From Gemmatirosa kalamazoonensis (GTDB lineage: Bacteria; Gemmatimonadota; Gemmatimonadetes; Gemmatimonadales; Gemmatimonadaceae): a stretch of DNA of 64,000 nt. The position numbers were made by a program, and so were the translations under genes. The notes under the pieces are model-generated. The model was not told where the DNA came from and did not search any database. It saw only the letters and a program-made list of their open reading frames with translations. Each line of letters begins with the position of its first letter. The first letter of the stretch is position 1. Shown here one piece after another: positions 1 through 64,000 of the stretch. The DNA lies in contig NZ_CP007130.1 in NCBI RefSeq assembly GCF_000522985.1, positions 620,001-684,000 of the forward strand, given 5' to 3'.

Positions 1-3000
1 CGAGCAGGTCGCGGCGGTACTCGACGGCGGCGCGCAGCCCATCGGGGCGCTCGGCCATCAGCAGCGACAGGTCGAACTTCGACGCGCCGACGTCGACGCC
101 CAGCGGCTCCATCGTCGCGACGCCGAGCCGCTCGGGCGCCTCGTGCACATCCTGCACGCTGAACATCACGCGGAACAGCGTGGCCTCTGCCGCCGGCGCG
201 CCCGCGCGCAGCTCGCGCACCAGGCGCTCATACGGCAGCGCCGCGTGCTCGAGCGCGCGCAGCGCGGCGTCTCGCGTGCGCGCGAGCAGCTCGGCGAATG
301 TCGGGTCGTCGTCGAAGCGCGCACGGAGCGCCAGCGCGTTCACGAGGTGCCCGACGAGCGGCTCCGTCTCCCGACGCGCGCGGCCCGACACCGGCGCGCC
401 GACCACGAGGTCGTCCTGCGCGCTGACGCGGAACAGCAGCGACTGGAACGCCGTGAGCAGCACCGCGAACGGCGTCGCGCCGTAGCGCGCGGCGAGCGCG
501 CGCGCCGCGTCGCGCGTCACCGCGGGAAGCGTGACCGCGTACCGGGCGCCGGGCCCGCCCGCCGACGCCGAGCGCGGGTGGTCGAACGGCAGGTCGATCA
601 CGGCGGGCGCACCGCGCAACGCCTCGCGCCAGAACGCGAGCGCCGGTGCGGCGCGCTCGTCGTCCACGCGGGCGCGCTCCCACGCCGCCACGTCCGCGAT
701 GTGCACGTCGAGCGGCGGCAGCTCGTGCCCGCGCCCTTCGTAGTACGCGGCGAGGTCGCGCAGCAGCGGGACGATCGAGCCGCCGTCGAAGACCGCGTGG
801 TGCGCGACGAACAGCAGCACGGCGTCGTCCGCGGCGCGGCGCACGAGGCCCACGCGGAACACCGGGCCTGCGGCGAGGTCGAACGGCCGCGCCGCGATCT
901 CGCGCAGCGCGTCGGCGGCCGCGGCGTCGTCGGCCGCGTCGACGAGCTCGAGACCGACCGGGCGGGACGGGTCGACGACCTGGCGCGGCCCGCCGCTCGT
1001 CTCGACGAACGTCGTGCGCAGCGCCTCGTGGCGGGCAACGAGCGCGCCCAACGCGGCCTCGAGTCGCGCCACGTCGAGCGGCCCGCGCACGCGCCGTGCG
1101 AGCGGGACGTTGTACGCCGCGGTGCCGGGCGCCATCTGCTCGTGCAGCCAGAGCAGCTCCTGCGCGAATGAGAGCGGTGCCGGCCCCTGATCCGCGCGCC
1201 GCGGGATGCGAGCCTCGGCGCCGGCCGTACCGCCCTCCGCCAGCCGCCGCACCACGAGCGCGGCGAGATCGGCCACCGTCCGCGCCTCGAACAGCGCGCC
1301 GATCGTGAGCCGCACCGGCACCACATCGGCGAGCCGCGCGATCACGCGCATGGCGAGCAGCGAGTGCCCGCCCAGCGCGAAGAAGTCGTCGTCCACGCCC
1401 ACGCGCTCGACGCCCAGCGCGCCGGCCCACGCGTCGGCGATCTGCGCCTCGAGCGGCGAGCGCGGCGCGGTGTACGGCCGAGCCGCGGCGGCGACCGCCT
1501 CGGCCGACGGCGCCGGAAGCGCACGGCGGTCCACCTTGCCGTTCGGCGTCAGCGGCAGCGCGCCGAGCACCATCACGGCGTTAGGCACCATGTACTCGGG
1601 CAGCGCCGCGCGCAGCCGCTCGCGCGCCGCGCCGAGCACCGCGTCCGCCGCGGCGGCATCGTCGAGCACCACGTAGCCCACGAGCTGCGCGTCGCCGCTC
1701 TCCGCGCGCCGCGCCGCGACCGCCGCCTGCGCCACGCCCGCGGTGCGCGCGAGCACGCTCTCGATCTCACCGAGCTCGATGCGATAGCCGCGCACCTTCA
1801 CCTGATCGTCGAGGCGGCCGAGGTACTCCAGCCGGCCGTCGACGTGGCGGCGCACGAGATCGCCGGTGCGATACATCCTCGGTGCCTCGGCGCTCCACGC
1901 TCCACGCTCCACGCTCGCTTCCACGTCCGTCGGACCGAGCGTGGAGCGTGGAGCGTGGAGCGTGGCAGGGGCGAACGGATCCGGGACGAATCGCTCGGCC
2001 GTGAGATCTGGCCGACCGTGATAGCCGTGCGCGAGCCCCGCGCCGCCGATCCACAGCTCGCCCGGCACGCCGAGCGGCGCCGGCTCGCCGGTCGGCTCCA
2101 GCACGTACAGCGTGGTGTTCGCGAGCGGCTCGCCTAACGATATCGGGCCCGGCGTCGCGACGTGCGCGCGCGTCGACCAGATCGTCGTCTCCGTCGGGCC
2201 ATACACGTTCCACAGCGCGGCGCCGCGCGGCACGAGTGACTCGGCCAGCCCCGGCGGCCACGCCTCGCCGCCGCACAGCATCGTGAGCGTCGGCGTGCCG
2301 CTCCAGCCGGTCTCCAGGAGCAGGCGCCACGTCGCGGGCGTCGCCTGCAGCATCACACCGCGCGCGCGCGCCGCGGTGCGCTCGACGAGCGCGCGCAGCG
2401 CCGCGCCATCGACCGCGGTCGCGCGCGACGCGAGCACGACCTCCGCGCCGGTCACGAGCGGCAGCCACAGCTCCAGCCCCGCGATGTCGAAGCTGATCGT
2501 CGTCACCGCGACGAGCGCGTCGCCGGCCGCGAGCCCCGGGCGCTCGGCCATGCTGGCGAGGAAGTTCGCCAGCGCGCGGTGCGGGATCATGACGCCCTTC
2601 GGCCGCCCCGTGGAGCCGGAGGTGTACAGCACGTACGCGAGCGACTCCGCGTCGACGTCGCACGGCGCGAGCGCGTCGATCGGGTCGCCGCTCGCCCACG
2701 TCACGCTCTCGATCCGCTCGATGGGCGCCTCCACGGCCGGCAGCCGCGGCGCCGACTCGGCGTCGGTGAGCACCGCGCGCACGCCGGCGTCGCCGAGCAC
2801 GTGCGCGATGCGCTCGGCCGGGTACGACGCGTCGACGGGCACGTAGGCCGCGCCGGCGCGCAGCACGCCGAGCAGCGCCGGGACGAGCGACGCGCTCCGC
2901 TCGACGCACACGCCGACGCGGTCGCCGGGCCGCACGCCTAACGATTCGAGCCGCCGCGCGACGAGCGCCGAGCGGCGCGCGAGCTCGGCGTACGTCAGCG

Positions 3001-6000
3001 TCTCGTCCTCGGCGCGGACGGCGACGGCGGCGGGCGACGCGGCGGCCACGGCGAGCACGCGCGCCGGCACCGTCCACGCGGGGAGCGGGCGCGCCGTGTC
3101 GTTCCACCGCTGCAGAACCGTCAGGCGCTCCGCCGCGTCGAGCAGCGGCAGCCGGCTCACGGCCACGTTCGCGTCGCGCGACGCGGCCTCGAGCAGCGTC
3201 GCATAGTGCGCGAGCAGCCGGTCGATCGTCGCCGCGTCGAACAGGTCGGTGTTGTACTCCGCCACGGTGACGAAGCCGCCGTCGGGAGCGGAGCGCACGA
3301 CGAGCGTGAGCTCGAACTTCGCCGTCTCCTTCGCCACGCGCGCCGGCGCGACGTCGAGGCCGGGGATCCGCGGCGGCCCGCCGAGACCGTCGAGGAGCTG
3401 GAACGCGACCTGGAAGATCGGGCTGCGGCTGCGGTCGCGCGTCGGCTGCACGCGCTCGACGACCTGCTCGAACGGCACGTCCTGGTGCGCGAGCGCCTCG
3501 GCGGCCGCGTCGCGCACCTGCGCGAGCAGCGCGGCGAACGGCGCGCCCGCATCCACCGCGACGCGCACGGCGAGCGTGTTCATGAACAGCCCGACGATCG
3601 GCTCCAGCTCCGTGCGCCGACGCCCCGACGTGATCGAACCGATCGCGAAGTCCGCCTGTCCGGTGTACCGGTGCAGCACCGCGGCGAACGCGGCGAGGCA
3701 CGTCGCGTACGGGGTCGCGCCGCGCGCGCGGGCGAGCGCGCGCACGCCCTCGGCCACCGCGGCGGGGACGTGCCGCTCGCGCTTCGCGCCGGCGACGGTC
3801 TGCACGGCGGGACGCGGCCGGTCCGTCGGCAGCTCCAGCGGCGCGACGCCCGTTAGGCGCGCGCCCCAGTAGTCGAGCTGACGCGCCGCGGCGGGCGACT
3901 GCAGCGCGCGGCGCTGCCACACCGCGTAGTCGGCGTACTGCAGCCCGAGCGGCGCGAGCGCGTCGCCCGCGTACGCGCGCCCGATCTCGTCGAGCAGCAC
4001 GCCCATCGACCAGCCGTCGGCGACGATGTGGTGCAGCGTGAGCAGCAGCACGTGCTCGTCGTCGGCCGTGCGCAGCAGCGCGGCGCGCACGAGCGGCCCG
4101 GCGGCGAGATCGAACGGCGCGTTCGCGTGGGCCGAGCTCTCGGCCGCCACGCGCGCGTCGCGCGCCTCGGGCGCGAGCGCGCGCAGGTCCGTCACCGGCA
4201 GCGGCACGCGCAGCGTGGGGAGGATCACCTGCGCCGGCGCGTCGTCGCGCAGCGCGAACACGGTGCGCAGCGCCTCGTGCCGCGCGACCACGGCATTCAG
4301 CGCGTGCTCGAGCTTCGCGGCGTCGAGCGCGCCCGTCAGGCGCAGCGCGACCGGCAGCGTGTACGCCGCCGACTCGGCGTCGATCTGGTCGAGGATCCAG
4401 AACCGCTGCTGCTGGAACGACGTCGGCAGCACCGGCGTGTCGCCGTCGCATGCGACCGGCACGAGCGGATGCGCGTCGTCGTCCGCCGCCACGCCCGACA
4501 GCTCGTCGACGAGCGCCGCCACGCGCGCCACGGTCGCGCCGCGCAGCAGCTCGTCGAGCGGCACGTGTACGCCCAGCTCGTGGCGGATGCGGCCGAGGAC
4601 GCGCATCGCGAGCAGCGAGTGGCCGCCGAGGTCGAGGAAGCCGTCGTCCACGCTCACCGCGGGCAGCGAGAACGCGTCGGCCCACATCTCCGCGATGCGG
4701 CGCTCGGTCGGCGTGCGCGGCGCGACGATCTCTCGCGCCGCACGCGCCTCCGGCAACAGCGCGACGAGCGCCTTGCGGTCCGCCTTGCCGCTCGGCGTGA
4801 GTGGCAGCGCGTCCAGCGTCACGAACTGCGACGGCACCATGTGCGGCGGCAGCGACGCGCCGAGCGTGTCGCGCAGCGCTTCCGCGTCAGGCACCACGGC
4901 GTCCGGTTCGGCGACGACACACGCGACGAGCTGCGGGCCGGTGACGGCGTCGTCGCGCACGACGACCACCGCCTGCGCGATGCCGGGCACGCCGGTGAGC
5001 GCGCTCTCGATCTCCCCGAGCTCGATGCGGAAGCCGCGAATCTTGACCTGGAAGTCGAGCCGCCCGAGGTACTCCACCGTGCCGTCGGGCCGCCACCGCG
5101 CGAGGTCGCCGGTGCGATAGAGACGGGACCCGGGACTCGGGACTCGGGACTCGGGCGCTTCTCCCCCCCGAGTCCCGCGTCCCGAGTCCCGCGTCCCGAA
5201 CGGGTCCGGAACGAACCGCTCGGCGGTCAGCTCGGGGCGGCCATGATAGCCCATCCCCACCTGCACGCCGCCGAGGTACAGCTCCCCGGCGACGCCTAAC
5301 GGTACGAGCTGGCGGTGCGCGTCGAGGACGTGCAGCGTCGTGTTCGCGACCGGCCGGCCGATCGGCACGACCGCGGGCGGCTCGGGGCTCGGGGGGCACG
5401 GCCAGTACGTCACGTCCACCGCGCACTCCGTCGGCCCGTACAGGTTGTGCAGCCGGCTCCCCGGCAGCGCCCGATAGAACCCCGCCACCAGGTCCGGCGC
5501 CAGCGCCTCCCCGCTCGCCAGCACGTCCCGCAGCGAGACGCACCCCGCCGCCGTCGGCTCCGCGAGGAACGCGCGCAGCATCGAGGGCACGAAGTGGCAC
5601 ACCGTCACCCCGTGCCGCTGGATCGTCGCCGCCAGGTACGCCGCGTCGCGATGCCCCCCGGGCCGCGCCAGCACGAGCTTCGCCCCGCTCATCAGCGGCC
5701 AGAAGAACTCCCACACGCTCACGTCGAAGCTGAACGGCGTCTTCTGCAGCACCACGTCGCCCGCGCCCAACGCGTACTCCGCCTGCATCCACCGCAGCCG
5801 GTTCACGATCCCGCGGTGCGCATTGAGCGCCCCCTTCGGCCGCCCCGTCGACCCCGACGTGTAGATCATGTACGCCACATCGTCCGCCGCCGGCCGCGGC
5901 AGCGGCACAACGTCATCCGCGTGATCCGCCACATCCGCGCGATCCGCGTCCTCCGCCGCGCCGTCGAGCAGCACGAGGGTCGCCTGGTGCGCCGGCAGCG

Positions 6001-7822
6001 TCCCCGCCAGCGCCCGCGTCGTCAGCAGCACCGGCGCCCCGGAGTCGGCGAGCATGTACGCCACGCGCTCCGCCGGGTACTCCGGATCGACGGGCACGTA
6101 CGCCCCCCCCGCCTTCCCCACCGCCACGAGCGCGACCACCAGCTCGACCGAGCGCTCCGCGCACACCGCGACGAGCGCCCCCGCACCCACGCCTAACGCG
6201 CGAAGCCGCCGCGCCAGCGCTGCCGCGCGCGCCTCGAGCGCCGCGTACGTCAGCGAGGCACGCTCGTCCACCACCGCGACCGCGTCCGGCGTCCGCGCCG
6301 CCTGCTCGGCCAGCAGCGACACCAGCGTCGCGTCCTCGCTGCCCAACGATCGCGCCGTGTCGTTCCACTCGGCGAGCTGCGCGCGCTCCACGGCGGTGAG
6401 CAGCGGCAGCCGCGACACCGGCCGCTCGGGCTCCGCCACCGCACCGGCGAGCAGCACGCCGAAGTGCTCCGCCATGCGCGCGATCGTCGGCGCGTCGAAC
6501 AGGTCGGTGCGGTACTCGATCATGCCGTCGTAGCCGCGCGTCGTCTCGCGCAGGCCGAGCACGAGCTCGAACTTCGCGCTGCCGAAGTCCGTCGGCACCA
6601 CCGACGCCTCGACGCCGTGCAGCGCCGGTGCGGCGATCTCGCCCGTCGCGAGCTGGAAGCTCACCTGCGCGAGCGCGCCCGCGCCGCCCGTCCCGAGCTC
6701 CGCGGCCACGAGGTCGAGCGGCACGTCCTGGTGCTCGAACGCCTGCATGCTCGTGTCGCGCACGCGCGCGACGAGCGCCGCGAACGTCGGGTCGTCGTGC
6801 AGCGCCGTCCGCAGCACCACGAGGTTCGGGAAGTAGCCGACCACGCGCTGCAGCTCCGGCAGCGCGCGCGCGGACACCGGCGTCCCCACGGCGACGTCGT
6901 CCTGCCCGGTATACCGCGCGAGCAGGGCCTGGAACGCGGCGAGCAGCGTCATGAACGGCGTCGCGCCGTGCGCCCGCGACAGCGCACGCACCCGCTCGGC
7001 CAGCTCCGCCGGAAGCGTGAAGCGGTGGCGCGCGCCGGCGAACGACGGCGTCGCGGCGCGCGGCCGGTCGGTCGGCAGCTCCAGCCGCGTCAGGCCGCGC
7101 AGCCGCTCGCGCCAGAAGTCGAGCTGCGGCGCGAGCGCGCCCGCGGCGTGCTGCGCGCGCTGCCACACCGCGTAGTCGGCGTACTGCACGTCGAGCGGCG
7201 GCAGCGACTCGCCCGCATAGAGCGCCGCGAGGTCGCCGAACACGACGTCGCGCGACCCCTCGTCGCACACGAGGTGATGCGACACGAGCGCGAGCACGTG
7301 GTCGTCGGCGCCGAGTCGCACGAGCAGCGCGCGGAGCTGCGGATCGCGCGCGAGGTCGAACGGGCGGCGCACGAACGTGCCTAACAGATTCTCGAGCGCT
7401 CCGTCGTCGCCGGCCGTGAGGTCGGCGCACGCCAGCGCGACGGGTGCGGGCGCGTCGATCACCTGCTCCGGCCCCGCCGCGCCGCGCACGAAGCGCGTGC
7501 GCAGCGCCTCGTGCCGCGCCACGAGCCCGTCGAGCGCCCGCCGCAGCGCGGCGACGTCGAGCGGGCCGCGCAGGCGCAGCACGCGGGGGACGTGGTACGC
7601 CACGAGCTCGGGGAGCGCCTCGTGGAGGCTCCACAGGAACTCCTGGCCCAACGACAGCGGCGCCCGCGCGGCGTCGGGCCGGCGCGGGATGGTCGTCGCA
7701 CGCGCCTGCCGCGCCGCCTGGAGCTGCCGCTCCACGAGCGCGCGCCGCTCCGGCGACAGCTGCGCGAGCCGCGCGGCCAGCGCCGGTGTCATCGACGTGC
7801 CGCCGCCGTCGGGCGTCGTCAT
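1..7822 (-). CDS. NRPS-D: nonribosomal peptide synthetase C-A(Ser)-PCP-C-A(Gly)-PCP-C..., 3' end outside window
   Basis: This is the last synthetase gene of the operon in the window; its frame stays open to the left edge (at least 2,607 residues). It starts at ATG 7822, overlapping the TGA of NRPS-C as ATGA. Domains in order: C1 (motif HHLVCDEGS near residue 184), A1 (A4 core FDVSVWE, YGPTECAVD, YRTGDL), PCP1 (LGGHSL near 1068), C2 (HHIVADGWS near 1266), A2 (FDIAGLELW, YGPTETTIW), PCP2 (LGGHSL near 2156), C3 (HHAVFDGGS near 2342). Aligned by hand to the GrsA pocket, A1 reads DVWHLSLVDK, a serine code, and A2 reads DILQLGVIWK, close to the glycine code DILQLGLIWK. No E domain is seen here. Both A domains carry an in-frame hairpin repeat just before YRTGD. 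C1 has DE instead of DG in its His motif. Module order is well supported; substrates are inferred. Confidence 0.93.
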   Translation of the reverse strand, partial: MTTPDGGGTSMTPALAARLAQLSPERRALVERQLQAARQARATTIPRRPDAARAPLSLGQEFLWSLHEALPELVAYHVPRVLRLRGPLDVAALRRALDGLVARHEALRTRFVRGAAGPEQVIDAPAPVALACADLTAGDDGALENLLGTFVRRPFDLARDPQLRALLVRLGADDHVLALVSHHLVCDEGSRDVVFGDLAALYAGESLPPLDVQYADYAVWQRAQHAAGALAPQLDFWRERLRGLTRLELPTDRPRAATPSFAGARHRFTLPAELAERVRALSRAHGATPFMTLLAAFQALLARYTGQDDVAVGTPVSARALPELQRVVGYFPNLVVLRTALHDDPTFAALVARVRDTSMQAFEHQDVPLDLVAAELGTGGAGALAQVSFQLATGEIAAPALHGVEASVVPTDFGSAKFELVLGLRETTRGYDGMIEYRTDLFDAPTIARMAEHFGVLLAGAVAEPERPVSRLPLLTAVERAQLAEWNDTARSLGSEDATLVSLLAEQAARTPDAVAVVDERASLTYAALEARAAALARRLRALGVGAGALVAVCAERSVELVVALVAVGKAGGAYVPVDPEYPAERVAYMLADSGAPVLLTTRALAGTLPAHQATLVLLDGAAEDADRADVADHADDVVPLPRPAADDVAYMIYTSGSTGRPKGALNAHRGIVNRLRWMQAEYALGAGDVVLQKTPFSFDVSVWEFFWPLMSGAKLVLARPGGHRDAAYLAATIQRHGVTVCHFVPSMLRAFLAEPTAAGCVSLRDVLASGEALAPDLVAGFYRALPGSRLHNLYGPTECAVDVTYWPCPPSPEPPAVVPIGRPVANTTLHVLDAHRQLVPLGVAGELYLGGVQVGMGYHGRPELTAERFVPDPFGTRDSGRGTRGGEAPESRVPSPGSRLYRTGDLARWRPDGTVEYLGRLDFQVKIRGFRIELGEIESALTGVPGIAQAVVVVRDDAVTGPQLVACVVAEPDAVVPDAEALRDTLGASLPPHMVPSQFVTLDALPLTPSGKADRKALVALLPEARAAREIVAPRTPTERRIAEMWADAFSLPAVSVDDGFLDLGGHSLLAMRVLGRIRHELGVHVPLDELLRGATVARVAALVDELSGVAADDDAHPLVPVACDGDTPVLPTSFQQQRFWILDQIDAESAAYTLPVALRLTGALDAAKLEHALNAVVARHEALRTVFALRDDAPAQVILPTLRVPLPVTDLRALAPEARDARVAAESSAHANAPFDLAAGPLVRAALLRTADDEHVLLLTLHHIVADGWSMGVLLDEIGRAYAGDALAPLGLQYADYAVWQRRALQSPAAARQLDYWGARLTGVAPLELPTDRPRPAVQTVAGAKRERHVPAAVAEGVRALARARGATPYATCLAAFAAVLHRYTGQADFAIGSITSGRRRTELEPIVGLFMNTLAVRVAVDAGAPFAALLAQVRDAAAEALAHQDVPFEQVVERVQPTRDRSRSPIFQVAFQLLDGLGGPPRIPGLDVAPARVAKETAKFELTLVVRSAPDGGFVTVAEYNTDLFDAATIDRLLAHYATLLEAASRDANVAVSRLPLLDAAERLTVLQRWNDTARPLPAWTVPARVLAVAAASPAAVAVRAEDETLTYAELARRSALVARRLESLGVRPGDRVGVCVERSASLVPALLGVLRAGAAYVPVDASYPAERIAHVLGDAGVRAVLTDAESAPRLPAVEAPIERIESVTWASGDPIDALAPCDVDAESLAYVLYTSGSTGRPKGVMIPHRALANFLASMAERPGLAAGDALVAVTTISFDIAGLELWLPLVTGAEVVLASRATAVDGAALRALVERTAARARGVMLQATPATWRLLLETGWSGTPTLTMLCGGEAWPPGLAESLVPRGAALWNVYGPTETTIWSTRAHVATPGPISLGEPLANTTLYVLEPTGEPAPLGVPGELWIGGAGLAHGYHGRPDLTAERFVPDPFAPATLHAPRSTLGPTDVEASVERGAWSAEAPRMYRTGDLVRRHVDGRLEYLGRLDDQVKVRGYRIELGEIESVLARTAGVAQAAVAARRAESGDAQLVGYVVLDDAAAADAVLGAARERLRAALPEYMVPNAVMVLGALPLTPNGKVDRRALPAPSAEAVAAAARPYTAPRSPLEAQIADAWAGALGVERVGVDDDFFALGGHSLLAMRVIARLADVVPVRLTIGALFEARTVADLAALVVRRLAEGGTAGAEARIPRRADQGPAPLSFAQELLWLHEQMAPGTAAYNVPLARRVRGPLDVARLEAALGALVARHEALRTTFVETSGGPRQVVDPSRPVGLELVDAADDAAAADALREIAARPFDLAAGPVFRVGLVRRAADDAVLLFVAHHAVFDGGSIVPLLRDLAAYYEGRGHELPPLDVHIADVAAWERARVDDERAAPALAFWREALRGAPAVIDLPFDHPRSASAGGPGARYAVTLPAVTRDAARALAARYGATPFAVLLTAFQSLLFRVSAQDDLVVGAPVSGRARRETEPLVGHLVNALALRARFDDDPTFAELLARTRDAALRALEHAALPYERLVRELRAGAPAAEATLFRVMFSVQDVHEAPERLGVATMEPLGVDVGASKFDLSLLMAERPDGLRAAVEYRRDLL
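1891..1962. repeat. Tandem-armed hairpin, CTCCACG class, in frame in NRPS-D A2
   Basis: Two perfect 27-bp arms (1891-1917 and 1936-1962) surround an 18-base loop. Each arm is about three and a half copies of CTCCACG or its complement. It lies in frame in the second A domain of NRPS-D, between the FVPDPF and YRTGD motifs, and adds roughly 25 codons without a stop. Confidence 0.9.
5124..5198. repeat. Tandem-armed hairpin, GGGACTC class, in frame in NRPS-D A1
   Basis: The left arm (5124-5155) is repeated GGGACTC; the right arm (5167-5198) is the complementary GAGTCCC series with two GCGTCCC variants. It is translated in frame between FVPDPF and YRTGDL of the A domain, giving a Ser/Arg/Gly/Pro-rich loop. 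The same class occurs at 18149-18223 and 28460-28580. Confidence 0.88.
5914..5957. repeat. One-armed ATCCGCG tandem repeat in NRPS-D A1
   Basis: Imperfect copies of GATCCGCG(C/T) lie in frame and encode an Asp/Ala-rich DADRADVADHAD stretch. The unit is the same as in the full hairpin at 49278-49367, but no complementary arm follows. The paralogous A domain has it too (18938-18980). It may be a remnant of a hairpin that lost one arm. Confidence 0.6.
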
Positions 7823-10800
7823 TCCTTCGCCTCGCCGGCGCCCGTGGTGAGGCCGCGCACCTGCTCGTCGGAGAGCCCCTCGATCTCCGCCAGCGCGCGC
7901 GCCAGCTCCGCCTCCTCGCGGGCGCGCAGCTCCGTGTCGACGATCGCCGCGATCTGCGTCACGGTCGGCGTCTCGAACAGCGCGCGCAGCGCGAGCCGCA
8001 CGCCGAGCTCCTTGTTGATGCGTCCGAGCACGCGGATGGCGAGCAGCGAGTGGCCGCCGAGGTCGAGGAAGCTCTCGGTGACGCCGATACGCTCCTTCTT
8101 GAGGACGTCCTGCCAGATGCGCGCGACCGTCCCCTCGGTCGGCGTGCGCGGGGCGACGTAGGTGTCGGCCGCCGCGGCGCTCGCGTCGGGGGCCGGGAGC
8201 GCGCGCTTGTCCACCTTGCCGTTCGGCGTCAGCGGCAGCGCGTCGAGCAGCACCACCGCGCTCGGCACCATGTACTCCGGCAGCTGCGCCGCCAGCCACT
8301 CGACCAGCTTCTCGCGCGTCGGCCGGTCCGAGTGCGACACCGCGTAGCCCGCCTGCTTCGGCACCGCGTATGCCACGAGCGCCTCGTCCCGCAGCACGAC
8401 GACCGCCTGCGCCACGCCGGGGTTCGCGCGCAGCACCTGCTCGATCTCGCCGAGCTCCACGCGGAAGCCACGCACCTTCACCTGATCATCGACGCGGCCG
8501 AGGAACTCGATGCTTCCATCCGGGAGCCGCTTCACGCGGTCACCCGTGCGGTACACGCGCTCGCCATGGAACGCGACGAACCGCTCGGCCGTCAGATCGT
8601 CGCGCTTCAGGTAGCCGCGTGCGACACCCGCGCCGCCGATCAGCAGCTCGCCGGGAATCCCCACTGGCTGCTCGTTGCCGTGCGCGTCGACCACGTACGC
8701 ATGGGTATTCGCGAGCGGCTTGCCTAACGGCACCGTCTGCCCGCTCAACGAGGCCGTGGTGACCTCGTGGGTGAGGACGCCGACGGTGGTCTCGGTCGGA
8801 CCATAGTGGTTCAGCACCCGGCACGTCCCCGCATTGAGGAACGTCCGCGCGACCTCGGGCCGCAGCGCCTCGCCGCCCACCACGAGCCACGTCGTCGGCA
8901 GCGCCGTCCCGAGCGCGACGACGTGGTTCGGCGTCGCCTTGATCACGTCGAGCGGGTGCGCCGCGACATACTCGGCGAACCGCGCCGGGTCCGTCGTCAC
9001 GTCCTTCGAGAGCACGTGCAGCGTGCCACCCGCGATGAGCGAGGGCAGGAGCGCCGTGTTCCCGAGGTCGGCCGCGAGCGTGCTGACCATGCCGAAGTGC
9101 AGCCCGTCGAGCGCGCCGAGCACGCGCGAGATCGTGCGCGCATAGTGCACCGCGTTCGCGTGTGTGACGGCGACGCCCTTCGGCGTGCCCGTCGACCCGG
9201 AGGTGTAGAGCACGTACACCAGATCGTCCGGCGCGGCCACAGAGTCGACGTTCGCATCCGACGATGCGCCCGACGCGTCGACGGTCACCGCCTGCACGGA
9301 CGCGGGCAGCTTCCCGGCCCCGGCCGCATCCGTCACGACGACTTTGGCCCCGCTCTCCGTGAGCTGCGTCGCGAGCCGCCCCGCCGGCGCCTCGACGGAG
9401 AGCGGCATGTACGCGCCGCCCGCCTTCAGGATGCCTAACAGCCCGACGACTGCCTCGGCCGAGCGATCGAGCAGCAGGCCGACCGGCGTGTTGGACGACA
9501 CGCCTAACGACCGGAGCTGCCGCGCGAGCGCGTTCGCCCGCGCGTTCAGCTCCGCATACGACAGCGTCGCGTCCGCGCCGACGACCGCCGCGCGCTCCGG
9601 CACCCGCGCGGCCTGCGCCTCGAACGACTCGACGAGCGTGGCGGGAGCGCCGAGCGCCGCGGCCGTGTCGTTCCACGCCGCGAGCTGCGCCCGCTCGCCG
9701 GCGGTCAGCAGCGCGATCTTCGAGACGCGCACCTCGGCGTCCGCCACCGCCGCCTCGAGCACGCTCCGCACGTGCCCGAGGAACCGCTCCGCGTACCCCG
9801 GCATGAACAGGTCCGTGCGGAAGCCGAGCGCGAGCCGCAGCCCCTGAGGCACCTCGGCTACCAGCAGCGTGAGGTCGAACTTCGTCTGGCCGATGTCGAG
9901 GCTCAGGAACTCCAGCGACGCGGCGCCGAGCCGCAGCTCGTCGGGCAGCGTGTCCTCCATCCTCAGCACGCAGGAGAACAGCGGCGCGTGGCTCGGCGTC
10001 CCCGGCGCGTCCGCCGCGCGCAGCTCGAGTACCAGCTCCTCGAACGGCACCGCCTCGTGCTCGTACGCGTCCACCGCGTTCTCCGAGATGCGCTCCAGCA
10101 GCTCGGCGAACGTCGGATCGTCGGCGAAGCTGGTCCGCATCGCGAGCGTGTTCGCGAAGTAGCCGAGCAGCCCCTCCACCTCCGGGCGCGTGCGGCCGGC
10201 GATCGGCGAGCCGGTGATGATGTCCGCCTGTCCGCTGTACCGGTGCAGCACCGTCTGATACGCGGCGAGCAGCACCATGTACGGCGTCGCGCCGTACGAC
10301 TGCCCGAGCTCGCGCAGCCGCGCCACGAGATCGTTCGGCAGCACGCTGTCGCGGCGCGAGCCCGCGAAGCCCTGCGCCGCCGGACGCGGGAAGTCGGTCG
10401 GCAGCTCGAGCGTCGGCAGCGGCTGCGCGAGACGGCCGCGCCAGTAGTCGAGATGCTCGCGCAGCTCCGGCCCCTCCGCCGCCGCGCGCTGCCAGATCGC
10501 GAAGTCGGCGTACTGGATCGGCAGCGGCGCGAGCGCAGGGGCGCGCCCGGCCGAAAGCGCGTCGTACGCGGCGCTCAGCTCGCGGAACAGGATTCCCTTC
10601 GACCACCCGTCGGAGACGATGTGGTGCGACACGAGCACGAGGATGTGATCGTCGGCCGCCAGACGGATCAGTCGCGCGCGCAGCAGCAGGTCCGCGCCGA
10701 GGTCGAAGCACGTCGTCGCCTCCGCCATCACGAGCCGCTCCGCCTCCGCCTCGCGCGCGTCGGCCGGCAGCGACGTGAGATCCACGACCGGCAGCGCGAA

Positions 10801-11112
10801 CGGGCGGTGCGCGTGCACCACCTGCTGCGGCTGGCCGTTGGGCCCGGAGCGGTACGTCGTGCGCAGCAGCTCGTGCCGCGCCACGACCGTGTCCAGCGCG
10901 CCGCGGAGCGCCTCGGCGTCGAGCGCCCCGCGCACGCGGATCGCGCGCGGCACGTTGTACGCCGTCAGTCCCGGTGCTGCCCGGTCGAGCAGCCAGAGCA
11001 GCTCCTGCGCGAACGACATCGGCGCGACGTCCCCCGCCGTCGTCGCCCGACGCGGGATCCCGCCCTCCTCCGGTCCTGCGCTCTGCCCCGCCATCCGTGC
11101 CTCCGTCGTCAT
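7819..11112 (-). CDS. NRPS-C: single-module synthetase C-A(Asp)-PCP
   Basis: A single elongation module of 1,097 residues. The C domain has HHIVSDGWS near residue 167. The A domain (about 487-975) has LYTSGSTGTPKG, NHYGPTETT and YRTGDR. The PCP has FLDLGGHSLLAI near 1019. The pocket read against GrsA is DLTKVGHVGK, one change from the aspartate code DLTKVGHIGK, so L-Asp is the inferred substrate. ATG 11112 is chosen; a GTG at 11136 overlaps the TGA of NRPS-B as GTGA and would add eight residues, so translational coupling is possible. The gene ends by overlapping NRPS-D as ATGA. A free short C-terminal tail (ending GEAKE) may be a docking tail. The A domain is nearly identical in DNA to that of NRPS-B. 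Confidence 0.93.
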   Translation of the reverse strand: MTTEARMAGQSAGPEEGGIPRRATTAGDVAPMSFAQELLWLLDRAAPGLTAYNVPRAIRVRGALDAEALRGALDTVVARHELLRTTYRSGPNGQPQQVVHAHRPFALPVVDLTSLPADAREAEAERLVMAEATTCFDLGADLLLRARLIRLAADDHILVLVSHHIVSDGWSKGILFRELSAAYDALSAGRAPALAPLPIQYADFAIWQRAAAEGPELREHLDYWRGRLAQPLPTLELPTDFPRPAAQGFAGSRRDSVLPNDLVARLRELGQSYGATPYMVLLAAYQTVLHRYSGQADIITGSPIAGRTRPEVEGLLGYFANTLAMRTSFADDPTFAELLERISENAVDAYEHEAVPFEELVLELRAADAPGTPSHAPLFSCVLRMEDTLPDELRLGAASLEFLSLDIGQTKFDLTLLVAEVPQGLRLALGFRTDLFMPGYAERFLGHVRSVLEAAVADAEVRVSKIALLTAGERAQLAAWNDTAAALGAPATLVESFEAQAARVPERAAVVGADATLSYAELNARANALARQLRSLGVSSNTPVGLLLDRSAEAVVGLLGILKAGGAYMPLSVEAPAGRLATQLTESGAKVVVTDAAGAGKLPASVQAVTVDASGASSDANVDSVAAPDDLVYVLYTSGSTGTPKGVAVTHANAVHYARTISRVLGALDGLHFGMVSTLAADLGNTALLPSLIAGGTLHVLSKDVTTDPARFAEYVAAHPLDVIKATPNHVVALGTALPTTWLVVGGEALRPEVARTFLNAGTCRVLNHYGPTETTVGVLTHEVTTASLSGQTVPLGKPLANTHAYVVDAHGNEQPVGIPGELLIGGAGVARGYLKRDDLTAERFVAFHGERVYRTGDRVKRLPDGSIEFLGRVDDQVKVRGFRVELGEIEQVLRANPGVAQAVVVLRDEALVAYAVPKQAGYAVSHSDRPTREKLVEWLAAQLPEYMVPSAVVLLDALPLTPNGKVDKRALPAPDASAAAADTYVAPRTPTEGTVARIWQDVLKKERIGVTESFLDLGGHSLLAIRVLGRINKELGVRLALRALFETPTVTQIAAIVDTELRAREEAELARALAEIEGLSDEQVRGLTTGAGEAKE
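8195..9635. repeat. A-domain segment near-identical to 11415-12845
   Basis: The aspartate-type A domains of NRPS-C and NRPS-B match over about 1.4 kb with scattered substitutions only, while their C domains and PCP tails differ clearly. This is a recent duplication or gene conversion confined to the A domain. The ends are judged by eye. Confidence 0.85.
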
Positions 11113-11132
11113 CGCCCGTCGCTCGTCCACCG

Positions 11133-14100
11133 TCACGCCGTCCCCGCCCGCGCGCGGTCCACCGCGCCCGCGAGCTGCTCCAGCGTCGACGCCTCGAACA
11201 GCGTGCGCAGCGGCAGCCGCACGCCGAACGACTTGCTGATCTTGCCCAGCGCGCGGATGGCGAGCAGCGAGTGCCCGCCGAGCGCGAGGAAGTTGTCGCC
11301 CAGCCCCACGCGCTCCTTCTTCAGCACCTCCGCCCAGATCGCGGCGAGCTGCCGCTCCGTGTCGGTGCGCGGCTCTGCGAATTGCTCGCCCTGCTGCTCC
11401 GCCGCATCGGGGGCGGGGAGCGCGCGCTTGTCGACCTTGCCGTTCGGCGTCAGCGGCAGCGCGTCGAGCAGCACCACCGCGCTCGGCACCATGTATTCCG
11501 GCAGCTGCGCCGCCAGCCACTCGACCAGCTTCTCGCGCGTCGGCCGGTCGCTGTGGCTCACCGCGTAGCCCGCCTGCTTCGGCACCGCGTACGCCACCAG
11601 TTCTTCCTCATTGAGGACGACGACCGCCTGCGCGACGCCCGGATTCGCGCGCAGCACCTGCTCGATCTCGCCCAGCTCCACGCGGAACCCGCGGACCTTC
11701 ACCTGATCATCGACGCGGCCGAGGAACTCGATCGACCCATCGGGGAGGCGGCGCACGCGGTCCCCGGTGCGATAGACACGCTCGCCATGGAACGCGACGA
11801 ACCGCTCGGCCGTCAGATCGTCGCGCTTGAGGTACCCGCGTGCGACGCCCGCGCCCCCGATCAGCAGCTCGCCGGGGATCCCCACCGGCTGCTCGTTGCC
11901 GAACGTGTCGACCACATACGCGTGCGTGTTCGCGAGCGGCTTGCCTAACGGCACCGTCTGCCCGCTCAACGAGGCCGTGGTGACCTCGTGGGTGAGGACG
12001 CCGACGGTGGTCTCGGTCGGACCATAGTGGTTCAGCACCCGGCACGTCCCCGCGTTCAGGAACGTCCGCGCGACCTCCGGCCGCAGCGCCTCGCCGCCCA
12101 CCACGAGCCACGTCGTCGGCAGCGCCGTCCCGAGCGCGACGACGTGGTTCGGCGTCGCCTTGATCACGTCGAGCGGGTGCGCCGCGAAATACTCGGCGAA
12201 CCGCGCCGGGTCCGTCGTCACGTCCTTCGAGAGCACGTGCAGCGTGCCGCCCGCGAGCAGCGCGGGCAGCAGCGCGGTGTTGCCGAGGTCCGCCGCGAGC
12301 GTGCTCACCATGCCGAAGTGCAGCCCGTCGAGCGCGCCGAGCACGCGCGAGATCGCCCGCGCGTAGTGCACCGCGTTCGCGTGTGTGACGGCGACGCCCT
12401 TCGGCGTGCCCGTCGAGCCGGAGGTGTAGAGCACGTATGCCAGATCGTCCGGCGCGGCCACAGAGTCGACGTTCGCATCCGACGATGCGCCCGACGCGTC
12501 GAAACTCACCGCCTGCACGGACGCGGGCAGCTTCCCTGCCCCGACCGCGTCGGTGACGACGACCTTCGCCCCACTCTCCGTGAGCTGGGTCGCGAGCCGC
12601 GCCGCCGGGGCGTCCACCGAGAGGGGCATGTACGCGCCGCCTGCCTTCAGGATGCCCAACAGTCCGACGATCGCCTCGGCCGAGCGGTCGAGCAGCAGGC
12701 CGACCGGCGCGTTAGGCACCACGCCGAGCGACCGGAGCTGCCGCGCGAGCGCGTTCGCCCGCGCGTTCAGCTCCGCATACGACAGCGCCGCGTCCGCGCC
12801 GACGACCGCCGTGCGCTCCGGCACCCGCGCCGCCTGCGCCTCGAACAGCGCCACCAGCGTCGCCGGCGCGCCCTCGTCCGCCGCGGTCTCGTTCCACGCC
12901 GCCAGCTTCGCGCGCTCCGCCGCCGTCAGCAGCGGCAGCGCCGACACGCGACGCGTGGGCTCCGCGACCGCTGCCTCCAGCACGGTCGTCAGATGGCCGA
13001 GGAACCGCTCCGCGTAGCCGCCCGTGAACAGGTCCGTCCGGTACCACAGCGCGAGCTCCAGCCCGTCGGCCCGCTCCGTCGCGAGGATCGTGAGGTCGAA
13101 CTTCGTCCCCGCCGCGTCCAGCTCCACCGGGCTCGTCGCCGCGTCGCCGAGCGTGAGCTCCGCGCCGAGCGTGTCCTGCATCGTCAGCACCACGCGGAAC
13201 AGCGGCGCGTGCGACTGCGCGGCCCCACGGCTCCGCTGTAGCTCCAGCACGAGCGACTCGAGTGGCGTGTCCTGGTGCTCGAACGCGCCGAGCACCGTCT
13301 CCGACGCGCGCGCGAGGAGCGCCGCGAAACTCGGATCGCTCTCGAAGCGCACGCGCATCGGAAGCGCCTGCGAGAAGTAGCCGACGACGTCCTCCAGCTC
13401 GCGCCGCGTGCGGTTCGCGACGGCCGACCCGATCACGATGTCGTCCTGCCCCGAGTAGCGGCGCAGCACGGTCGCGTACGCGGCGAGCAGCACCGTGTAC
13501 GTCGTCGTCGACGTCCGCTGGGCGAGCGCGCGGATCGCGGCGTGCAGCGCGGGCGGCAGCACCACCGTGCGCCGCGCGCCGGCGAAGCTCTGCACGGCGC
13601 CGCGCGCGAAGTCGGTCGGCAGCTCCAGCACCGGCAGGTCGGCCAGCCGCGCGCGCCAGTAGCCCAATGCGGTCTCCAGCGCCTCGCCGCGCAGCGTCGC
13701 GCGCTGCCACGCCGCGAAGTCGCCGTACTGCAGTGCCGGCGGCGGCAGCTCCGTGCCCGCGTACAGCGCGCCGAGGTCGCGGAAGATCTGCCCGTACGAC
13801 CACGCGTCGGACACGATGTGGTGCGTGAGCAGCAGCAGCACGTGGTCGTCGTCGGCCAGCCGCGCGAGCGCCGCGCGGAACCCCGGCTCGCGCGCGAGGT
13901 CGAACGGACGGTTCGCCTCGGCGCGCAGCGCGGCGAGCGCCGCCGCCTCGCGCTCCGCGGCGGGCACCGCGCGCACGTCGTGCACGACGAGCGCGAACGG
14001 CGCCGCCGGTCGCACCACCTGCACCGCACCGTCCCCCTCCGCGGCGAACACCGTGCGCAGCGACTCGTGGCGCGCCACCAGGCCGCCTAACGCGCGCTCC

Positions 14101-14360
14101 AGCGCCCCGACGTCCAGCGGGCCGCGCACGCGGCGCGCGAGCGGCGAGTTGTACGCCGTCAGGCCGGGCGTCGCGCGGTCGAGGAGCCACAGCACCTCCT
14201 GCGCGTACGTCGCCGGCACCGGCGCCGCCGGGTCGCGCGGCGCGATCGCGCCGCCGCCCTCGTCGGGCGCGTCGAGCCCCTCGGCCGCCAGCAGCTCCTC
14301 GATCAGCCGCTGGCGCTCCCGCTCGAGGTCGAGATCCGCGCGCGTCGTCTGACTCTCCAT
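11133..14360 (-). CDS. NRPS-B: single-module synthetase C-A(Asp)-PCP
   Basis: A single elongation module of 1,075 residues starting with a charged N-terminal helix (MESQTTRADLDLERE), a possible docking region. The C domain has HHIVSDAWS near residue 180, with Ala where the family usually has Gly. The A domain (about 503-977) has SGSTGTPKG, NHYGPTETT and YRTGDR. The PCP has FLALGGHSLLAI near 1033. The pocket is DLTKVGHVGK, an aspartate-like code identical to NRPS-C. It starts 19 bases after the stop of NRPS-A, so the genes form one transcript. Asn is a less likely alternative substrate (usual code DLTKLGEVGK). Two consecutive Asp modules beside a SyrP-like hydroxylase suggest at least one beta-hydroxy-Asp in the product; this is inference. 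Confidence 0.94.
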   Translation of the reverse strand: MESQTTRADLDLERERQRLIEELLAAEGLDAPDEGGGAIAPRDPAAPVPATYAQEVLWLLDRATPGLTAYNSPLARRVRGPLDVGALERALGGLVARHESLRTVFAAEGDGAVQVVRPAAPFALVVHDVRAVPAAEREAAALAALRAEANRPFDLAREPGFRAALARLADDDHVLLLLTHHIVSDAWSYGQIFRDLGALYAGTELPPPALQYGDFAAWQRATLRGEALETALGYWRARLADLPVLELPTDFARGAVQSFAGARRTVVLPPALHAAIRALAQRTSTTTYTVLLAAYATVLRRYSGQDDIVIGSAVANRTRRELEDVVGYFSQALPMRVRFESDPSFAALLARASETVLGAFEHQDTPLESLVLELQRSRGAAQSHAPLFRVVLTMQDTLGAELTLGDAATSPVELDAAGTKFDLTILATERADGLELALWYRTDLFTGGYAERFLGHLTTVLEAAVAEPTRRVSALPLLTAAERAKLAAWNETAADEGAPATLVALFEAQAARVPERTAVVGADAALSYAELNARANALARQLRSLGVVPNAPVGLLLDRSAEAIVGLLGILKAGGAYMPLSVDAPAARLATQLTESGAKVVVTDAVGAGKLPASVQAVSFDASGASSDANVDSVAAPDDLAYVLYTSGSTGTPKGVAVTHANAVHYARAISRVLGALDGLHFGMVSTLAADLGNTALLPALLAGGTLHVLSKDVTTDPARFAEYFAAHPLDVIKATPNHVVALGTALPTTWLVVGGEALRPEVARTFLNAGTCRVLNHYGPTETTVGVLTHEVTTASLSGQTVPLGKPLANTHAYVVDTFGNEQPVGIPGELLIGGAGVARGYLKRDDLTAERFVAFHGERVYRTGDRVRRLPDGSIEFLGRVDDQVKVRGFRVELGEIEQVLRANPGVAQAVVVLNEEELVAYAVPKQAGYAVSHSDRPTREKLVEWLAAQLPEYMVPSAVVLLDALPLTPNGKVDKRALPAPDAAEQQGEQFAEPRTDTERQLAAIWAEVLKKERVGLGDNFLALGGHSLLAIRALGKISKSFGVRLPLRTLFEASTLEQLAGAVDRARAGTA
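11415..12845. repeat. A-domain segment near-identical to 8195-9635
   Basis: The NRPS-B partner of the duplicated Asp-type A domain. Sites where one copy has GCCTAAC and the other GCCCAAC or an unrelated codon pair (for example near 12655 versus 9433, and 12709 versus 9502) show that this heptamer is gained or lost between recent copies. Confidence 0.85.
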
Positions 14361-14379
14361 TCGTCCGTCCCGTCGCTGC

Positions 14380-17300
14380 TCAGGTGCTCGCGACGCGGGA
14401 TGCTCCCGCGCGCCGTAGTTCGTCGGGCGTCATCGCCAGCACGCGGCGCACGACCTGCGCGACACGCTCCAGCTGCCCGGGCTTGCGCTCCCGCGCGGTG
14501 AGCGCGGCCGCGAACGCCGCCACCGTCGGGTGCTGGAACAGCAGCCGCACCGGCGCCTCGACCTGCAGCGTCGAGCGCACGCGCGACACGATCTGCGTGG
14601 CCACCAGCGAGTAGCCGCCGAGCGCGAAGAAGTCGTCCTCGGCCCCCACGCGCTCCACGCCCAACACCTCGCCCCACAGCGCCGCCACGACGGCCTCCGT
14701 CGCGGTGCGCGGCTCCACGTACGCGCGCGCGCCGCCGACTCCGTGCTCGTGCGCGGCCGCCGCCGGCGCCGGCAGCGCGGCGCGCAGCGCGTCCACCGTG
14801 GCGCCGGGCGCGGACACCATCGCCAGCAGCGCGTGCCGCAGCCCCTCCGCCATCTCGCGCGCCGACGCGTCGTCGAAGTAGCGCGCGTCGTACGTCACCC
14901 GCAGGTCGAGCGCGTCGCTCCCCGCCACGATCACCGACAGCGGGTACGCCGTGCGCGTCGGCACGTGCACGAGCTCCGTGCGCACCGCGTCGCCGAGCCA
15001 CGAGCGCGTCAGCTCCTCCGCGTCGTCGTGCTGGAACACGAGCAGCGTCTCGAACAGGCGCGCGCGCCACGGCACGCCGCTCCACTCCTGCACGCGCTCC
15101 AGCGGCGTGTGCGCGAAGCTCTGCATCTCGGCGAGCCCCTCGTGCACCGTGGCGAGCCACGCGCCTAACGATTCGCCCGGCGCGACGCGTGCCCGCAGCG
15201 GCAGGTTGTTGATCGTCAGCCCCACGAGCCGCTCCACGTCCGGCACGCCCGCGTCGCGCCCGGCCACCGTCACGCCGAACGACACGTCGTCGTGGCCGCT
15301 GCGACGCGCGAGCCACAGCGCCCACGCCGCCGCCACGAGCGTGTTCGCCGCCACGCGGCTCGCGCGCGCCAGCGCGTGCACCTCACGCGTCTCCTCGGCC
15401 GTGAGCGTCGCGCTCACCTCGGCCGGCTCGGACGCGTCGACGTCGCCGCGCAACGGCAGCAGCGGCAGCCGCGGCGGCGGGGCGAACCCGTCGAAGTGCC
15501 GCGCCCAGAAGCGCCGTGCCTCGTCGAGCGGACGCTCCTGCTGCCACGCCACGAAGTCCGCGTAGCGCGCCGCGCGATCGAGCGCCGGCCGCTCGCCGCG
15601 CACGAGTGCCGGGTACGCGCGCGAGATCTCCAGCAGCACGAGCGGCCACGACCAGCGGTCGAGCAGCAGGTGATGGTTGCTCCACACCAGCTCGTACTCG
15701 TCGTCCGCGAGTCGCACGAGCATCAGCCGCATGAGCGGCGCCCGGTCCAGCGCGAATCCCGCCGCGCGATCGGCCTCCAGCAGCTCGTGCAGCCGTCGCG
15801 TCTGCTCCTGCTCCGTCAGGCCGCGCAGGTCGTGCTCGGCCCACGGCAGCTCGGCGCGGCGCCGGACCACCTGCACCGGCTCCGACACGCCGTCCACCGC
15901 GAACGCGGTGCGGAAGATCGCGTGCCGCGCCGTGACGAGATCCCACGCCGCGTGCAGCGCCGTCGCGTCGAGCGGCCCGCGCAGCCGGTAGCGCCACTGC
16001 TCGAACCCCGGATCGCCGGCCGAGTGCGCGTAGCCGAGGAACAGCCGCTGCATCGGCACGAGCGGGTAGACGTCCTCCACGTCGCGCGCGCCGGCTGCGC
16101 CGTTCGTCAGGCGATCCACCGCCGCCTGGTCCAGCCGCGCGAGCGGGAAGTCCGACGGCGTGTAGCCGCCGACGCCGGGCGCCGTGCAGTGCGCGACGAG
16201 CGCGCGCAGCGCGGCGACGTACGCGTCGGCCATGCCGGCGATCGTCTCGCGGCGGTGCGTGCGCTCGCTGTAGCTCCAGCGGATCTCGAGCCGCCCGTCG
16301 ATCACGAGCGCGTTGATCTCCAGCAGATGGCGGCGCACCGTGCGCGGCCCGTACCACGACCCCGTGCTCTCCGGCGCGTGCGCGAACAGCGTCGACCCGG
16401 CGACCACCTGGTCGAACTGCCCCATGTAGTTGAACACCACGTCCGGCGTCGTCTGCGCGCGCAGCGTCTCCGCGCCGTCGCCGAGGTAGCGCAGCACGCC
16501 GTAGCCCACGCCGCGGCCGGGCACCGCGCGCAGTCGCTCCTTCGTCTCGCGCAGCCGCGCGCCGAGGTCCGCCGCGCCCAACGGCAGCCGCACCGGGAAG
16601 ATGGTCGTGAACCAGCCGAGCGTGCGCGACAGGTCCGCCCCGTCCACCAGCGCCTCGCGGCCGTGCCCCTCCAGGTTGACGACGATGTCGCCGCCGCTCG
16701 GCCCGACCCAGCCGCCGAACGACTCGGCGAGCGCGGCGAGCAGCGCATCGTTGATCTGCGTGTTGTACGCGGCGGGCACCGCCTGCAGCAGCGCGCGCGT
16801 CTCGTCCTCGCCGAGCCGCACCACCACCGTGTCGGTGTACGCCGCGAAGTCCTCGCCCGACGCGGCGAGATCGCGCGGCAGCCGCACCGACGCCGGCGAG
16901 CCGACCGCCTCCCAGTACGCCAGCTCGTTCCGAAGCGTGTCGCGCACCGACGCGTCGTTCAGCCGCGTCGCCCACGCGCCGAACGGCGTCGTGCGTGCCG
17001 GCAGCGCGATCGGCGACCCGGCCGCGCGCTGCGTGTACGCCGTCTCGAGATCCTCGCGCAGCACGCGCCACGACACGCCGTCGATCGCCAGGTGGTGCAC
17101 CGCGACGAGCAGTCGCGCCGGTCGGTCCGCTCCGAGGCGGAACAGCGCCGCGCGCAGCAGCGGGCCGCGCGCGAGGTCGAGCGTCCCCTGCACGCGCACG
17201 CTCGCCTCGGTGATCGCCGCGTGCTGGGACGTCTCGGGCAGGTGCCCCAGCTCCACCACCTCGATGTGCGCCGCGGGCGCGTCCGCCGCGCACCGCGCGC

Positions 17301-20300
17301 GCCACCCGTTCGGCGTCCGCTCGAAGCGCAGGCGCAGGCTGTCGTGGTGCCGCGTCACCGCGTCCACCGCGTCGGCGAGGACGGCGTCATCGAGCTCCGC
17401 CGGCGCGGTGAACAGGAAGGCCTGGTTCCAGTGGTGGAGCTGCTCGCGCTGCCCCTCGAAGAACCAGTGCTGCACCGGCGTGAGCGGGACCTCGCCCACG
17501 ATCTCGGCGTGCGCCACCGCGTTCGCCGTCGTCGTCTGCGCGACGTGCGCCAGCGACGCGACGGTCGGATGACGGAGCACCTGCGTCAGCGAGAGCTTGA
17601 GCCCTGCGAGCGCCGCGCGTGCGACGATCTGCACGCTCAGCAGCGAGTCGCCGCCGAGCTCGAAGAAGTTGTCGTCGACGCCGACGCGCTCCACGCGCAG
17701 CACCTGCGCCCAGATCTCCGCCAGCGTACGCTCGGCGTCGGTGCGCGGCGCGACGTAGCGGCCGGACAGCGCGGCGCGCCCCACGCCCTCCGCGTCGGGA
17801 AGCGCGCGCCGATCGACCTTGCCGTTGCTCGACAGCGGCAGCGCGGGCAGCCACGCGAACACCGCGGGCACCATGTACTCCGGCAGCGTCGCGAGCAGGT
17901 GCTCTCGCAGCGCGCCCGCGGACAGCGGCTCGCGGGCCGCGACGAGGAACGCCACGAGGCGCTGCTCGTTGCCGGCGCCGCGCGCGACGACCACCGCGTC
18001 GCGTACGCCCGCATGCGCGAGCAGCGTCGCCTCGATCTCGCCGAGCTCGATGCGGAAGCCGCGAATCTTGACCTGGAAGTCGAGCCGCCCGAGGTACTCC
18101 ACCGTGCCGTCGGGCCGCCACCGCGCGAGGTCGCCGGTGCGATAGAGCCGGGACTCGGGACTCGGGACTCGGGACTCGGGCGCTTCTCCCCCCCGCGTCC
18201 CGCGTCCCGAGTCCCGCGTCCCGAACGGGTCCGGAACGAAGCGCTCGGCGGTGAGATCAGGCCGATTGTGATAGCCCATCCCCACCTGCACGCCGCCGAG
18301 GTACAGCTCCCCGGCGACGCCGATCGGCACCGGCCGCCGCTCGGCGTCGAGCACGTAGACGCGCGTGTTCGCGACGGGCCGGCCGATCGGCACGACCGCG
18401 GGCGGCTCGGGGCTCGGGGGGCACGGCCAGTACGTCACGTCCACCGCGCACTCCGTCGGCCCGTACAGGTTGTGCAGCCGGCTCCCCGGCAGCGCCCGAT
18501 AGAACCCCGCCACCAGGTCCGGCCCCAGCGCCTCCCCGCTCGCCATCACGTCCCGCAGCGAGGCACACCCCGCCGCCGTCGGCTCCGCGAGGAACGCGCG
18601 CAGCATCGAGGGCACGAAGTGGCACACCGTCACCCCGTGCCGCTGGATCGTCGCCGCCAGGTACGCCGCGTCGCGATGCCCCCCGGGCCGCGCCAGCACG
18701 AGCTTCGCCCCGCTCATCAGCGGCCAGAAGAACTCCCACACGCTCACGTCGAAGCTGAACGGCGTCTTCTGCAGCACCACGTCGCCCGCGCCCAACGCGT
18801 ACTCCGCCTGCATCCACCGCAGCCGGTTCACGATCCCGCGCTGCGCATTGAGCGCCCCCTTCGGCCGCCCCGTCGACCCCGACGTGTAGATCATGTACGC
18901 CACATCGTCCGCCGCCGGCCGCGGCAGCGGCACAACGTCATCCGCGTGATCCGCCACATCCGCGCGATCCGCGTCCTCCGCCGCGCCGTCGAGCAGCACG
19001 AGGGTCGCCTGGTGCGCCGGCAGCGTCCGCGCGAGGGCCGCCGTCGTCAGCAGCACCGGCGCCCCGGAGTCGGCGAGCATGTACGCCACGCGCTCCGCCG
19101 GATACTCCGGATCGACGGGCACGTACGCCCCCCCCGCCTTCCCCACCGCCACGAGCGCGACCACCAGCTCGACCGAGCGCTCCGCGCACACCGCGACGAG
19201 CGCCCCCGCACCCACGCCTAACGCGCGAAGCCGCCGCGCCAGCGCCGCCGCGCGCGCATCGAGCTGCGCGTACGTCAGCGAGGCACGCTCGTCCACCACC
19301 GCGACCGCGTCCGGCGTCCGCGCCGCCTGCTCGGCCAGCAGCGACACCAGCGTCGCGTCCTCGCTGCCTAACGACCGCGCCGTGTCGTTCCACTCCTCGA
19401 CCACCAGCCGCCGCTCCGATTCCGGCAGCGGCGAGAGGTCGCCGAGCAGCGCGCGCGGGTTCGCCGCCATCGCTTCGAGCAGCGTCGCGAGGTGATCGAG
19501 CAGCCGCGCCGCCGTCGCGTCGTCCACCACGTCGCGCGCGTTCTCGATCTCCAGTCGCAGCTCCGTGCCGCCGTACAGCAGCCCGGTGAGCGCGAAGTTC
19601 GTCCCGCCGAACAGCTCGAAGTCGCGCTCCGCCATCCCCCCGCCGAGCGTTCGCATCGTCGGGCCGAGCGGCAGGTTCTCGAACACTACCTGCGTGTCGA
19701 ACAGCGGCGTGTCCGTGGGCACCTCGCTCCACCGGTGCACGAGTCGCAGCGGTGTGTGCTCCACCGCGAACATCGACCGCCACGTCTCGCGCAGCTCCGC
19801 GAGCCAGTCCACGAGCGACACGTCGGGACGCACGCGCGCCCGCACGGGGAGCGTGTTGATGAACAGCCCCACGATGTCGTCCGCGCCGTCGATCGTCCCC
19901 TTCCGGCACGCGCGCGTCGCGCCGAACACGACGTCCGGCTCGCCGGCGTGATACGCGAGCATGAGCGCCCACGCGCCCTGCACGACGGTGTTCATCGTCA
20001 GGCCGTGCTCGCGCGCCATCCGCTCCAGCGCCGCCGTCGGCGCCGCGTCGAGCATGCGCTGATGCAGCCCGCGGCCGCCCGCCTGCTCGTTAGGCGCGCG
20101 GAATCCCGCCGGGATCGGCGTCGGCCGCCGCAGTCCCGCCATCCGCTCGCGCCAGTACGGCTCCGCCGCGTCGAAGTCCTTCGCGCCGTACCACGCTACG
20201 AAGTCGCGGTACGCGCGCCGCTCCGGCAGCCGCGCTGCCGCCGGCGTCGCCGCCTCGTACACCGCGAACAGCTCGCGCAGCACGATCGCGAACGACCGGC

Positions 20301-20745
20301 CGTCCATGAGGATGTGGTGGAACGTCCACATCATCCGCCAGTCGTCGTCGGCCAGGCGCACGAGCACCACGCGCTGCAGCGGCGGCTCGCGCAGGTCGAA
20401 CCCCACGCGGCGGTCCTCCGCCAGGTACGCGCGGATCCGCTCCGGCACCGCCGCCGCCGGCACGTCGCTCCAGTCCAGCTCCGTCACCGGCGGCGGCGCC
20501 TCGGCGTGCACCTCCTGCACCGGCTCCACGACCCCTTCCCAGCGGAACGCGGTGCGCAGCGCGTCGTGGCGCGCCGTCACCGTCGCCCACGCCGCGCGCA
20601 TCCGCGCCGGGTCGATCGCCTCGGGCAGCGTCGCCACCATCTGCACCACGTCCACGCCCGTCCCGCGCGGCGTGCGCAGGTGATTCACGAGCATGGCCGC
20701 CTGCAGCGAGGCGAGCGGGTACGACGCGGTGGGGAGACTGCGCAT
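14380..20745 (-). CDS. NRPS-A: C-A(Ser)-PCP-E-C-PCP, second module without A domain
   Basis: About 2,121 residues. Domains in order: C1 (HHILMDGRS near 143), A (FDVSVWE near 667, YGPTECAVD, YRTGDL), PCP1 with FFELGGDSLLSV near 1033 (the GGDS form usual before an epimerase), E (HHLAIDGVSWR near 1218, FNYMGQFDQ), C2 (HHLLLDRWSW near 1692) and PCP2 (FFALGGYSLVAT near 2044). No A domain lies between C2 and PCP2. The A pocket reads DVWHMSLVDK, a serine code; with the E domain the unit should be D-Ser. C2 follows the E domain and so should be a D-accepting C domain, but its motif has Arg in place of Gly. Start ATG 20745 has no clear Shine-Dalgarno; it is chosen because the C domain begins at once (YPLASLQ). 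It lies 53 bases after the glycosyltransferase gene and is probably the first synthetase in the line. Confidence 0.92.
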   Translation of the reverse strand: MRSLPTASYPLASLQAAMLVNHLRTPRGTGVDVVQMVATLPEAIDPARMRAAWATVTARHDALRTAFRWEGVVEPVQEVHAEAPPPVTELDWSDVPAAAVPERIRAYLAEDRRVGFDLREPPLQRVVLVRLADDDWRMMWTFHHILMDGRSFAIVLRELFAVYEAATPAAARLPERRAYRDFVAWYGAKDFDAAEPYWRERMAGLRRPTPIPAGFRAPNEQAGGRGLHQRMLDAAPTAALERMAREHGLTMNTVVQGAWALMLAYHAGEPDVVFGATRACRKGTIDGADDIVGLFINTLPVRARVRPDVSLVDWLAELRETWRSMFAVEHTPLRLVHRWSEVPTDTPLFDTQVVFENLPLGPTMRTLGGGMAERDFELFGGTNFALTGLLYGGTELRLEIENARDVVDDATAARLLDHLATLLEAMAANPRALLGDLSPLPESERRLVVEEWNDTARSLGSEDATLVSLLAEQAARTPDAVAVVDERASLTYAQLDARAAALARRLRALGVGAGALVAVCAERSVELVVALVAVGKAGGAYVPVDPEYPAERVAYMLADSGAPVLLTTAALARTLPAHQATLVLLDGAAEDADRADVADHADDVVPLPRPAADDVAYMIYTSGSTGRPKGALNAQRGIVNRLRWMQAEYALGAGDVVLQKTPFSFDVSVWEFFWPLMSGAKLVLARPGGHRDAAYLAATIQRHGVTVCHFVPSMLRAFLAEPTAAGCASLRDVMASGEALGPDLVAGFYRALPGSRLHNLYGPTECAVDVTYWPCPPSPEPPAVVPIGRPVANTRVYVLDAERRPVPIGVAGELYLGGVQVGMGYHNRPDLTAERFVPDPFGTRDSGRGTRGGEAPESRVPSPESRLYRTGDLARWRPDGTVEYLGRLDFQVKIRGFRIELGEIEATLLAHAGVRDAVVVARGAGNEQRLVAFLVAAREPLSAGALREHLLATLPEYMVPAVFAWLPALPLSSNGKVDRRALPDAEGVGRAALSGRYVAPRTDAERTLAEIWAQVLRVERVGVDDNFFELGGDSLLSVQIVARAALAGLKLSLTQVLRHPTVASLAHVAQTTTANAVAHAEIVGEVPLTPVQHWFFEGQREQLHHWNQAFLFTAPAELDDAVLADAVDAVTRHHDSLRLRFERTPNGWRARCAADAPAAHIEVVELGHLPETSQHAAITEASVRVQGTLDLARGPLLRAALFRLGADRPARLLVAVHHLAIDGVSWRVLREDLETAYTQRAAGSPIALPARTTPFGAWATRLNDASVRDTLRNELAYWEAVGSPASVRLPRDLAASGEDFAAYTDTVVVRLGEDETRALLQAVPAAYNTQINDALLAALAESFGGWVGPSGGDIVVNLEGHGREALVDGADLSRTLGWFTTIFPVRLPLGAADLGARLRETKERLRAVPGRGVGYGVLRYLGDGAETLRAQTTPDVVFNYMGQFDQVVAGSTLFAHAPESTGSWYGPRTVRRHLLEINALVIDGRLEIRWSYSERTHRRETIAGMADAYVAALRALVAHCTAPGVGGYTPSDFPLARLDQAAVDRLTNGAAGARDVEDVYPLVPMQRLFLGYAHSAGDPGFEQWRYRLRGPLDATALHAAWDLVTARHAIFRTAFAVDGVSEPVQVVRRRAELPWAEHDLRGLTEQEQTRRLHELLEADRAAGFALDRAPLMRLMLVRLADDEYELVWSNHHLLLDRWSWPLVLLEISRAYPALVRGERPALDRAARYADFVAWQQERPLDEARRFWARHFDGFAPPPRLPLLPLRGDVDASEPAEVSATLTAEETREVHALARASRVAANTLVAAAWALWLARRSGHDDVSFGVTVAGRDAGVPDVERLVGLTINNLPLRARVAPGESLGAWLATVHEGLAEMQSFAHTPLERVQEWSGVPWRARLFETLLVFQHDDAEELTRSWLGDAVRTELVHVPTRTAYPLSVIVAGSDALDLRVTYDARYFDDASAREMAEGLRHALLAMVSAPGATVDALRAALPAPAAAAHEHGVGGARAYVEPRTATEAVVAALWGEVLGVERVGAEDDFFALGGYSLVATQIVSRVRSTLQVEAPVRLLFQHPTVAAFAAALTARERKPGQLERVAQVVRRVLAMTPDELRRAGASRVAST
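18149..18223. repeat. Tandem-armed hairpin, GGGACTC class, in frame in NRPS-A
   Basis: The left arm (18149-18180) is four GGGACTC units; the right arm (18192-18223) is complementary with GCGTCCC variants. It lies in frame between FVPDPF and YRTGDL. The counterpart at 5124-5198 differs in several repeat units, so the element is still changing after duplication. Confidence 0.88.
18938..18980. repeat. One-armed ATCCGCG tandem repeat in NRPS-A
   Basis: The copy of the 5914-5957 repeat in the paralogous A domain, encoding the same Asp/Ala-rich stretch just before the A3 core region. Confidence 0.6.
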
Positions 20746-20798
20746 GCGGCGGGAGGATGCGAGGGAGGAGCGGTGACGTGGGCCCGGAGACGCGCCGG

Positions 20799-22097
20799 CT
20801 ACGCGCGCACCGGACGGGGGCGCGCCACCACGTGCCGCCCCGCGACGACGAGCTGGCGCAGGCTCCCGACGCGCAGGAACTCGCGGGGCGCCGAGCGAAA
20901 CGCCACGCCGAGCGCGTCCAGCGCTTCCTTGGCGTAGCCGGCGATCGCCAGCTCCACCGCCGAGCCCCGCGCGAACGACGCCCGCCACCCGCGCTGTCGC
21001 TCCAGATGCTGGAGCAGCAGCTCCCGCTCCCGGAACGGCGCCGGCGCCGGCCGCGTCGCCGCGAGCCGCTGCTCGCGCCGGCCGTAGATCGCCAGATACC
21101 GCTCCGCCAGCACCGACGCGGAGAACGTGGCGCGCGTCACGTCGGAGACCGCCTGCGGATCGTGCGGCGCCTGCATCCACCCGTGGAGCAGGTCGGCCAC
21201 CGTGTCGTCGCTCGCGTCGGCGGCGAACAGCCGCCCGGTCACGCCGTCCACGACCGCCTCGCGCAGTCCCATCACGTCGGGCGCGGCCACGCGCGCGCCG
21301 CACGCCGCCGCCTCGGGTGCCACGTTCCCGAACCCCTCGGAGCGCGACGTCATGAGCACCACGCCCCCCGACGTCGCCACCGCGCGATAGAAGTCCGGCA
21401 TCTCGGCGTGCGGCACCGGGCCCCACCGCTCCACGGGAAGCTGCTCCACCGGCTGGCCGGCGAACGTCTCCCACGTGCGCGCGTGCGGGTCGGCGATCCA
21501 CACGCGCGCGCCGCGCTCCACGAGCCGGCGCGCCACGCGCGTGAACCGCGGGAAGTCCTTCTCCGCGGACGTCGTGCGTCCCGCGAACGCCACGATCGGC
21601 GCACCGTTGCCGGCACCCGACGACGCATCCGCCGTCGCCGAGGCGTTAGGCGGGGTGAAGCGGTCGACGTCGATCGCGTTGCGCACGACCTCGATCTCGA
21701 GATCCGTGTACGGCTGGTTCACCTCCGCCATCCCCTGCGAGATGGCGGTGTACGCGAAGCAGGTCGTGCGGTCCCACACGTCGGCGAGCGCGCCGCGCGC
21801 CGTCACCACCACGCGCGCGCCGTAGCGCGTCGCGAGCCGCGCGACCACCGGGGCCGCGGGGTCCGTCGCCGTCATGTGCACGACGTCGAACTCGCCGCGC
21901 TCGAGCCGCCGCACGAGCTGCGACAGCGGCCCGAGCGTCGCGCGCCCGGTGTCGAGGAACTCCTGCAGCCGCGGCGACGACTGGCAGAACCAGTACTCGC
22001 ACTGCACGCCCCGCCGCTCGAGCTCACGCCCGAGCAGCTGCATGGAGCTGGAGACACCACCGGTGTCGCACAGCATCCGGAAATGGAGGACGCGCAT
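20799..22097 (-). CDS. GT4-family glycosyltransferase
   Basis: A 432-residue GT-B glycosyltransferase. It begins MRVLHFRMLCDTGGVSSS, the Gly-rich N-terminal loop of GT4 enzymes; the donor-binding half has SRSEGFGNVAPEAAACG with the E-x7-E pair typical of retaining GT4 enzymes. There is no signal peptide or membrane segment, so a cytoplasmic or membrane-peripheral enzyme using a nucleotide sugar is expected. It lies between the hydroxylase and NRPS-A on the same strand, which suggests that it glycosylates the peptide or a lipid-linked intermediate exported by the ABC system encoded on the other side. The donor and acceptor cannot be read from the sequence. The last 100 residues do not resemble a standard GT4 end and may be an extra C-terminal region. 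Confidence 0.88.
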   Translation of the reverse strand: MRVLHFRMLCDTGGVSSSMQLLGRELERRGVQCEYWFCQSSPRLQEFLDTGRATLGPLSQLVRRLERGEFDVVHMTATDPAAPVVARLATRYGARVVVTARGALADVWDRTTCFAYTAISQGMAEVNQPYTDLEIEVVRNAIDVDRFTPPNASATADASSGAGNGAPIVAFAGRTTSAEKDFPRFTRVARRLVERGARVWIADPHARTWETFAGQPVEQLPVERWGPVPHAEMPDFYRAVATSGGVVLMTSRSEGFGNVAPEAAACGARVAAPDVMGLREAVVDGVTGRLFAADASDDTVADLLHGWMQAPHDPQAVSDVTRATFSASVLAERYLAIYGRREQRLAATRPAPAPFRERELLLQHLERQRGWRASFARGSAVELAIAGYAKEALDALGVAFRSAPREFLRVGSLRQLVVAGRHVVARPRPVRA

Positions 22098-22116
22098 CGC
22101 GGCTACCGACCGGGGC

Positions 22117-23151
22117 TCACGCGGGCAGGTCGGCGGCCTTGATCATCTGCCCCATCGCCACGACGATCTGGCGCGGCCCCTCGAACGAGTCGCGCGCGTG
22201 CGTCGTGAGGATGTTGTCGAGCATCGCCATGTCGCCCTTCTGCCACTGGAAGCGCACCGCGATCCGCTCGAACGCCTGGCCGATCGCGTCCATCTCCTCG
22301 TCGGAGATCGCCGTGCCGTCGCCGTAGTACACGTTGCGCGGCAGGTCCTCCTCGTCGAACAGCGCGCGCAGCCCTTCGCGCGTCTCCTCGTCCACGCAGT
22401 AGATGTGGTGCAGCTGCACCTGGTTGAAGAAGACCTCCTCCTTCGTGTCCGGGTGCTTCACGACGCCCTTCGTGCGGTTGATGACGCGCAGGCCGCCGTC
22501 CGCCTTCCATTCGAAGTCGCTCCCCGCCTCGCGGAGCTGCTGCTCCACCTTCGCCTTGTCCGTCGTGTGGAAGAACTCCTCCCACGTCGGGTCGACGCCC
22601 TTCGAGAAGTTGCGCACGTACATCAGCCCCTTCGTGCGGAACTTGTCCACGATCTCCGCGGGCACCTCGTGCATCGCCTCGCGCGTGTCGAAGATCGGCG
22701 AGCAGCCGCCCTGCTTCGCCGGCGTCACGCAGAAGAAGCTGATCTTCTTGTTGAAGACCGGCAGGTGCGAGCTCTCGTTGTGGTACAGGATCATCTGGTC
22801 CGGCGGATACGGCGTCGACTCGTAGATCTTCTCGCCCGCCGCGTTGCGCGGCAGGTCGCCGTAGTCGCCGAACAGCTCCCCGTAGATCGACTTCGCCGCG
22901 CGCTCGAAGTCCGCCGGCGACGGCATGTGGAAGCCGCGGAACAGGATCGCGCCGTGCACGAGCAGCATCTGCTCGACCCACGCGCGGTGCTCCAGGTTCC
23001 AGTCCGCGAGCACGATCCCGTCGACCGTGGGCTCGAGCACGAGGGGCAGCTTCCGCGTCGCAGAGAGCTGGTAGGCGCGCACCCCGGCCGGGGCGGGGAT
23101 GCTGCTCGTCGACGAGAGAGCGCTGCTTGCGTCGACCGGAACCGTCGTCAT
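22117..23151 (-). CDS. SyrP-like Fe(II)/2-oxoglutarate-dependent hydroxylase (TauD/TfdA family)
   Basis: A 344-residue non-haem iron dioxygenase. The facial triad is visible as H124-x-E126 (YHNESSH) and distal H318 in TTHARDSFEGPR, whose R327 should bind 2-oxoglutarate. HxE rather than HxD and the ARDSFEGPR ending are typical of SyrP-type enzymes, several of which beta-hydroxylate aspartate while it is bound to an NRPS carrier protein. Start ATG 23151 has a good AGGGAG Shine-Dalgarno eight bases upstream. It is the first gene of the NRPS operon and sits upstream of two Asp-type modules, so carrier-bound Asp is the likely substrate. Which module it serves is not known; the A-less C-PCP unit of NRPS-A is a candidate partner. 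Confidence 0.88.
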   Translation of the reverse strand: MTTVPVDASSALSSTSSIPAPAGVRAYQLSATRKLPLVLEPTVDGIVLADWNLEHRAWVEQMLLVHGAILFRGFHMPSPADFERAAKSIYGELFGDYGDLPRNAAGEKIYESTPYPPDQMILYHNESSHLPVFNKKISFFCVTPAKQGGCSPIFDTREAMHEVPAEIVDKFRTKGLMYVRNFSKGVDPTWEEFFHTTDKAKVEQQLREAGSDFEWKADGGLRVINRTKGVVKHPDTKEEVFFNQVQLHHIYCVDEETREGLRALFDEEDLPRNVYYGDGTAISDEEMDAIGQAFERIAVRFQWQKGDMAMLDNILTTHARDSFEGPRQIVVAMGQMIKAADLPA

Positions 23152-23644
23152 GGTGGTTGCTCCCTGAGTGGGCTGAAGCGGGGAAGACATCGAGAAACTG
23201 TGGCGTCGCCACCACATCCGGCATGTGCACCGGAGACGCGAGCGTGCGGGAGGAACGGCCTGCGTACGTGCGGTCGTCGGCGACGTCGTGACGCGCGCGT
23301 GAAGACGCGCGGCGCATGAAGGTCGCAACCCGGGTCGCGGGGCACCGGGCCGCCAGACGCGAGACTCAATCTGGCGCTCTTGCCTCAAACGGCATTACGA
23401 CAGAACTTGACCCTCGCGAACGACGGGCACGGCGGCACGTTTCGCGGGTCAATAATTGGTCATCCGCGTGAGTGGGACAAGTCGCAATCCGGTCCCTCTC
23501 GAATGTGCTTCCCCCCCTTTTGGTGCAGCAGCGGACACACCGACGCCGGTGCCGTTGCGCTCCCCTCCCGCCCGGCGTCCAGTGCGCGACCACCGCGCGC
23601 ACCGCCCCACGCACCGCCCCACGCGCTCACCGCTCCCGAAGCAG
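23152..23644. other. Divergent intergenic region between NRPS operon and export genes
   Basis: About 490 bases without a credible gene. It must hold the promoters of the hydroxylase-NRPS operon (leftward) and of the glycosyltransferase-ABC genes (rightward). The only AT-richer stretch is around 23445-23465 (CAATAATTGG), flanked by TTGACC-like hexamers on both strands, but I cannot place convincing -35/-10 pairs. Short ORFs across it have no recognisable domain. Confidence 0.6.
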
Positions 23645-24952
23645 ATGAACGTCCTGTTCGCCGTTCCGTGGGACAACATCGGCGGCGTGTCACACGTCGT
23701 GAACCGCGTCGCGCATCACGTGCGCGCGCAGGGCGGCGGCGTGTACTTCCTGCTTCCCGGATCGCACGACCGTCCCGAGTCGGGTGTTAGTCGTGAGGGC
23801 TTCCCCGCATTCTGGCTGCGCATGCGACTGCCGTGGGTCCCCGGCGCGTCGCTCCGCAACTGGCTCGCGTTCTTTCTCACGCTGCCCGTCACGCTGTTCT
23901 GGCTGACGCGGCTCATCCGTCGCCACTCGATCGACGTCGTCAACATCCACTATCCTGGCGGGCACTTCGTCTACTTCGCGATCCTGCGCCGCTTCGGCGT
24001 CGTCCGCCTCGTCACGTCCATCCACGGCGCGGACCTGCTCCCGAACGGGAGCCGCCGCCTGTCGCATCAGCGCGAGGTCCTGAACCTGCTCGCGACCTCG
24101 GACGTCATCGTCGCCCCGTCCGACTCGTACACGCACGCCGTCCACGAGGCGTGGCCGGAGCTCACCGGTCCCACGCGCACCATCCCGAACGGCGTCGACC
24201 CCGACGAGTTGGGCTACAACCCCGACGCGCCCGACGAGACCGCGCATCCGCCGATCGTCTTCTCGATCCTCCAGATGGTGCACTACAAGGGGGTCGACGT
24301 CCTGATCCGCGCGTTCGCCGGTCTCTCGGCGCGCTACCCGAAGGTCAAGCTCCGCCTCGCGAGCGACGGTCCGCAGCGCGCCGACTTCGAGGCGCTGGCC
24401 GAGTCGCTCGGCGTCGGCCATCGCGTCGAGTTCCTCGGCTTCCTCGCGCGCGAGGACGTCAGCCGCGAGCTGCGGCGCTGCAGCATCTTCGTGCTGCCGT
24501 CGCGCACGAACTCCGAGAGCTTCGGCATCGCCGCCGCCGAGGCCATGGCGGTCGATCGCGCGGTCGTCGCGTCGCGCGTCGGTGGGCTCCCCGAGCTCGT
24601 CGAGGACGGCGTGACCGGACTGCTCGTGCCCCCCGGCGACGTGGACGCGCTCGAGCAGGCGCTCCGTCGTCTGCTCGACGACGAGGAGTTCGGCCAGCGG
24701 CTCGGCCAGGCGGCCGGCAAGCGCGTGCGGCAGCAGTATCTGTGGGACCGGACCGGCGCGCTCTATCGCGATCTGTTCCAGGAGCTGCTCCCGGTGCCCG
24801 AGGCCTCCGAGCCCGACACGCGCGGCTTCGCCGTCCCCGAGCACGCGACGACGTATCGGCCGCCGGCCGCCGCCGATCGCGCGGAGCGGCCGGCCGACAC
24901 CTACACTGCAGCTCCACTCACGAAGGCCGGTACGTCTCAGGAGGGTTGGTGA
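23645..24952 (+). CDS. GT4-family glycosyltransferase
   Basis: A 435-residue GT-B enzyme with N-terminal MNVLFAVPWDNIGGVSHVV, a hydrophobic stretch around residues 75-95 (WLAFFLTLPVTLFWL) that probably contacts the membrane, HGADLLPNG, and a C-terminal donor site with SESFGIAAAEAMA (E-x7-E). It is a retaining GT4 of the polysaccharide/LPS type. The start ATG 23645 is chosen because the GT fold begins at once; the reading frame is open further upstream without homology. It overlaps the following permease by GTGA, which ties it to ABC export. With the glycosyltransferase at 20799-22097 it suggests assembly of a glycan or a glycosylated peptide; the sugar is unknown. Confidence 0.88.
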   Translation: MNVLFAVPWDNIGGVSHVVNRVAHHVRAQGGGVYFLLPGSHDRPESGVSREGFPAFWLRMRLPWVPGASLRNWLAFFLTLPVTLFWLTRLIRRHSIDVVNIHYPGGHFVYFAILRRFGVVRLVTSIHGADLLPNGSRRLSHQREVLNLLATSDVIVAPSDSYTHAVHEAWPELTGPTRTIPNGVDPDELGYNPDAPDETAHPPIVFSILQMVHYKGVDVLIRAFAGLSARYPKVKLRLASDGPQRADFEALAESLGVGHRVEFLGFLAREDVSRELRRCSIFVLPSRTNSESFGIAAAEAMAVDRAVVASRVGGLPELVEDGVTGLLVPPGDVDALEQALRRLLDDEEFGQRLGQAAGKRVRQQYLWDRTGALYRDLFQELLPVPEASEPDTRGFAVPEHATTYRPPAAADRAERPADTYTAAPLTKAGTSQEGW

Positions 24953-25935
24953 CGGTAGTCGATGCACGCTCGGACGCCGACGTAGCCGCAGGGCCCGTGT
25001 TCGATTCCCAGCCTGGCGCGTCTCGAGCCCGCGCCGTGGCTCCCATCGAGGATGCGTCGGCCGCTCCGGCGCCGGAGCCCCGCGCGCCGACCGCCCTCGA
25101 GGACCTTCGGGTCATCGTGTCGGAGCTCGCCGAGAGCGGCGACCTGCTGAAGCAGCTCGTCCTCCGCGACATCCGCATCCGGTACAAGCAGGCGGTCCTC
25201 GGCTTCGCGTGGGCGGTGCTCATGCCCGCCGTGATCGTGCTCGCGGGGCTCGCCATCCGGTACGCCATCGCGAACGCGGGCGGTCTGAAGCTCGGCATGC
25301 ACCACATCGCCGGCATGGCGTTGAAGTCGGTGCCGTGGGCGTTCTTCGCCGGGTGCATCAGCATGTCCACGCCGTGCCTCACGGCGAACGGGTCGCTCGT
25401 CACGAAGGTCTACTTCCCGCGCGAGGTGCTGCCGCTGTCGGCCGTCCTCGCGCAGACGTTCGACTCGGCGATCGGCCTGGTGCTCATCACCGCCGTGATC
25501 CCGGTGTTCCACCTCGGCGTCTCGGCGCAGCTGCTCTGGGTGCCGCTGCTGCTCCTCTGTCTGTGGATGCTCGCCGCGGCGTCGGCGCTCGTGCTGAGCT
25601 GCGCGAACCTGTTCTTCCGCGACGTGAAGTACGTCGTGCAGGTGTTCCTGACGTTCGGCATCTTCGTCACGCCGGTCTTCATGGACGCGGCGATGTACGG
25701 TCCGAAGGGATCCAGGATCGTGATGCTGAACCCCGTGGCGCCGGTGCTCGAGGGGCTGCGGCTCGTCGTCGTCGAGCACCACGACCTGCTGCAGCCGTAC
25801 GTCACCCCGCGCGGCGGGTTCGTGGTGTGGCACCCGTGGTATCTGGCGTACGCGCTCGGCGTGGCCACCGTCGGCCTGGTGCTGGGCGCCCTCGTCTTTC
25901 ATCGGGCCGAGCGGCGCTTCGCCGAAATCATCTGA
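24949..25935 (+). CDS. ABC-2 type transport permease (Wzm-like)
   Basis: A 328-residue ABC-2 membrane protein. After about 75 hydrophilic residues the region LKQLVLRDIRIRYKQAVLGFAW is the amphipathic entry helix typical of Wzm/TagG permeases, followed by about six membrane segments. GTG 24949 overlaps the previous stop (GTGA) and has AGGAGG four bases upstream, which decides the start. Next to a Wzt-like ATPase it should export an undecaprenol-linked polysaccharide or similar large amphiphile across the inner membrane. The neighbouring NRPS operon raises the alternative that the cargo is a glycosylated lipopeptide. Confidence 0.9.
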   Translation: MTVVDARSDADVAAGPVFDSQPGASRARAVAPIEDASAAPAPEPRAPTALEDLRVIVSELAESGDLLKQLVLRDIRIRYKQAVLGFAWAVLMPAVIVLAGLAIRYAIANAGGLKLGMHHIAGMALKSVPWAFFAGCISMSTPCLTANGSLVTKVYFPREVLPLSAVLAQTFDSAIGLVLITAVIPVFHLGVSAQLLWVPLLLLCLWMLAAASALVLSCANLFFRDVKYVVQVFLTFGIFVTPVFMDAAMYGPKGSRIVMLNPVAPVLEGLRLVVVEHHDLLQPYVTPRGGFVVWHPWYLAYALGVATVGLVLGALVFHRAERRFAEII

Positions 25936-25956
25936 ACACCCGGCGGCAGCGTCGTC

Positions 25957-27162
25957 ATGCGCAGTGAACCACGGATCGTCTTCGACCGCGTCTGGAAGAA
26001 GTTCCACCGCGGCGAGATTCACGACAGCCTTCGCGACCTCATCCCGGCCGTCACGCGCCGGATGCTCGGCCGCGGCACCCCCCGGGACGCGCTCGACAAG
26101 GACGACTTCTGGGCGGTGCGCGACGTCTCGTTCGAGGTCAAGCCGGGCCAGACGCTCGGCATCATCGGCGGGAACGGGTCGGGGAAGTCGACCTCGCTGC
26201 GGCTGCTGACCAAAATCCTGACGCCGTCGCTCGGGGTCGCGCAGGTGCACGGCCGCGTCGGCGCGCTCATCGAGGTCTCGGCCGGCTTCCACGGCGACCT
26301 CACGGGGCGGGAGAACGTGTTCCTCCAGGGCGCCATCATGGGGATGCGCACCCGCGACGTGGCGCGGAAGTTCGACGACATCGTCGCGTTCTCGGGGATC
26401 GAGGAGTTCATCGACACCCCGGTGAAGCGCTACTCCAGCGGGATGAACGCGCGGCTCGGCTTCTCCGTCGCGGCGCACCTCGAGCCGGAGGTGCTCATCA
26501 TCGACGAGGTGCTCGCCGTCGGCGACCGCACGTTCCAGCAGCGGGCGTTCGGCCGCATCTCGGAGCTGGCGACGAGCGGGCTGCCGGTGGTGCTCGTGAC
26601 GCACCAGCTGGAGCGGGTGCTGGAGCTGTGCACCGACGCGATCGTGCTGAGCCAGGGGCGGGTCGCGTTCCGCGGCCAGCCGTCGGACGCGGTGACGGCG
26701 TACATCCAGCACAACCTCCACCACGGGGGCGGAGCGCCCGCGGAACAGGACGGCGCGTTCATCGTGACGCACGATCGGGTGCAGCTGGTCGACGACCGCC
26801 CCGTGCGCTCCGGCGAGACGTTCACTGTGCAGGTGGACGGGCGATTGTCGTCGCGCGCCCCGGATGCGCTCGAGCCGCTCCAGTTCTTCGTGCGAGACCT
26901 CGCCACGGGGCGCGGGGTGTTCGCCTCCGGCGGCCGGCGACAGGGGCTCGTGATCCAGGAGGCGGGGCCGTTCCGGGTGGAGGTGACCCTGCAGGCCAAC
27001 ATCCCCCCGGGGCGCTACCTGCTCGAGTTCGGGGCGTTCGACTTCGCGACGAACGAGATCGCCGCGCAGCGCACCGTGGTGATGTTCACCGTGGTCGACG
27101 ACGGCCAGTGGCGGGGCACGGCCCAGATGAACCCGGTGCTGCGGTTCCTAACGGCGGACTGA
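25957..27162 (+). CDS. ABC transporter ATPase with C-terminal Wzt-like domain
   Basis: A 401-residue ATPase. The nucleotide-binding half has Walker A GGNGSGKST near residue 70, the signature YSSGMNARLGFS, Walker B VLIIDEVLAVGD and the switch His in VTHQ. Residues from about 270 on form a beta-rich extension of the kind that binds the non-reducing end of the glycan in Wzt proteins of O-antigen exporters. It lies 21 bases after the permease and is the last gene before a terminator-like hairpin. The Wzt-type extension argues for a capped polysaccharide cargo rather than a free peptide; that is inference from family knowledge. Confidence 0.9.
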   Translation: MRSEPRIVFDRVWKKFHRGEIHDSLRDLIPAVTRRMLGRGTPRDALDKDDFWAVRDVSFEVKPGQTLGIIGGNGSGKSTSLRLLTKILTPSLGVAQVHGRVGALIEVSAGFHGDLTGRENVFLQGAIMGMRTRDVARKFDDIVAFSGIEEFIDTPVKRYSSGMNARLGFSVAAHLEPEVLIIDEVLAVGDRTFQQRAFGRISELATSGLPVVLVTHQLERVLELCTDAIVLSQGRVAFRGQPSDAVTAYIQHNLHHGGGAPAEQDGAFIVTHDRVQLVDDRPVRSGETFTVQVDGRLSSRAPDALEPLQFFVRDLATGRGVFASGGRRQGLVIQEAGPFRVEVTLQANIPPGRYLLEFGAFDFATNEIAAQRTVVMFTVVDDGQWRGTAQMNPVLRFLTAD

Positions 27163-27187
27163 CGGTCGAGCGTCCGGCGAGCGCCAT

Positions 27188-27218
27188 GAGCCGCGAGGGT
27201 CCACGACCTTCGCGGCTC
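27188..27218 (+). terminator. Probable terminator after the ABC export operon
   Basis: A perfect 9-bp stem (GAGCCGCGA / TCGCGGCTC) with extra inner pairing (GGT/ACC) lies 25 bases after the ATPase stop and is followed by CTTTA. There is no long T run, so strength is uncertain. Confidence 0.6.
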
Positions 27219-27354
27219 TCGCTTTACCGAGTAATGCGGGTGAAGCGTCCGATGCGCCCCTTCGGCGTCCGCAAGCCATTGCCTGCCAAGCGGTTGCCGG
27301 CTGGCGGGCGCGTCCGGTGGGGGCGGCGGGCGGCGCGCATCGTGAGCGACGCAT

Positions 27355-27423
27355 GCGTGTTCAGGGGCAGAACACGCACACGGCGTTCAGCGACTGAACA
27401 CGCGGTTGTTCAGCCACTGAACA
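27355..27423. promoter_or_regulatory. Three tandem GTTCAG-N3-CTGAAC palindromes upstream of parA (candidate parS or par operator)
   Basis: Three inverted repeats lie in a row: 27355-27378 (GCGTGTTC / GAACACGC around a 7-base centre), 27385-27399 (GTTCAG-CGA-CTGAAC) and 27407-27423 (TGTTCAG-CCA-CTGAACA). Centres are about 25 and 23 bases apart, roughly two helical turns. They end 140 bases before parA. Such arrays are usual for ParB centromere sites or for autoregulatory operators of par operons. The remaining stretch between 27219 and 27562 shows nothing else. Confidence 0.7.
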
Positions 27424-27562
27424 CGCACTCGCGCCATTCGGTGCCCGTTGGAGAACCGGATCCCCGCCGCTAAGTTCCACCCCCGCCGGATCGCGCGCCC
27501 GGTGATTGGCCTCCCTTCCCTCCCGCTGACACCCTCGGCGCGCCGCTTTCCATGCTGCTCCG

Positions 27563-28264
27563 ATGAGCGACCTTCGCATCCTCGCGATCGCCGCGGGCCG
27601 AGGTGGGACGGGGAAGTCGACCCTCACCTTCGGCATCGCCCACACCCTCCACGAGCTGAAGGGCATGAGCGACGTCGCCATGCTCGACCTCGACCCGCAG
27701 GCCGGGCTCACTACTCGCGCCGGCAAGACCCCGGTCGCCGACCCGATCCACGAGCCGCCGGTCGACGTCTTCGGCATCTCCCTCTACCGCGCCGGCCGGG
27801 GGCTCGCCCACGCCACCGACGCCGAGCTGGCCGCGCACATCGACCGCGCCGTGCTGGAGGGCAGCCCCGACCGCGTCGTGATCGCGGACCTGCCCCCCGC
27901 CCTTCACGATCGGGTGCACCGCCTCGTCTTCGACCGCGACGACAGCTTCGTGCTGGGCGCGATCCGCTGCGAGCCGGACTCGTTCCACTCCATGAACGAG
28001 CTCGTGGCCCAGGTCGGACGCGCTGGGCGCCCGTACGTGCTCGTGCCGACGTTCCACGCGAAGAAGAACGCTCAGAACGCCACCCTCCTCGCGCTCCAGT
28101 CGCAGCACCACGGGCACGTGACCGAGACGGTGATCCCGCAGGACAACAAGGCGGTCGACTGCGTCCTCACCCGCCAGCCCGTCACGCGCTTCGCGCGCAA
28201 GTCCAAGATCGCCCTCGCCATCAGCGCACTGCTGGACGAGGTGCTCGCCACCGAGACCGTCTAG
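27563..28264 (+). CDS. parA: ParA-family partition ATPase
   Basis: A 233-residue MinD/ParA-type ATPase with a deviant Walker A GRGGTGKST at residues 12-20, Walker A' MLDLDPQAG near 40 and VIADLPP further on. The usual signature lysine (KGGxGK) is replaced by Arg (RGGTGK). There is no N-terminal DNA-binding domain, so it resembles short type Ib or orphan ParA proteins rather than P1 ParA. It is followed 12 bases later by parB, and a palindromic array lies upstream, so it should move the replicon at division by ATP-dependent binding to the nucleoid. The start is supported by the ParA fold beginning at once; no strong Shine-Dalgarno is visible. Confidence 0.88.
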   Translation: MSDLRILAIAAGRGGTGKSTLTFGIAHTLHELKGMSDVAMLDLDPQAGLTTRAGKTPVADPIHEPPVDVFGISLYRAGRGLAHATDAELAAHIDRAVLEGSPDRVVIADLPPALHDRVHRLVFDRDDSFVLGAIRCEPDSFHSMNELVAQVGRAGRPYVLVPTFHAKKNAQNATLLALQSQHHGHVTETVIPQDNKAVDCVLTRQPVTRFARKSKIALAISALLDEVLATETV

Positions 28265-28276
28265 CCCCGTCGAGCG

Positions 28277-29494
28277 ATGGGCTTCAAGCCGAAGAAGGGC
28301 GACGCGCCGCCGACCGGCCGTGTCCGGCCCAGCAGCAACTTCGAGCGGACCATGGCGCTGGCCAGCCAGATCGCCGCCGAGTCCGTCCCCGACGAGCACA
28401 CCGTGTCCGCGAACGAGCAGGCGCCGGCGGTCGTGTCGCGCGGGGTGCTCGAGAGCGAACGGGACTCGGGACTGGGGACTCGGGACTCGGGGGGGACGAG
28501 TCCCGAGTCCGCCCCGAGTCCCGAGTCCCGAGTCCCGAGTCCCGACTCGCCAGTCCCGGATCCCGAGTCCGCAGTCCCGACGAGCGCGTCGCCGCGTCTC
28601 GCCTCCATGCCGATCGCCGAAGTGCGGCCGTCGCCGTTCCAGCCGAAGGGACGGCCGTCGCAGGGTGCCGTGAACGCGGTCGCGCGCGCCATCGAGCGGA
28701 CGGGGAGCATCGACGCGCTCGTCGGGGCCGAGGGACACACGACGTTCCAGGCCCTGTCCGCCGAGGCGAAGCGGCTGGCCGAGCTCGCGTACAGCGTGTC
28801 GCGCGACGGCGTGCGCGACCCGATCGAGGTGCGAGTCGCCGAGGACGGCGCGGTGGAGGCGCTGTCCGGACACCGGCGCATGGCCGCCGCGCTGCTCGTC
28901 GGGCACACCGAGATCCCCGTGCTGCAGCGGGGACCGATGTCGGCCGTTCAGGCGGCCGCGACGGTGCTGAGCGGCAACCTCCACCGCGAGGACTTCACGC
29001 CGTGGCAGGAGGCCGTGCTCGTCACCGAGGTCGTCGCCCAGCGCCGCGCCGATGGGCTGCCGGCCGACGTTCGCACGATCGGCGCGATCATGGGCTACAG
29101 CCACGGGCGGGTGAGCACGCTGCAGACGATCCGCAGGGTGCTCTCCGACGAGTTCCTCACGCGGCTCGGCGACCGCGTGACAGTCGAGGAGGCGCTGGCC
29201 CGGTTCGGGAACTACTCGCGCCTGGAGGAGGTCGCTCGGCTCCCCGACGACACGCGCCGCGAGGTGATACTGCGCCGACTGCTCGGTATGGTCGAGCCGT
29301 CCTCGGCGGCGGCAGCGGAGCCCGAGACCCCGGCGGCATTCGAGCACCGGCCGAAGCGCCGCGGCGGCTTCACGATCGAGGTGCACCGGGCGATCGAGGA
29401 GCTGGCGCCGAGCGACGCCATGGCGCTGCGGGAGCTGCTGGCGACGCAGGTGGCGCGGCTCGACGCGAGGCTCGGGAGCGCCGGCCGCGGGTGA
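28277..29494 (+). CDS. parB: ParB-family partition protein with a hairpin-encoded linker
   Basis: A 405-residue ParB-like protein. After a 60-residue basic N-terminal part comes a Ser/Pro/Glu-rich stretch (about residues 62-102) encoded by a GGGACTC hairpin repeat. The ParB/Srx-like domain follows, with LSGHRRMAAALLVG (box II) near 195 and then a helix-turn-helix region (IGAIMGYSHGRVSTLQTIRR). A C-terminal segment (FTIEVHRAIEELAPSDAMALRELL) probably dimerises. It should bind the palindromes upstream of parA or other parS sites. The Ser/Pro/Arg-rich insert has no counterpart in ParB families that I know. Convergent with the next gene, 13 bases apart. Confidence 0.87.
   Translation: MGFKPKKGDAPPTGRVRPSSNFERTMALASQIAAESVPDEHTVSANEQAPAVVSRGVLESERDSGLGTRDSGGTSPESAPSPESRVPSPDSPVPDPESAVPTSASPRLASMPIAEVRPSPFQPKGRPSQGAVNAVARAIERTGSIDALVGAEGHTTFQALSAEAKRLAELAYSVSRDGVRDPIEVRVAEDGAVEALSGHRRMAAALLVGHTEIPVLQRGPMSAVQAAATVLSGNLHREDFTPWQEAVLVTEVVAQRRADGLPADVRTIGAIMGYSHGRVSTLQTIRRVLSDEFLTRLGDRVTVEEALARFGNYSRLEEVARLPDDTRREVILRRLLGMVEPSSAAAAEPETPAAFEHRPKRRGGFTIEVHRAIEELAPSDAMALRELLATQVARLDARLGSAGRG
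28460..28580. repeat. Tandem-armed hairpin, GGGACTC class, in frame inside parB
   Basis: The left arm (28460-28492) carries GGGACTC units; the longer right arm (28497-28580) carries about nine GAGTCCC or CAGTCCC units. The frame stays open and gives repeated PSPESRV-type residues. This is the longest member of the class in the window and has the most unequal arms. Confidence 0.88.
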
Positions 29495-29507
29495 GCGACC
29501 GGCCCGC

Positions 29508-30371
29508 TCAGTCGAACGAGAGGTGCGGCACCCCGTCGGGGCCGAGCTCGACGTGGGGCGCGAGTCCGGCGCCCAGGGTGACGGTGACGCCGTTGAGCGT
29601 CATGCGGAGCGCCACCCGCCGATCGCCAGCCGGGGCGGGGGAGGGGGAGGGGGGAGGCGAGGAAACGGGCGGACCCACGATGGTCGGACCCGCGGTCGCA
29701 GGCAGCTCCGGCACCGGAATCGCGACAGTACCGAAGCAGTACTCGCTCGGCATGCCAGCAGTCTCGCGCACGGTGAGCACGTCGGCGTCGGTCAGCCGGC
29801 GCAGGGCGGATCGGACCTGCTTCGCGGCGTAGCCGGTGCGCTCCACGAGCTCGCGCAGCGTCACCGGCGCCGGCTGGTCGGGCGGAACGACGAGCTCGGC
29901 GAGCGCGCGCGCCACCAGTAGCGGCGCCGGCTCCCAGCGAACGGCGCGGCCGAGCGCACCCCACGCGATCTCCAGCCCCGCGCGATGGGGCACGAACGCC
30001 CGCTCCAGCAGGGTGATCGTCGCGCGGTCGGCATCGCACGCGAGCAGGGCGGCGCGCTCGAGGAGCGACAGAGCGGCGTCCTGCCGGCGCCGCTCCGGGT
30101 CTCCCTTCAGCCCCGGCAGCTCGGCACGCGGGATCGACACGGTCCACGGCCGCGCGACGCCGATGGCGCCCCGGTCGTGCAGCGCTGCCTGCAGCGCCAC
30201 GAGCCACGCCCGGGTCCAGCGCACCAGCTCCGCGGGGTCGAGCGGAAGATCGGCGATCTGCACGTCGCCGGCGATGGCGGCGAGCCGCTCGGCGGCCCCG
30301 AGGTCGTCGACGAGGACCGGCTCGTGTCGGAGGGCACGCAGCAGCGTGCTGGGAGGGGCACCGCCGTTCAT
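29508..30371 (-). CDS. Unknown plasmid-borne protein with winged-helix region
   Basis: About 287 residues, not recognised as a named family. Residues about 180-215 (LRELVERTGYAAKQVRSALRRLTDADVLTVRE) look like a winged helix-turn-helix that reads DNA. A Pro/Ser-rich linker (PPPSPSPAPA) precedes a short C-terminal beta-rich domain (LRMTLNGVTVTLGAGLAPHVELG). The start ATG 30371 is preferred to GTG 30386 because GGAGG lies eight bases upstream of it. Its promoter region holds two of the iterons (30377-30393 and 30435-30451), so its expression may respond to the replication initiator. Position between par genes and the origin suggests a replication or copy-number regulator; this is inference. Confidence 0.7.
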   Translation of the reverse strand: MNGGAPPSTLLRALRHEPVLVDDLGAAERLAAIAGDVQIADLPLDPAELVRWTRAWLVALQAALHDRGAIGVARPWTVSIPRAELPGLKGDPERRRQDAALSLLERAALLACDADRATITLLERAFVPHRAGLEIAWGALGRAVRWEPAPLLVARALAELVVPPDQPAPVTLRELVERTGYAAKQVRSALRRLTDADVLTVRETAGMPSEYCFGTVAIPVPELPATAGPTIVGPPVSSPPPSPSPAPAGDRRVALRMTLNGVTVTLGAGLAPHVELGPDGVPHLSFD

Positions 30372-30376
30372 GGGCG

Positions 30377-30772
30377 GGACCTCCACCGTTCACATCCCCG
30401 CGACGGGGAGACGCTCGCGCGTCGAGGCGCGCCGGGACCTCCAACGTTCACGAGGAGAACCTATCTCGCACGGGTCGGGCCGCAAGCACGGGAGCCCCTT
30501 CCGGGTTCGAGCGGTGCGCAGCAGCGCGGCAGCACGGTGACAGCATCGTCCTAAAGCATTGCGGCTCCCGAACATCGGACTTTTGACGGGATCGGGGGAG
30601 GGGTTCCAGCACCCCTCGCCTCGATTCGGGGAACCCGTTCCATGATCGACCGGGAGGGGTGTGAACGTTGGAGCCCCCTCGCGACTTCGAGAACGTTGGA
30701 TGTCCCCGCCATGGTCGACGGAACCCGTTACTCGCGCGGCGTCTCGTGCGCAAGCGTGAACGTCGGAGGCCC
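30377..30772. repeat. Iteron array, candidate plasmid replication origin
   Basis: Five copies of a 17-bp element near GTGAACGTTGGAGGTCC occur in the spacer between two divergent genes. Two are in one orientation (30377-30393, 30435-30451) and three in the other (30661-30677, 30689-30705, 30756-30772). A second short repeat, AACCCGTT, lies at 30631, 30721 and 30812. The replication-initiator gene begins at 31026. Iterons of about 17-22 bp next to rep are the usual design of iteron plasmids. I see no clear AT-rich unwinding stretch and no obvious DnaA box. The rest of 30773-31025 shows nothing identifiable. Confidence 0.75.
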
Positions 30773-31025
30773 CCGCGGTCCCGGGACACGATACCTAAGT
30801 GTATTCCAGGCAACCCGTTAGGCTTCGCCTCACGGCCTTGGCGGCACGCTCCCTTGGTTGGGTGATGGGTTTGGTCGACTGCGTCGAAGACATCACCATC
30901 CAACCTGTTCGCTGAACGGTCGCGGAACCGGCCGTGGTCGAGCCCGCGACGCCCGGCGCCCCCTCGCGGGACCCCTCCCGCGACCCGCTTGCTCACCCCT
31001 GTAGCGGCGCCTACGTTCGGACCCC

Positions 31026-32822
31026 ATGACCTCCGCGCCGGCCCTGCCGCTTCGAGCCGATTCGCGGCTGCTGCTCTCCCACGCCGGGGCGCCGTCGCTG
31101 CCGAGCCCCGTGGCGCTGCAGCTCCTCGACATCCCGTTCGTGCTGCCGCTGAAGCAGCTCCCCGAGCGGGTCGATGGGCAGCTTCCACGGTGGGCGTACG
31201 AGGTCACGTACAGTCTCGTCGGCGCCGACCGCACGCGCTACGAGGTGCGCGTGACCGGCGACCCGACGCTCGGCCTTCCGTTCGGGCAGGATGCCGACGT
31301 GCTGCTCGCGCTGTTCAAGATCCTGGAGCAGGAGCCCGGGCAGCACGACCTCGCGGCGGGGGTGTTCCGCAACCCGAGCTATCAGATGATCTGCCGCGCG
31401 CTCGGCAAGACGCCGACCGGGCGGCGGGTGCGCGAGATCCGCGACGCGCTCATGCGCCTGTCCGGGGTGCGGATCTACAGCCGAGTGCTGGTGGACAAGC
31501 TCGTGCGGGCGGCGAAGGTGCTGGCGGCCGACGGCACCGCGCCCGAGGTGCCGACCGCTGGTACGGTACGCCGCGACGTGACGCACGAGATGCGGTGGCT
31601 GCTCGAGTACCGCGCGCAGGAGCGGTTCGAGCGGGGCATCCGGCGGGTGCGGGCGACGATCGACGGACCGGGGAGCGTGGCCGTCGAGGACGAGCTGCGC
31701 GGCGACGCGATCGAGGAGCTCGGGCAGAGCCAGATGTGGATCCGCCACCTCGCGCTGAACCCGTTCTGGGTGGCGCAGGCGGTGAGCGGATGGGCCGGCT
31801 GGATCGACGTGGAGCGTCACGCCCGCCTGAAGAGCCCGACGGCTCGGCGACTCTATCAAATCTGTGCAGCGACAGCAGCGCGCCAGGTGGCCGCGCCGTG
31901 GCTGTTCGCGGAGGACGCACTGAGCGCGGCGTGTCTGCTCACGACCAGCGCCACGAAGAAGCCGACGAAAGTACGCCAGCAGCTCGAGAGCGCGGCCGAC
32001 GAGCTACGCGAGGCCGGGGTGCTCGCCGGGGCGGAGTGGCTCGGCACGAAGCGGGGGCCGAAGACGTTCGAGGTGCACCCGGCGCCGCTGCTCCAGTTCG
32101 CCGACCTGCTGCGAGGCATCGGGCTGACCGACCCGCCGGACTTCCGCGTGCAGTACGCGGTGCTGCGACACTTTGGCGTCACCCCGGCGAAGGCGCGGGC
32201 ACTGCTCGGCGAGTATCCGGGGCAGGTGGGGGAGGTGCTGCTGCGCGCCTGCCACCTCGAAGCCACCGACCCGAAGGCGATCGAGAAGTCCTGGGCCGGG
32301 TGGATCGTGCACCACGTGCAGGCGGGGACGTCGTTCCGCGGCGAGGTGGAGTTCCAGCGGTGGCGCTCGACGGCGCTCGCCGCGATCGACCCGACGGGGC
32401 GCCCGGCGCAGGTGGGCGGGCCGACGACGCGCCGACTGACCGGCGAGACCGCCCAGACGCGGCCGCAGCCCGCGGCGCTCCTCCCCGAGCCGCCGATGCC
32501 GCGGATCCCCGCGCCGTACGCGCTGCCGGAGGCCGACCCGGACGCGGCGCGGTGGTGGGAGTCCGCGCTCGCCGTCGTGCTGCCGGCCGTCGGGCCGCTG
32601 GACCGCTACGGGTTGGAGGTGGCCGTCCCGGTGGCGTGGACGGAGCCGGTGGATCCGACCGCCGACGCGGAGCTGGCGGTGTGGGTGCACCCCGACGACG
32701 TGGTCACGGCGAACACCGTGGCCCGCACCGTGACGCGGCTAGAGGCCGCGTTGTCGACCGCGGCGGGGCGGGCGGTGCGCCTGAGTGTGGAGCGACACTC
32801 GCGGCGGGCCGCGGTCGACTGA
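31026..32822 (+). CDS. Replication initiator protein (RPA-type, plasmid)
   Basis: A 598-residue basic protein. The region around residues 55-110, with YEVTYSLVGADRTRYEVRV, LPFGQDADVLLALFKIL and then RALGKTPTGRRVREIRDAL, matches the pattern of the Replication initiator protein A (RPA) family found on plasmids of Proteobacteria and relatives. Two winged-helix-like units are likely. The C-terminal third is Pro/Ala-rich with a small domain after residue 500 that I cannot name. The iteron-bearing spacer directly upstream is its expected binding site. The start is the first ATG after the spacer. Convergent with the trypsin-like gene, 16 bases apart. Assignment rests on motif pattern and context. 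Confidence 0.82.
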   Translation: MTSAPALPLRADSRLLLSHAGAPSLPSPVALQLLDIPFVLPLKQLPERVDGQLPRWAYEVTYSLVGADRTRYEVRVTGDPTLGLPFGQDADVLLALFKILEQEPGQHDLAAGVFRNPSYQMICRALGKTPTGRRVREIRDALMRLSGVRIYSRVLVDKLVRAAKVLAADGTAPEVPTAGTVRRDVTHEMRWLLEYRAQERFERGIRRVRATIDGPGSVAVEDELRGDAIEELGQSQMWIRHLALNPFWVAQAVSGWAGWIDVERHARLKSPTARRLYQICAATAARQVAAPWLFAEDALSAACLLTTSATKKPTKVRQQLESAADELREAGVLAGAEWLGTKRGPKTFEVHPAPLLQFADLLRGIGLTDPPDFRVQYAVLRHFGVTPAKARALLGEYPGQVGEVLLRACHLEATDPKAIEKSWAGWIVHHVQAGTSFRGEVEFQRWRSTALAAIDPTGRPAQVGGPTTRRLTGETAQTRPQPAALLPEPPMPRIPAPYALPEADPDAARWWESALAVVLPAVGPLDRYGLEVAVPVAWTEPVDPTADAELAVWVHPDDVVTANTVARTVTRLEAALSTAAGRAVRLSVERHSRRAAVD

Positions 32823-32838
32823 CGGCGCTTCCCGGGGC

Positions 32839-33666
32839 CTACCTCAGGTACTGCTGCACGAAGCCGAGGACGTCCTTCCGGTCGAGGCGGAAGACACCGC
32901 CCGTGCCCCCGCAGGAGCCGTTCAGGCCGAACGACGTCACGCCGGCGACGACGTTGGAGGTGCCGAGGAAGTTCGGGCCGCCGGAGTCGCCGAAGCAGGT
33001 GCCGCCGGTGGACGCGTTGTTCGACAGCAGCAGCGAGCCGATGCCGGTGAATGCGGTGTTGATCTGCACGAGGTACGGGTTGGCGCTCATGCGGATCAGC
33101 TCCGCCGTCTCCTGCGCGGCGTTGATGCGCTGCACGCCGTAGCCCACGGCGGTGAAGCCGGTGCTGCTGCCCGGCTTCAACGCGTCGAGCTGGTCGACGC
33201 TCGGGAGCCTGCCGTACGCGGAGGCGGGGAGGTTCACCGCGGTGCGCAGCTCGATGACGCCGACGTCGTGGAGGTAGAACTGCGCCTCGGTGAACTGCGG
33301 GTGCGAGTGCCAGGCCCGCGCCTCGACGGTGTTCGGCCCGGCGAACGGATAGTTGTTGTTCCCGTTCTCGACGTCGGACTCGGTGAACACCCGCATGCCG
33401 CTGAACTCCCCCGGCTCGCCGGTGCAGTGCCCGGCCGTGAGCACCACTTTGGGGGCGATGAGCGTGCCCGAGCAGCGGTACGCGGGGCTGCCGGCGATGT
33501 CCATCACGATGAGCACGACGGCGGGGTGCGCGCTGCCGTCGAGGGAGCCGTACGTGATGCGCGACGGCCCGCGCGGGGCGAGCGGGGACGACGTCGGATC
33601 GGTCGCGCAGGCGGCGAGGGCGAAGCACGCGGCAGCGACGGCGGGCGACAGGACACGCAGCTTCAT
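32839..33666 (-). CDS. Trypsin-like serine protease, lipoprotein (S1 family)
   Basis: A 275-residue secreted protease. The signal peptide ends in a lipobox, ALAAC with Cys20, so it is probably a lipoprotein. The catalytic triad is visible: His in VVLTAGHC, Asp in HDVGVIEL and Ser in TCFGDSGGP; four cysteines could form the typical disulfides (YRCSG/AGHC, TCFG/GSCGG). It is the last gene of the minus-strand set cyanophycinase-SusC-SusD, separated from SusD by a large hairpin repeat. It probably cuts protein or peptide chains at the cell surface. Confidence 0.92.
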   Translation of the reverse strand: MKLRVLSPAVAAACFALAACATDPTSSPLAPRGPSRITYGSLDGSAHPAVVLIVMDIAGSPAYRCSGTLIAPKVVLTAGHCTGEPGEFSGMRVFTESDVENGNNNYPFAGPNTVEARAWHSHPQFTEAQFYLHDVGVIELRTAVNLPASAYGRLPSVDQLDALKPGSSTGFTAVGYGVQRINAAQETAELIRMSANPYLVQINTAFTGIGSLLLSNNASTGGTCFGDSGGPNFLGTSNVVAGVTSFGLNGSCGGTGGVFRLDRKDVLGFVQQYLR

Positions 33667-33720
33667 GGGGACTCCTGTTGGGGGTCCGCCACGTTACGGC
33701 CCGGGAACGCGGAATGGCTA

Positions 33721-33798
33721 GGGCAGGAGGGCAGGAGGGCAGGAGGGCAGGAGAGTCGTCAGCTCTCCTGCCCTCTTGCCCTCCTGCCCTCCTGCCCT
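33721..33798. repeat. Tandem-armed hairpin, GGCAGGA class, after susD
   Basis: The left arm holds four GGCAGGAG units and the right arm four complementary units with one CTTGCCC variant; the loop is about 7 bases. It begins seven bases after the susD stop, so it may act as a transcription terminator or attenuator between susD and the protease gene. It lies in the 138-base spacer; nothing else is seen there. Confidence 0.9.
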
Positions 33799-33804
33799 CG
33801 CTTC

Positions 33805-35184
33805 TCAGTAGTCGGGGTTCTGCACCAGCGCGCCCGACGCCGCGGCGGTGATGTCGCGGAGCGGGATGGGGAAGAGCGCGTAGCCCGGCTTGGCGAGCGA
33901 CTTCACGGTGCCCGCGAGGCCCTGGCGGACCAGATCGGGCCACCGGTCCCCCTCGAGCGCGAGCTCGATGCGCCGCTCCTTCGTGATGGCCGCGAGGACG
34001 TCGGCCTGCGTCTTCACGTCGGTGCCGAGCACATGCGGCCTCAGGCCGGCGCGCACGCGCACCTTGTCGTACTCGGCCACGGCCGCGGCGAGGTTGTTCT
34101 GCCGCGCGAGCACCTCCGCCTTGATGAGCACCAGCTCCGCGAGCCGGATGACGTGCGGATGCTCGGTGCCTGCGGTGGTCGGGTACTTCACGCCCTGCAG
34201 GCGCGTCGTGCTGTTCGGTCGGTTGATGACCGTCGACGCCTTGCGCAGGTCGCCAGCCTCGTACGCCGAGTTGAGGTTGGCCGACGGCTCCGCCTCGTGG
34301 CGGCCGGCGAACAGCCAGTAGTACCCGAGGCTGTTCGACTGCGACGCGATGAACGACACGCGGAAGATGTCCTCCGACGTGTTGTCGCCCGTCGCGGTGA
34401 ACAGGCTGGCGTACGGCACGGTCAGCGTGTCGCGGCCGGCGAGCACCGTGTTGGCCGCGTCGAGCGCCCCCTGCAGGTCGGTGGCGTTAGGCGCCGACGG
34501 CGTGCCGGCGAACGCCCGATAGAACAGCACGCGCGAGCGCAGCGCGGTGACCGCGGTGCGCGTGGCCCGGCGCGTGTTCGTGTTGCTCGCCGGGATGAGC
34601 TGCGCCGCCTTGTCGAGGTCGGAGAGGATGAGCGCGTACACCTGCGCGACCGGCGTGCGGGTGTACTGCTCGGCCTCGCTCGCGCTCGCGACGGGCGTCG
34701 TGGGCGTGGGGACGGCGCCCCAGAACTTCACGAGCACGCTGTAGCTCAGCGCGCGAAGAAAGTACGCCTCGCCCTGGAGCTGGCTCTTCGTGGCGTCGGG
34801 GATCGAGGCGATCTTGGGGACCGTCGCCAGCACGACGTTGTCGCGGTCGATCTGGCGGTACAGCCCCGTCCACATGTTGGTGACCTCGGTGTTGTCGGCA
34901 GCGATCTGGTTGCTGACGATGTTGCCGAGGAACTGGTAGGTGCCGGCCCAGCGGCCGTTGTCCGACGGGAGATCGCCGAGCAGCGGGATGTCGAGGCCGT
35001 ACATGCCGCTGCTCTCCAGCGCGCCGTACGCGCCGTTCAGCGCGGCCTGCGCGGTGGCGAGGTCGGTGACCGCGTTCTCGGCGGAGACGCGGTCGAAGGG
35101 CTCAGTGTGCAGCGTCTTGTCGCAGGCGGCCGTCGCGAGCACGGCGGCGGCGAGCGCGACGCCCCGGATGTATGCGAGTCGCAT
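33805..35184 (-). CDS. SusD/RagB-family surface lipoprotein
   Basis: A 459-residue lipoprotein with signal peptide and lipobox (LATAACDK, Cys21). It has the SusD features: N-terminal helical AQAALNGAYGALE region, TPR-like helices and the C-terminal ITKERRIELALEGDRWPDLVR motif common to RagB/SusD proteins. It should be the substrate-capturing lid over the SusC pore encoded 44 bases upstream. Pairing with a cyanophycinase and a trypsin-like protease suggests a peptide or polypeptide ligand rather than a glycan; that is inference. Confidence 0.93.
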   Translation of the reverse strand: MRLAYIRGVALAAAVLATAACDKTLHTEPFDRVSAENAVTDLATAQAALNGAYGALESSGMYGLDIPLLGDLPSDNGRWAGTYQFLGNIVSNQIAADNTEVTNMWTGLYRQIDRDNVVLATVPKIASIPDATKSQLQGEAYFLRALSYSVLVKFWGAVPTPTTPVASASEAEQYTRTPVAQVYALILSDLDKAAQLIPASNTNTRRATRTAVTALRSRVLFYRAFAGTPSAPNATDLQGALDAANTVLAGRDTLTVPYASLFTATGDNTSEDIFRVSFIASQSNSLGYYWLFAGRHEAEPSANLNSAYEAGDLRKASTVINRPNSTTRLQGVKYPTTAGTEHPHVIRLAELVLIKAEVLARQNNLAAAVAEYDKVRVRAGLRPHVLGTDVKTQADVLAAITKERRIELALEGDRWPDLVRQGLAGTVKSLAKPGYALFPIPLRDITAAASGALVQNPDY

Positions 35185-35228
35185 GATGCGTTGGGCTCTC
35201 GTGTGGGAAGTCAACGTGAAGCGGGCGC

Positions 35229-38200
35229 TCACCATCCGGCCGACAGGCCGAGGCTGAACGTGCGGGCCAGCGGGTAGGCGTAGTAGTCGACGCCCGTGAT
35301 GACGTTCGCCGCGGCGCCGCTGCTGCTCACGTCGGGGTTGTAGCCCGAGTACTTCGTCCACGTCTTCAGATTGCGACCCGACACGTACAGTCGCGCGTTG
35401 TCGAGCCCCGTCGACGTCACGAGCCGCGTCGGGAGCTTCCAGCCGAGCGTGATCTCGCCGAGGCGGACGAACGAGCCGTCCTCGATCATGCGGCTCGACA
35501 TGAGGCGCGCGCCGGAGGTGCCGTCGTAGCTGAAGCGCGGCTCGTCGGTGATGTCGCCCGGCTTCTGCCAGCGCGTCAGCGTGAGGGTGCTCTTGTTGTC
35601 GTAGCTGTAGCCACCGTCGTCGGTGAAGATGCGCATCATGTTGAAGACCTTGTTGCCCTGGCTGAACTGCAGGAAGCCGCGCAGGTCGAGGGTCTTCCAC
35701 GTGAGCACGTTCGTGAAGCCGCCGTAGTACTTCGGCTGCGGCGAGCCGACGAACATGAGGTCCGCCGACGTGGGGCTCTTCGTCTCGCCGCCCGACGCCT
35801 TCGCGAACACGACGTTGCCGTCCTGCGGATCGATGCGCAGGACCTTGTACATGTAGAACTCGCCGAGCGGGTGACCGACCGCGGCCGCCGACGTGACGCG
35901 GCTGCTGACGGTGAACGTGACCGGCTGCCCGCCGTAGAGCTCCGTGACGGTGTTCCGGTTCCAGGTCACGTTGAGGTCCGACGTCCAGCCGAGGCCTAAC
36001 GATCCGCGCGCGCCGTCGAGGTTCACGGTGTGGAGGCCGAGGTCGACGCCGCGGTTGCGGATGCTGCCGATGTTGTCCCAGATGGACGAGTAGCCGCTCG
36101 TCACGGGAATCGGCCGTTGCACGAGCAGGTCGCTCGTGTTGCGCTCGTACCAGTCGGCGATGACGGAGATGCGGCCGTCGAAGAAGCCGAAGTCGGCCCC
36201 GATGTCGGTCTCCTTCGTCGTCTCCCACTTCAGGTTCGCGTTGCCGAGCTGCGTGCCGGCGACGCCGGGGGCACCCGCGTACGGCGCGCCGGCCGCGAGG
36301 TTGAGCGACGCGTAGTCGCCGATCCCCTGGTTGCCGGTGACGCCGAACGAGCCGCGCAGCTTCAGCGTGCCGATGCGCGCGAGGCCGGAGAGCGCCGGCT
36401 CGTCGGTCACCACCCAGCCGACGGACGCGGCGGGGAAGATGCCGTAGCGGTTGTCCTTGCCGAAGCGCGACGAGCCGTCCGCGCGCAGGCTGGCGCCCAC
36501 GAGGTAGCGGTTGGCGAGCGTCCAGTTCGCGCGCGTGAAGAACGAGACGAGGTTGTTGTCGCTGCGGCTGCCGTCCCACGACGTGACGTTCGTCGCGTTG
36601 CGCACATAAGTCGTGAAGCCGGTGGGGAAGCCCTCGCCGCGCAGGTAGCTCAGGTAGCGGCGGTTGTACTCGAGGCTCGAGCCGCCGGTGATGGAGAGGT
36701 TGTTGTTCGCCGCGCGCAGCGGCTCGGCGGTGAAGAAGCCCTCCATCACGTACTTGTCGATCGCGGTATGGCCGTCGCGGCCGATGCCGTTGAGGCTCTT
36801 CGCCGACGTCGCGTCGACCTTCGGCGAGCCCCACTGCAGCTCGTCGATGTTGAAGACGTCGGCGCCGACGCGCCCGGTGAGCGAGAAGCCGTCGGCGACG
36901 CTGTACTTCGCCTCGGCGTGGCCGAGCGCGCGGAGCGTCTGGTAGTTGTTCTGGTTGTACCGGGCGATCGCGACCGGGTTGGAGTACTTGAGCCCCTCCG
37001 TCGTGCCGCCGAATCCGAAGCTGTTGCCGAGGATCGGCCGCATCGGCTGCATGCCGATGGCGTTGGTCACCACGCCGTCGAGGCTCAGGTCACCCGGGAT
37101 ACGGTCGTCGTCCTCGCGCGTGAGGCCGAGCGACGTGGTGAGGAGCAGCCGGTCGCCGGCGTGCAGATCGAGGTTCACGCGGCCCGCCTGCCGGCGGTAG
37201 CCGGAGCCGATGACGATGCCGCGCTGGTCGAAGTTCGAGCCGGACAGGAAGTAGCGGAACCGATCGGAGCCGCCGCTCATGGCGAGCTGCGCGTCGCTGA
37301 CGGCGGCGCGGCGGAACACCGCGTCCTGCCAGTCGAAGCTCTGCGCGTCGTCCTTGCCGGGCACGAAGTCGTAGTCCGACACCGCGTAGCCGTCGTTCTT
37401 CGCGCTCTCGTTCATCAGCTCGACGTACTGCTGCGCGTTCAGCAGGCCGATCTTCTTCTCCACCCGCTGCGTGCCGCCGTACGCGTTCAGCGAGAAGCGC
37501 ATGCGCCCCGCGGTGCCGCGCTTCGTGGTGATGAGGATGACGCCGTTGGATCCGCGCGAGCCGTAGATGGCCGCGGCCGCGGCGTCCTTCAGCACGTCGA
37601 TGGACGCGATCTCGTCGGGGTTGAGCGCCGAGATCGCGGTCTGGTCCTGGCCGCTCTGCGAGATCTGCTCGAACGCGCCCTGCGTGATCGGGATGCCGTC
37701 GACGACGTAGAGCGGCTGGTTGCCCGCGTTCAGCGACGCGGGGCCGCGCACACGCACCGACACGCCGCTCCCCGGCTCGCCGGAGTTCTGCACGACCTGC
37801 ACGCCGGCGATCTTGCCCTGCAGCGCGTTGTCGAGCGCGGCGACGGGCGCGTTGCGGATCGCCGTGGAGTCGACGGACGCGATGGCGCTCGTCACCGTGG
37901 CGCGGCTCGACGTGCCGTAGCCGACGGACACCACCGTGGAGAGCACGGTGGCGACGGGCGTGATGGTCACGTTCACGGTGGTGACGCCGTTCGCGTCGAC
38001 CGCGACGCGACGCTCGGCGGACGCGTAGCCGATGCGCTGCACGCGGAGCAGCGCATCGCCGGCGGGGACGCCGCGCACGACGTAGATGCCGGCGTCGTTC
38101 GTGACGGCGCCCCGCGCGCCGCTGCCGACGGTCACCTGCGCCCCGATGACGGGTCGCTGCGTGGCCGAGTCGGTGACGGTCCCACGGACGATCCCGGTGG

Positions 38201-38279
38201 CCTGTGCGGCGGCCTGCCGCGCGAGTCCGGAGCCGAGCAGCACAACGAGCGCGACGTGCCAGGGAGTGTTGCGCCTCAT
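35229..38279 (-). CDS. SusC/RagA-family TonB-dependent outer-membrane transporter
   Basis: A 1,016-residue outer-membrane transporter. Signal peptide to about residue 25 (ending QAAAQA), then a carboxypeptidase-regulatory-like domain (GIVRGTVTDSATQRPVIGA), the plug with LQGKIAGVQVVQNSG and LYVVDGIPI, the SusC signature SIDVLKDAAAAAIYGSRGSNGVI, and a beta-barrel ending in an aromatic residue (GLSAGW). It partners with the SusD protein and takes up oligomers by TonB energy. ATG 38279 is chosen because the signal peptide begins there. Lies 38 bases after the cyanophycinase gene. Confidence 0.95.
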   Translation of the reverse strand: MRRNTPWHVALVVLLGSGLARQAAAQATGIVRGTVTDSATQRPVIGAQVTVGSGARGAVTNDAGIYVVRGVPAGDALLRVQRIGYASAERRVAVDANGVTTVNVTITPVATVLSTVVSVGYGTSSRATVTSAIASVDSTAIRNAPVAALDNALQGKIAGVQVVQNSGEPGSGVSVRVRGPASLNAGNQPLYVVDGIPITQGAFEQISQSGQDQTAISALNPDEIASIDVLKDAAAAAIYGSRGSNGVILITTKRGTAGRMRFSLNAYGGTQRVEKKIGLLNAQQYVELMNESAKNDGYAVSDYDFVPGKDDAQSFDWQDAVFRRAAVSDAQLAMSGGSDRFRYFLSGSNFDQRGIVIGSGYRRQAGRVNLDLHAGDRLLLTTSLGLTREDDDRIPGDLSLDGVVTNAIGMQPMRPILGNSFGFGGTTEGLKYSNPVAIARYNQNNYQTLRALGHAEAKYSVADGFSLTGRVGADVFNIDELQWGSPKVDATSAKSLNGIGRDGHTAIDKYVMEGFFTAEPLRAANNNLSITGGSSLEYNRRYLSYLRGEGFPTGFTTYVRNATNVTSWDGSRSDNNLVSFFTRANWTLANRYLVGASLRADGSSRFGKDNRYGIFPAASVGWVVTDEPALSGLARIGTLKLRGSFGVTGNQGIGDYASLNLAAGAPYAGAPGVAGTQLGNANLKWETTKETDIGADFGFFDGRISVIADWYERNTSDLLVQRPIPVTSGYSSIWDNIGSIRNRGVDLGLHTVNLDGARGSLGLGWTSDLNVTWNRNTVTELYGGQPVTFTVSSRVTSAAAVGHPLGEFYMYKVLRIDPQDGNVVFAKASGGETKSPTSADLMFVGSPQPKYYGGFTNVLTWKTLDLRGFLQFSQGNKVFNMMRIFTDDGGYSYDNKSTLTLTRWQKPGDITDEPRFSYDGTSGARLMSSRMIEDGSFVRLGEITLGWKLPTRLVTSTGLDNARLYVSGRNLKTWTKYSGYNPDVSSSGAAANVITGVDYYAYPLARTFSLGLSAGW

Positions 38280-38317
38280 GCGGATCCTCGGAGGAGGGTG
38301 GGGGTGGGGGAGGGTGC

Positions 38318-39208
38318 CTAACGCGTGGCGGGAGGGAGCGTCGCCTTGCCGGTGCGCGGGTCGAACGTGCTGCCGGCGGGGAGCACGTGGAGCCGGATGC
38401 CGCTGGCGCCGAGGCGCGCCGGCGATGCGGCGGGCGTGACGGCGGCGTCGCGGGCGTCGAACACGATCGCCGCGCTCGCGCCCTCGATGGTCCATCGCCC
38501 GTCGGGGTCGACGCGCAGCGCGGTGCCCTCGTCGATGCCGACGCCTAACAGCGTTGGGCGCTCGAGCACGACGCTGAGCAGGCGGTTGTTGCGCTGGCGG
38601 CGGAGGAAGTGCTGGTCGACGACGGCGCCGTGCAGGAAGCCGAGGCCGGGCACGATCTCGATGCTGCGGCGCGCGACGCGCTGCCAGCCGGTGCCCGACG
38701 TGTCGACGGTGCCGTCGGCGCGGAACTGGTTGCCGGTGAGCATGGAGTCGCTCATGATCGCCGCGCCGGCGGAGGTGCCGCCGACGACGGCGCCGGCCTG
38801 GTAGCGCGCGTGGATCGCGTGCAGGAGCTTCGATCCGGCGAGCGCCCGCGCGAGGCGCGCCTGGTCGCCGCCGGGAAACCAGATGCCGGTGGCGTTCGCG
38901 ACGAGACGCACGATGGAGTCGGCGTCGGCCTGGTCGCGGGTGACGTTCACGACGAACGCGTCCGCGCCGAGGGAGTCGAGCTGCAGCTCCTTCTCCGGCC
39001 CGGTGGACGGATCGCCGCTCGCCATCGGGAGGATGGCGATGCGGGCCTTCCCGGGGCCGCCGGCGAGGGCGACGAAGTGGTCGACGAGGGCCTTGGGCTG
39101 CGTGCCGCCGCCGACGATGAACAGGGTGCCGCGGGGGGACTGCGCGCCCGCGGCACCGGCGGTGGCGAGCAGCAATGCGAGCGCGGGGCGGAGACGAGCG
39201 AGGCGCAT
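38318..39208 (-). CDS. Cyanophycinase-like serine peptidase (S51), secreted
   Basis: A 296-residue exported S51 peptidase. A signal peptide (MRLARLRPALALLLATAGA) leads to the mature protein at about residue 23. The nucleophile elbow GGTSAGAAIMSD, the strand FIVGGGTQPKAL and GIWFPGGDQ fit cyanophycinases, which cleave the beta-Asp-Arg polymer cyanophycin or related isoaspartyl peptides. Being exported, it would act on external polymer. It heads the cyanophycinase-SusC-SusD-trypsin set, so the TonB system may import the released dipeptides. The stop codon TAG overlaps one GCCTAAC/GTTAGGC motif. Other S51 activities (aspartyl dipeptidase) cannot be excluded. Confidence 0.87.
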   Translation of the reverse strand: MRLARLRPALALLLATAGAAGAQSPRGTLFIVGGGTQPKALVDHFVALAGGPGKARIAILPMASGDPSTGPEKELQLDSLGADAFVVNVTRDQADADSIVRLVANATGIWFPGGDQARLARALAGSKLLHAIHARYQAGAVVGGTSAGAAIMSDSMLTGNQFRADGTVDTSGTGWQRVARRSIEIVPGLGFLHGAVVDQHFLRRQRNNRLLSVVLERPTLLGVGIDEGTALRVDPDGRWTIEGASAAIVFDARDAAVTPAASPARLGASGIRLHVLPAGSTFDPRTGKATLPPATR

Positions 39209-39383
39209 CACGTCTGACTGGAGGGGAAGGGTGGGCGATCTGGGGATACGCCCGGCAGGGAGATGCTGTTGGGACCCGAACTGCGCGAGGGGGGTCACCG
39301 CGTTCGGGACGAGTGGCGCGCCGAGGCGTGCGGCATAGACTCGGGGACGTCTCGTTCCCGCCGACCACCGACCGGAGCCTCCG

Positions 39384-40133
39384 ATGGACGACCGCCGTCT
39401 CGCGCGCCGCGTGCGCGTGCTCGAGCTGTACTCCGCCGTCAGCACGTGCGTGCTGCTGGTGCTCGCGCTCACCGCGTTCCGCCGGCAGCCGGGGCGCGCG
39501 CGGTTCACGGAGATGGACGTGGAGCGGATCAACGTCGTGGAGCCGGACGGGAAGCTGCGCATGGTGATCGCGAACCGTCCGCGCTCGATCGGGCCGATCT
39601 ACAAGGGAAAGGAGTTCGGCTACAAGGGCGGCAACCGGCCCGGGATCATCTTCTTCAACGACGAGGGCTCGGAGAACGGAGGGCTCGGCTTCTCGGGCGC
39701 GCGCGGCACGGACGGGACGTATCGGGCGTCGAGCCAGCTCGCGTTCGACCAGTACGACTCGGACCAGATCCTCTATCTCTCCTACACGGACCAGAACGGG
39801 GTGCGGCGCACCGGCCTAACGGTGGCCGACCGCGCGGAGGCGAACATCTTCGACCTCGTGCAGGCGCGCGACTCGCTGCAGAAGCTTCCCGCGAGCCCGG
39901 CGCGCGACTCGGCGCTGCAGGCGCTGGTGGCGCCGCGGAACGGCGTGCCGCTCATGGCGCAGCGCGTGTTCCTCGGGCGCGACCCGGCGAAGAGCGCGGT
40001 GGTGAACCTCTCCGACCCGCAGGGGAAGCCGCGGCTCCGGCTCGTGGTCGACTCGACGGGGCGGGCGCGCGTGGAGTTCCTCGGCGCCGACGGGCGGGTG
40101 ACGTACAGCCTCCCCGACTCGGCGCGGCGTTAG
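39384..40133 (+). CDS. Membrane-anchored protein of unknown function
   Basis: A 249-residue protein with one N-terminal membrane segment (LYSAVSTCVLLVLALTAF) and a soluble part outside. The body holds three beta-rich stretches of similar form, each of the type INVVEPDGKLRMVIAN, LAFDQYDSDQILYLSYTD and LSDPQGKPRLRLVVD, suggesting a repeated beta-meander. I do not recognise the family. It is read away from the cyanophycinase gene (175-base divergent spacer) and is convergent with the racemase gene across a large hairpin. Its stop TAG lies in a GTTAGGC motif. Confidence 0.75.
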   Translation: MDDRRLARRVRVLELYSAVSTCVLLVLALTAFRRQPGRARFTEMDVERINVVEPDGKLRMVIANRPRSIGPIYKGKEFGYKGGNRPGIIFFNDEGSENGGLGFSGARGTDGTYRASSQLAFDQYDSDQILYLSYTDQNGVRRTGLTVADRAEANIFDLVQARDSLQKLPASPARDSALQALVAPRNGVPLMAQRVFLGRDPAKSAVVNLSDPQGKPRLRLVVDSTGRARVEFLGADGRVTYSLPDSARR

Positions 40134-40140
40134 GCGTGGC

Positions 40141-40229
40141 GTTCACGGCTCCACGTACGAGTGTTCATGGGACTGAAGAAGGACTGTCCTTCTTCAGTCC
40201 TGCGAGAACACGTACGTGGAGCCGTGAAC
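40141..40229. repeat. Tandem-armed hairpin, CACGTACG/ACTGAAG class, between convergent genes
   Basis: Outer arms 40141-40166 and 40206-40229 pair (GTTCACGGCTCCACGTACG and complement), and an inner stem of GGACTGAAGAAGGAC pairs with its complement around a 2-base tip. It fills the gap between two convergent genes and could be a bidirectional terminator. Shares ends and inner unit with 46844-46978 and 63310-63450, but with only one inner unit per arm. Confidence 0.9.
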
Positions 40230-40237
40230 GGCGGACA

Positions 40238-41356
40238 TCAGGCGCCTAACGTCACGCACCGCACGGTGAGATCCTCGATGCGATCGACGTCGACGGTCAC
40301 GCCGAGGCCGGCGCGCTCGAGGGGGACGCGGACGCGGCCCTCGGCGTCCATGGTCCACTCGGGGTCGACGACGTCGCGGGCCCAGTAGCGCGCGCTCGGG
40401 CTGAGGTCTCCGGGCTTCGTGAAGTTCGGCAGCGACGCGAGCGCCACGTTGTGCGCGCGACCGACGCCGCTCTCCAGCATGCCGCCGCACCACACCGGCA
40501 CACCGTGCGCGGCGCAAAAGTCGTGGATGGCGAGCGACGGCCCGAAGCCGCCGACGCGTCCCGGCTTGATGTTCACGATGCGGCCGGCGCCGAGCGCCAC
40601 CATGTCGCGCGCGCGGTCGAGCGAGGTGATGGACTCGTCGAGGCAGACGGGCGTCGTGAGGCGCTTCTGCAGCGAGGCGTGCTGGAGGAGGTCGTCCCAC
40701 GCGAGCGGCTGCTCGATCATCATGAGGCCGAACGCGTCGAGCTGCTGCAGCACGTCGGCCTGGGCGAGCGTGTACGCGTTGTTCGCGTCGGCCATGAGCG
40801 GCGCGTCGGGAAGTGCCTCGCGCACCGCGCGCACGTACGCGACGTCGCGCCCCGGCTCGATCTTCAGCTTCACCTTGCGGTAGCCCTCGGCCACCGCGGC
40901 CGCGGCGCGCTGGACGAGCGCGTCGGGGCTCGCCTGGATGCCGAGCGAGATGCCGGTCTCGATGCAGTCGCGGGTGCCGCCGAGCAGGCGGGCGAGCGGC
41001 ACGCCCTCCTTCTCCGCGGCGAGCGCCCAGCAGCCCATCTCCACCGCGGCCTTCGGCATGAGGTGGCCGCGGAAGTCGCGCTCGAGCGTCGGGAAGACGT
41101 CGCGCGGATGGGCGAACGTCGCACCGAGCACGCGCGGCGCGATCCACTCGGCGATCGCGAGCCAGCTCGTGTCGATGGTGTCGGGGCTGTAGATCGGTGT
41201 GTCGAACGCGACGCACTCGCTCCACGTGCGCGCGCCGTCGGCGTCGTGGAGCTCGAGCAGCAGGATGCGGCGGTCGGCGACGACGCCGGAGGAGATGCGG
41301 AACGGCTCCTTCAGTGGGAGACGGATCTCTCTCAGCGTGATTCGGATGCAGAGCAT
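40238..41356 (-). CDS. Enolase-superfamily o-succinylbenzoate synthase / N-succinylamino acid racemase-like
   Basis: A 372-residue member of the muconate-lactonising subgroup of the enolase superfamily. The general bases KLKIEPG (K-x-K) and NIKPGRVGG, and the metal ligands in MADANNAY, MIEQPL and CLDESI are all in place. The family holds both OSBS (menaquinone synthesis) and N-succinylamino acid racemases (NSAR). No men genes are nearby, while a GNAT-like acyltransferase lies directly upstream in the same direction. That pairing is known from organisms that turn D-amino acids into L-amino acids by N-succinylation, racemisation and hydrolysis, so NSAR activity is favoured. Both activities can coexist in one enzyme. 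Confidence 0.85.
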   Translation of the reverse strand: MLCIRITLREIRLPLKEPFRISSGVVADRRILLLELHDADGARTWSECVAFDTPIYSPDTIDTSWLAIAEWIAPRVLGATFAHPRDVFPTLERDFRGHLMPKAAVEMGCWALAAEKEGVPLARLLGGTRDCIETGISLGIQASPDALVQRAAAAVAEGYRKVKLKIEPGRDVAYVRAVREALPDAPLMADANNAYTLAQADVLQQLDAFGLMMIEQPLAWDDLLQHASLQKRLTTPVCLDESITSLDRARDMVALGAGRIVNIKPGRVGGFGPSLAIHDFCAAHGVPVWCGGMLESGVGRAHNVALASLPNFTKPGDLSPSARYWARDVVDPEWTMDAEGRVRVPLERAGLGVTVDVDRIEDLTVRCVTLGA

Positions 41357-41377
41357 GGGATGTGCGCGGTGGATGCT

Positions 41378-41451
41378 CACGCGGAGCCGCGGAGAGCGCG
41401 GAGAACGACCACACGAGCCGGTGTCCTCCGCGTTCTCCGCGCCTCCGCGTG
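41378..41451. repeat. Tandem-armed hairpin, CCGCGGAG class, between two linked genes
   Basis: Arms made of GCGGAG/CGCGGAG units pair imperfectly across a loop of about 15 bases (around 41407-41422). It sits in the 98-base spacer between the acyltransferase stop and the racemase start, so it may lower downstream expression or form an attenuator. Same class as 58227-58300. Confidence 0.85.
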
Positions 41452-41454
41452 CGA

Positions 41455-42309
41455 TCAGTCGTGCGCCGCGAGAACGTAGTGCGGCAGCGTAGTCGCGTCG
41501 CCGCGCGCGAACGTGGCGACCTCGTAGCCGCGGCCGAGGTAGGCGAGGAGGGCCTCGCGGGTGACGTCGCGCCAGACGGCGCGAAGGTCGTAGGGCAGCG
41601 CCTCGAGGTCGCGCGGGACGGCGACGTGGACGACCGGCGCGTCGGGGAGCGGCGCGAGCATGGGGACGCCGCGGTCGTCGGTGGGGTTCACGAGGATCCC
41701 GGGGCGGTCGGGGACCCGCGCGTCGCCGTCGAGCGCGAGGAGGTCCCACTTCGCGACGAAGCGGTCGGTGGCGAGGCGGCCGTGGAGCGGGCTGCCGGTA
41801 TCGTCGCCGTACATGTTCGGCACGTACTCCGACGCGCGGGCGCCGAGGCGCGCGAGGTTGAGGTGCGCGTTGCGGGCGACGAGCGGGTCGAACGTCCAGT
41901 ACATGGTCCGGGCGCCGACGCCGAGGACGAGCTCGCGCTGGTAGCGCTTGAGGCGCTCGCCGAGGTGGCCGCCGCGCGCCTCGGGACGGACGGCGAGGAG
42001 GTCGGACCAGTGGACGAGCGCGCCGTTCTCGACGCCGGTGATGCCGAAGACGAAGCCGAGCATACGGCCGTCCGGCCGGTCGTCGGTGGGCTCGGCGAAC
42101 GCGGCGGCGCAGACGCCGCCGAGCTTCTGGGAGACGAGGAGGATGGCGGCGGGCACGAGCTCGCGGAACCCGACGCCCCAGGTCTCCTCCTGGATCGCGA
42201 TGCACTCGTGGTACTCGGCCAGCGAGGCGACGCGGCGGATGGTGACCCCGTCGACGCCCGTGGCGGGCGAAGCGGACGGGGGGGCCAGGTCAGTCGTCTG
42301 AGGGATCAT
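41455..42309 (-). CDS. GNAT-fold acyltransferase-like protein (putative D-amino acid N-succinyltransferase partner)
   Basis: A 284-residue protein with a GNAT-like core: VTIRRVASLAEYHECIAIQEETWG, then LGFVFGITGVENGALVHWSDLLAVRPEARGG (strand 4 and the acyl-CoA loop RPEARGGHLG), and the conserved block TMYWTFDPLVARNAHLNLARLGARA. It resembles the uncharacterised acetyltransferase group often found beside NSAR genes. In Geobacillus the neighbouring enzyme was shown to succinylate D-amino acids. The third pathway enzyme, a succinyl-amino acid hydrolase, is not seen in this window. Start ATG 42309 (MIPQTT) precedes the fold by about 20 residues. Confidence 0.78.
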   Translation of the reverse strand: MIPQTTDLAPPSASPATGVDGVTIRRVASLAEYHECIAIQEETWGVGFRELVPAAILLVSQKLGGVCAAAFAEPTDDRPDGRMLGFVFGITGVENGALVHWSDLLAVRPEARGGHLGERLKRYQRELVLGVGARTMYWTFDPLVARNAHLNLARLGARASEYVPNMYGDDTGSPLHGRLATDRFVAKWDLLALDGDARVPDRPGILVNPTDDRGVPMLAPLPDAPVVHVAVPRDLEALPYDLRAVWRDVTREALLAYLGRGYEVATFARGDATTLPHYVLAAHD

Positions 42310-42414
42310 GCGATCGTCCGGTGGAGGACGGGTCGTGGGGCCGGTCCCATGCCGCGTTACGCCGTGCGACGCGCTCTTGCCGGTCGCGGCGCCCCAACAT
42401 AGCTTGGGCCCACC

Positions 42415-42438
42415 TTGGTATACAATAGCGTGTACCAA
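42415..42438. promoter_or_regulatory. GntR-type palindromic operator upstream of susC
   Basis: TTGGTATAC (42415-42423) and GTGTACCAA (42430-42438) form an inverted repeat with one mismatch around six bases. It fits the GT-N-TAC pattern of GntR-family operators; one more half site, GCGTGTAC, follows at 42440. It lies 45 bases before the SusC start and 105 bases upstream of the divergent acyltransferase. The GntR/FCD regulator at 57482-58207 is the obvious candidate, but this is inference. Confidence 0.6.
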
Positions 42439-42482
42439 AGCGTGTACTTCCCTCCTCCGGACCAGCGGCGCTGGAGCCACGC

Positions 42483-45400
42483 ATGCCACCCACGGCTGCC
42501 CGACGCCTCGCCCCCGCCACGCCCCCGATCCTCGGCGGCTGGCTCCTCCTCGTGACGCTCGCCCTCGGCGCGCCCGACCTGCGCGCCCAGCCGACGAGCG
42601 GCCCCACCGGCGTCGTGGCCGGCACCGTCACCGACGGCGTCGCCCACACCCCACTCACCGGCGTCGCCGTCGCGCTCGACGGCACCCGGTTCGGCGCCGC
42701 CACCGGCGCCGACGGCCGCTACCGGATCACCGGCGTGCCCGCGGGGACCTACACCGCCATCGCCCGGCGCATCGGCTACAACCCCACGCGGCTGTCGGTC
42801 ACCGTGACCGCGGGGCGCGAGGCGACCGCCGACTTCGGCCTGCAGGCGAGCGCCATCGCCCTCGATCAGGTCGTCATCTCCGGCACCGCCGGCGAGACCC
42901 AGCGCCGCGAAGTGGGCAACGCGGTGGCGACGATCGACGCCGCGACGGCGCTGCAGCAGTCGGCGGCGCCGAACGTGGCGAGCCTGCTGAACGCGCGCGC
43001 CCCGGGCGTCGCCGTCAGGCAGCGCACCGGCCGGCTCGGCGCCGGGCCGACGATCGAGGTGCGCGGGCGCTCGTCGCTGTCGCTCGAGAACAGCCCGCTC
43101 ATCTACGTCGACGGCGTGCGGGTGAACAACCAGACGAGCTCCGGCCCGCAGGCGGTCGCCGGGCGACTCGGCGGGCAGGGCTCGCAGGTGGGCGGCCGAC
43201 TGAACGACATCAACCCCGACGACATCGAGTCGATCGAGGTGATCAAGGGCCCGGCCGCGGCGACCATCTACGGCACCGAGGCGGCGAACGGCGTCATCCA
43301 GATCATCACGAAGAAGGGCGCCGCCGGCGCCGCGCCGCAGATCTCGGCGCAGGTGGAGGAAGGCTCGCTCGAGTTCGCGAACGCCGTCGACCGCGTGCAG
43401 ACGAACTACTTCAAGGATCCGACGAGCGGTCAGATCGTCACGTGGAACGGCCTGCAGCAGGAGGCCGACAGCGGCCGGCCGATCTACAAGACGGGCCAGA
43501 CGCGGAAGTTCACCGGCTCGCTCAGCGGCGGCCGCGACGCGCTGCGCTACTACCTCGGCTCGACGTACGAGAACGACCTCGGCATCGAGCCGAACAACTC
43601 GCTGCGCCAGTTCTCGCTGCACACGAACCTGAACTCGTCGGTGCGGCCGAGCACCGAGCTGGCGATGAGCGTGAACTACGTCGCCGGCGACACGCACCTC
43701 GGCGCCGACTACGGCGCGTCGCCGCTGTTGGGCGCGCAGGTCGGGCACCGGCTGCTGTTCGCGGGCACGCGCGGCTTCTTCGCCGTGCCGCCGGAAGTGC
43801 CGCAGCAGCTCTACGACAACTCGACGCGGGTGGACCGTTTCACCGGCAGCGCGACGATCACGAACCGGCCGGCGTCGTGGTTCACGCAGCGCGCGATCGT
43901 GGGGCTCGACTACGCGGGGAGCGACGAGCGCGCGCTGGAGCGGTTCGCGCCGCCCGAGATCGCGCGCTACCTGACGGCGGCCGCCGCCGGCGGCGCGATC
44001 GGCCAGACGCTGCGCCACAACTCGGTGTTCACGGGCGACTACAACGGCTCGGCGCGCGTGAGCCTCACGAGCGCGCTCTCGTCGAAGTCGTCGGTGGGCG
44101 GGCAGTTCTACAAGACGGCGCTGAACTCGAGCTTCCTCGGCGGCACGGCGTTCCCGGCGCCGGGCGTGGACATCGTCTCCGGCACGACGGCGCCGGTCGC
44201 GTCGTCGCAGAGCGAGACGATCAACACGACGATCGGCGCGTACGCCGAGCAGCAGTTCGGGTGGCACGACCGACTGTTCCTCTCCGGCGCGCTGCGCGTG
44301 GACAACAACAGCGCGTTCGGCGAGGACTTCAAGTGGGTCACCTACCCGAAGGTGAGCGCGAGCTGGGTGGTGAACGAGGAGCCGTTCTGGGAGCGCTGGC
44401 GGAACGCGGTGAACACGCTGCGGCTGCGCGCCGCGTACGGCGAGTCGGGACGGCAGCCGGCGGCGTTCTCCGCGCTGCGCACGTTCGCGGCGACGACGGG
44501 GCCGGGCGGGTCGAGCGCGGTGACGCCGAACTCGTTAGGCAACCCGGACCTCAAGCCGGAGCGCGGCAAGGAGGTCGAGCTCGGGTTCGAGGCCGGACTC
44601 TACAACCGCCTGACGCTCGACTTCACGTACTACAACAAGAAGACGTACGACGAGATCGTGCAGCAGCCGGTGGCCCCGTCGAGCGGCTTCCCGGGGACGC
44701 AGTACCGCAACCTGGGCCAGGTCGACAACAAGGGCGTCGAGCTGAGCGCGAACCTGCGCGCGGTGGCGCGGCGCACGGTGTCGTGGGACATCAACGCGAA
44801 CGTCGCGACGAACAAGGACGTCATCCGCGACCTCGGCGGGCTGCCGACGATCATCGCGTCGTACGGCGCGGCGAACGTGGTGGGCTATCCGATCGGCGGC
44901 ATCTTCGTGCGCCACGTGATCTCCGCCGAGCGCAACGCGACGACGGGGCAGGCGACGAACATCCTGTGCGAGGGGCCTAACGGCACCGGCGTGGCCTGCG
45001 CGACGGCGCCGTTCGTCTTCTGGGGCACGCCGACGCCGAAGGTGACGGGGGCGGTGAGCTCCACGGTGACGCTCTGGCAGCGACTGTCGCTGTACGGGCT
45101 GGCCGACTTCCGGCGCGGCAACAAGCTCCAGAACTCGGTGGAGCTGCTGCGGTGCACGGGCGCCGTGGGCGGCGCGCTCTGCCGCGCGAACTACTACCCG
45201 CAGGAGTACGACCCGCTCTACCTCGCGGAGACGAACATCAACGCGGTCGCCCTCGGCACGGTCGACCAGTACATCCAGGACGCCGGCTTCACGAAGCTGC
45301 GCGAGATCTCGGCGACGTACACGTTCCCCGAGCGGATCACGCGCGCGCGCACGTCGCTGACGATCGCGGGGCGCAACCTGTACACGTGGACGAAGTACCG

Positions 45401-45515
45401 GGGCATCGACCCCGAGTCGAACATCAACAACGCGGCGACGACGACGGCGACGCTCGACCAGGCCGTGACGCCGCCGCTCCGCAGCTTCGTCGCCACCGTG
45501 CGCGTCACGTGGTAA
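42483..45515 (+). CDS. SusC/RagA-family TonB-dependent outer-membrane transporter
   Basis: A 1,010-residue transporter. Signal peptide to about residue 37 (ending APDLRAQP), carboxypeptidase-regulatory-like domain (GVVAGTVTDGVAHTPLTGVAV), plug with LLNARAPGVAVRQRTG and PLIYVDGVRVNN, the signature SIEVIKGPAAATIYGTEAANGVI, and a barrel ending VATVRVTW. It is the first gene of a long plus-strand series (SusC, SusD, then peptidases and serine hydrolases), preceded by a GntR-type palindrome. It should import the products made by those hydrolases. It differs strongly from the SusC at 35229-38279. Confidence 0.95.
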   Translation: MPPTAARRLAPATPPILGGWLLLVTLALGAPDLRAQPTSGPTGVVAGTVTDGVAHTPLTGVAVALDGTRFGAATGADGRYRITGVPAGTYTAIARRIGYNPTRLSVTVTAGREATADFGLQASAIALDQVVISGTAGETQRREVGNAVATIDAATALQQSAAPNVASLLNARAPGVAVRQRTGRLGAGPTIEVRGRSSLSLENSPLIYVDGVRVNNQTSSGPQAVAGRLGGQGSQVGGRLNDINPDDIESIEVIKGPAAATIYGTEAANGVIQIITKKGAAGAAPQISAQVEEGSLEFANAVDRVQTNYFKDPTSGQIVTWNGLQQEADSGRPIYKTGQTRKFTGSLSGGRDALRYYLGSTYENDLGIEPNNSLRQFSLHTNLNSSVRPSTELAMSVNYVAGDTHLGADYGASPLLGAQVGHRLLFAGTRGFFAVPPEVPQQLYDNSTRVDRFTGSATITNRPASWFTQRAIVGLDYAGSDERALERFAPPEIARYLTAAAAGGAIGQTLRHNSVFTGDYNGSARVSLTSALSSKSSVGGQFYKTALNSSFLGGTAFPAPGVDIVSGTTAPVASSQSETINTTIGAYAEQQFGWHDRLFLSGALRVDNNSAFGEDFKWVTYPKVSASWVVNEEPFWERWRNAVNTLRLRAAYGESGRQPAAFSALRTFAATTGPGGSSAVTPNSLGNPDLKPERGKEVELGFEAGLYNRLTLDFTYYNKKTYDEIVQQPVAPSSGFPGTQYRNLGQVDNKGVELSANLRAVARRTVSWDINANVATNKDVIRDLGGLPTIIASYGAANVVGYPIGGIFVRHVISAERNATTGQATNILCEGPNGTGVACATAPFVFWGTPTPKVTGAVSSTVTLWQRLSLYGLADFRRGNKLQNSVELLRCTGAVGGALCRANYYPQEYDPLYLAETNINAVALGTVDQYIQDAGFTKLREISATYTFPERITRARTSLTIAGRNLYTWTKYRGIDPESNINNAATTTATLDQAVTPPLRSFVATVRVTW

Positions 45516-45528
45516 CCAGGTGAGCCCC

Positions 45529-46827
45529 ATGAGAACCCACCACATCGAGCGGGCGCTCGCGCTCCTGGCCACGTTAGGCGTCGTGGCGTGCAAGGACGTG
45601 ACGGCGCTGAAGCAGACGAATCCCGGGCAGGTCTCGGCGGCGACGCTGTACGTGCCGCAGAACGCACAGCTGCTGGTGAACGGCGCGATCGCCGACTTCG
45701 AGTGCGCGTACACGCGCTACGTCGTCGGGAGCGGGCTGCTCGTCGACGAGCTGTCGAACGCGATCGGCTCGACGGCGAACTTCGACTACGACGCACGCCG
45801 GCTGACGACGAACGCGTCGTACGGCACGGGCGCCTGCGGCAACAACCAGCAGCCACCGATCTACACGACGCTGTCGACGGCGCGCGGCTCGGCGGACACG
45901 GTGCTGGCGCGGCTGAAGGAGTGGACGGACGCGCAGATGCCGCCCGGGGTGAACCGCACGAAGCTCATCGGCCAGGCGGCGGCGTACGCGGGGTACAGCC
46001 TGGTGCTGCTCGGCGAGGGGATGTGCACGGCGGCGATCAACCTCGGGCCGGAGCTGACGCCGGACCAGGTGTTCGCGGAAGCGAAGGCGCGCTTCGACGA
46101 GGCGGTGACGGCGGCGACGGCGGCGAACGACCAGGCGACGCTGAACCTCGCGCTGCTCGGCCGCGCGCGCACGCTGCTCGACATGAAGCAGCCGGCGACG
46201 GCGGCGGCGGACGCGGCGAAGATCCCGGCGTCGTTCATCGCGACGACGGGCACGGACAACGTGAACGTGCGCCGACAGAACTTCTCGTTCCTCGCCGTGA
46301 ACCAGAACAACTGGGCGACGGTGGATCCGAGCTTCCGCGGCCTCACGCTGCCTAACGGGGCCGCGGATCCGCGCGTGGCGGTGACGAACACGACCAAGGC
46401 CGGCACGGCGCAGGGCTCGGTGATCTGGACGCCGGACAAGTACCCGACGCTGACGACGGTGATGCCGATCGCGCGGTGGGCGGAGGCGCAGCTCATCATC
46501 GCCGAGGCGCGCGCGGCGGCGGGCGACATTCCGGGGGCGGTGGCGGCGATCAACGCGGTGCGCGCCACGCGCACGGGCGTGCCGGCGTACGACGCGACCG
46601 GACAGACGGCGGCGCAGGTCCAGGCGCAGATCGTGGAGGAGCGCCGCCGCGAGCTGTTCCTCGAGGGGCACCGCCTCGGCGACATCCGCCGGCTGGGGCT
46701 CGCGCTCTCGCCCGCCGCGGGCACGGCGTACGCGGGCGGCGGCGGTACGTACGGCACGCTGACGTGCTTCCCGCTGCCGGACGTGGAGCGCGTGAACAAC
46801 CCGAACATCGCGGGCAAGACGGGCTGA
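45529..46827 (+). CDS. SusD-family surface lipoprotein
   Basis: A 432-residue lipoprotein with signal peptide and lipobox-like LGVVACKD (Cys near 22). It has RagB/SusD-type helical repeats and the conserved C-terminal IVEERRRELFLEGHRLGDIRRLG motif. ATG 45529 is preferred to GTG 45520 because it begins directly at the signal peptide. It starts 13 bases after the SusC stop and is followed by a large hairpin repeat. It is the likely ligand-binding partner of the SusC upstream. Confidence 0.92.
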   Translation: MRTHHIERALALLATLGVVACKDVTALKQTNPGQVSAATLYVPQNAQLLVNGAIADFECAYTRYVVGSGLLVDELSNAIGSTANFDYDARRLTTNASYGTGACGNNQQPPIYTTLSTARGSADTVLARLKEWTDAQMPPGVNRTKLIGQAAAYAGYSLVLLGEGMCTAAINLGPELTPDQVFAEAKARFDEAVTAATAANDQATLNLALLGRARTLLDMKQPATAAADAAKIPASFIATTGTDNVNVRRQNFSFLAVNQNNWATVDPSFRGLTLPNGAADPRVAVTNTTKAGTAQGSVIWTPDKYPTLTTVMPIARWAEAQLIIAEARAAAGDIPGAVAAINAVRATRTGVPAYDATGQTAAQVQAQIVEERRRELFLEGHRLGDIRRLGLALSPAAGTAYAGGGGTYGTLTCFPLPDVERVNNPNIAGKTG

Positions 46828-46843
46828 GACGCGCCGTGCACGA

Positions 46844-46978
46844 CTCCACGTACGATTTCCTGTAGGACCGACGCAGGACTGAGGAAGGACAACCGCAAGG
46901 ACCAACACATTGCTGGTGTTTCCTTCTTCAGTCCTTCGTCAGTCCTCCTTCAGTCCCACGACAACCACGTACGTGGAG
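46844..46978. repeat. Tandem-armed hairpin, CACGTACG/ACTGAAG class, between susD and S9 peptidase
   Basis: The ends CTCCACGT (46844) and ACGTGGAG (46978) pair; inside, about three units near GGACTGAAGAAGGAC in each arm pair with their complements around an AACACATTGCTGGTGTT loop that is itself self-complementary. It fills the 169-base spacer and could attenuate the downstream gene. Confidence 0.88.
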
Positions 46979-46996
46979 CTCTGCAGAGGAGAGACG

Positions 46997-49228
46997 ATGC
47001 GAGCAATGACATCGCGAGCCGCAGCGACGCTTCTCACCCTCGCGGCCCTCGCGCCTAACGCCTACGCCCAGCCGAAGGCCGCGCCGACGATCGACGCGTT
47101 CCTGAGCGCGGGGTTCCCGTCGGAGCTGGTCGCGGCGCGGAAGGCGGATCGGATCGCGTGGCTGGCGTGGGAGAAGGGGAAGCGGAACGTGTACGCCGCA
47201 TCGGCGCCGGGGTTCGCGCCGCGGCGGCTCACGCGGTTCCTCGACGACGACGGCATCGAGCTGTCCGACCTGCAGATCGCCGACGACGGCGCGACGGTGG
47301 TGTTCGTGCGCGGGAGCGATCCGAACCGCGTGGGCTGGATCGCGAACCCGACGGGCGATCCGCGCGGGCAGGAGCGGGCGATCTGGGCGGCGCGCACCGA
47401 CGGCACCGGCGCCTGGCGCATCTCGGCAGGCACGACGCCGGCCGTGTCGCCCGACGGCCGGTGGGTGGCGTTCGCGCGCGACAGCGCGCTGTTCGTGGTG
47501 CGCGTGGCGCCGGGCGCGACGAGCGCGGTGGACCGCGGCGAGCGGCCGCTCGTGCGCGCGTGGGGGCGCAACCTCTCGCCGCGCTGGTCGCCCGACGGAT
47601 CCAAGCTCGCGTTCGTGAGCGACCGCACCGACCACGCGTTCGTCGGCATCTACGACGCGACGCGGCACACGGTGACGTACATGGCGCCGAGCGTGGACCG
47701 CGACGCGAGCCCGACGTGGTCGCCCGACGGCAAGCGCGTCGCGTTCATTCGGCGGCCGGGGCTCGCGTTCGGGCAGCAGGCGCACGACGCGACGGGCTCG
47801 TTGGGCGAGCCGCCCGGTCCGGCGTGGGCCATCTCGCAGCGCGCGCGCATCGGCGCCGACACCGCGGGCGCGACGGCGAAGTGGGCGCGCACGCCGGGGC
47901 TCGCGCGCGCCGCGTTCGCCGGCGGCTACACGCTGTCGTTCTGGGTGGCCGACGCGACGACGGGCGACGGACACGAGGTGTGGCACAACGCCCCGAACGA
48001 CCGCGCGTTCCCGAGCGTGGCGTCGATCCAGTGGGCGGGCGACCACCTCGTGTTCGCGGCCGAGCCGGAGGAGTGGACGCGGGTGTACGCGGTGAGCGCC
48101 GCGGGCGGCAGCGACCGCCCGGTGGAGCTGACGCCCGGCACCGGCGCCGTCGAATCGTTAGGCCTGTCGCCCGACGGGCGCACGCTGTACTACGCGACGA
48201 ACGCGGGCGACATCGACCGGCGGCACGTGTGGAAGGTGCCGACCGCCGGCGGCGAGGCGGTGCAGCTCACGCGCGGCGAGGAGATCGAGATGTACCCGGC
48301 GCCGCTCGGCTCCGCGCGGCAGGTCGCGATGCTGACGTCGAGCGCGACGCGGCCCTTCTCGGTCGCCCTGATGCCGGCTTCGGGCGGCGCGCCGCGCGTG
48401 ATCTATCCGACGTTAGGCAGGGAGTTCCCGACCGAGGCGCACGTGACGCCGCAGGCCGTGCTCGTGAAGTCGGACGACGGGCTCGAGATCCACGACCAGC
48501 TCTTCCTGCCGAAGGACCTGAAGCCCGGCGAGCGGCGGCCCGCGATCGTGTTCGTGCACGGCGGCCCGGTGCGGCAGATGCTGCTCGGCTACCACTACAT
48601 GGACTTCTACCACATGGCCTACGCCGTCAACGAATGGCTGGCGAGCCAGGGGTACGTCGTCCTGTCGGTGAACTACCGGAGCGGCATCGGCTACGGCAAG
48701 GCGTTCCGCCAGGCGCCCAACGTGGGCGGGCGCGGCAACGCCGAGTACAAGGACGTGCTCGCGGCGGGGAAGTACCTGCAGTCGCGCCCGGACGTGGACC
48801 CGACGCGCGTGGGGATCTGGGGGCTGTCGTACGGCGGCGTGCTCACGGCGCAGGCGCTGGCGCGCAACTCCGACCTGTTCGCCGCCGGCGTGGACATGGC
48901 GGGCGTGCACCTGTGGGGCAGCACGCTCGACTCGACCGACCTGTCGTACAAGTCGTCGGCGATCGCGGCGATCGACGGGTGGAAGTCGCCGGTGCTGCTG
49001 TGGCACGGCGACGACGACCGCAACGTGCAGTTCTCGCAGACGACGGGGCTCGTGCAGCTGCTGCGCGCGCACAACGTGCCGTTCGAGCTGATCGTGAACC
49101 CGGACGACACGCACGAGACGCTGCTGTACTCGCGGTGGCTGACGACGTACGCGCGGATGCAGGACTTCCTGCGGCGGAACCTGTGGGACCGGAAGACGGC
49201 GACGACGTCGTCGACGGGGACGCGGTGA
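46997..49228 (+). CDS. S9-family prolyl oligopeptidase-like serine peptidase, secreted
   Basis: A 743-residue exported peptidase. Signal peptide to about residue 25 (ending NAYAQ), a seven-bladed WD40/PD40-like propeller (repeated SPDGR/SPDGK motifs), then an alpha/beta hydrolase domain with nucleophile GLSYGG, Asp in HGDDDRNV and His in DDTHETL. This is the domain order of acylaminoacyl- and dipeptidyl-peptidases. ATG 46997 has AGAGGAGAG four bases upstream, which decides the start. It is translationally coupled to the next gene (GTGA overlap at 49225-49228). It probably cuts oligopeptides in the periplasm. Confidence 0.93.
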   Translation: MRAMTSRAAATLLTLAALAPNAYAQPKAAPTIDAFLSAGFPSELVAARKADRIAWLAWEKGKRNVYAASAPGFAPRRLTRFLDDDGIELSDLQIADDGATVVFVRGSDPNRVGWIANPTGDPRGQERAIWAARTDGTGAWRISAGTTPAVSPDGRWVAFARDSALFVVRVAPGATSAVDRGERPLVRAWGRNLSPRWSPDGSKLAFVSDRTDHAFVGIYDATRHTVTYMAPSVDRDASPTWSPDGKRVAFIRRPGLAFGQQAHDATGSLGEPPGPAWAISQRARIGADTAGATAKWARTPGLARAAFAGGYTLSFWVADATTGDGHEVWHNAPNDRAFPSVASIQWAGDHLVFAAEPEEWTRVYAVSAAGGSDRPVELTPGTGAVESLGLSPDGRTLYYATNAGDIDRRHVWKVPTAGGEAVQLTRGEEIEMYPAPLGSARQVAMLTSSATRPFSVALMPASGGAPRVIYPTLGREFPTEAHVTPQAVLVKSDDGLEIHDQLFLPKDLKPGERRPAIVFVHGGPVRQMLLGYHYMDFYHMAYAVNEWLASQGYVVLSVNYRSGIGYGKAFRQAPNVGGRGNAEYKDVLAAGKYLQSRPDVDPTRVGIWGLSYGGVLTAQALARNSDLFAAGVDMAGVHLWGSTLDSTDLSYKSSAIAAIDGWKSPVLLWHGDDDRNVQFSQTTGLVQLLRAHNVPFELIVNPDDTHETLLYSRWLTTYARMQDFLRRNLWDRKTATTSSTGTR

Positions 49229-50982
49229 GCGTCGTCTCGCGTCGCGTGGCGCCTCGCTACGCACGCATCCGCGGAGTGGACGCGGATCGCGCGGATCACG
49301 CGGATACGCTGCGGCCGATCGGTTCGAGCGATCCGCGTGATCCGCGCGATCCGCGTGATCCGCGTCCAACGACACGGAGACCCGCCCGACCGAGGGATCG
49401 TCGGTGGGCGCGACTCGCGCCGCTCGCGACGCTCGCGACGCTCGCGACGACCGCCATGCTCGCCGCGTCGTCGGCCGCCGCGCAGACGCGGCCCGCGCAT
49501 CTCCTGACGCCCGCGCAGCGGGCGGCGCTCGACGCGGACATCGAGCGCGCGATGCAGCAGTACGCGGACGTGCCGGGGCTGGCGGTGGCGGTGGTGCAGG
49601 GCGACTCGGTGGTGTACGCGAAGGGGTTCGGCGTGCGCGAGCGGGGCAAGCCGGAGCGCGTCACCGAGCGCACGCTGTTCGCGATCGGGTCGAACACGAA
49701 GTCGATGACGTCGGCGCTCGTCGGCACGCTGGTGGACGCGGGAAAGATGCGGTGGGACGATCCGGTGTGGACGTATCTGCCGGGCTTCCGCGTCGCCGAC
49801 CCGTACGTGAGCCGCGAGGCGACGATCCGCGATCTGCTGTCGCACCGCGTGGACGTCGAGAACAACATCAGCGCGTGGTATCGCTCGCCGCTCACGCGCG
49901 CGCAGCTCGTGGAGCGGCTGCGGTTCCTGAAGCAGGACGCGAGCTTCCGGAGCCGCTTCCTGTACAACAACCTGATGGTGATGACCGCCGGCGAGGCGGC
50001 CGCCGCGGCCGGGGGCAAGCCGTGGAACGCGCTGATCCGCGAGCGGCTGTTCGCGCCGTTAGGCATGACGGCGACGCTCACGAGCAGCCGCGAGCTGACC
50101 GCCGACGCCGACGTCGCGGCGCCGCACGTCCCGTTCGGCGGCACGCTGGTGCCGGTGCCGCACGTGGACGCGGACAACATCGGGCCCGCGGGCTCGGTGT
50201 ACTCGAACGCGGTCGACATGGCGCAGTACCTCCGCTTCCAGATCGGCCGCGGCGCGATCGGCGGCAAGCGGGTGCTCTCCGAGGCGTCGATCGCACAGAT
50301 CCGGACGCTGACGACGCCGATCGGCGCGTGGCAGGCGACGGTGCCGGACAGCGACGTCACGGTCGCGGGCTACGGGCTGGGGTGGCTCGTGGAGTCGTTC
50401 CGCGGCCACCGCGCCATCCGCCACAACGGCTCGATCGACGGCTACCTGGCGGAGATGCAGGTGCTGCCCGACGACCGGGTGGGCGTGGTGGTGCTGTCGA
50501 ACCAGATGACGCTGCCGCTCCCCGAGGCGCTCGCGAACCACATCCTCGACGTCGCGCTCGGCCTCGCGCCGCGCGACTGGATCGGCCAGGCGCTCGCGCG
50601 CGATCGCGCGCAGGAAGTGCAGATCGCCGCGCGGCAGCAGACGGCGGAGTCGCAGCGCCTGCCGAACGCGGCGCCGTCGCTGCCGCTCGATCGGTACGCG
50701 GGCACGTATGCCGACTCGCTGCGCGGGGAGATCCGCGTGGCGTTCGAGGAGGGGAAGCTCGTGCTGCGCTATCACGCGGGGCTCGCGGCCGACCTCGAGC
50801 CGTGGCAACACGACACGTTCCGCGCCGCGTGGCGCACGCCCAACGTCTACTCGCTGAGCCCCATGCTCGTCACGTTCGCCGTCGACGCGGCGGGACGCGC
50901 GACCGCCGTCAGCAATGCGCTGCTCGGCACGTTCCAGGCGGCGCCGCGTGCGCGGACCGCCGCCACCGGAGGCGACCGATGA
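49225..50982 (+). CDS. Beta-lactamase-fold serine hydrolase with hairpin-encoded N-terminal extension
   Basis: The catalytic part has the class C beta-lactamase/D-peptidase motifs SNTK in AIGSNTKSM, the Tyr-x-Asn motif in LYNNLMVM, and HNGS in IRHNGSIDG; a C-terminal DUF3471-like beta domain follows (LDRYAGTYADSLRGEI). Between the previous stop and the signal peptide (LATLATLATTAMLAASSAAAQ) there is no in-frame ATG; GTG 49225 overlaps the upstream TGA, so translation probably starts there and runs through a hairpin repeat that encodes DADRADHAD and DPRDPRDPR. That gives an unusual 50-60-residue extension before the signal peptide (585 residues in all). GTG 49246 or 49276 are alternative starts. 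Likely a secreted D-aminopeptidase or esterase; the substrate is unknown. Confidence 0.85.
   Translation: MSVVSRRVAPRYARIRGVDADRADHADTLRPIGSSDPRDPRDPRDPRPTTRRPARPRDRRWARLAPLATLATLATTAMLAASSAAAQTRPAHLLTPAQRAALDADIERAMQQYADVPGLAVAVVQGDSVVYAKGFGVRERGKPERVTERTLFAIGSNTKSMTSALVGTLVDAGKMRWDDPVWTYLPGFRVADPYVSREATIRDLLSHRVDVENNISAWYRSPLTRAQLVERLRFLKQDASFRSRFLYNNLMVMTAGEAAAAAGGKPWNALIRERLFAPLGMTATLTSSRELTADADVAAPHVPFGGTLVPVPHVDADNIGPAGSVYSNAVDMAQYLRFQIGRGAIGGKRVLSEASIAQIRTLTTPIGAWQATVPDSDVTVAGYGLGWLVESFRGHRAIRHNGSIDGYLAEMQVLPDDRVGVVVLSNQMTLPLPEALANHILDVALGLAPRDWIGQALARDRAQEVQIAARQQTAESQRLPNAAPSLPLDRYAGTYADSLRGEIRVAFEEGKLVLRYHAGLAADLEPWQHDTFRAAWRTPNVYSLSPMLVTFAVDAAGRATAVSNALLGTFQAAPRARTAATGGDR
49278..49367. 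repeat. Tandem-armed hairpin, ATCCGCG class, in the N-terminal coding part of a hydrolase
   Basis: The left arm carries GCGGATC units (CGCGGATCGCGCGGATCACG) and the right arm complementary GATCCGCG units; the loop is about 25 bases and partly self-complementary (CCGATCGG). It lies just after the S9 stop, apparently inside the translated 5' end of the next gene. Confidence 0.88.
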
Positions 50983-52841
50983 ATCTGCTCACGGTGCTCC
51001 GCGTGAGACGTCTCTTGCCGCTTCTGCTCGTCGCCTCCCGACTCGCCGCGCAGGCGCCCACCGCGCAGGACAGCGTCCGCATGGCGTCGTACGAGCCGCG
51101 CGAGGTGATGATCCCGATGCGCGACGGCGTGAGGCTGCACACGCTGATCTTCACGCCGAAGAGCCAGACGGGCGACCTGCCGATCATCCTGAACCGCACG
51201 CCGTACGGGATCGCCGGGGCGCGCGCGAGCTTCGGCGGATCGATCGCCGAGCTGGCCGACGAGGGGTACGTGTTCGTCTTCCAGGACATCCGCGGCCGGT
51301 TCACGAGCGAGGGGCAGTTCGTGATGCTCCGTCCGCCGATGCACCGGAAGGACCCGAAGGCGATCGACGAGAGCACCGACACGTACGACACGATCGACTG
51401 GCTGCTGAAGAACGTGCCGCGCAACAACGGGCGCGTCGGCATGCTCGGCGTGTCGTATCCGGGATGGCTCACGGTGATGGCGATGCTCGACCCGCATCCC
51501 GCGCTCAAGGCGGTGAGCCCGCAGGCGTCGCCGGCGTCGATGTTCCTCGGCGACGACTTCCACCACAACGGCGCGTTCCGGCTCGCATACGGCTTCGAGT
51601 ACGCGGCGATGATGGAGGGCGGGAAGGAGCTGACGCCGTTCCAGTTCGACAAGGCCGACGCGTACTCGTGGTATCTCGGCCTCGGCTCGCTCGCGACGGT
51701 GAACGACAGCGTGTTCAAGCGCAGCCGGCCGACGTGGAACGACTTCGCCGCGCACCCGAACTTCGACGCGTTCTGGCAGCGCGAGGCGCTGATGCAGTAC
51801 CTCGACCGCGTGACGGTGCCGACGCTGAACGTCGCCGGGTGGTGGGACCAGGAGGACTTCTACGGGCCGATCAAGATCTACGAGACGCTGGAGCCGCACG
51901 ACACCAAGCACCTCAACTACCTCGTGGTGGGCCCGTGGAACCACGGCGGCTGGCGCGGCCGCAGCGGACAGACGTTAGGCCCGCTCGACTTCGGCAGTCC
52001 GACGGCGAAGTACTACCGGGAGAAGATCGAGGCGCCGTGGTTCGCGTACTGGCTCAAGGACAAGGGCACGCTGGACCTGGCCGAGGCGACGACGTTCGAG
52101 GCGGGGGCGAACGCGTGGCGGCGCCACGACGCGTGGCCGCCGAAGACGAACGTGACGTCGCGGCGGCTCTACTTCCAGGCGAACGGCAAGCTCGGATTCG
52201 AGCCGCCGCGCGACACGGGGCGCGTGTTCGACGCGTACGTGTCGGACCCGAACAAGCCGGTGCCGTACCGCGCGCGTCCGATCAAGCCGACGTTCGGCGC
52301 CGGCTCGACGTGGTCGACGTGGCTCGTCGACGACCAGCGGTTCGTGCAGGACCGCCCCGACGTCGCGGCCTGGGAGAGCGCGCCGCTCCCCGAGGATCTC
52401 GTGCTGTCGGGCGACGTGGTCGCGAAGCTGTTCGCGGCGACGACGGGCACCGACGCCGACTGGGTGGTGAAGCTGATCGACGTCTACCCGGAGGACGACG
52501 CGAAGCTCGGCGGCTACCAGCTCATGGTGGCGAACGACGTGTTCCGCGGGCGCTTCCGGAGCAGCTTCGAGCACCCGCAGGCGATCGCGCCGGACGTGCC
52601 GCAGGAGTACACGATCGACCTGCACACGCAGAGCTACCGGTTCCTGAAGGGGCACCGGCTCCGCGTGCAGGTGCAGAGCACGTGGTTCCCGCTCATCGAC
52701 CGGAACCCGCAGACGTTCGTGCCGAACATCTTCGCCGCCAAGGACGCGGACTTCCGGGCCGCGACGCAGCGCGTGTTCCGCTCGAAGGGCGCCGCGTCGT
52801 ACGTGCAGCTCACCGTGCAGAATCCACCACTGGTGCCATGA
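50979..52841 (+). CDS. CocE/NonD-family hydrolase (alpha-amino acid ester hydrolase/acylase-like), secreted
   Basis: A 620-residue S15/CocE-type hydrolase. Signal peptide to about residue 24 (ending RLAAQ). Nucleophile in GVSYPGW, Asp in AGWWDQEDFYG and His in GPWNHGGW; a C-terminal jelly-roll domain follows (LYFQANGKLGFEPP...). The family holds cocaine esterase, alpha-amino acid ester hydrolases and glutaryl-7-ACA acylases, and acts on acylated or esterified amino acids and peptides, including beta-lactams. ATG 50979 overlaps the previous TGA (ATGA) and has GGAGG seven bases upstream. It overlaps the next gene in the same way. Confidence 0.93.
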   Translation: MNLLTVLRVRRLLPLLLVASRLAAQAPTAQDSVRMASYEPREVMIPMRDGVRLHTLIFTPKSQTGDLPIILNRTPYGIAGARASFGGSIAELADEGYVFVFQDIRGRFTSEGQFVMLRPPMHRKDPKAIDESTDTYDTIDWLLKNVPRNNGRVGMLGVSYPGWLTVMAMLDPHPALKAVSPQASPASMFLGDDFHHNGAFRLAYGFEYAAMMEGGKELTPFQFDKADAYSWYLGLGSLATVNDSVFKRSRPTWNDFAAHPNFDAFWQREALMQYLDRVTVPTLNVAGWWDQEDFYGPIKIYETLEPHDTKHLNYLVVGPWNHGGWRGRSGQTLGPLDFGSPTAKYYREKIEAPWFAYWLKDKGTLDLAEATTFEAGANAWRRHDAWPPKTNVTSRRLYFQANGKLGFEPPRDTGRVFDAYVSDPNKPVPYRARPIKPTFGAGSTWSTWLVDDQRFVQDRPDVAAWESAPLPEDLVLSGDVVAKLFAATTGTDADWVVKLIDVYPEDDAKLGGYQLMVANDVFRGRFRSSFEHPQAIAPDVPQEYTIDLHTQSYRFLKGHRLRVQVQSTWFPLIDRNPQTFVPNIFAAKDADFRAATQRVFRSKGAASYVQLTVQNPPLVP

Positions 52842-54856
52842 GCCTGCGCTTTCCGAAATTGAACCGCAGAGGACGCAGAGGGCCGCAGAGGAGAACCACT
52901 GCAATTGGTTTCCTCTGCGTCCTCTGCGTCCTCTGCGGTTCGAATGTCTTGCACGCCCAGCCGCTCTCGCAGGACCCGACGCAGGTGCGCCGGCCGGAGA
53001 CGGCGGCCGCGACGGCGCCGGTCGTGCCTAACGGCGGGACGCGCGGGGTGCGCGATCGCGGGGAGCTGGAGGCGTTCCTCGACGGGGTGATGCAGGCGAA
53101 CCTGCGCGACAAGCACGTCGCCGGCGCGACGGTGGCGGTGGTGAAGGACGGCGCGCTGTTCTTCGCGAAAGGCTACGGCTGGTCCGACGTCGCGCATCGC
53201 ACGCCGGTGAGCGCGGACCGGTCGCTGTTCCGCATCGGGTCGGTGAGCAAGCTGTTCACGTGGACCGCGGTCATGCAGCTCGTCGAGCAGGGGAAGCTCG
53301 ACCTCGACGCGGACGTGAACCGCTATCTCGACTTCAAGATCCCGGCGACGTACCCGCAGCCGATCACGCTGCGTCACATCATGACGCACACGCCGGGGTT
53401 CGAGGAGAACGGGCGCGACCTGATCTCCGAGGACTCGGTGCACATCATGCCGATGCGCGAGTGGCTCACGACGCGCATGCCGGCCCGCGTGCGGCCGCCG
53501 GGGACGTACTCGTCGTACTCCAACTACGCCACCGCGCTCGCCGGCTACATCGTGCAGCGCGTCTCCGGCCTGTCGTTCGACGACTACGTCGAGCAGCGGA
53601 TCCTCGTGCCGCTCGGCATGACGCAGACGTCGACCCGCCAGCCGCTGCCGGCGCGGCTCAAGGCGGACGTGTCGCGCGGCTACACGTGGGGCGGCGGCGC
53701 GTACAGGGCGCATCCGTTCGAGATCATCGGCGGCGCGGCGCCCGCGGGGGCGGTGAGCTCGAGCGCGACGGACATGGCGAAGTTCATGCTCGCGCACCTC
53801 GAGGGCGGCGCGCCCGGCGGCCCGCGCATCCTCGCCGAGTCGACGATGGCGCGCATGCATGCGCGCGCGTTCACGCACGACCCGCGGCTGAACGGCTTCG
53901 CGCTCGGCTTCTACGAGAAGTCGAGCCACGGCCTGCGCATCATCGGCCACGGCGGCGACACGCGGTGGTTCCACAGCGACCTCGCGCTCGTGCCGTCGGA
54001 GCGGCTCGGGGTGTTCGTGTCGTACAACACGAGCACCGGTGGGGAGCTCAGCTTCGGGCCGTTCATGAACGAGTTCCTCGACCACTACTATCCGACGCCG
54101 GCGCCGCCCGTCACGCCGGCGAGCGACGCGGCGGCGCAGGCGCGGCGCGTGGTCGGCGAGTACACGTTCAACCGGCGCGCGTACACGACGTTCCAGAAGG
54201 CCATGGGGCTCGCCGGCGACGTCACCGTCGCGCCGGCGGACAGCGGCCGGCTGCTGCTGCACTCCGCGCTCGGCGACACGCGGCTGGTGCCCGTGGGGCC
54301 GCTGCTCTACCGCGACGAGCTGGGCGGCGACCTGGTGTCGTTCAAGGCGCCGGGCGCCGGCGGTCGCGCGACGTACGGCTTCCTCGGCTTCGCGCCGATG
54401 ATGGTGCTCGAGCGCGTACCGTGGTACGCGTCGGTGAAGCTGCACTGGGTGGTGCTCGGACTCGGCGTGTTCGTGTTCGTGTGCACGGTGCTCGCGGCGG
54501 TGGCGCGCGCGTTCCGCCGCCGCTTCGGCACGCCACGCGTGGAGGACGCGCTGCCGGGACGGTGGCTCGTCGTGACGCCGGCGCTGCTGTACGTCGTGTT
54601 CATCGTCACGCTGGTCGCGGTGCTCGGCTCGTCGGGCGGGCTGCTCGAGGGGCCGCTCACGGGGCTCAGGGTGGCGCTCGCGCTGCCGGTCGTCGCGCTG
54701 CTGCTCACGTTGGGCGGCGCCGCCGCGGCGGTCACCCACTGGCGTCGCGGCGTCGGCACGCGCGCCGCGCGGCTCCGCTACGGCGCGACCGTGGCGCTCG
54801 CGCTCCTCTTCGCGTGGTCGCTGAACACGTGGAACCTGCTCGGGTGGCGGATCTGA
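52838..54856 (+). CDS. Beta-lactamase-fold serine hydrolase with C-terminal membrane domain; signal peptide encoded by a hairpin repeat
   Basis: A 672-residue protein. Catalytic motifs are SVSK in RIGSVSKLF, YSNY and HGGD in IGHGGDTRWF. The C-terminal 150 residues hold about four membrane helices (VVLGLGVFVFVCTVLAAVA, LLYVVFIVTLVAVLG, LALPVVALLLTLGGAAA, VALALLFAWSLNTWNLLG), so the enzyme domain faces the periplasm from a membrane anchor. ATG 52838 overlaps the CocE stop (ATGA). The first 42 residues come from a class CCGCAGAG hairpin: its left arm gives the basic part (NRRGRRGPQRR) and its right arm the hydrophobic core (FLCVLCVLCG) of what reads as a signal peptide ending before QPLSQD. Confidence 0.9.
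   Translation: MSLRFPKLNRRGRRGPQRRTTAIGFLCVLCVLCGSNVLHAQPLSQDPTQVRRPETAAATAPVVPNGGTRGVRDRGELEAFLDGVMQANLRDKHVAGATVAVVKDGALFFAKGYGWSDVAHRTPVSADRSLFRIGSVSKLFTWTAVMQLVEQGKLDLDADVNRYLDFKIPATYPQPITLRHIMTHTPGFEENGRDLISEDSVHIMPMREWLTTRMPARVRPPGTYSSYSNYATALAGYIVQRVSGLSFDDYVEQRILVPLGMTQTSTRQPLPARLKADVSRGYTWGGGAYRAHPFEIIGGAAPAGAVSSSATDMAKFMLAHLEGGAPGGPRILAESTMARMHARAFTHDPRLNGFALGFYEKSSHGLRIIGHGGDTRWFHSDLALVPSERLGVFVSYNTSTGGELSFGPFMNEFLDHYYPTPAPPVTPASDAAAQARRVVGEYTFNRRAYTTFQKAMGLAGDVTVAPADSGRLLLHSALGDTRLVPVGPLLYRDELGGDLVSFKAPGAGGRATYGFLGFAPMMVLERVPWYASVKLHWVVLGLGVFVFVCTVLAAVARAFRRRFGTPRVEDALPGRWLVVTPALLYVVFIVTLVAVLGSSGGLLEGPLTGLRVALALPVVALLLTLGGAAAAVTHWRRGVGTRAARLRYGATVALALLFAWSLNTWNLLGWRI
52861..52941. 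repeat. Tandem-armed hairpin, CCGCAGAGGACG class, forming a signal-peptide coding region
   Basis: The left arm begins GAACCGCAGAGGACGCAGAG and continues in similar units; the right arm is its complement and ends CTCTGCGGTTC. The loop is near CACTGCAATTGG. It is translated in frame as the first part of the serine hydrolase. A sister copy lies at 61741-61826. Confidence 0.9.
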
Positions 54857-54893
54857 GGGTGGGGACAGGATGCCTGGCTCTTCTTTCTTCTTT

Positions 54894-54983
54894 CGACAGG
54901 ATGAACAGGACGGACAGGATGAACACCAACAACAACTGCTCTTTCGTTGGTGTTCATCCTGTCCGTCCTGTTCATCCTGTCCG
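54894..54983. repeat. Tandem-armed hairpin, GACAGGATGAAC class, between two hydrolase genes
   Basis: Arms of three units (GACAGGATGAACAG, GACGGACAGGATGAACACC) pair with their complements around a loop at about 54931-54945. It occupies most of the 154-base spacer before the next start and is unusually AT-rich for this window. Confidence 0.9.
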
Positions 54984-55010
54984 AGACAACACAGCAACCG
55001 GGGCTCTTCG

Positions 55011-57485
55011 ATGATTCGCGTGCGTCATCTCGTCACGTTCGGCGTCACGGCGGCCGCGCTCGTGGCGCATCCCGTCGGGGCGCAGTCGCGGGAGCCGTTC
55101 GCGGGGCTCGACGCGTACGTCGAGAACGCGATGCGGCAGTGGAAGGTGCCCGGGCTCGGGCTCGCCATCGTGCGCAACGACTCGGTGATCTACGCCAAGG
55201 GCTACGGCGTGAAGGACGTCAACCGACCGGACCGCGTCGACGAGCGCACGCTGTTCGCCATCGGCTCGGCGTCGAAGGCGTTCACGGCGGCGTCGGTCGC
55301 GATGCTCGTCGACGAGAAGAAGGTCTCGCTCGACGCGCCGGCGGCGACGTACCTGCCGGGCTTCGCGCTCGCCGACCCGTTCGCGTCGCGCGAGATCACC
55401 GTCCGCGACCTGCTCGCGCACCGGAGCGGGCTCGCGCGCGGGGAGCTGGCGTGGTACGGCTCCGGCTTCGACCGCGACGAGATCGTGCGGCGCGTGCGGT
55501 TCCTGCAGCCGAGTTGGAGCTTCCGCTCGCAGTTCGGCTACCAGAACATCATGTACATCGCCGCCGGGCAGATCGTGGCGCACGTGGCGAACACGTCGTG
55601 GGACGACTTCGTGAAGGCGCGCATCTTCACGCCGTTAGGCATGACGGGGAGCAACACGACCGTCCGCGCGGTGCCGGGCGTCGCCGACCGCGCCTCGCCG
55701 CACTACACCGCGGGCGACACCATGAAGGCGATCGCCGCGTGGCGCGACATCGACAACGCCGGCCCCGCCGGGTCGATCAACTCGACCGCCGTCGACATGG
55801 CGCAGTGGGTGCGCTTCCAGCTCGGCGACGGCACGTTCGGCGGCAAGCGGCTGCTCAGCGCCCGCATGATCGACGAGATGCACTCGCCGCAGACGATCAT
55901 CCGCCTCGACTCCGCGGCGCGGGCGCTCAATCCCGACACGCACCTGCAGGCGTACGGCATGGGGTGGTTCGTCCAGGACTACCGCGACCGCCTCGTCGTG
56001 CAGCACGGCGGCAACGTCGACGGCTTCACGTCGCTCGTCGCGATGCTGCCGGAGGAGCATTTCGGGCTCGTGTTCCTCACGAACATGAACGGCACCGGGC
56101 TGCCGACCGCGCTGATGAACAAGATCTTCGACCTGCAGCTCAAGGCCCCGGCGCGCGACTGGAGCGGCGACATGCGCGCGCGCGTCGAGCAGCAGCAGGC
56201 CCGCGCGCGGACGGCGCAGCAGCGCGCGGAGGCGCAGCGCGTGCCGAACACGAAGCCGTCGCTCCCGCTCTCGGCGTACGCGGGCACGTACAGCGACAGC
56301 CTGTACGGCGACATGACGATCCGCGAGGAGAACGGGAAGCTGAACCTCACGTTCGGCCCGATCTGGAAGGGAGAGCTGGAGCACTGGCACTTCGACACGT
56401 TCCACACGAAGTTCGACACGCCGGTGCTGGGGACGATACCGATCACGTTCCATCTGAACGCGGCGGCGAAGGTCGACGAGCTGGCGACGGATCTCGCGGG
56501 GCCGGTGACGTTCAAGAAGCGGCCGGACGCGGCGACCAGCGGCACGGCGGCCGGGCGCTCGGCGGCCGTCGACTACTCGGCGCCGCCTAACGCGCCGTAC
56601 ACGGCGGAGAACGTGACCGTGCCGACGCCGATGGGGCACACGCTCGCCGGCACGCTCACGCTGCCGAACGGGGCGAGCAAGGCGCACCCGGTGGCGGCCG
56701 TCGTGACGATCACCGGCTCGGGGCCGGAGGAGCGCGACGAGGCGATCCCCGGCGTGAACGGCTACCGCCCGTTCCGGCAGATCGCCGACTCGTTGGGCCG
56801 GCGCGGGATCGCGGTGCTGCGCATGGACGACCGCGGCACCGGCCTGTCGACCGGCAACCACGCGACGGCGACGAGCGCCGACTTCGCGGAGGACATCCGC
56901 GCCGGGCTCGCGTACCTGCGCACGCGTCCGGAGATCGACGCGTCGCGGCTCGCGCTGCTCGGCCACAGCGAGGGCGGGCTGATCGCGCCGCTCGTCGCGA
57001 CGAAGGAGCCGGCGCTGAAGGCGCTCGTGCTCATGGCCGGCCCGGGGAAGGGCGGGCGCGAGATCCTGACGTTCCAGCTCACGAACCTGGCGACGCACGA
57101 CACGTCGCTCACCGGCGCGAAGCGCGACGCGGCGCTCGCCGCGATCCCGGCGCGCATCGACTCGCTCGCGCGGTCGAACCCGTGGATGGGCTACTTCCTG
57201 TCGTACGACCCGCTCGCCACGGCGCGTCGCATCAAGATCCCGGTGCTCATCCTGAACGGCAGCACCGACCAGCAGGTGACGCCGGAGCAGGTGCCGGCGC
57301 TCGCCGCCGCGTTCCGCGCGGCGGGGAACCGCGACGTGACGGTGAAGGTGTTCCCGGACATGAACCACCTCTTCATCCACGACCCGAGCGGCTATCCGTT
57401 AGGCTACTCGAAGCTGCCGAACCCGCGCGTGGAGCCCGAGGTGCTCGGCGCGGTCGCCGACTGGCTGAGCCAACGGCTCAAGTGA
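55011..57485 (+). CDS. Fusion of beta-lactamase-fold serine hydrolase and alpha/beta hydrolase, secreted
   Basis: 824 residues with two catalytic units. The first is a signal peptide (ending HPVGAQS) plus a class C beta-lactamase-like domain with SASK in AIGSASKAF, YQN in FGYQNIMY and HGG in VQHGGNVDG, followed by a DUF3471-like beta domain (LSAYAGTYSDSLYGDM). The second, from about residue 540, is a dienelactone-hydrolase-like domain with GHSEGG nucleophile, Asp in NGSTDQQV and His in DMNHLFIH. Both triads look intact, so the protein may make two successive cuts on one substrate. ATG 55011 is chosen at the signal peptide; the frame is open upstream through the hairpin. Overlaps the GntR gene by GTGA. 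Confidence 0.92.
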   Translation: MIRVRHLVTFGVTAAALVAHPVGAQSREPFAGLDAYVENAMRQWKVPGLGLAIVRNDSVIYAKGYGVKDVNRPDRVDERTLFAIGSASKAFTAASVAMLVDEKKVSLDAPAATYLPGFALADPFASREITVRDLLAHRSGLARGELAWYGSGFDRDEIVRRVRFLQPSWSFRSQFGYQNIMYIAAGQIVAHVANTSWDDFVKARIFTPLGMTGSNTTVRAVPGVADRASPHYTAGDTMKAIAAWRDIDNAGPAGSINSTAVDMAQWVRFQLGDGTFGGKRLLSARMIDEMHSPQTIIRLDSAARALNPDTHLQAYGMGWFVQDYRDRLVVQHGGNVDGFTSLVAMLPEEHFGLVFLTNMNGTGLPTALMNKIFDLQLKAPARDWSGDMRARVEQQQARARTAQQRAEAQRVPNTKPSLPLSAYAGTYSDSLYGDMTIREENGKLNLTFGPIWKGELEHWHFDTFHTKFDTPVLGTIPITFHLNAAAKVDELATDLAGPVTFKKRPDAATSGTAAGRSAAVDYSAPPNAPYTAENVTVPTPMGHTLAGTLTLPNGASKAHPVAAVVTITGSGPEERDEAIPGVNGYRPFRQIADSLGRRGIAVLRMDDRGTGLSTGNHATATSADFAEDIRAGLAYLRTRPEIDASRLALLGHSEGGLIAPLVATKEPALKALVLMAGPGKGGREILTFQLTNLATHDTSLTGAKRDAALAAIPARIDSLARSNPWMGYFLSYDPLATARRIKIPVLILNGSTDQQVTPEQVPALAAAFRAAGNRDVTVKVFPDMNHLFIHDPSGYPLGYSKLPNPRVEPEVLGAVADWLSQRLK

Positions 57486-58207
57486 CGCAGCCGTCGAGCA
57501 CGTCGAGCACGTCGAGCACGGGCGACGTCGCCGCGCGCGGCGAGAGCATCTCGCGCGCGTACGACCAGCTCCGCGAGCTGATCGTGTGGGGGCGCCTCGC
57601 GCCCGGCACACGCGTGGTGGAGAGCGAGATCGCCGAGCGGCTCGGCGTGAGCCGCACGCCGGCGCGGAGCGCGCTGCACCGGCTGCAGCAGGAGGGCTAC
57701 GTCACCGGCGGCGACCGCCGGCTCGTCGTCGCGCCGCTCACGCAGAACGACGGGCGCGAGCTGTTCCACATCGTGGGGCTGCTGGAGTCGATGGCCGCGC
57801 GCGAAGCGGCCGACCGTCCGCCCGAGGAGCGCGCGACGCTCGCGGCGCGGATGCGCGCGCTGAACGCCGCGCTCGACGCGGAAGCGCGCCTGCCGCGCCC
57901 CGATCCGATGCGCATCTTCGACCTCGACACCGCGCTGCACCGCGCCTACGTCGAGGCGGGCGCCGGCCCGCGGCTCGTCGGGCTGCACGACGCCATCAAG
58001 CCGCAGGCGGAGCGCTACATCCGCCTCTACATCAGCGCGCTCGTCGACGAGATCGCGACGTCGGTGGTGGAGCACGAGCAGATCGTGCGCGCCATCGAGT
58101 CGGGCGACGGCGAGGGCGCGCGTGCGGCGACGGACACGAACTGGCGCAACGCGGCCGCGCGGCTCTCCTCGGTGATCGGGGCGCACGGAGAGCGCGGCAG
58201 CTGGTAG
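57482..58207 (+). CDS. GntR-family transcriptional regulator (FCD/FadR subfamily)
   Basis: A 241-residue regulator. The N-terminal winged helix-turn-helix (ISRAYDQLRELIVWGRLAPGTRVVESEIAERLGVSRTPARSALHRLQQEGYV) is canonical GntR, and an FCD all-helical ligand domain follows with metal/ligand residues in DLDTALHRAYVEA and VEHEQIVRAIESGD. GTG 57482 overlaps the previous TGA (GTGA). FCD regulators answer small organic or amino acids. The GT-N-TAC palindrome before susC at 42415-42438 fits a site for it, so it may tune the whole transporter-hydrolase series. Confidence 0.93.
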   Translation: MTQPSSTSSTSSTGDVAARGESISRAYDQLRELIVWGRLAPGTRVVESEIAERLGVSRTPARSALHRLQQEGYVTGGDRRLVVAPLTQNDGRELFHIVGLLESMAAREAADRPPEERATLAARMRALNAALDAEARLPRPDPMRIFDLDTALHRAYVEAGAGPRLVGLHDAIKPQAERYIRLYISALVDEIATSVVEHEQIVRAIESGDGEGARAATDTNWRNAAARLSSVIGAHGERGSW

Positions 58208-58226
58208 GCGCGAACACCATCGTCTG

Positions 58227-58300
58227 ACGCGGAGCCGCGGAGGACGCGGAGACCACCAACGAGTTTGGCCGTTTCTCCGCGGCCTCCGCGGCCTCCGTGT
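58227..58300. repeat. Tandem-armed hairpin, CCGCGGAG class, after the GntR gene
   Basis: The left arm (58227-58252) has GCGGAG units and the right arm (58271-58300) has CTCCGCGG units with an AACGAG loop. It lies in the 124-base spacer between the GntR stop and the Tricorn-like start. Same class as 41378-41451. Confidence 0.87.
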
Positions 58301-58331
58301 GAGATCCGGACAGGCCCACCTCACATCCGTC

Positions 58332-61300
58332 ATGAAGATCCTCGTCACCCTCGCTCTTCTCGCCGCGGTCCCCGTCGCCGCGCAGGCGCCGCAGTCGGAC
58401 GGCGCGCCTAACGGCGGAACCGCGCGCGGGACGCGGCTGCTCCGTCAGCCGACGGTGAGCGCGACGCAGGTCGCGTTCGTGTACGCGGGCGACGTGTGGG
58501 TCGCGCCGCGCGACGGCGGCGATGCGCGGCGGCTCACGAGCTTCCCCGGCGCCGAGTCGACGCCGCGCTTCTCGCCCGACGGCAAGCTCGTCGCGTTCAC
58601 CGGCGACTACGGCGGCAACCAGGACGTGTGGGTCGTGCCGGCGGAGGGCGGGGAGCCGAAGCGGCTGACGTGGCACCCCGGCGCCGACGTCGTGCGCGGG
58701 TGGACGCCCGACGGCAAGCGCGTCGTGTTCACGTCCGGACGCGCGAGCGCGCCGACGCCGGTGCCGCGCTTCTGGACGGTGAGCGTCGACGGCGGGCTCG
58801 AGACGCCGCTCCCGCTGCCGCGCGCGTACAAGGGCGGCTACGCGGCCGACGGCAAGCGCATCGCGTACCAGGCGATCTCGCCCACCGACGTCGAGTGGCG
58901 CAACTACCGCGGCGGCCAGGCGCAGCCGATCCGCGTCGTGGACCTCGGCGACCTCTCGGTCACGAAGCTCCCGTGGAACGGGAGCATGGACACCGATCCC
59001 GTGTGGTCGGGGGACAAGATCTACTTCCTCTCCGACCGCGACTACGCGGTGAACGTGTACGCGTACACGCCGGCCACGCAGCAGGTCGCGCAGCTCACGC
59101 ACTTCACCGACTTCGACGCGAAGCAGCTCGACGCGGGCGGCGGCGCGCTCGTGTTCGAGCAGGGCGGCTACGTGCATCTGTTCGACCCCGCCGCAGGGCG
59201 CGATCGACAGCTCGTCATCAACGTGCGCGGCGACCTGCCGTGGGCACGGCCGCAGTGGAAGGACGTCGCCCGCCAGATCCAGTCGGCGTCGCTGTCGCCG
59301 ACGGGCGCGCGGGCGCTGTTCGAGGCGCGCGGCGAGATCTTCACCGTGCCGGTGGAGAAGGGCGACTGGCGCAACCTCACGCGCTCCTCCGGCGCCGCCG
59401 ACCGCAAGCCGGCGTGGTCGCCGGACGGGCAGAAGATCGCGTGGTTCTCCGACGCGAGCGGCGAGTACCAGCTCATGATCGGCTCGCAGGACGGCCTCAC
59501 GCCGCCGAAGGCGATCACGCTCGAGAAGCCGACCTACTACTTCACGCCGACCTGGTCGCCCGACTCGAAGTACCTCGCGTTCACCGACGAGGGACTGAAC
59601 CTCTGGTACGTCGACGTCGCGACGGGCACGCAGCGCAAGGTGGACACCGATCCGTACATGGTGCCGGCGCGCACGATCGATCCGGTGTGGTCGCCCGACT
59701 CGAAGTGGCTCGCGTACACCAAGCGGCTGCCGAACCAGTTCCACACCGTGATGGTGTACTCGCTCGCCGACGGGCAGACGCGCCAGCTCACCGACGGGCT
59801 CTCCGACGCGATCTCGCCGGCGTGGGACGCGAGCGGGCGATACCTGTACTTCCTCGCGAGCACCAACTTCGCGCTGAACACCGGGTGGCTCGAGATGAGC
59901 TCCCTGGAGCGCCCCGTGACGCGCGCGATCTACTTCGCGGTGCTGCGCGCCGACGATCCGTCGCCGCTGCTGCCCGAGAGCGACGAGGAGGCCGCGGCCG
60001 CTCCGCGCGTCTCACCGCCGGCGCCGGTGCCGCAGCCGCCTAACAGTCCAGACTCCGCGCGGCGTGCTCGGGGCGGCACCGGGGCGCCGGTGAGCGCGCA
60101 GGCCGCGCGCGGCGACTCCACGCGGCCCAGCGCCGCGGCGGCGCCGACGGTCCGCATCGACTGGCCGAACATCGGCCAGCGCATCCTGTCGCTCGACGTG
60201 CCGGCGCGCGACTACCAGTCGCTTGCCGCGGGCGCGGCGGGCGTCGTGTTCTACACCGAGGCGGTGCCGAACCAGCCGGGGCTCACGCTCCACCGGTACG
60301 ACGTGAAGAAGCGCGCGAGCGCGCCGTTCCTCGCCGGCATCACGTCGTTCGCGCTGTCGGCGAACGGCAAGAAGCTGCTCTACGGCGCGAGTGGGGGGGC
60401 GCCTAACGCCGCTTCCCGCTGGGGCGTGCTCGACGCCGACAAGCCGGGGAAGGTGGGCGACGGCGCGCTGCGCACCGACCTGCGCGCGATGATCGACCCG
60501 CGTCAGGAGTGGCGGGAGATCTTCAAGGAGGCGTGGCGCCTCGAGCGCGACTTCTTCTACGTGCCGAACCTGCACGGCGCGAAGTGGGACGAGGTGTACG
60601 CGATGTACTCGCCGTGGGTGGAGTCGGTCGGCCACCGCTCCGACCTGACGTACCTGCTCGACATCCTCGGCGGCGAGCTGTCGGTGGGGCACTCGTTCGT
60701 CACGGAGGGCGACGTGCCGCCGGTCGAGCCGGTGCCGATCGGGCTGTTGGGCGCCGACCTCGTGGAGAGCGAGGGGCGCTACCGGCTCGCGCGCGTGTTC
60801 ACCGGCGAGAACTGGAACCCCGAGCTGCGCGCGCCGCTGTCGGCCCCCGGCATCCGCGTGGCGACGGGCGACTACGTGCTCGCGGTGAACGGCGTCGAGC
60901 TGCGCGCGCCGACGAACCCGTACAGCCTGTTCGAGGGGACGGCGAACCGGCAGACCGTGCTCACCGTCAACAGCCGCCCGACGCGCGACGGCGCGCACGA
61001 CGTCGTCGTGATCCCCGTCGCGAGCGAGACCGCGCTCCGCTCGCGCGCGTGGGTGGAGGACAACCGCCGGCAGGTGGACAAGCTGTCGAACGGTCGGCTC
61101 GCGTACGTCTACCTGCCGAACACGGGCGGCGCGGGCTACACGTACTTCAACCGCTACTACTTCGCGCAGCAGCAGAAGCAGGGCGCGGTGATCGACGAGC
61201 GGTTCAACGGCGGCGGCCAGGCGGCGGACTACATCGTCGACCTCGCGCGGCGCGAGCTGTACGGCTACTTCAACAACCCGGTCGGCGAGCGGCGGGTGGT

Positions 61301-61721
61301 GACGACGCCGCAGGCGGGGATCTGGGGCCCGAAGGTGCTGCTCATCAACGAGGCCGCGGGCTCCGGCGGCGACCTGCTGCCGTTCATGTGGCACGAGGCG
61401 AAGGTCGGCCCGATGATCGGCACGAAGACGTGGGGCGGTCTCGTCGGCATCTGGGACACGCAGCCGCTCGTCGACGGCGGCAGCATCACGAACCCGCGCG
61501 GTGGCTTCATCAACACGCAGGGCGAGTGGGACGTCGAGAACAAGGGGGTGCCGCCGGACATCGAGGTGGAGATCACCCCGCAGGACTTCGCCGCGGGCCG
61601 CGACCCGCAGCTCGAGCGCGGCGTGCAGGAGGCGCTCAAGCTGCTCGAAGCCAACCCCGTGAAGCTCGTCACCAAGGAGCCGCCCGCGCCCGTGCGCGTG
61701 AAGCGGCCGGGAGGTCGTTGA
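58332..61721 (+). CDS. Tricorn-like protease (beta-propellers, PDZ, S41 peptidase), secreted
   Basis: A 1,129-residue Tricorn-type peptidase. Signal peptide to about residue 18 (ending PVAAQ), two WD40/PD40 propeller regions (many FSPDGK and WSPDSK motifs), a low-complexity linker near residues 560-610, a core region (EWREIFKEAWRLERDFFY), a PDZ domain and the S41 part with the nucleophile in NEAAGSGGDLLPF. The later region INTQGEWDVENKG holds the substrate-binding and catalytic acidic residues of the family. Tricorn peptidases cut oligopeptides of 6-12 residues into di- to tetrapeptides. Together with S9 and the serine hydrolases it completes a periplasmic peptide-degrading set. Confidence 0.94.
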   Translation: MKILVTLALLAAVPVAAQAPQSDGAPNGGTARGTRLLRQPTVSATQVAFVYAGDVWVAPRDGGDARRLTSFPGAESTPRFSPDGKLVAFTGDYGGNQDVWVVPAEGGEPKRLTWHPGADVVRGWTPDGKRVVFTSGRASAPTPVPRFWTVSVDGGLETPLPLPRAYKGGYAADGKRIAYQAISPTDVEWRNYRGGQAQPIRVVDLGDLSVTKLPWNGSMDTDPVWSGDKIYFLSDRDYAVNVYAYTPATQQVAQLTHFTDFDAKQLDAGGGALVFEQGGYVHLFDPAAGRDRQLVINVRGDLPWARPQWKDVARQIQSASLSPTGARALFEARGEIFTVPVEKGDWRNLTRSSGAADRKPAWSPDGQKIAWFSDASGEYQLMIGSQDGLTPPKAITLEKPTYYFTPTWSPDSKYLAFTDEGLNLWYVDVATGTQRKVDTDPYMVPARTIDPVWSPDSKWLAYTKRLPNQFHTVMVYSLADGQTRQLTDGLSDAISPAWDASGRYLYFLASTNFALNTGWLEMSSLERPVTRAIYFAVLRADDPSPLLPESDEEAAAAPRVSPPAPVPQPPNSPDSARRARGGTGAPVSAQAARGDSTRPSAAAAPTVRIDWPNIGQRILSLDVPARDYQSLAAGAAGVVFYTEAVPNQPGLTLHRYDVKKRASAPFLAGITSFALSANGKKLLYGASGGAPNAASRWGVLDADKPGKVGDGALRTDLRAMIDPRQEWREIFKEAWRLERDFFYVPNLHGAKWDEVYAMYSPWVESVGHRSDLTYLLDILGGELSVGHSFVTEGDVPPVEPVPIGLLGADLVESEGRYRLARVFTGENWNPELRAPLSAPGIRVATGDYVLAVNGVELRAPTNPYSLFEGTANRQTVLTVNSRPTRDGAHDVVVIPVASETALRSRAWVEDNRRQVDKLSNGRLAYVYLPNTGGAGYTYFNRYYFAQQQKQGAVIDERFNGGGQAADYIVDLARRELYGYFNNPVGERRVVTTPQAGIWGPKVLLINEAAGSGGDLLPFMWHEAKVGPMIGTKTWGGLVGIWDTQPLVDGGSITNPRGGFINTQGEWDVENKGVPPDIEVEITPQDFAAGRDPQLERGVQEALKLLEANPVKLVTKEPPAPVRVKRPGGR

Positions 61722-61722
61722 G

Positions 61723-63291
61723 ATGCTGCGCTATTCGTTTGAACCGCAGAGGACGCAGAGGAACGCAGAGGAAACCCACAACGGTTGGTTTGCTCTCCTC
61801 TGCGTCCTCTGCGTCCTCTGCGGTTCGAATTCGTTAGGCGCCCAGCCCCGCCCCGTCGACCGCGCCGCGCTCGCGCGGTTCGACGCGTACGTGGCGAAGG
61901 CGGTGAAGGACTGGAACGCGCCGGGGCTCGCGATCGCGATCGTGAAGGACGACAGCGTGGTGTTCGCGAAGGGCTACGGCGTGCGAGAGCTGGGCAAGGC
62001 CGACCCCGTGGACGCCGGGACGCGCTTCGCCATCGGCTCCACCACGAAGGCGATGACCGTGGCGGCGCTGGGCATGCTCGTCGACGAGGGGAAGCTCAAG
62101 TGGGACGACCCGGTCACGAAGTACCTCCCCGACTTCCGTCTCTCCGACCCGTGGGTCACGCCGCAGATCACCGTGCGCGACCTGCTCACGCACCGCACGG
62201 GGCTCGGGAACGCCGACCTGCTGTGGGCGGGCGCCGACTACTCGACGGCGGAGATCATCCGACGCGTGCGCTACCTGCCGCTCGCGTACTCGCCGCGGTC
62301 GCAGTTCATCTACCAGAACATCATGTACGCGGCCGCCGGCCAGGTCGTCGAGGCGGTGTCCGGGATGCCGTGGGAGCAGTTCCTCCGCACGCGCATCTTC
62401 GCGCCGCTGGGCATGAGCGCCACGGTGCCGCTGCTCGCCGACCTCGCCGGCCAGCCGAACGTCGCGTCGCCGCACGCCGAGATCGACGACACCATGCGCG
62501 TGATCACGAACCGCACGGTGGATCCGGTGAAGGCCGCCGGCTCGGTGTGGTCGAGCGTGAGCGACATGGCGAAGTGGATGAAGTTCATCCTCGACAGCGG
62601 CCGCGTGGGAGGCAACCAGTTGCTGAAGACGGCGACGGTGAAGGAGATCCTCACGCCGCAGGTGGTCGCCGACCACGAGTACCCGACGTTCGACGCGGTG
62701 CACGCGCACTTCTTCGACTACGGGCTCGGCTGGTTCCTGCAGGACTACGCCGGGCAGGCGATCGCGATGCACACGGGGAGCATCGACGGCATGTGCGCGA
62801 TCATCGGCCTCATCCCCGACAAGCGGATCGGCGTCTACGTGCTCGAGAACGCCGATCACATCGAGCTGCGGCACGCGCTGATGTACCAGGTGTTCGACAT
62901 GTACCTGGGCAACACCGGCCATGACTGGAGCGCGGAGCTGAAGAAGCTCTACGACGGCCTCACGGCGCAGGCGCGGACGGCGCAGCAGCGCGCCGAGGCC
63001 CAGCACGTCACCGGCACGCACCCGAGCCTCGCGCTCGACCGCTATACCGGCACGTACCACAGCGACGCGTACGGCGACGTGCGCGTGACGCTGAACGGCG
63101 AGACGCTGCACGCGACGTTCGGCCGCGCCTACGACGGCGACCTCACCCACTGGCAGTACGACACGTTCCGGGCCAACTGGAAGAACCGACAGAGCGGCCG
63201 GGGAACGCTGGTCTTCGTCCCCGACGGGACGGGCGGCGTGCAGGCGCTGCGCGCGTTCGGAGCCACGTTCACGAAGATCAAGCAGAACTAG
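61723..63291 (+). CDS. Beta-lactamase-fold serine hydrolase; signal peptide encoded by a hairpin repeat
   Basis: A 522-residue protein with STTK in AIGSTTKAM, YQN in FIYQNIMY and HTGS in AMHTGSIDG, then a DUF3471-like beta domain (LDRYTGTYHSDAYGDV). It is close in pattern to the N-terminal half of the 55011 fusion. ATG 61723 follows the Tricorn stop by one base. Residues about 5-40 are encoded by a hairpin of the CCGCAGAGGACG class: the left arm gives EPQRTQRNAEE and the right arm FALLCVLCVLCGSN, a hydrophobic core before SLGAQ, which reads as a signal peptide with a cleavage site at GAQ. Without the repeat the protein would have no export signal. Confidence 0.9.
   Translation: MLRYSFEPQRTQRNAEETHNGWFALLCVLCVLCGSNSLGAQPRPVDRAALARFDAYVAKAVKDWNAPGLAIAIVKDDSVVFAKGYGVRELGKADPVDAGTRFAIGSTTKAMTVAALGMLVDEGKLKWDDPVTKYLPDFRLSDPWVTPQITVRDLLTHRTGLGNADLLWAGADYSTAEIIRRVRYLPLAYSPRSQFIYQNIMYAAAGQVVEAVSGMPWEQFLRTRIFAPLGMSATVPLLADLAGQPNVASPHAEIDDTMRVITNRTVDPVKAAGSVWSSVSDMAKWMKFILDSGRVGGNQLLKTATVKEILTPQVVADHEYPTFDAVHAHFFDYGLGWFLQDYAGQAIAMHTGSIDGMCAIIGLIPDKRIGVYVLENADHIELRHALMYQVFDMYLGNTGHDWSAELKKLYDGLTAQARTAQQRAEAQHVTGTHPSLALDRYTGTYHSDAYGDVRVTLNGETLHATFGRAYDGDLTHWQYDTFRANWKNRQSGRGTLVFVPDGTGGVQALRAFGATFTKIKQN
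61741..61826. repeat. Tandem-armed hairpin, CCGCAGAGGACG class, forming a signal-peptide coding region
   Basis: Begins GAACCGCAGAGGACGCAGAG exactly as at 52861 and ends CTCTGCGGTTC; the loop near CCACAACGGTTGG differs. Inserted at the start of a second serine-hydrolase gene, in the same orientation and the same reading frame as the copy at 52861-52941. Confidence 0.9.
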
Positions 63292-63309
63292 CGCATGGGC
63301 GCCTGCTCA

Positions 63310-63450
63310 CGACTCCGCGTACGAGTTTCTGTACGACTGAAGAAGGACTGAAGAGGGACTGAAGAAGGACCAAACACAACGTCTTTGTTGTCCTTCTTCA
63401 GTCCTCCTTCAGTCCTCCTTCAGTCCTAACAAACCACGTACGTGGGAGCG
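63310..63450. repeat. Tandem-armed hairpin, CACGTACG/ACTGAAG class, before the M19-like gene
   Basis: Ends related to GACTCCGCGTACG and CGTACGTGGGAGC; inside, about three to four GACTGAAGAAGG-type units in the left arm pair with CCTTCAGTC units in the right arm around CAACGTCTTTGTTG, also self-complementary. It fills most of the 194-base spacer. Confidence 0.87.
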
Positions 63451-63485
63451 GGCACGGCGCACCACGACTCTCACCCGGAGACACG

Positions 63486-64000
63486 ATGGAGAACGTCGAC
63501 CGGCGGACGGCAATCAAGGGAGCGCTCGGAGCCGCGGCCGCGGCGTTCGCCGCGCCGATGATCAATCGGGGCCGCTACCGGCTGTTCGCCGAGCCGGCAC
63601 CGGAGTACTCGGCGCGCGCGGTCGCGCTCATGCAGCGGTCGCTGGTGATGGACATGCTGAGCGTGTTCACGCTCAACTTCCCGCTCGGCGACCAGTGGCA
63701 GGCGAGGCCGGAGACGTTCGGGCCCGACGTCATCGCGAAGTTCAAGAGCTCGGGGATCAACGTCTTCCATCCCGCGGTCGGCATCGGCGGCCCCGACGCG
63801 TTCGACCAGGGGATGCAGTTCTTCGCGGGCTGGAACAGCTTCCTCGCCGGGCGCGACGACGTCCTGATGCGCATCGACAGCCCGGGCGACTTCGCGCGCG
63901 TGAAGAGCTCCGGCAAGATCGCCGTCATCCTCGGACTGCAGAACGCCGAGCACTTCCGGCGGCCGAGCGACGTCGATCTGTTCTACGGCTACGGCCAGCG
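63486..64000 (+). CDS. M19-like (membrane dipeptidase family) protein, Tat-exported, 3' end outside window
   Basis: The first 171 residues of a longer protein. A twin-arginine signal (VDRRTAIKGALGAAAAAFAAP) predicts folded export. The pattern FAGWNSFLAGRDDVLMRIDSPGDFARVKSSGKIAVILGLQNAEHF matches the start of renal-type dipeptidases (peptidase M19), in which a zinc-binding His-x-Asp comes early; here the matching stretch reads VMDMLSVFTL, without that His-x-Asp pair. The enzyme may therefore use a different metal set or be a non-peptidase relative. M19 enzymes cleave dipeptides, including some with a D-residue, which would fit the neighbouring set. Confidence 0.8.
   Translation, partial: MENVDRRTAIKGALGAAAAAFAAPMINRGRYRLFAEPAPEYSARAVALMQRSLVMDMLSVFTLNFPLGDQWQARPETFGPDVIAKFKSSGINVFHPAVGIGGPDAFDQGMQFFAGWNSFLAGRDDVLMRIDSPGDFARVKSSGKIAVILGLQNAEHFRRPSDVDLFYGYGQ

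Follow-up and report, generated by a model that had tools for sequence, protein, structure and literature searches.

Known repeat families and the heptamer hairpins of Gemmatirosa kalamazoonensis

Rickettsia is the best-known case of palindromic elements residing in frame in core genes. Rickettsia palindromic elements (RPEs) are dispersed palindromes that occur in frame in conserved protein genes as well as between genes (PMC2229807), and in at least one such case, Gmk, the carrier protein is translated and active (Ogata et al., reviewed in PMC2229807). Here we describe a free-living soil bacterium, G. kalamazoonensis, whose heptamer hairpins, of two classes, are carried by dozens of genes, some of them essential and present in a single copy. 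Like RPEs, these palindromes are found in frame inside conserved open reading frames. RPEs, however, are 105–146 bp long, belong to Rickettsia and have no described heptamer arms, whereas the G. kalamazoonensis elements are 60–95 nt long, heptamer-armed and six-frame-invariant and, unlike RPEs, recur in a single loop of one domain family. The heptamer elements work like RPEs but stand outside that family in size and host.

Other heptamer repeats come close in sequence. The GGGACCG elements of Geobacter metallireducens consist of four tandem heptamers; their 49 copies are both intergenic and intragenic, and a gene may hold more than one (PMC2700814). Their unit is one base from GGGACTC. They are described as putative regulatory RNA elements and are not known to reside in frame or to have inverted arms. 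The GGGNATC G-quadruplex heptamers of Xanthomonas and Nostoc are dispersed, prefer four units and form ∼70 inverted pairs per Xanthomonas genome (PMC4692102). They resemble the GGGACTC arms in G-rich sequence and in unit count, 45 of 86 arms here consisting of exactly four perfect units, but GGGACTC differs from their unit at one position and lies outside that family. They are also over-represented in non-coding DNA, whereas close to half of the GGGACTC copies sampled here fall within genes. REP/RAYT systems comprise mainly extragenic palindromes and a Y1-type transposase; 19 of 43 GGGACTC copies are in genes, and the genome has no match to Y1_Tnp/RAYT (PF01797) in a search that detected its positive controls, so mobilization by RAYT was rejected. 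MITEs are defined by terminal inverted repeats with target-site duplication; the arms of the present elements are inverted, and an unsystematic look at their flanks noticed no such duplication.

Two further systems resemble the site of insertion. In the P6b element of the Nostoc trnL intron, class I and class II heptanucleotide stem-loops show repeated independent replacement (PMC4476775), which follows the same logic as the A6–A7 loop described below, with two unrelated heptamer classes at one tolerated site; the Nostoc site is intron RNA, whereas the present one is a protein loop. Interrupted adenylation (A) domains likewise carry sequence inserted within the A domain, but there whole catalytic domains are inserted at a8–a9 or a2–a3 (PMC11355689), whereas the a6–a7 insert here is a short peptide that is probably disordered.

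Hairpins in the A6–A7 loop of adenylation domains

The window, a stretch of 64,000 nucleotides, contains the following features.

1..7822, minus strand: NRPS-D gene with two hairpin-bearing A domains, extending past the window (C4:618013-627822)
1891..1965, minus strand: CTCCACG-class hairpin in NRPS-D A2, in frame, reading ..DPFAPA-TLHAPRSTLGPTDVEASVERGAWS-AEAPRMYRTGD..
4611..6370, minus strand: A-domain block of NRPS-D A1, containing a hairpin, 90.5% identical over 1777 columns to 17639-19395
5124..5199, minus strand: GGGACTC-class hairpin in NRPS-D A1, in frame, reading DPF-GTRDSGRGTRGGEAPESRVPSPGSR-LYRTGD, net gain ∼18 residues
7819..11136, minus strand: NRPS-B (C-A-T) without a hairpin, 8-residue loop VAFHGERV
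11133..14360, minus strand: NRPS-C (C-A-T) without a hairpin, 8-residue loop VAFHGERV
14380..20745, minus strand: NRPS-A gene with one hairpin-bearing A domain
17639..19395, minus strand: partner block in NRPS-A, match of 4611..6370
18149..18224, minus strand: GGGACTC-class hairpin in NRPS-A, in the duplicated block, same event as 5124-5199
28460..28580, plus strand: further GGGACTC-class hairpin, in frame within a ParB_N-domain gene (28277-29494)

A sequence-only reading had proposed that three A domains carry in-frame hairpins at exactly the same place between FVPDPF and YRTGD. All three were located, and translation of the coding (minus) strand runs through each of them in frame from FVPDPF to YRTGD; the position agrees to within a few codons, as GGGACTC copies immediately follow GAYCCGTTC (..DPF) and CTCCACG copies begin a few codons downstream. 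NRPS-B and NRPS-C, as that reading had it, have no hairpin and carry ERFVAFHGERVYRTGD at the site. The arms of the CTCCACG hairpin are 35 nt long and 91% complementary, and those of the GGGACTC hairpins are 32 nt long with complementarities of 94% (5124–5199) and 91% (18149–18224). Folding as RNA gave −71.8 kcal/mol (z = −10.1) for 1891–1965, −74.3 kcal/mol (z = −6.4) for 5124–5199 and −68.3 kcal/mol (z = −5.3) for 18149–18224.

Across the genome, 6 of the 12 NRPS A domains carry a hairpin in the A6–A7 loop, so that the count of three holds only for the window. Four are of the GGGACTC class and two of the CTCCACG class; the three outside the window are at C4:608740 and C4:596397 (both GGGACTC) and, on the chromosome, at C2:1840518 (CTCCACG). 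The reading frame is intact in all six. The NRPS-D A2 hairpin adds a net ∼25 residues to a 13-residue loop. The GGGACTC hairpins (∼66–75 nt) add a net 16 to 18 residues in the A domains and are not perfectly clean insertions, since part of the native linker seems to have been replaced.

The host A domains match Pfam PF00501/PF13193 and retain the AMP-binding fold and the A core motifs on both sides of the insert; Foldseek matches include 5U89, 6P1J and 1AMU, among others. In AF2 models, pLDDT is mostly above 90 in the A-domain core and 46–67 in the insert of ∼20–27 residues at a6–a7. The insert is thus predicted to be probably disordered with the core intact, in line with the tolerated loop that had been proposed; it would be exposed at the surface and may be selectively neutral. 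Elements in dozens of genes, together with convergent hits on one enzyme loop, amount to a natural insertion screen, in which the elements mark sites that tolerate ∼20 extra residues. NRPS engineering might use the A6–A7 loop as a candidate site for insertions.

Element families across the genome

Copy totals given here are counts in a sample made up of ∼0.9 Mb of sequence and the 4-kb surroundings of listed hairpins. The sequences of the two classes differ, as had been claimed in calling them unrelated, but they share one architecture, in which tandem-heptamer arms (GGGACTC/GAGTCCC or CTCCACG/CGTGGAG, usually 2–5 units) surround a loop of ∼10–26 nt. The GGGACTC copies in genes noted above, as well as 8 of 35 CTCCACG copies, are in frame, and elements are also present between genes. 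Gene hosts include IleRS, MutS, DnaA, PriA, ArgC, NadE, DNA ligase and MTHFR; the phenomenon is genome-wide and not specific to A domains. The single-copy IleRS gene contains one element of each class, both missing from aligned relatives, which have empty sites; the frame is kept at both sites, and the loops that hold the inserts are of variable length among the relatives too. Near-identical heptamer hairpins stand at dozens of unrelated loci, and the same hairpin loops recur at unrelated loci; the elements appear to be mobile rather than products of local growth. The GGGACTC hairpin was found in none of 394 other Gemmatimonadota.

Selection for frame, another part of the sequence-only reading, was supported: no clear case of gene disruption was seen among 78 sampled heptamer elements, and eight frame-break candidates from a flank test proved for the most part to be located at gene 3′ ends or to continue in frame. 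In six-frame translation, an arm pair yields the same cyclic peptides in all frames, (GTRDSGL)n..(ESRVPSP)n or (LHAPRST)n..(RGAWSVE)n. Three properties fit the elements for coding sequence: a unit length of 7, which is no multiple of 3, palindromic arms and stop-free units; only total element length modulo 3 matters for the frame. Freedom from stops alone is insufficient for residence in genes, since the octamer class AGGAGGGC, which is equally stop-free, has 0 of 11 copies in genes.

We consider it highly probable that these are two dispersed palindromic heptamer families whose copies in genes persist only where the frame is kept and the loop is tolerant, and that the A6–A7 loop was hit repeatedly. 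Both families would have multiplied recently in G. kalamazoonensis, and gene-borne copies would survive only in frame at a loop or linker where ∼20 extra residues do little harm. The A6–A7 loop is a tolerant site present 12 times in the genome and would therefore have been hit at least 3–4 times by both classes. More tentatively, the elements may be species-specific, still-moving palindromic repeats adapted to life in genes, in which peptides are the same in all six frames, the frame can be restored by adding or losing one unit (7 nt, 1 modulo 3), and loops of proteins such as DnaA, MutS and IleRS are colonized. These observations bear on how repetitive DNA is converted into protein sequence and survives inside proteins at tolerant loops.

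Independent insertions and alternative explanations

The A6–A7 loop has received at least 3–4 separate insertions of two unrelated sequence classes. The hairpins of NRPS-D A1 and NRPS-A count as one event, since the 90.5% identity of their blocks extends over 1777 nt with the hairpin inside; for this pair, the proposal of independent insertion gave way to duplication. The loops of the two CTCCACG copies are related (23 of 26 bases identical) but lie in opposite orientation relative to the gene, which shows that the copies were inserted independently.

The strongest alternative, in our judgment improbable, is a single ancestral insertion spread through A-domain duplication and recombination. 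Such spread holds for NRPS-D A1 and NRPS-A, and the four GGGACTC copies share one start nucleotide after GAYCCGTTC. The hairpin at C4:608740 shares the loop subfamily GGGAGAAGCG with those two, and by exact search this subfamily has one other match in the genome (C2:1486811), outside any hairpin, so that transfer between A domains is possible for these three. As the sole explanation, however, an ancestral insertion is refuted by the inverted CTCCACG pair, and it conflicts with the presence of two unrelated unit classes. It also conflicts with flanks that, except in the duplicated pair, are only 66–83% identical, with a tree in which inserted domains stand at separate places with uninserted ones between them, and with the hairpin loop at C4:596397 (GGGTGCCGGAC), which is identical to one in mutS (C2:1031798) and shared with no other A domain. 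These lines of evidence support independent insertion, although one of the three cases in the window is a duplicate.

Slightly less probable still is a function of the hairpins in NRPS genes, either as ribosome-pausing mRNA structure before A7 or as a homology patch for A-domain exchange. The hairpins are very stable and repeated at one site in six domains, and recombination in NRPS genes is known (PMC8097286). The same elements nevertheless occur in intergenic DNA and in genes unrelated to these, the near-identical Asp-type A domains are without them, and the ends of the duplicated block lie away from the hairpin.

It is very unlikely that the insert is absent from the protein through ribosome bypassing or excision from the mRNA. 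Hairpins in coding sequence do resemble bypass elements, but skipping would make strict frame keeping and stop-free units needless, and neither the six A domains nor the two IleRS sites show any loss of frame.

Least likely of all, that the loop is merely variable in length and the hairpins ordinary diverged sequence is at odds with their near-perfect heptamer structure, like that at dozens of unrelated loci, and, despite loops of 8 to 17 residues and single cases of 25 and 26 among relatives, is refuted by 69 A domains from many phyla, whose loops measure 11–19 residues (mode 13, in 57 of 69) compared with 29–38 in the hairpin-bearing domains. The 26-residue loop (genome G101) has no clear hairpin. 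The 25-residue loop (genome G076), with partial CTGAAGAC/GTCTTCAG pairing, was not counted as a third class in another family, since the pattern searched found no such hairpins in that genome. When 179 genomes of the family were searched with an insert-seeking query, the six inserted domains of G. kalamazoonensis took six of the top seven ranks.

Hairpins in the A6-A7 loop

The sequence-only reading had placed three in-frame hairpins in NRPS adenylation (A) domains, and we confirmed all three, on the minus strand and in frame; their arms are tandem heptamers (GGGACTC/GAGTCCC or CTCCACG/CGTGGAG), and their folding energies (-68 to -74 kcal/mol) lie 5-10 standard deviations under shuffled sequence. 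At the search depth used, the Gemmatirosa kalamazoonensis genome (contig C4, 1,040,503 bp, with the window at 620001-684000; further contigs, 5,311,527 and 1,106,233; 72.6% G+C; KBS708, PMC3974934) has 12 NRPS-type A-domain loci, and in 6 of them the A6-A7 loop, between FVPDPF and YRTGD, contains a hairpin.

NRPS-type A-domain loci (C2, chromosome)
5124-5198, minus strand: GGGACTC hairpin, NRPS-D A1 (D-A1)
18149-18223, minus strand: GGGACTC hairpin, NRPS-A
C4:608740 and C4:596397: GGGACTC hairpins
1891-1962, minus strand: CTCCACG hairpin, NRPS-D A2 (D-A2)
C2:1840518: CTCCACG hairpin
Four near-identical Asp-type domains: hairpin-free, 8-residue loop
C4:618631: hairpin-free, match of normal length
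C2:2539039: twelfth locus, weak match, shorter protein

NRPS-B and NRPS-C (7819-14360) belong to the four hairpin-free Asp-type domains, whose flanks are 85-95% identical.

A survey of A domains for loop length, proposed by the same reading, showed that the loop is normally short: 13 residues in 57 of 69 domains from many phyla (range 11-19), a sample biased toward close relatives of the query, and 8-17 residues among 21 domains of the same order, with one exception of 25; one further genome has 26. The segment is likewise short in solved structures. The inserted loops have 29, 31, 31, 31, 38 and 38 residues, and a generally long loop was rejected on this comparison. When the query held a 26-residue blank in the loop, these six domains were 6 of the top 7 across 179 family genomes. 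The loops of 25 and 26 residues, in A-domain stretches of two relatives (L166 of G076 and L171 of G101), have no recognised hairpin family; the L171 domain is sister to that of C4:608740.

AF2 models of D-A1 and D-A2 had mean pLDDT of 90.7 and 89.7, with insert blocks at 50-67 and 46-48, respectively, and neighbouring blocks mostly >90. Their Foldseek matches were NRPS A domains. From models and matches together, the insert is most likely a disordered excursion out of an intact domain.

Number of insertion events

D-A1 and NRPS-A lie within a common block of 90.5% identity over 1777 nt, so their hairpins count as one event. In the CTCCACG pair, both hairpin loops belong to the same subfamily but face opposite ways (CTCGGTCCGACGGACGTGGAAGCGAG versus the reverse complement of its partner, CTCGCTCCGATGGACGCGGAAGCGAG; 23 of 26 bases match, counted by eye), and the pair therefore needs two insertions. 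Flanks of the remaining inserted domains show 66-83% mutual identity, and inserted domains occupy separate tree positions (some supports low). The C4:596397 hairpin loop, GGGTGCCGGAC, recurs in mutS. Since C4:608740 shares its hairpin-loop subfamily with D-A1/NRPS-A, it may or may not be independent of them. At least three insertion events are needed, and four or five are probable. Under random placement in NRPS genes, the chance of hitting these loops is roughly 1.1% per hairpin and ~1e-6 for three, tolerance being ignored.

The GGGACTC insertions seem to have replaced some linker, because their net gain (48-54 nt) is smaller than the hairpin (~66-75 nt); with the CTCCACG insertions the net gain, 75 nt, roughly equals the length of the element. 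Interrupted A domains are already known, with insertions at a8-a9 and a2-a3 (PMC11355689). We found no description of these elements in Gemmatirosa in the literature; what is new is two in-frame hairpin classes, in a free-living phylum, convergent on a single protein loop.

Dispersal and host genes

GGGACTC hairpins are scattered over the whole genome, and none was found in 394 other Gemmatimonadota. Among sampled copies, 19 of 43 GGGACTC (chromosome's first 3 Mb, spaced stretches and the NRPS region) and 8 of 35 CTCCACG hairpins are in frame within genes, compared with 0 of 11 for the octamer AGGAGGGC, also stop-free. By home-made gene calls based on codon usage, GGGACTC and the octamer differ in genic placement (21/43 vs 0/11, Fisher p = 0.004). 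Most hairpins outside genes lie a few bases past a stop codon.

Host genes (named by Pfam or NCBIfam)
IleRS: one GGGACTC and one CTCCACG element
DnaA, L127 (G000:C2:1207601-1211600): in-frame GGGACTC, between N-terminal and ATPase domains
Homocysteine methyltransferase-MTHFR fusion: between its domains
mutS and adjoining SPOR-domain gene, L101 (G000:C2:1030001-1050000), about 1798-1866 and 3300-3376: one in-frame GGGACTC each
28460-28580, window: in-frame GGGACTC, N-terminal part of ParB_N-domain gene
PriA, ArgC, NAD synthase, ATP-dependent DNA ligase, ABC-F protein, Lhr-type helicase: further hosts

The 3' arm at 28460-28580 has a decayed extension. Slippage of units in mutS could give a mutator state. 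A single ileS was found, the remaining partial matches being weaker paralogous synthetase segments. Both IleRS elements are missing from relatives, and both positions are variable-length loops; the hairpins thus lie where evolution already permits length change.

Other hairpin classes in the window
63315-63445, 40140-40230, 46921-46956: 11-mer class (GGACTGAAGAA), hairpins and repeats
33717-33801: octamer AGGAGGGC hairpin, intergenic gap
49277-49368, 52864-52937, 54895-54981, 61738-61829: nonamer-armed hairpins (GATCCGCGT, CGCAGAGGA, ACAGGATGA), near starts and ends of genes

The 11-mer hairpin pattern has 77 matches per strand genome-wide and, because its unit holds a stop codon, should occur in intergenic DNA alone.

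Probable copying of whole elements and coding capacity of their units

Identical hairpin loops recur at unrelated loci, which points to whole elements having been copied, not merely grown in place. No RAYT-type transposase was found in the genome, and no target-site duplication was noticed. Geobacter metallireducens has a heptamer element both inside and between genes, differing from GGGACTC by one base (PMC2700814).

A 7-nt unit encodes one cyclic 7-residue peptide whatever the reading frame, and the palindrome gives the same peptide pair from both strands (GGGACTC, GTRDSGL and ESRVPSP; CTCCACG, LHAPRST and RGAWSVE); both units are stop-free. Since 7 = 1 modulo 3, gain or loss of units could repair the frame. 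Exactly four perfect units occur in 45 of 86 GGGACTC arms, a preference resembling that of the G-quadruplex heptamers of Xanthomonas (PMC4692102). In one intergenic GGGACTC hairpin, in L117 (G000:C2:139849-140067), an arm runs to 25 units, which suggests that repeat expansion is active.

Follow-up and report, generated by a model that had tools for sequence, protein, structure and literature searches.

We analyzed a 64,000-nucleotide stretch of the Gemmatirosa kalamazoonensis genome (the window; positions 620001 to 684000 of C4, our label for the replicon that holds it), taken from a genome totaling 7,479,215 bases in four contigs; coordinates below are those of the window unless prefixed by C4. 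Replicons of 5,312, 1,106, 1,041 and 21 kb have been reported for strain KBS708 (PMC3974934), contigs of 5,311,527, 1,106,233 and 1,040,503 bases are present in the genome, and the gene pair considered here lies on the plasmid of about 1.04 Mb. A search of a plasmid collection, from which the window's own record was possibly left out, returned no DNA nearly identical to the window. The pair occupies the reverse strand and consists of NSAR1, a predicted N-succinylamino acid racemase of the NSAR/o-succinylbenzoate synthase (OSBS) family of enolases (40238 to 41356; 372 residues from the ATG at 41356), and, 98 bp upstream of it, a GNAT-fold acyltransferase of 284 residues (41455 to 42309) that we predict to be a D-amino acid N-succinyltransferase. 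A preliminary description of the window had placed an enolase of this type next to a GNAT-like acyltransferase, and both open reading frames are indeed found there.

The acyltransferase-NSAR pair and its surroundings

NSAR1 scored 325.3 bits against TIGR01928, for which the curated cut-off is 200.65, and a sequence search of the PDB returned N-acylamino acid racemases as the closest solved structures (E = 2e-96), which come from Deinococcus, Thermus and Amycolatopsis. Mechanistically, NSAR/OSBS enzymes employ two lysines and a metal-held substrate, as set out in PMC8142540. The residues expected for such chemistry in the enolase superfamily, namely, a KxK motif and an opposite lysine as the two bases and D/E/D metal ligands, are all present in NSAR1, and K162, K164, D189, E214, D239, K263 and R266 do not vary among the 83 aligned sequences (numbered on the 371-residue reading that starts at 41353; partial tblastn matches of fewer than 330 residues were left out of the alignment). 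R266 is the arginine at position K+3, a marker of racemase activity. The enzymes of this family are promiscuous and their substrate is not fixed by sequence alone; the score of NSAR1 against the model for DgcA, an N-acetyl-D-Glu racemase (NF042940), was 106.5 bits and fell below the cut-off of 400.

The acyltransferase yielded no match of its own in Pfam or NCBIfam at an E value of ≤0.001 (PF13508 gave 14.3 bits, against a gathering score of 27) and matched PDB sequences weakly; its identity was settled by fold. An AlphaFold2 model with a pLDDT of 93.4 retrieved GNAT structures in Foldseek (best E value, 2e-8; TM score on the target, 0.70) and in VIA (Z up to 16.8, rmsd of 1.7 over 149 aligned residues), and on this model the protein is of the GNAT fold. 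PF00583 (Acetyltransf_1) matches 37 of the 41 members of its family at an E value of ≤0.1, with a best value of 1.8e-7, and the GNAT proteins that adjoin menC in Bacillales are homologous to it over the full length. Second GNAT paralogues adjoin SusD and S15 genes in three other genomes of the phylum (contigs G168:C151, G063:C9 and G199:C67); no NSAR match was found on the latter two contigs.

Two inverted repeats flank NSAR1. Between it and the acyltransferase gene, positions 41378 to 41451 hold a 29-nt repeat (90% complementary, with a 16-nt loop) that might act as an attenuator or represent a REP-like palindrome. On the other side, between NSAR1 and a convergent open reading frame (39384 to 40133), a repeat with 45-nt arms of 87% complementarity spans 40140 to 40230 and is likely to serve as a shared terminator and to be a copy of a genome-wide element. 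This element, TCCACGTACG...GGACTGA(AGAAGGACTGA), is intergenic and is often arranged in inverted pairs with a spacing of about 100 bp; it is found in the window at 40140 to 40230, 46845, 46961 to 46977 and 63314, and, with overlapping matches included, the genome contains 92 forward and 167 reverse instances of its pattern, whereas the reversed-pattern control has none. It may be a REP/MITE-like element or a terminator. To the left of the pair, a SusC/SusD set occupies 33805 to 39368 on the reverse strand, and a cyanophycinase-like S51 peptidase is encoded on the same strand at 38318 to 39253 (TIGR02069, 168 bits; cut-off, 126.6).

A second such set lies on the forward strand and is divergent from the acyltransferase gene: a SusC/RagA-like TonB-dependent outer-membrane transporter (42483 to 45515), relatives of which occur in other GNAT loci, followed by a SusD/RagB-like lipoprotein (45520 to 46827; PF07980, 60.6 bits). 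Downstream of SusD, and on the same strand, is a run of genes for secreted-type hydrolases. It begins with an S9 prolyl-oligopeptidase/DPP-IV-like enzyme (46910 to 49228; PF00326, 118.7 bits; PF00930, 60.8 bits) and an S12 (PF00144) serine hydrolase with a DUF3471 domain (S12 a; 49543 to 50982, from domain start to stop codon), the translation of which has a hydrophobic leader; continues with an S15/CocE-NonD family hydrolase (51096 to 52841; PF02129, 197.6 bits; TIGR00976, 269 bits against 66.3), S12 b (53081 to 54856, again from domain start to stop codon; PF00144, 215 bits) and S12 c, fused to an S33-like alpha/beta hydrolase (54870 to 57485; PF00144, 229 bits; PF12146, 74.6 bits); and ends with a tricorn-type protease (58299 to 61721) that contains PD40, PDZ_Tricorn and S41 domains and S12 d, which also carries DUF3471 (61723 to 63291; PF00144, 240 bits). 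Relatives of the CocE/NonD and S12 proteins include enzymes that act on beta-lactams or amino acid esters.

A distant M20 hydrolase and a second NSAR gene

The preliminary description had noted that the third enzyme of the pathway was missing locally and had proposed a search for an M20-type hydrolase elsewhere. All 34 M20 matches of the genome lie outside the window, so that the first statement stands for the locus; it does not hold for the cell, for the search located an M20 amidohydrolase (C4:491847 to 493064; 337 bits to TIGR01891, cut-off 153.75) directly after a second NSAR gene, NSAR2 (C4:493070 to 494173, reverse strand), about 166 kb from the pair. Searches of the genome gave one GNAT gene of this kind, two NSAR genes and one such M20 gene; the three-enzyme set is complete on one replicon.

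NSAR1 and NSAR2 are 85 to 86% identical and form sisters in the tree with a support of 1.0. Their identity is patchy, with 293 of 300 bases shared in alignment columns 301 to 600 and 117 of 120 in columns 901 to 1020; the other full alignment blocks share 43 to 56 of 60 bases. In G158, the nearest relative, a GNAT-NSAR pair is followed after 12 kb by a set of GNAT, NSAR and M20 genes. Outside the tracts of 95 to 98% identity, NSAR1 shares 78 of 96 and 67 of 80 residues with the NSAR of the G158 pair, against 76 of 100 and 64 of 80 with NSAR2. The sister placement favors a simple recent duplication, which we nevertheless rejected because outside the tracts NSAR1 is somewhat nearer to the pair copy of G158, although the difference is modest; the simplest reading of the alignment is therefore that two old NSAR paralogues have been partly homogenized by gene conversion and that a second GNAT gene was lost in this genome.

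Linkage and co-occurrence in relatives

The distribution of the three genes was surveyed in 200 sampled Gemmatimonadota genomes (G numbers; thresholds of E ≤ 1e-70 for NSAR and E ≤ 1e-85 for this M20), among them the sampled members of the host's family, Gemmatimonadaceae, and in a wider collection of GNAT loci (L numbers). Across the phylum sample, GNAT was found in 117 genomes, NSAR in 124 and this M20 in 60; the corresponding numbers in Gemmatimonadaceae were 46, 48 and 44. All 46 GNAT-bearing genomes of the family also carried NSAR, at a distance of no more than 300 bp in 45 and of 359 bp in the remaining one, and 44 had this M20. No family genome with this M20 was without GNAT, and the enzyme was found in none of at least 23 further sampled Gemmatimonadaceae genomes that gave no GNAT match. 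The NSAR and M20 genes were at most 300 bp apart in 39 of 44 genomes, our own being counted through NSAR2. Elsewhere M20 adjoined GNAT instead of NSAR, with a gap of at most 301 bp (G055 and G079), lay 8 and 21 kb away (G019 and G048, respectively) or was on another contig (G174), and no such M20 was found in two of the 46 GNAT-bearing genomes (G111 and G170).

In addition, 29 other GNAT loci were taken with 1.5-kb flanks; NSAR was present in 28, the remaining locus being truncated by the end of the sequence, and this M20, in many cases likewise incomplete there, in 24. In the collection scan, which comprised the best 80 of 583 loci, NSAR adjoined GNAT in 75, so that the pair is not a product of chance, and the same M20 was present in 32 of the 80. 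An unrelated M20 of the ArgE/DapE/carboxypeptidase type preceded GNAT in 15 other collection loci (2 of the 15 were scanned), and 33 of the 80 showed neither kind within reach, in some because the contig ends. In nine loci an extra gene with weak FAD/NAD-binding matches only lies between GNAT and NSAR. The GNAT-menC link was also found in all eight plasmid records that were opened, of 41 with a match, from Sulfitobacter, Pseudosulfitobacter, Deinococcus, Arthrobacter, Priestia and Lysinibacillus, and thus spans plasmids of Bacillota, Deinococcota, Alphaproteobacteria and Actinomycetota; an M20-type hydrolase lay within the opened stretch in four of the eight (Deinococcus ficus, Arthrobacter, Lysinibacillus and Priestia, the last annotated only as an amidohydrolase), and an amino acid ABC transporter is linked to the locus in Sulfitobacter.

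Some further arrangements were observed in these loci. In other Gemmatimonadota lineages, genes for GlcD/GlcF-like oxidases and an ArgE/DapE-type M20 precede GNAT in conserved order (L107:88-4944, L117:626-5971, L093, L099, L106, L124, L125, L127, L132 and L133). An Amidohydro_3 protein is encoded near the trio in 14 loci (for example, L069:4204-5988, reverse strand), in many of them divergently and just upstream of GNAT; the one member that was scanned gave 201 bits to NF006560, under the cut-off of 340, and the protein could be another amidohydrolase of the N-acyl-amino acid type. Two contigs labeled Gammaproteobacteria (L100 and L102) share nearly the whole gene layout of a Gemmatimonadota contig (L087), at the same coordinates, and are probably from misbinned MAGs.

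The importer and the hydrolases are associated with the pathway genes in part of these genomes. Relatives of SusC, 38 to 65% identical, are divergent from GNAT at six more loci (L146, L066, L063 = L149, L129, L098 and L078). Homologues of SusD with at least 50% identity were present, among the matches listed, in 12 other genomes of the 200, in 8 of which (G158, G168, G063, G025, G033, G199, G008 and G048) they lie within 15 kb of GNAT; the chance value for this linkage assumes genomes of 4.2 Mb with two GNAT genes each. Two of the others are on separate contigs of fragmented assemblies (G082 and G142), and two are not near GNAT (G089, 73% identical; G107, 54%). SusD proteins below 50% identity (43%), not included in the 8 of 12, are also near GNAT in G110 and G194 among the matches listed. 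In most genomes of the family the trio lies apart from this SusD, and the link of importer and hydrolases to the pathway, as judged from gene positions, is lineage limited.

Proteins related to the S12 and S15 hydrolases, most of them 43 to 76% identical, recur near GNAT, NSAR or M20 in G158, G019, G048, G008 and other loci; relatives of S12 d stand beside NSAR or M20 in L146, L148, L150 and L151 and beside GNAT in L120 and L140, the two loci in which tricorn relatives are also near trio genes. Within 15 kb of GNAT, eight genomes had 13 S12 genes among the matches listed, against 1.0 expected (totals per genome were taken from the table and near-GNAT counts from the matches listed), and six of the eight had at least one (P = 6e-5; 5 of 7 without our own genome, P = 4e-4); these genomes are not a random sample, five having been taken for the placement of their M20 genes, with S12 genes near their loci seen beforehand, and two added. 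No S12 gene among the matches listed was near GNAT in G101 and G029. Of the 14 best S15 matches from other genomes, 7 were within about 15 kb of GNAT (G019, G168, G025, G063, G199, G110 and G194), 5 were away from it (G107, G026, G104, G089 and G189) and 2 came from fragmented assemblies in which GNAT is on a different contig (G082 and G142); below these 14, the matches in G158 and G048 were linked to GNAT and most others were not. The preliminary description had remarked on hydrolases beside the pair whose relatives act on D-residue peptides, and of that remark the gene linkage holds, for the S12 proteins.

A proposed route from D- to L-amino acids

We consider it probable that the GNAT-NSAR pair constitutes two-thirds of a cytoplasmic pathway for the irreversible conversion of D- to L-amino acids. 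The acyltransferase would transfer an acyl group to a D-amino acid, with succinyl-CoA as the most likely donor; either NSAR1 or NSAR2 would racemize the N-acyl amino acid by a two-base 1,1-proton transfer through a metal-bound enolate; and the M20 enzyme beside NSAR2 would deacylate the L form and so pull the reaction. The three-gene unit is here split between two sites of one replicon, both of which hold an NSAR gene, and the local pair lies where breakdown products of imported peptides could feed the pathway, with SusC/SusD divergent from it and the hydrolase run nearby. Of the readings weighed, the D- to L-amino acid conversion proposed in the preliminary description is the best supported, given the invariant active-site residues, the M20 gene on the same replicon, which tracks GNAT in the family, and the operon arrangement in relatives.

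TIGR01928 is labeled o-succinylbenzoate synthase in the database, MenD is over the cut-off in 64 of the 200 phylum genomes and common in other classes, and in some MenD genomes (G017) NSAR is far from GNAT, all of which would suit a housekeeping enzyme of menaquinone synthesis (MenC). The best MenD match in our genome, however, reached 74 bits where the cut-off is 244, whereas MqnC, of the futalosine route to menaquinone, was over its cut-off (466 bits) and the neighboring gene is MqnE-like (427 bits, just under 434.55). With no MenD over its cut-off and with MqnC present, an OSBS role is not needed, and we rejected it for this genome; of the other men genes requiring an OSBS, which by the preliminary description would have spoken against an amino acid pathway, MenD was looked for and not found. 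In the family, moreover, MenD is matched at E ≤ 1e-50 in only 2 of the 48 NSAR-bearing genomes (G190 and G195). Identification of the enolase as MenC is extremely improbable. The 64 MenD genomes belong nearly all to other families, and some of the NSAR proteins there may be true OSBS enzymes.

It is unlikely that the acyltransferase serves instead to detoxify D-amino acids or amino acid-like antibiotics by acylation, with NSAR and M20 acting separately: phosphinothricin and tabtoxin-resistance acetyltransferases are among its fold neighbors in Foldseek and VIA, and the second GNAT genes of G063 and G199 stand by SusD and S15 without an NSAR match on the contig, but in the host's family GNAT, NSAR and M20 occur together and side by side almost without exception, which argues against such independence. 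The same cycle might employ another acyl group, such as N-acetyl, or be devoted to one special substrate, for example, a D-amino acid derived from a beta-lactam or nonribosomal peptide. Related enzymes racemize both N-acetyl and N-succinyl amino acids (PMC8142540), and the CocE/NonD and S12 neighbors, with relatives active on beta-lactams or amino acid esters, are consistent with a special substrate; conservation over several phyla argues for a general one, and we give this alternative little credence. Racemization is reversible, and the direction of the cycle would be set by stereopreferences, so that D-amino acids could in principle be made from the L forms for wall editing or biofilm dispersal; the linked importers, degradative hydrolases and, in Sulfitobacter, the amino acid ABC transporter point to uptake and use, and we regard this direction as very unlikely.

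The conversion pathway that we favor is of a known type. The N-succinylamino acid racemase pathway of Geobacillus kaustophilus (Sakai et al. 2006, Biochemistry 45:4455) is reported to convert D- to L-amino acids irreversibly and likewise to have a GNAT acyltransferase, an NSAR/OSBS enolase and an M20 hydrolase as neighbors; the Bacillales GNAT proteins beside menC are, as noted, full-length homologues of ours. The arrangement that defines it recurs here as GNAT linked to NSAR in the window, in the collection and in the family, and as an M20 gene that follows NSAR2, elsewhere on the replicon that carries the local pair. In contrast to Geobacillus, Gemmatirosa has the trio at two separate sites of a large plasmid with two NSAR genes, and the GNAT site neighbors a SusC/SusD importer together with serine hydrolases. 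The DgcN-DgcA system likewise N-acylates a D-amino acid, racemizes the product with an enolase superfamily enzyme and deacylates it, the same three-step logic as that of the Gemmatirosa trio; DgcN, however, is not known to be a GNAT, and the DgcA score of NSAR1 (106 bits against 400) also sets the two apart. That system is presented as a newly identified irreversible racemization pathway for acidic D-amino acids in PMC12363236. SusCD-type importers, including the peptide-linked RagAB of Porphyromonas gingivalis, resemble the Gemmatirosa set in pairing SusC with SusD, and the latter adjoins predicted peptidases; it differs in being linked to a pathway of the D-amino acid type and not to polysaccharide enzymes. 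A literature search that covered few subscription journals found no account of the near-fixed gene order in GNAT-bearing Gemmatimonadaceae, of the split with gene conversion or of the tie to SusC/SusD and hydrolases, and no publication on the GNAT-NSAR-M20 trio in Gemmatimonadota.

More tentatively, and with rather less confidence than we place in the pathway itself, we suggest that Gemmatimonadaceae carry D-peptide utilization loci, a counterpart of polysaccharide utilization loci. SusC/SusD would import D-residue peptides, such as wall peptides and nonribosomal peptides, the secreted S12, S15, S9 and tricorn hydrolases would free D-amino acids and the trio would convert these to L-amino acids; gene conversion would maintain the similarity of the two old NSAR paralogues in Gemmatirosa, since the two serve one pathway. 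The results also suggest that many "menC/o-succinylbenzoate synthase" annotations in Gemmatimonadaceae are wrong. Soil and sea contain a large pool of D-amino acids that is used slowly. Should the trio function as we predict, a general route to their use would be open to a soil phylum that is common and poorly represented in culture, and the association with SusC/SusD points to imported D-residue peptides as a source that can be tested.
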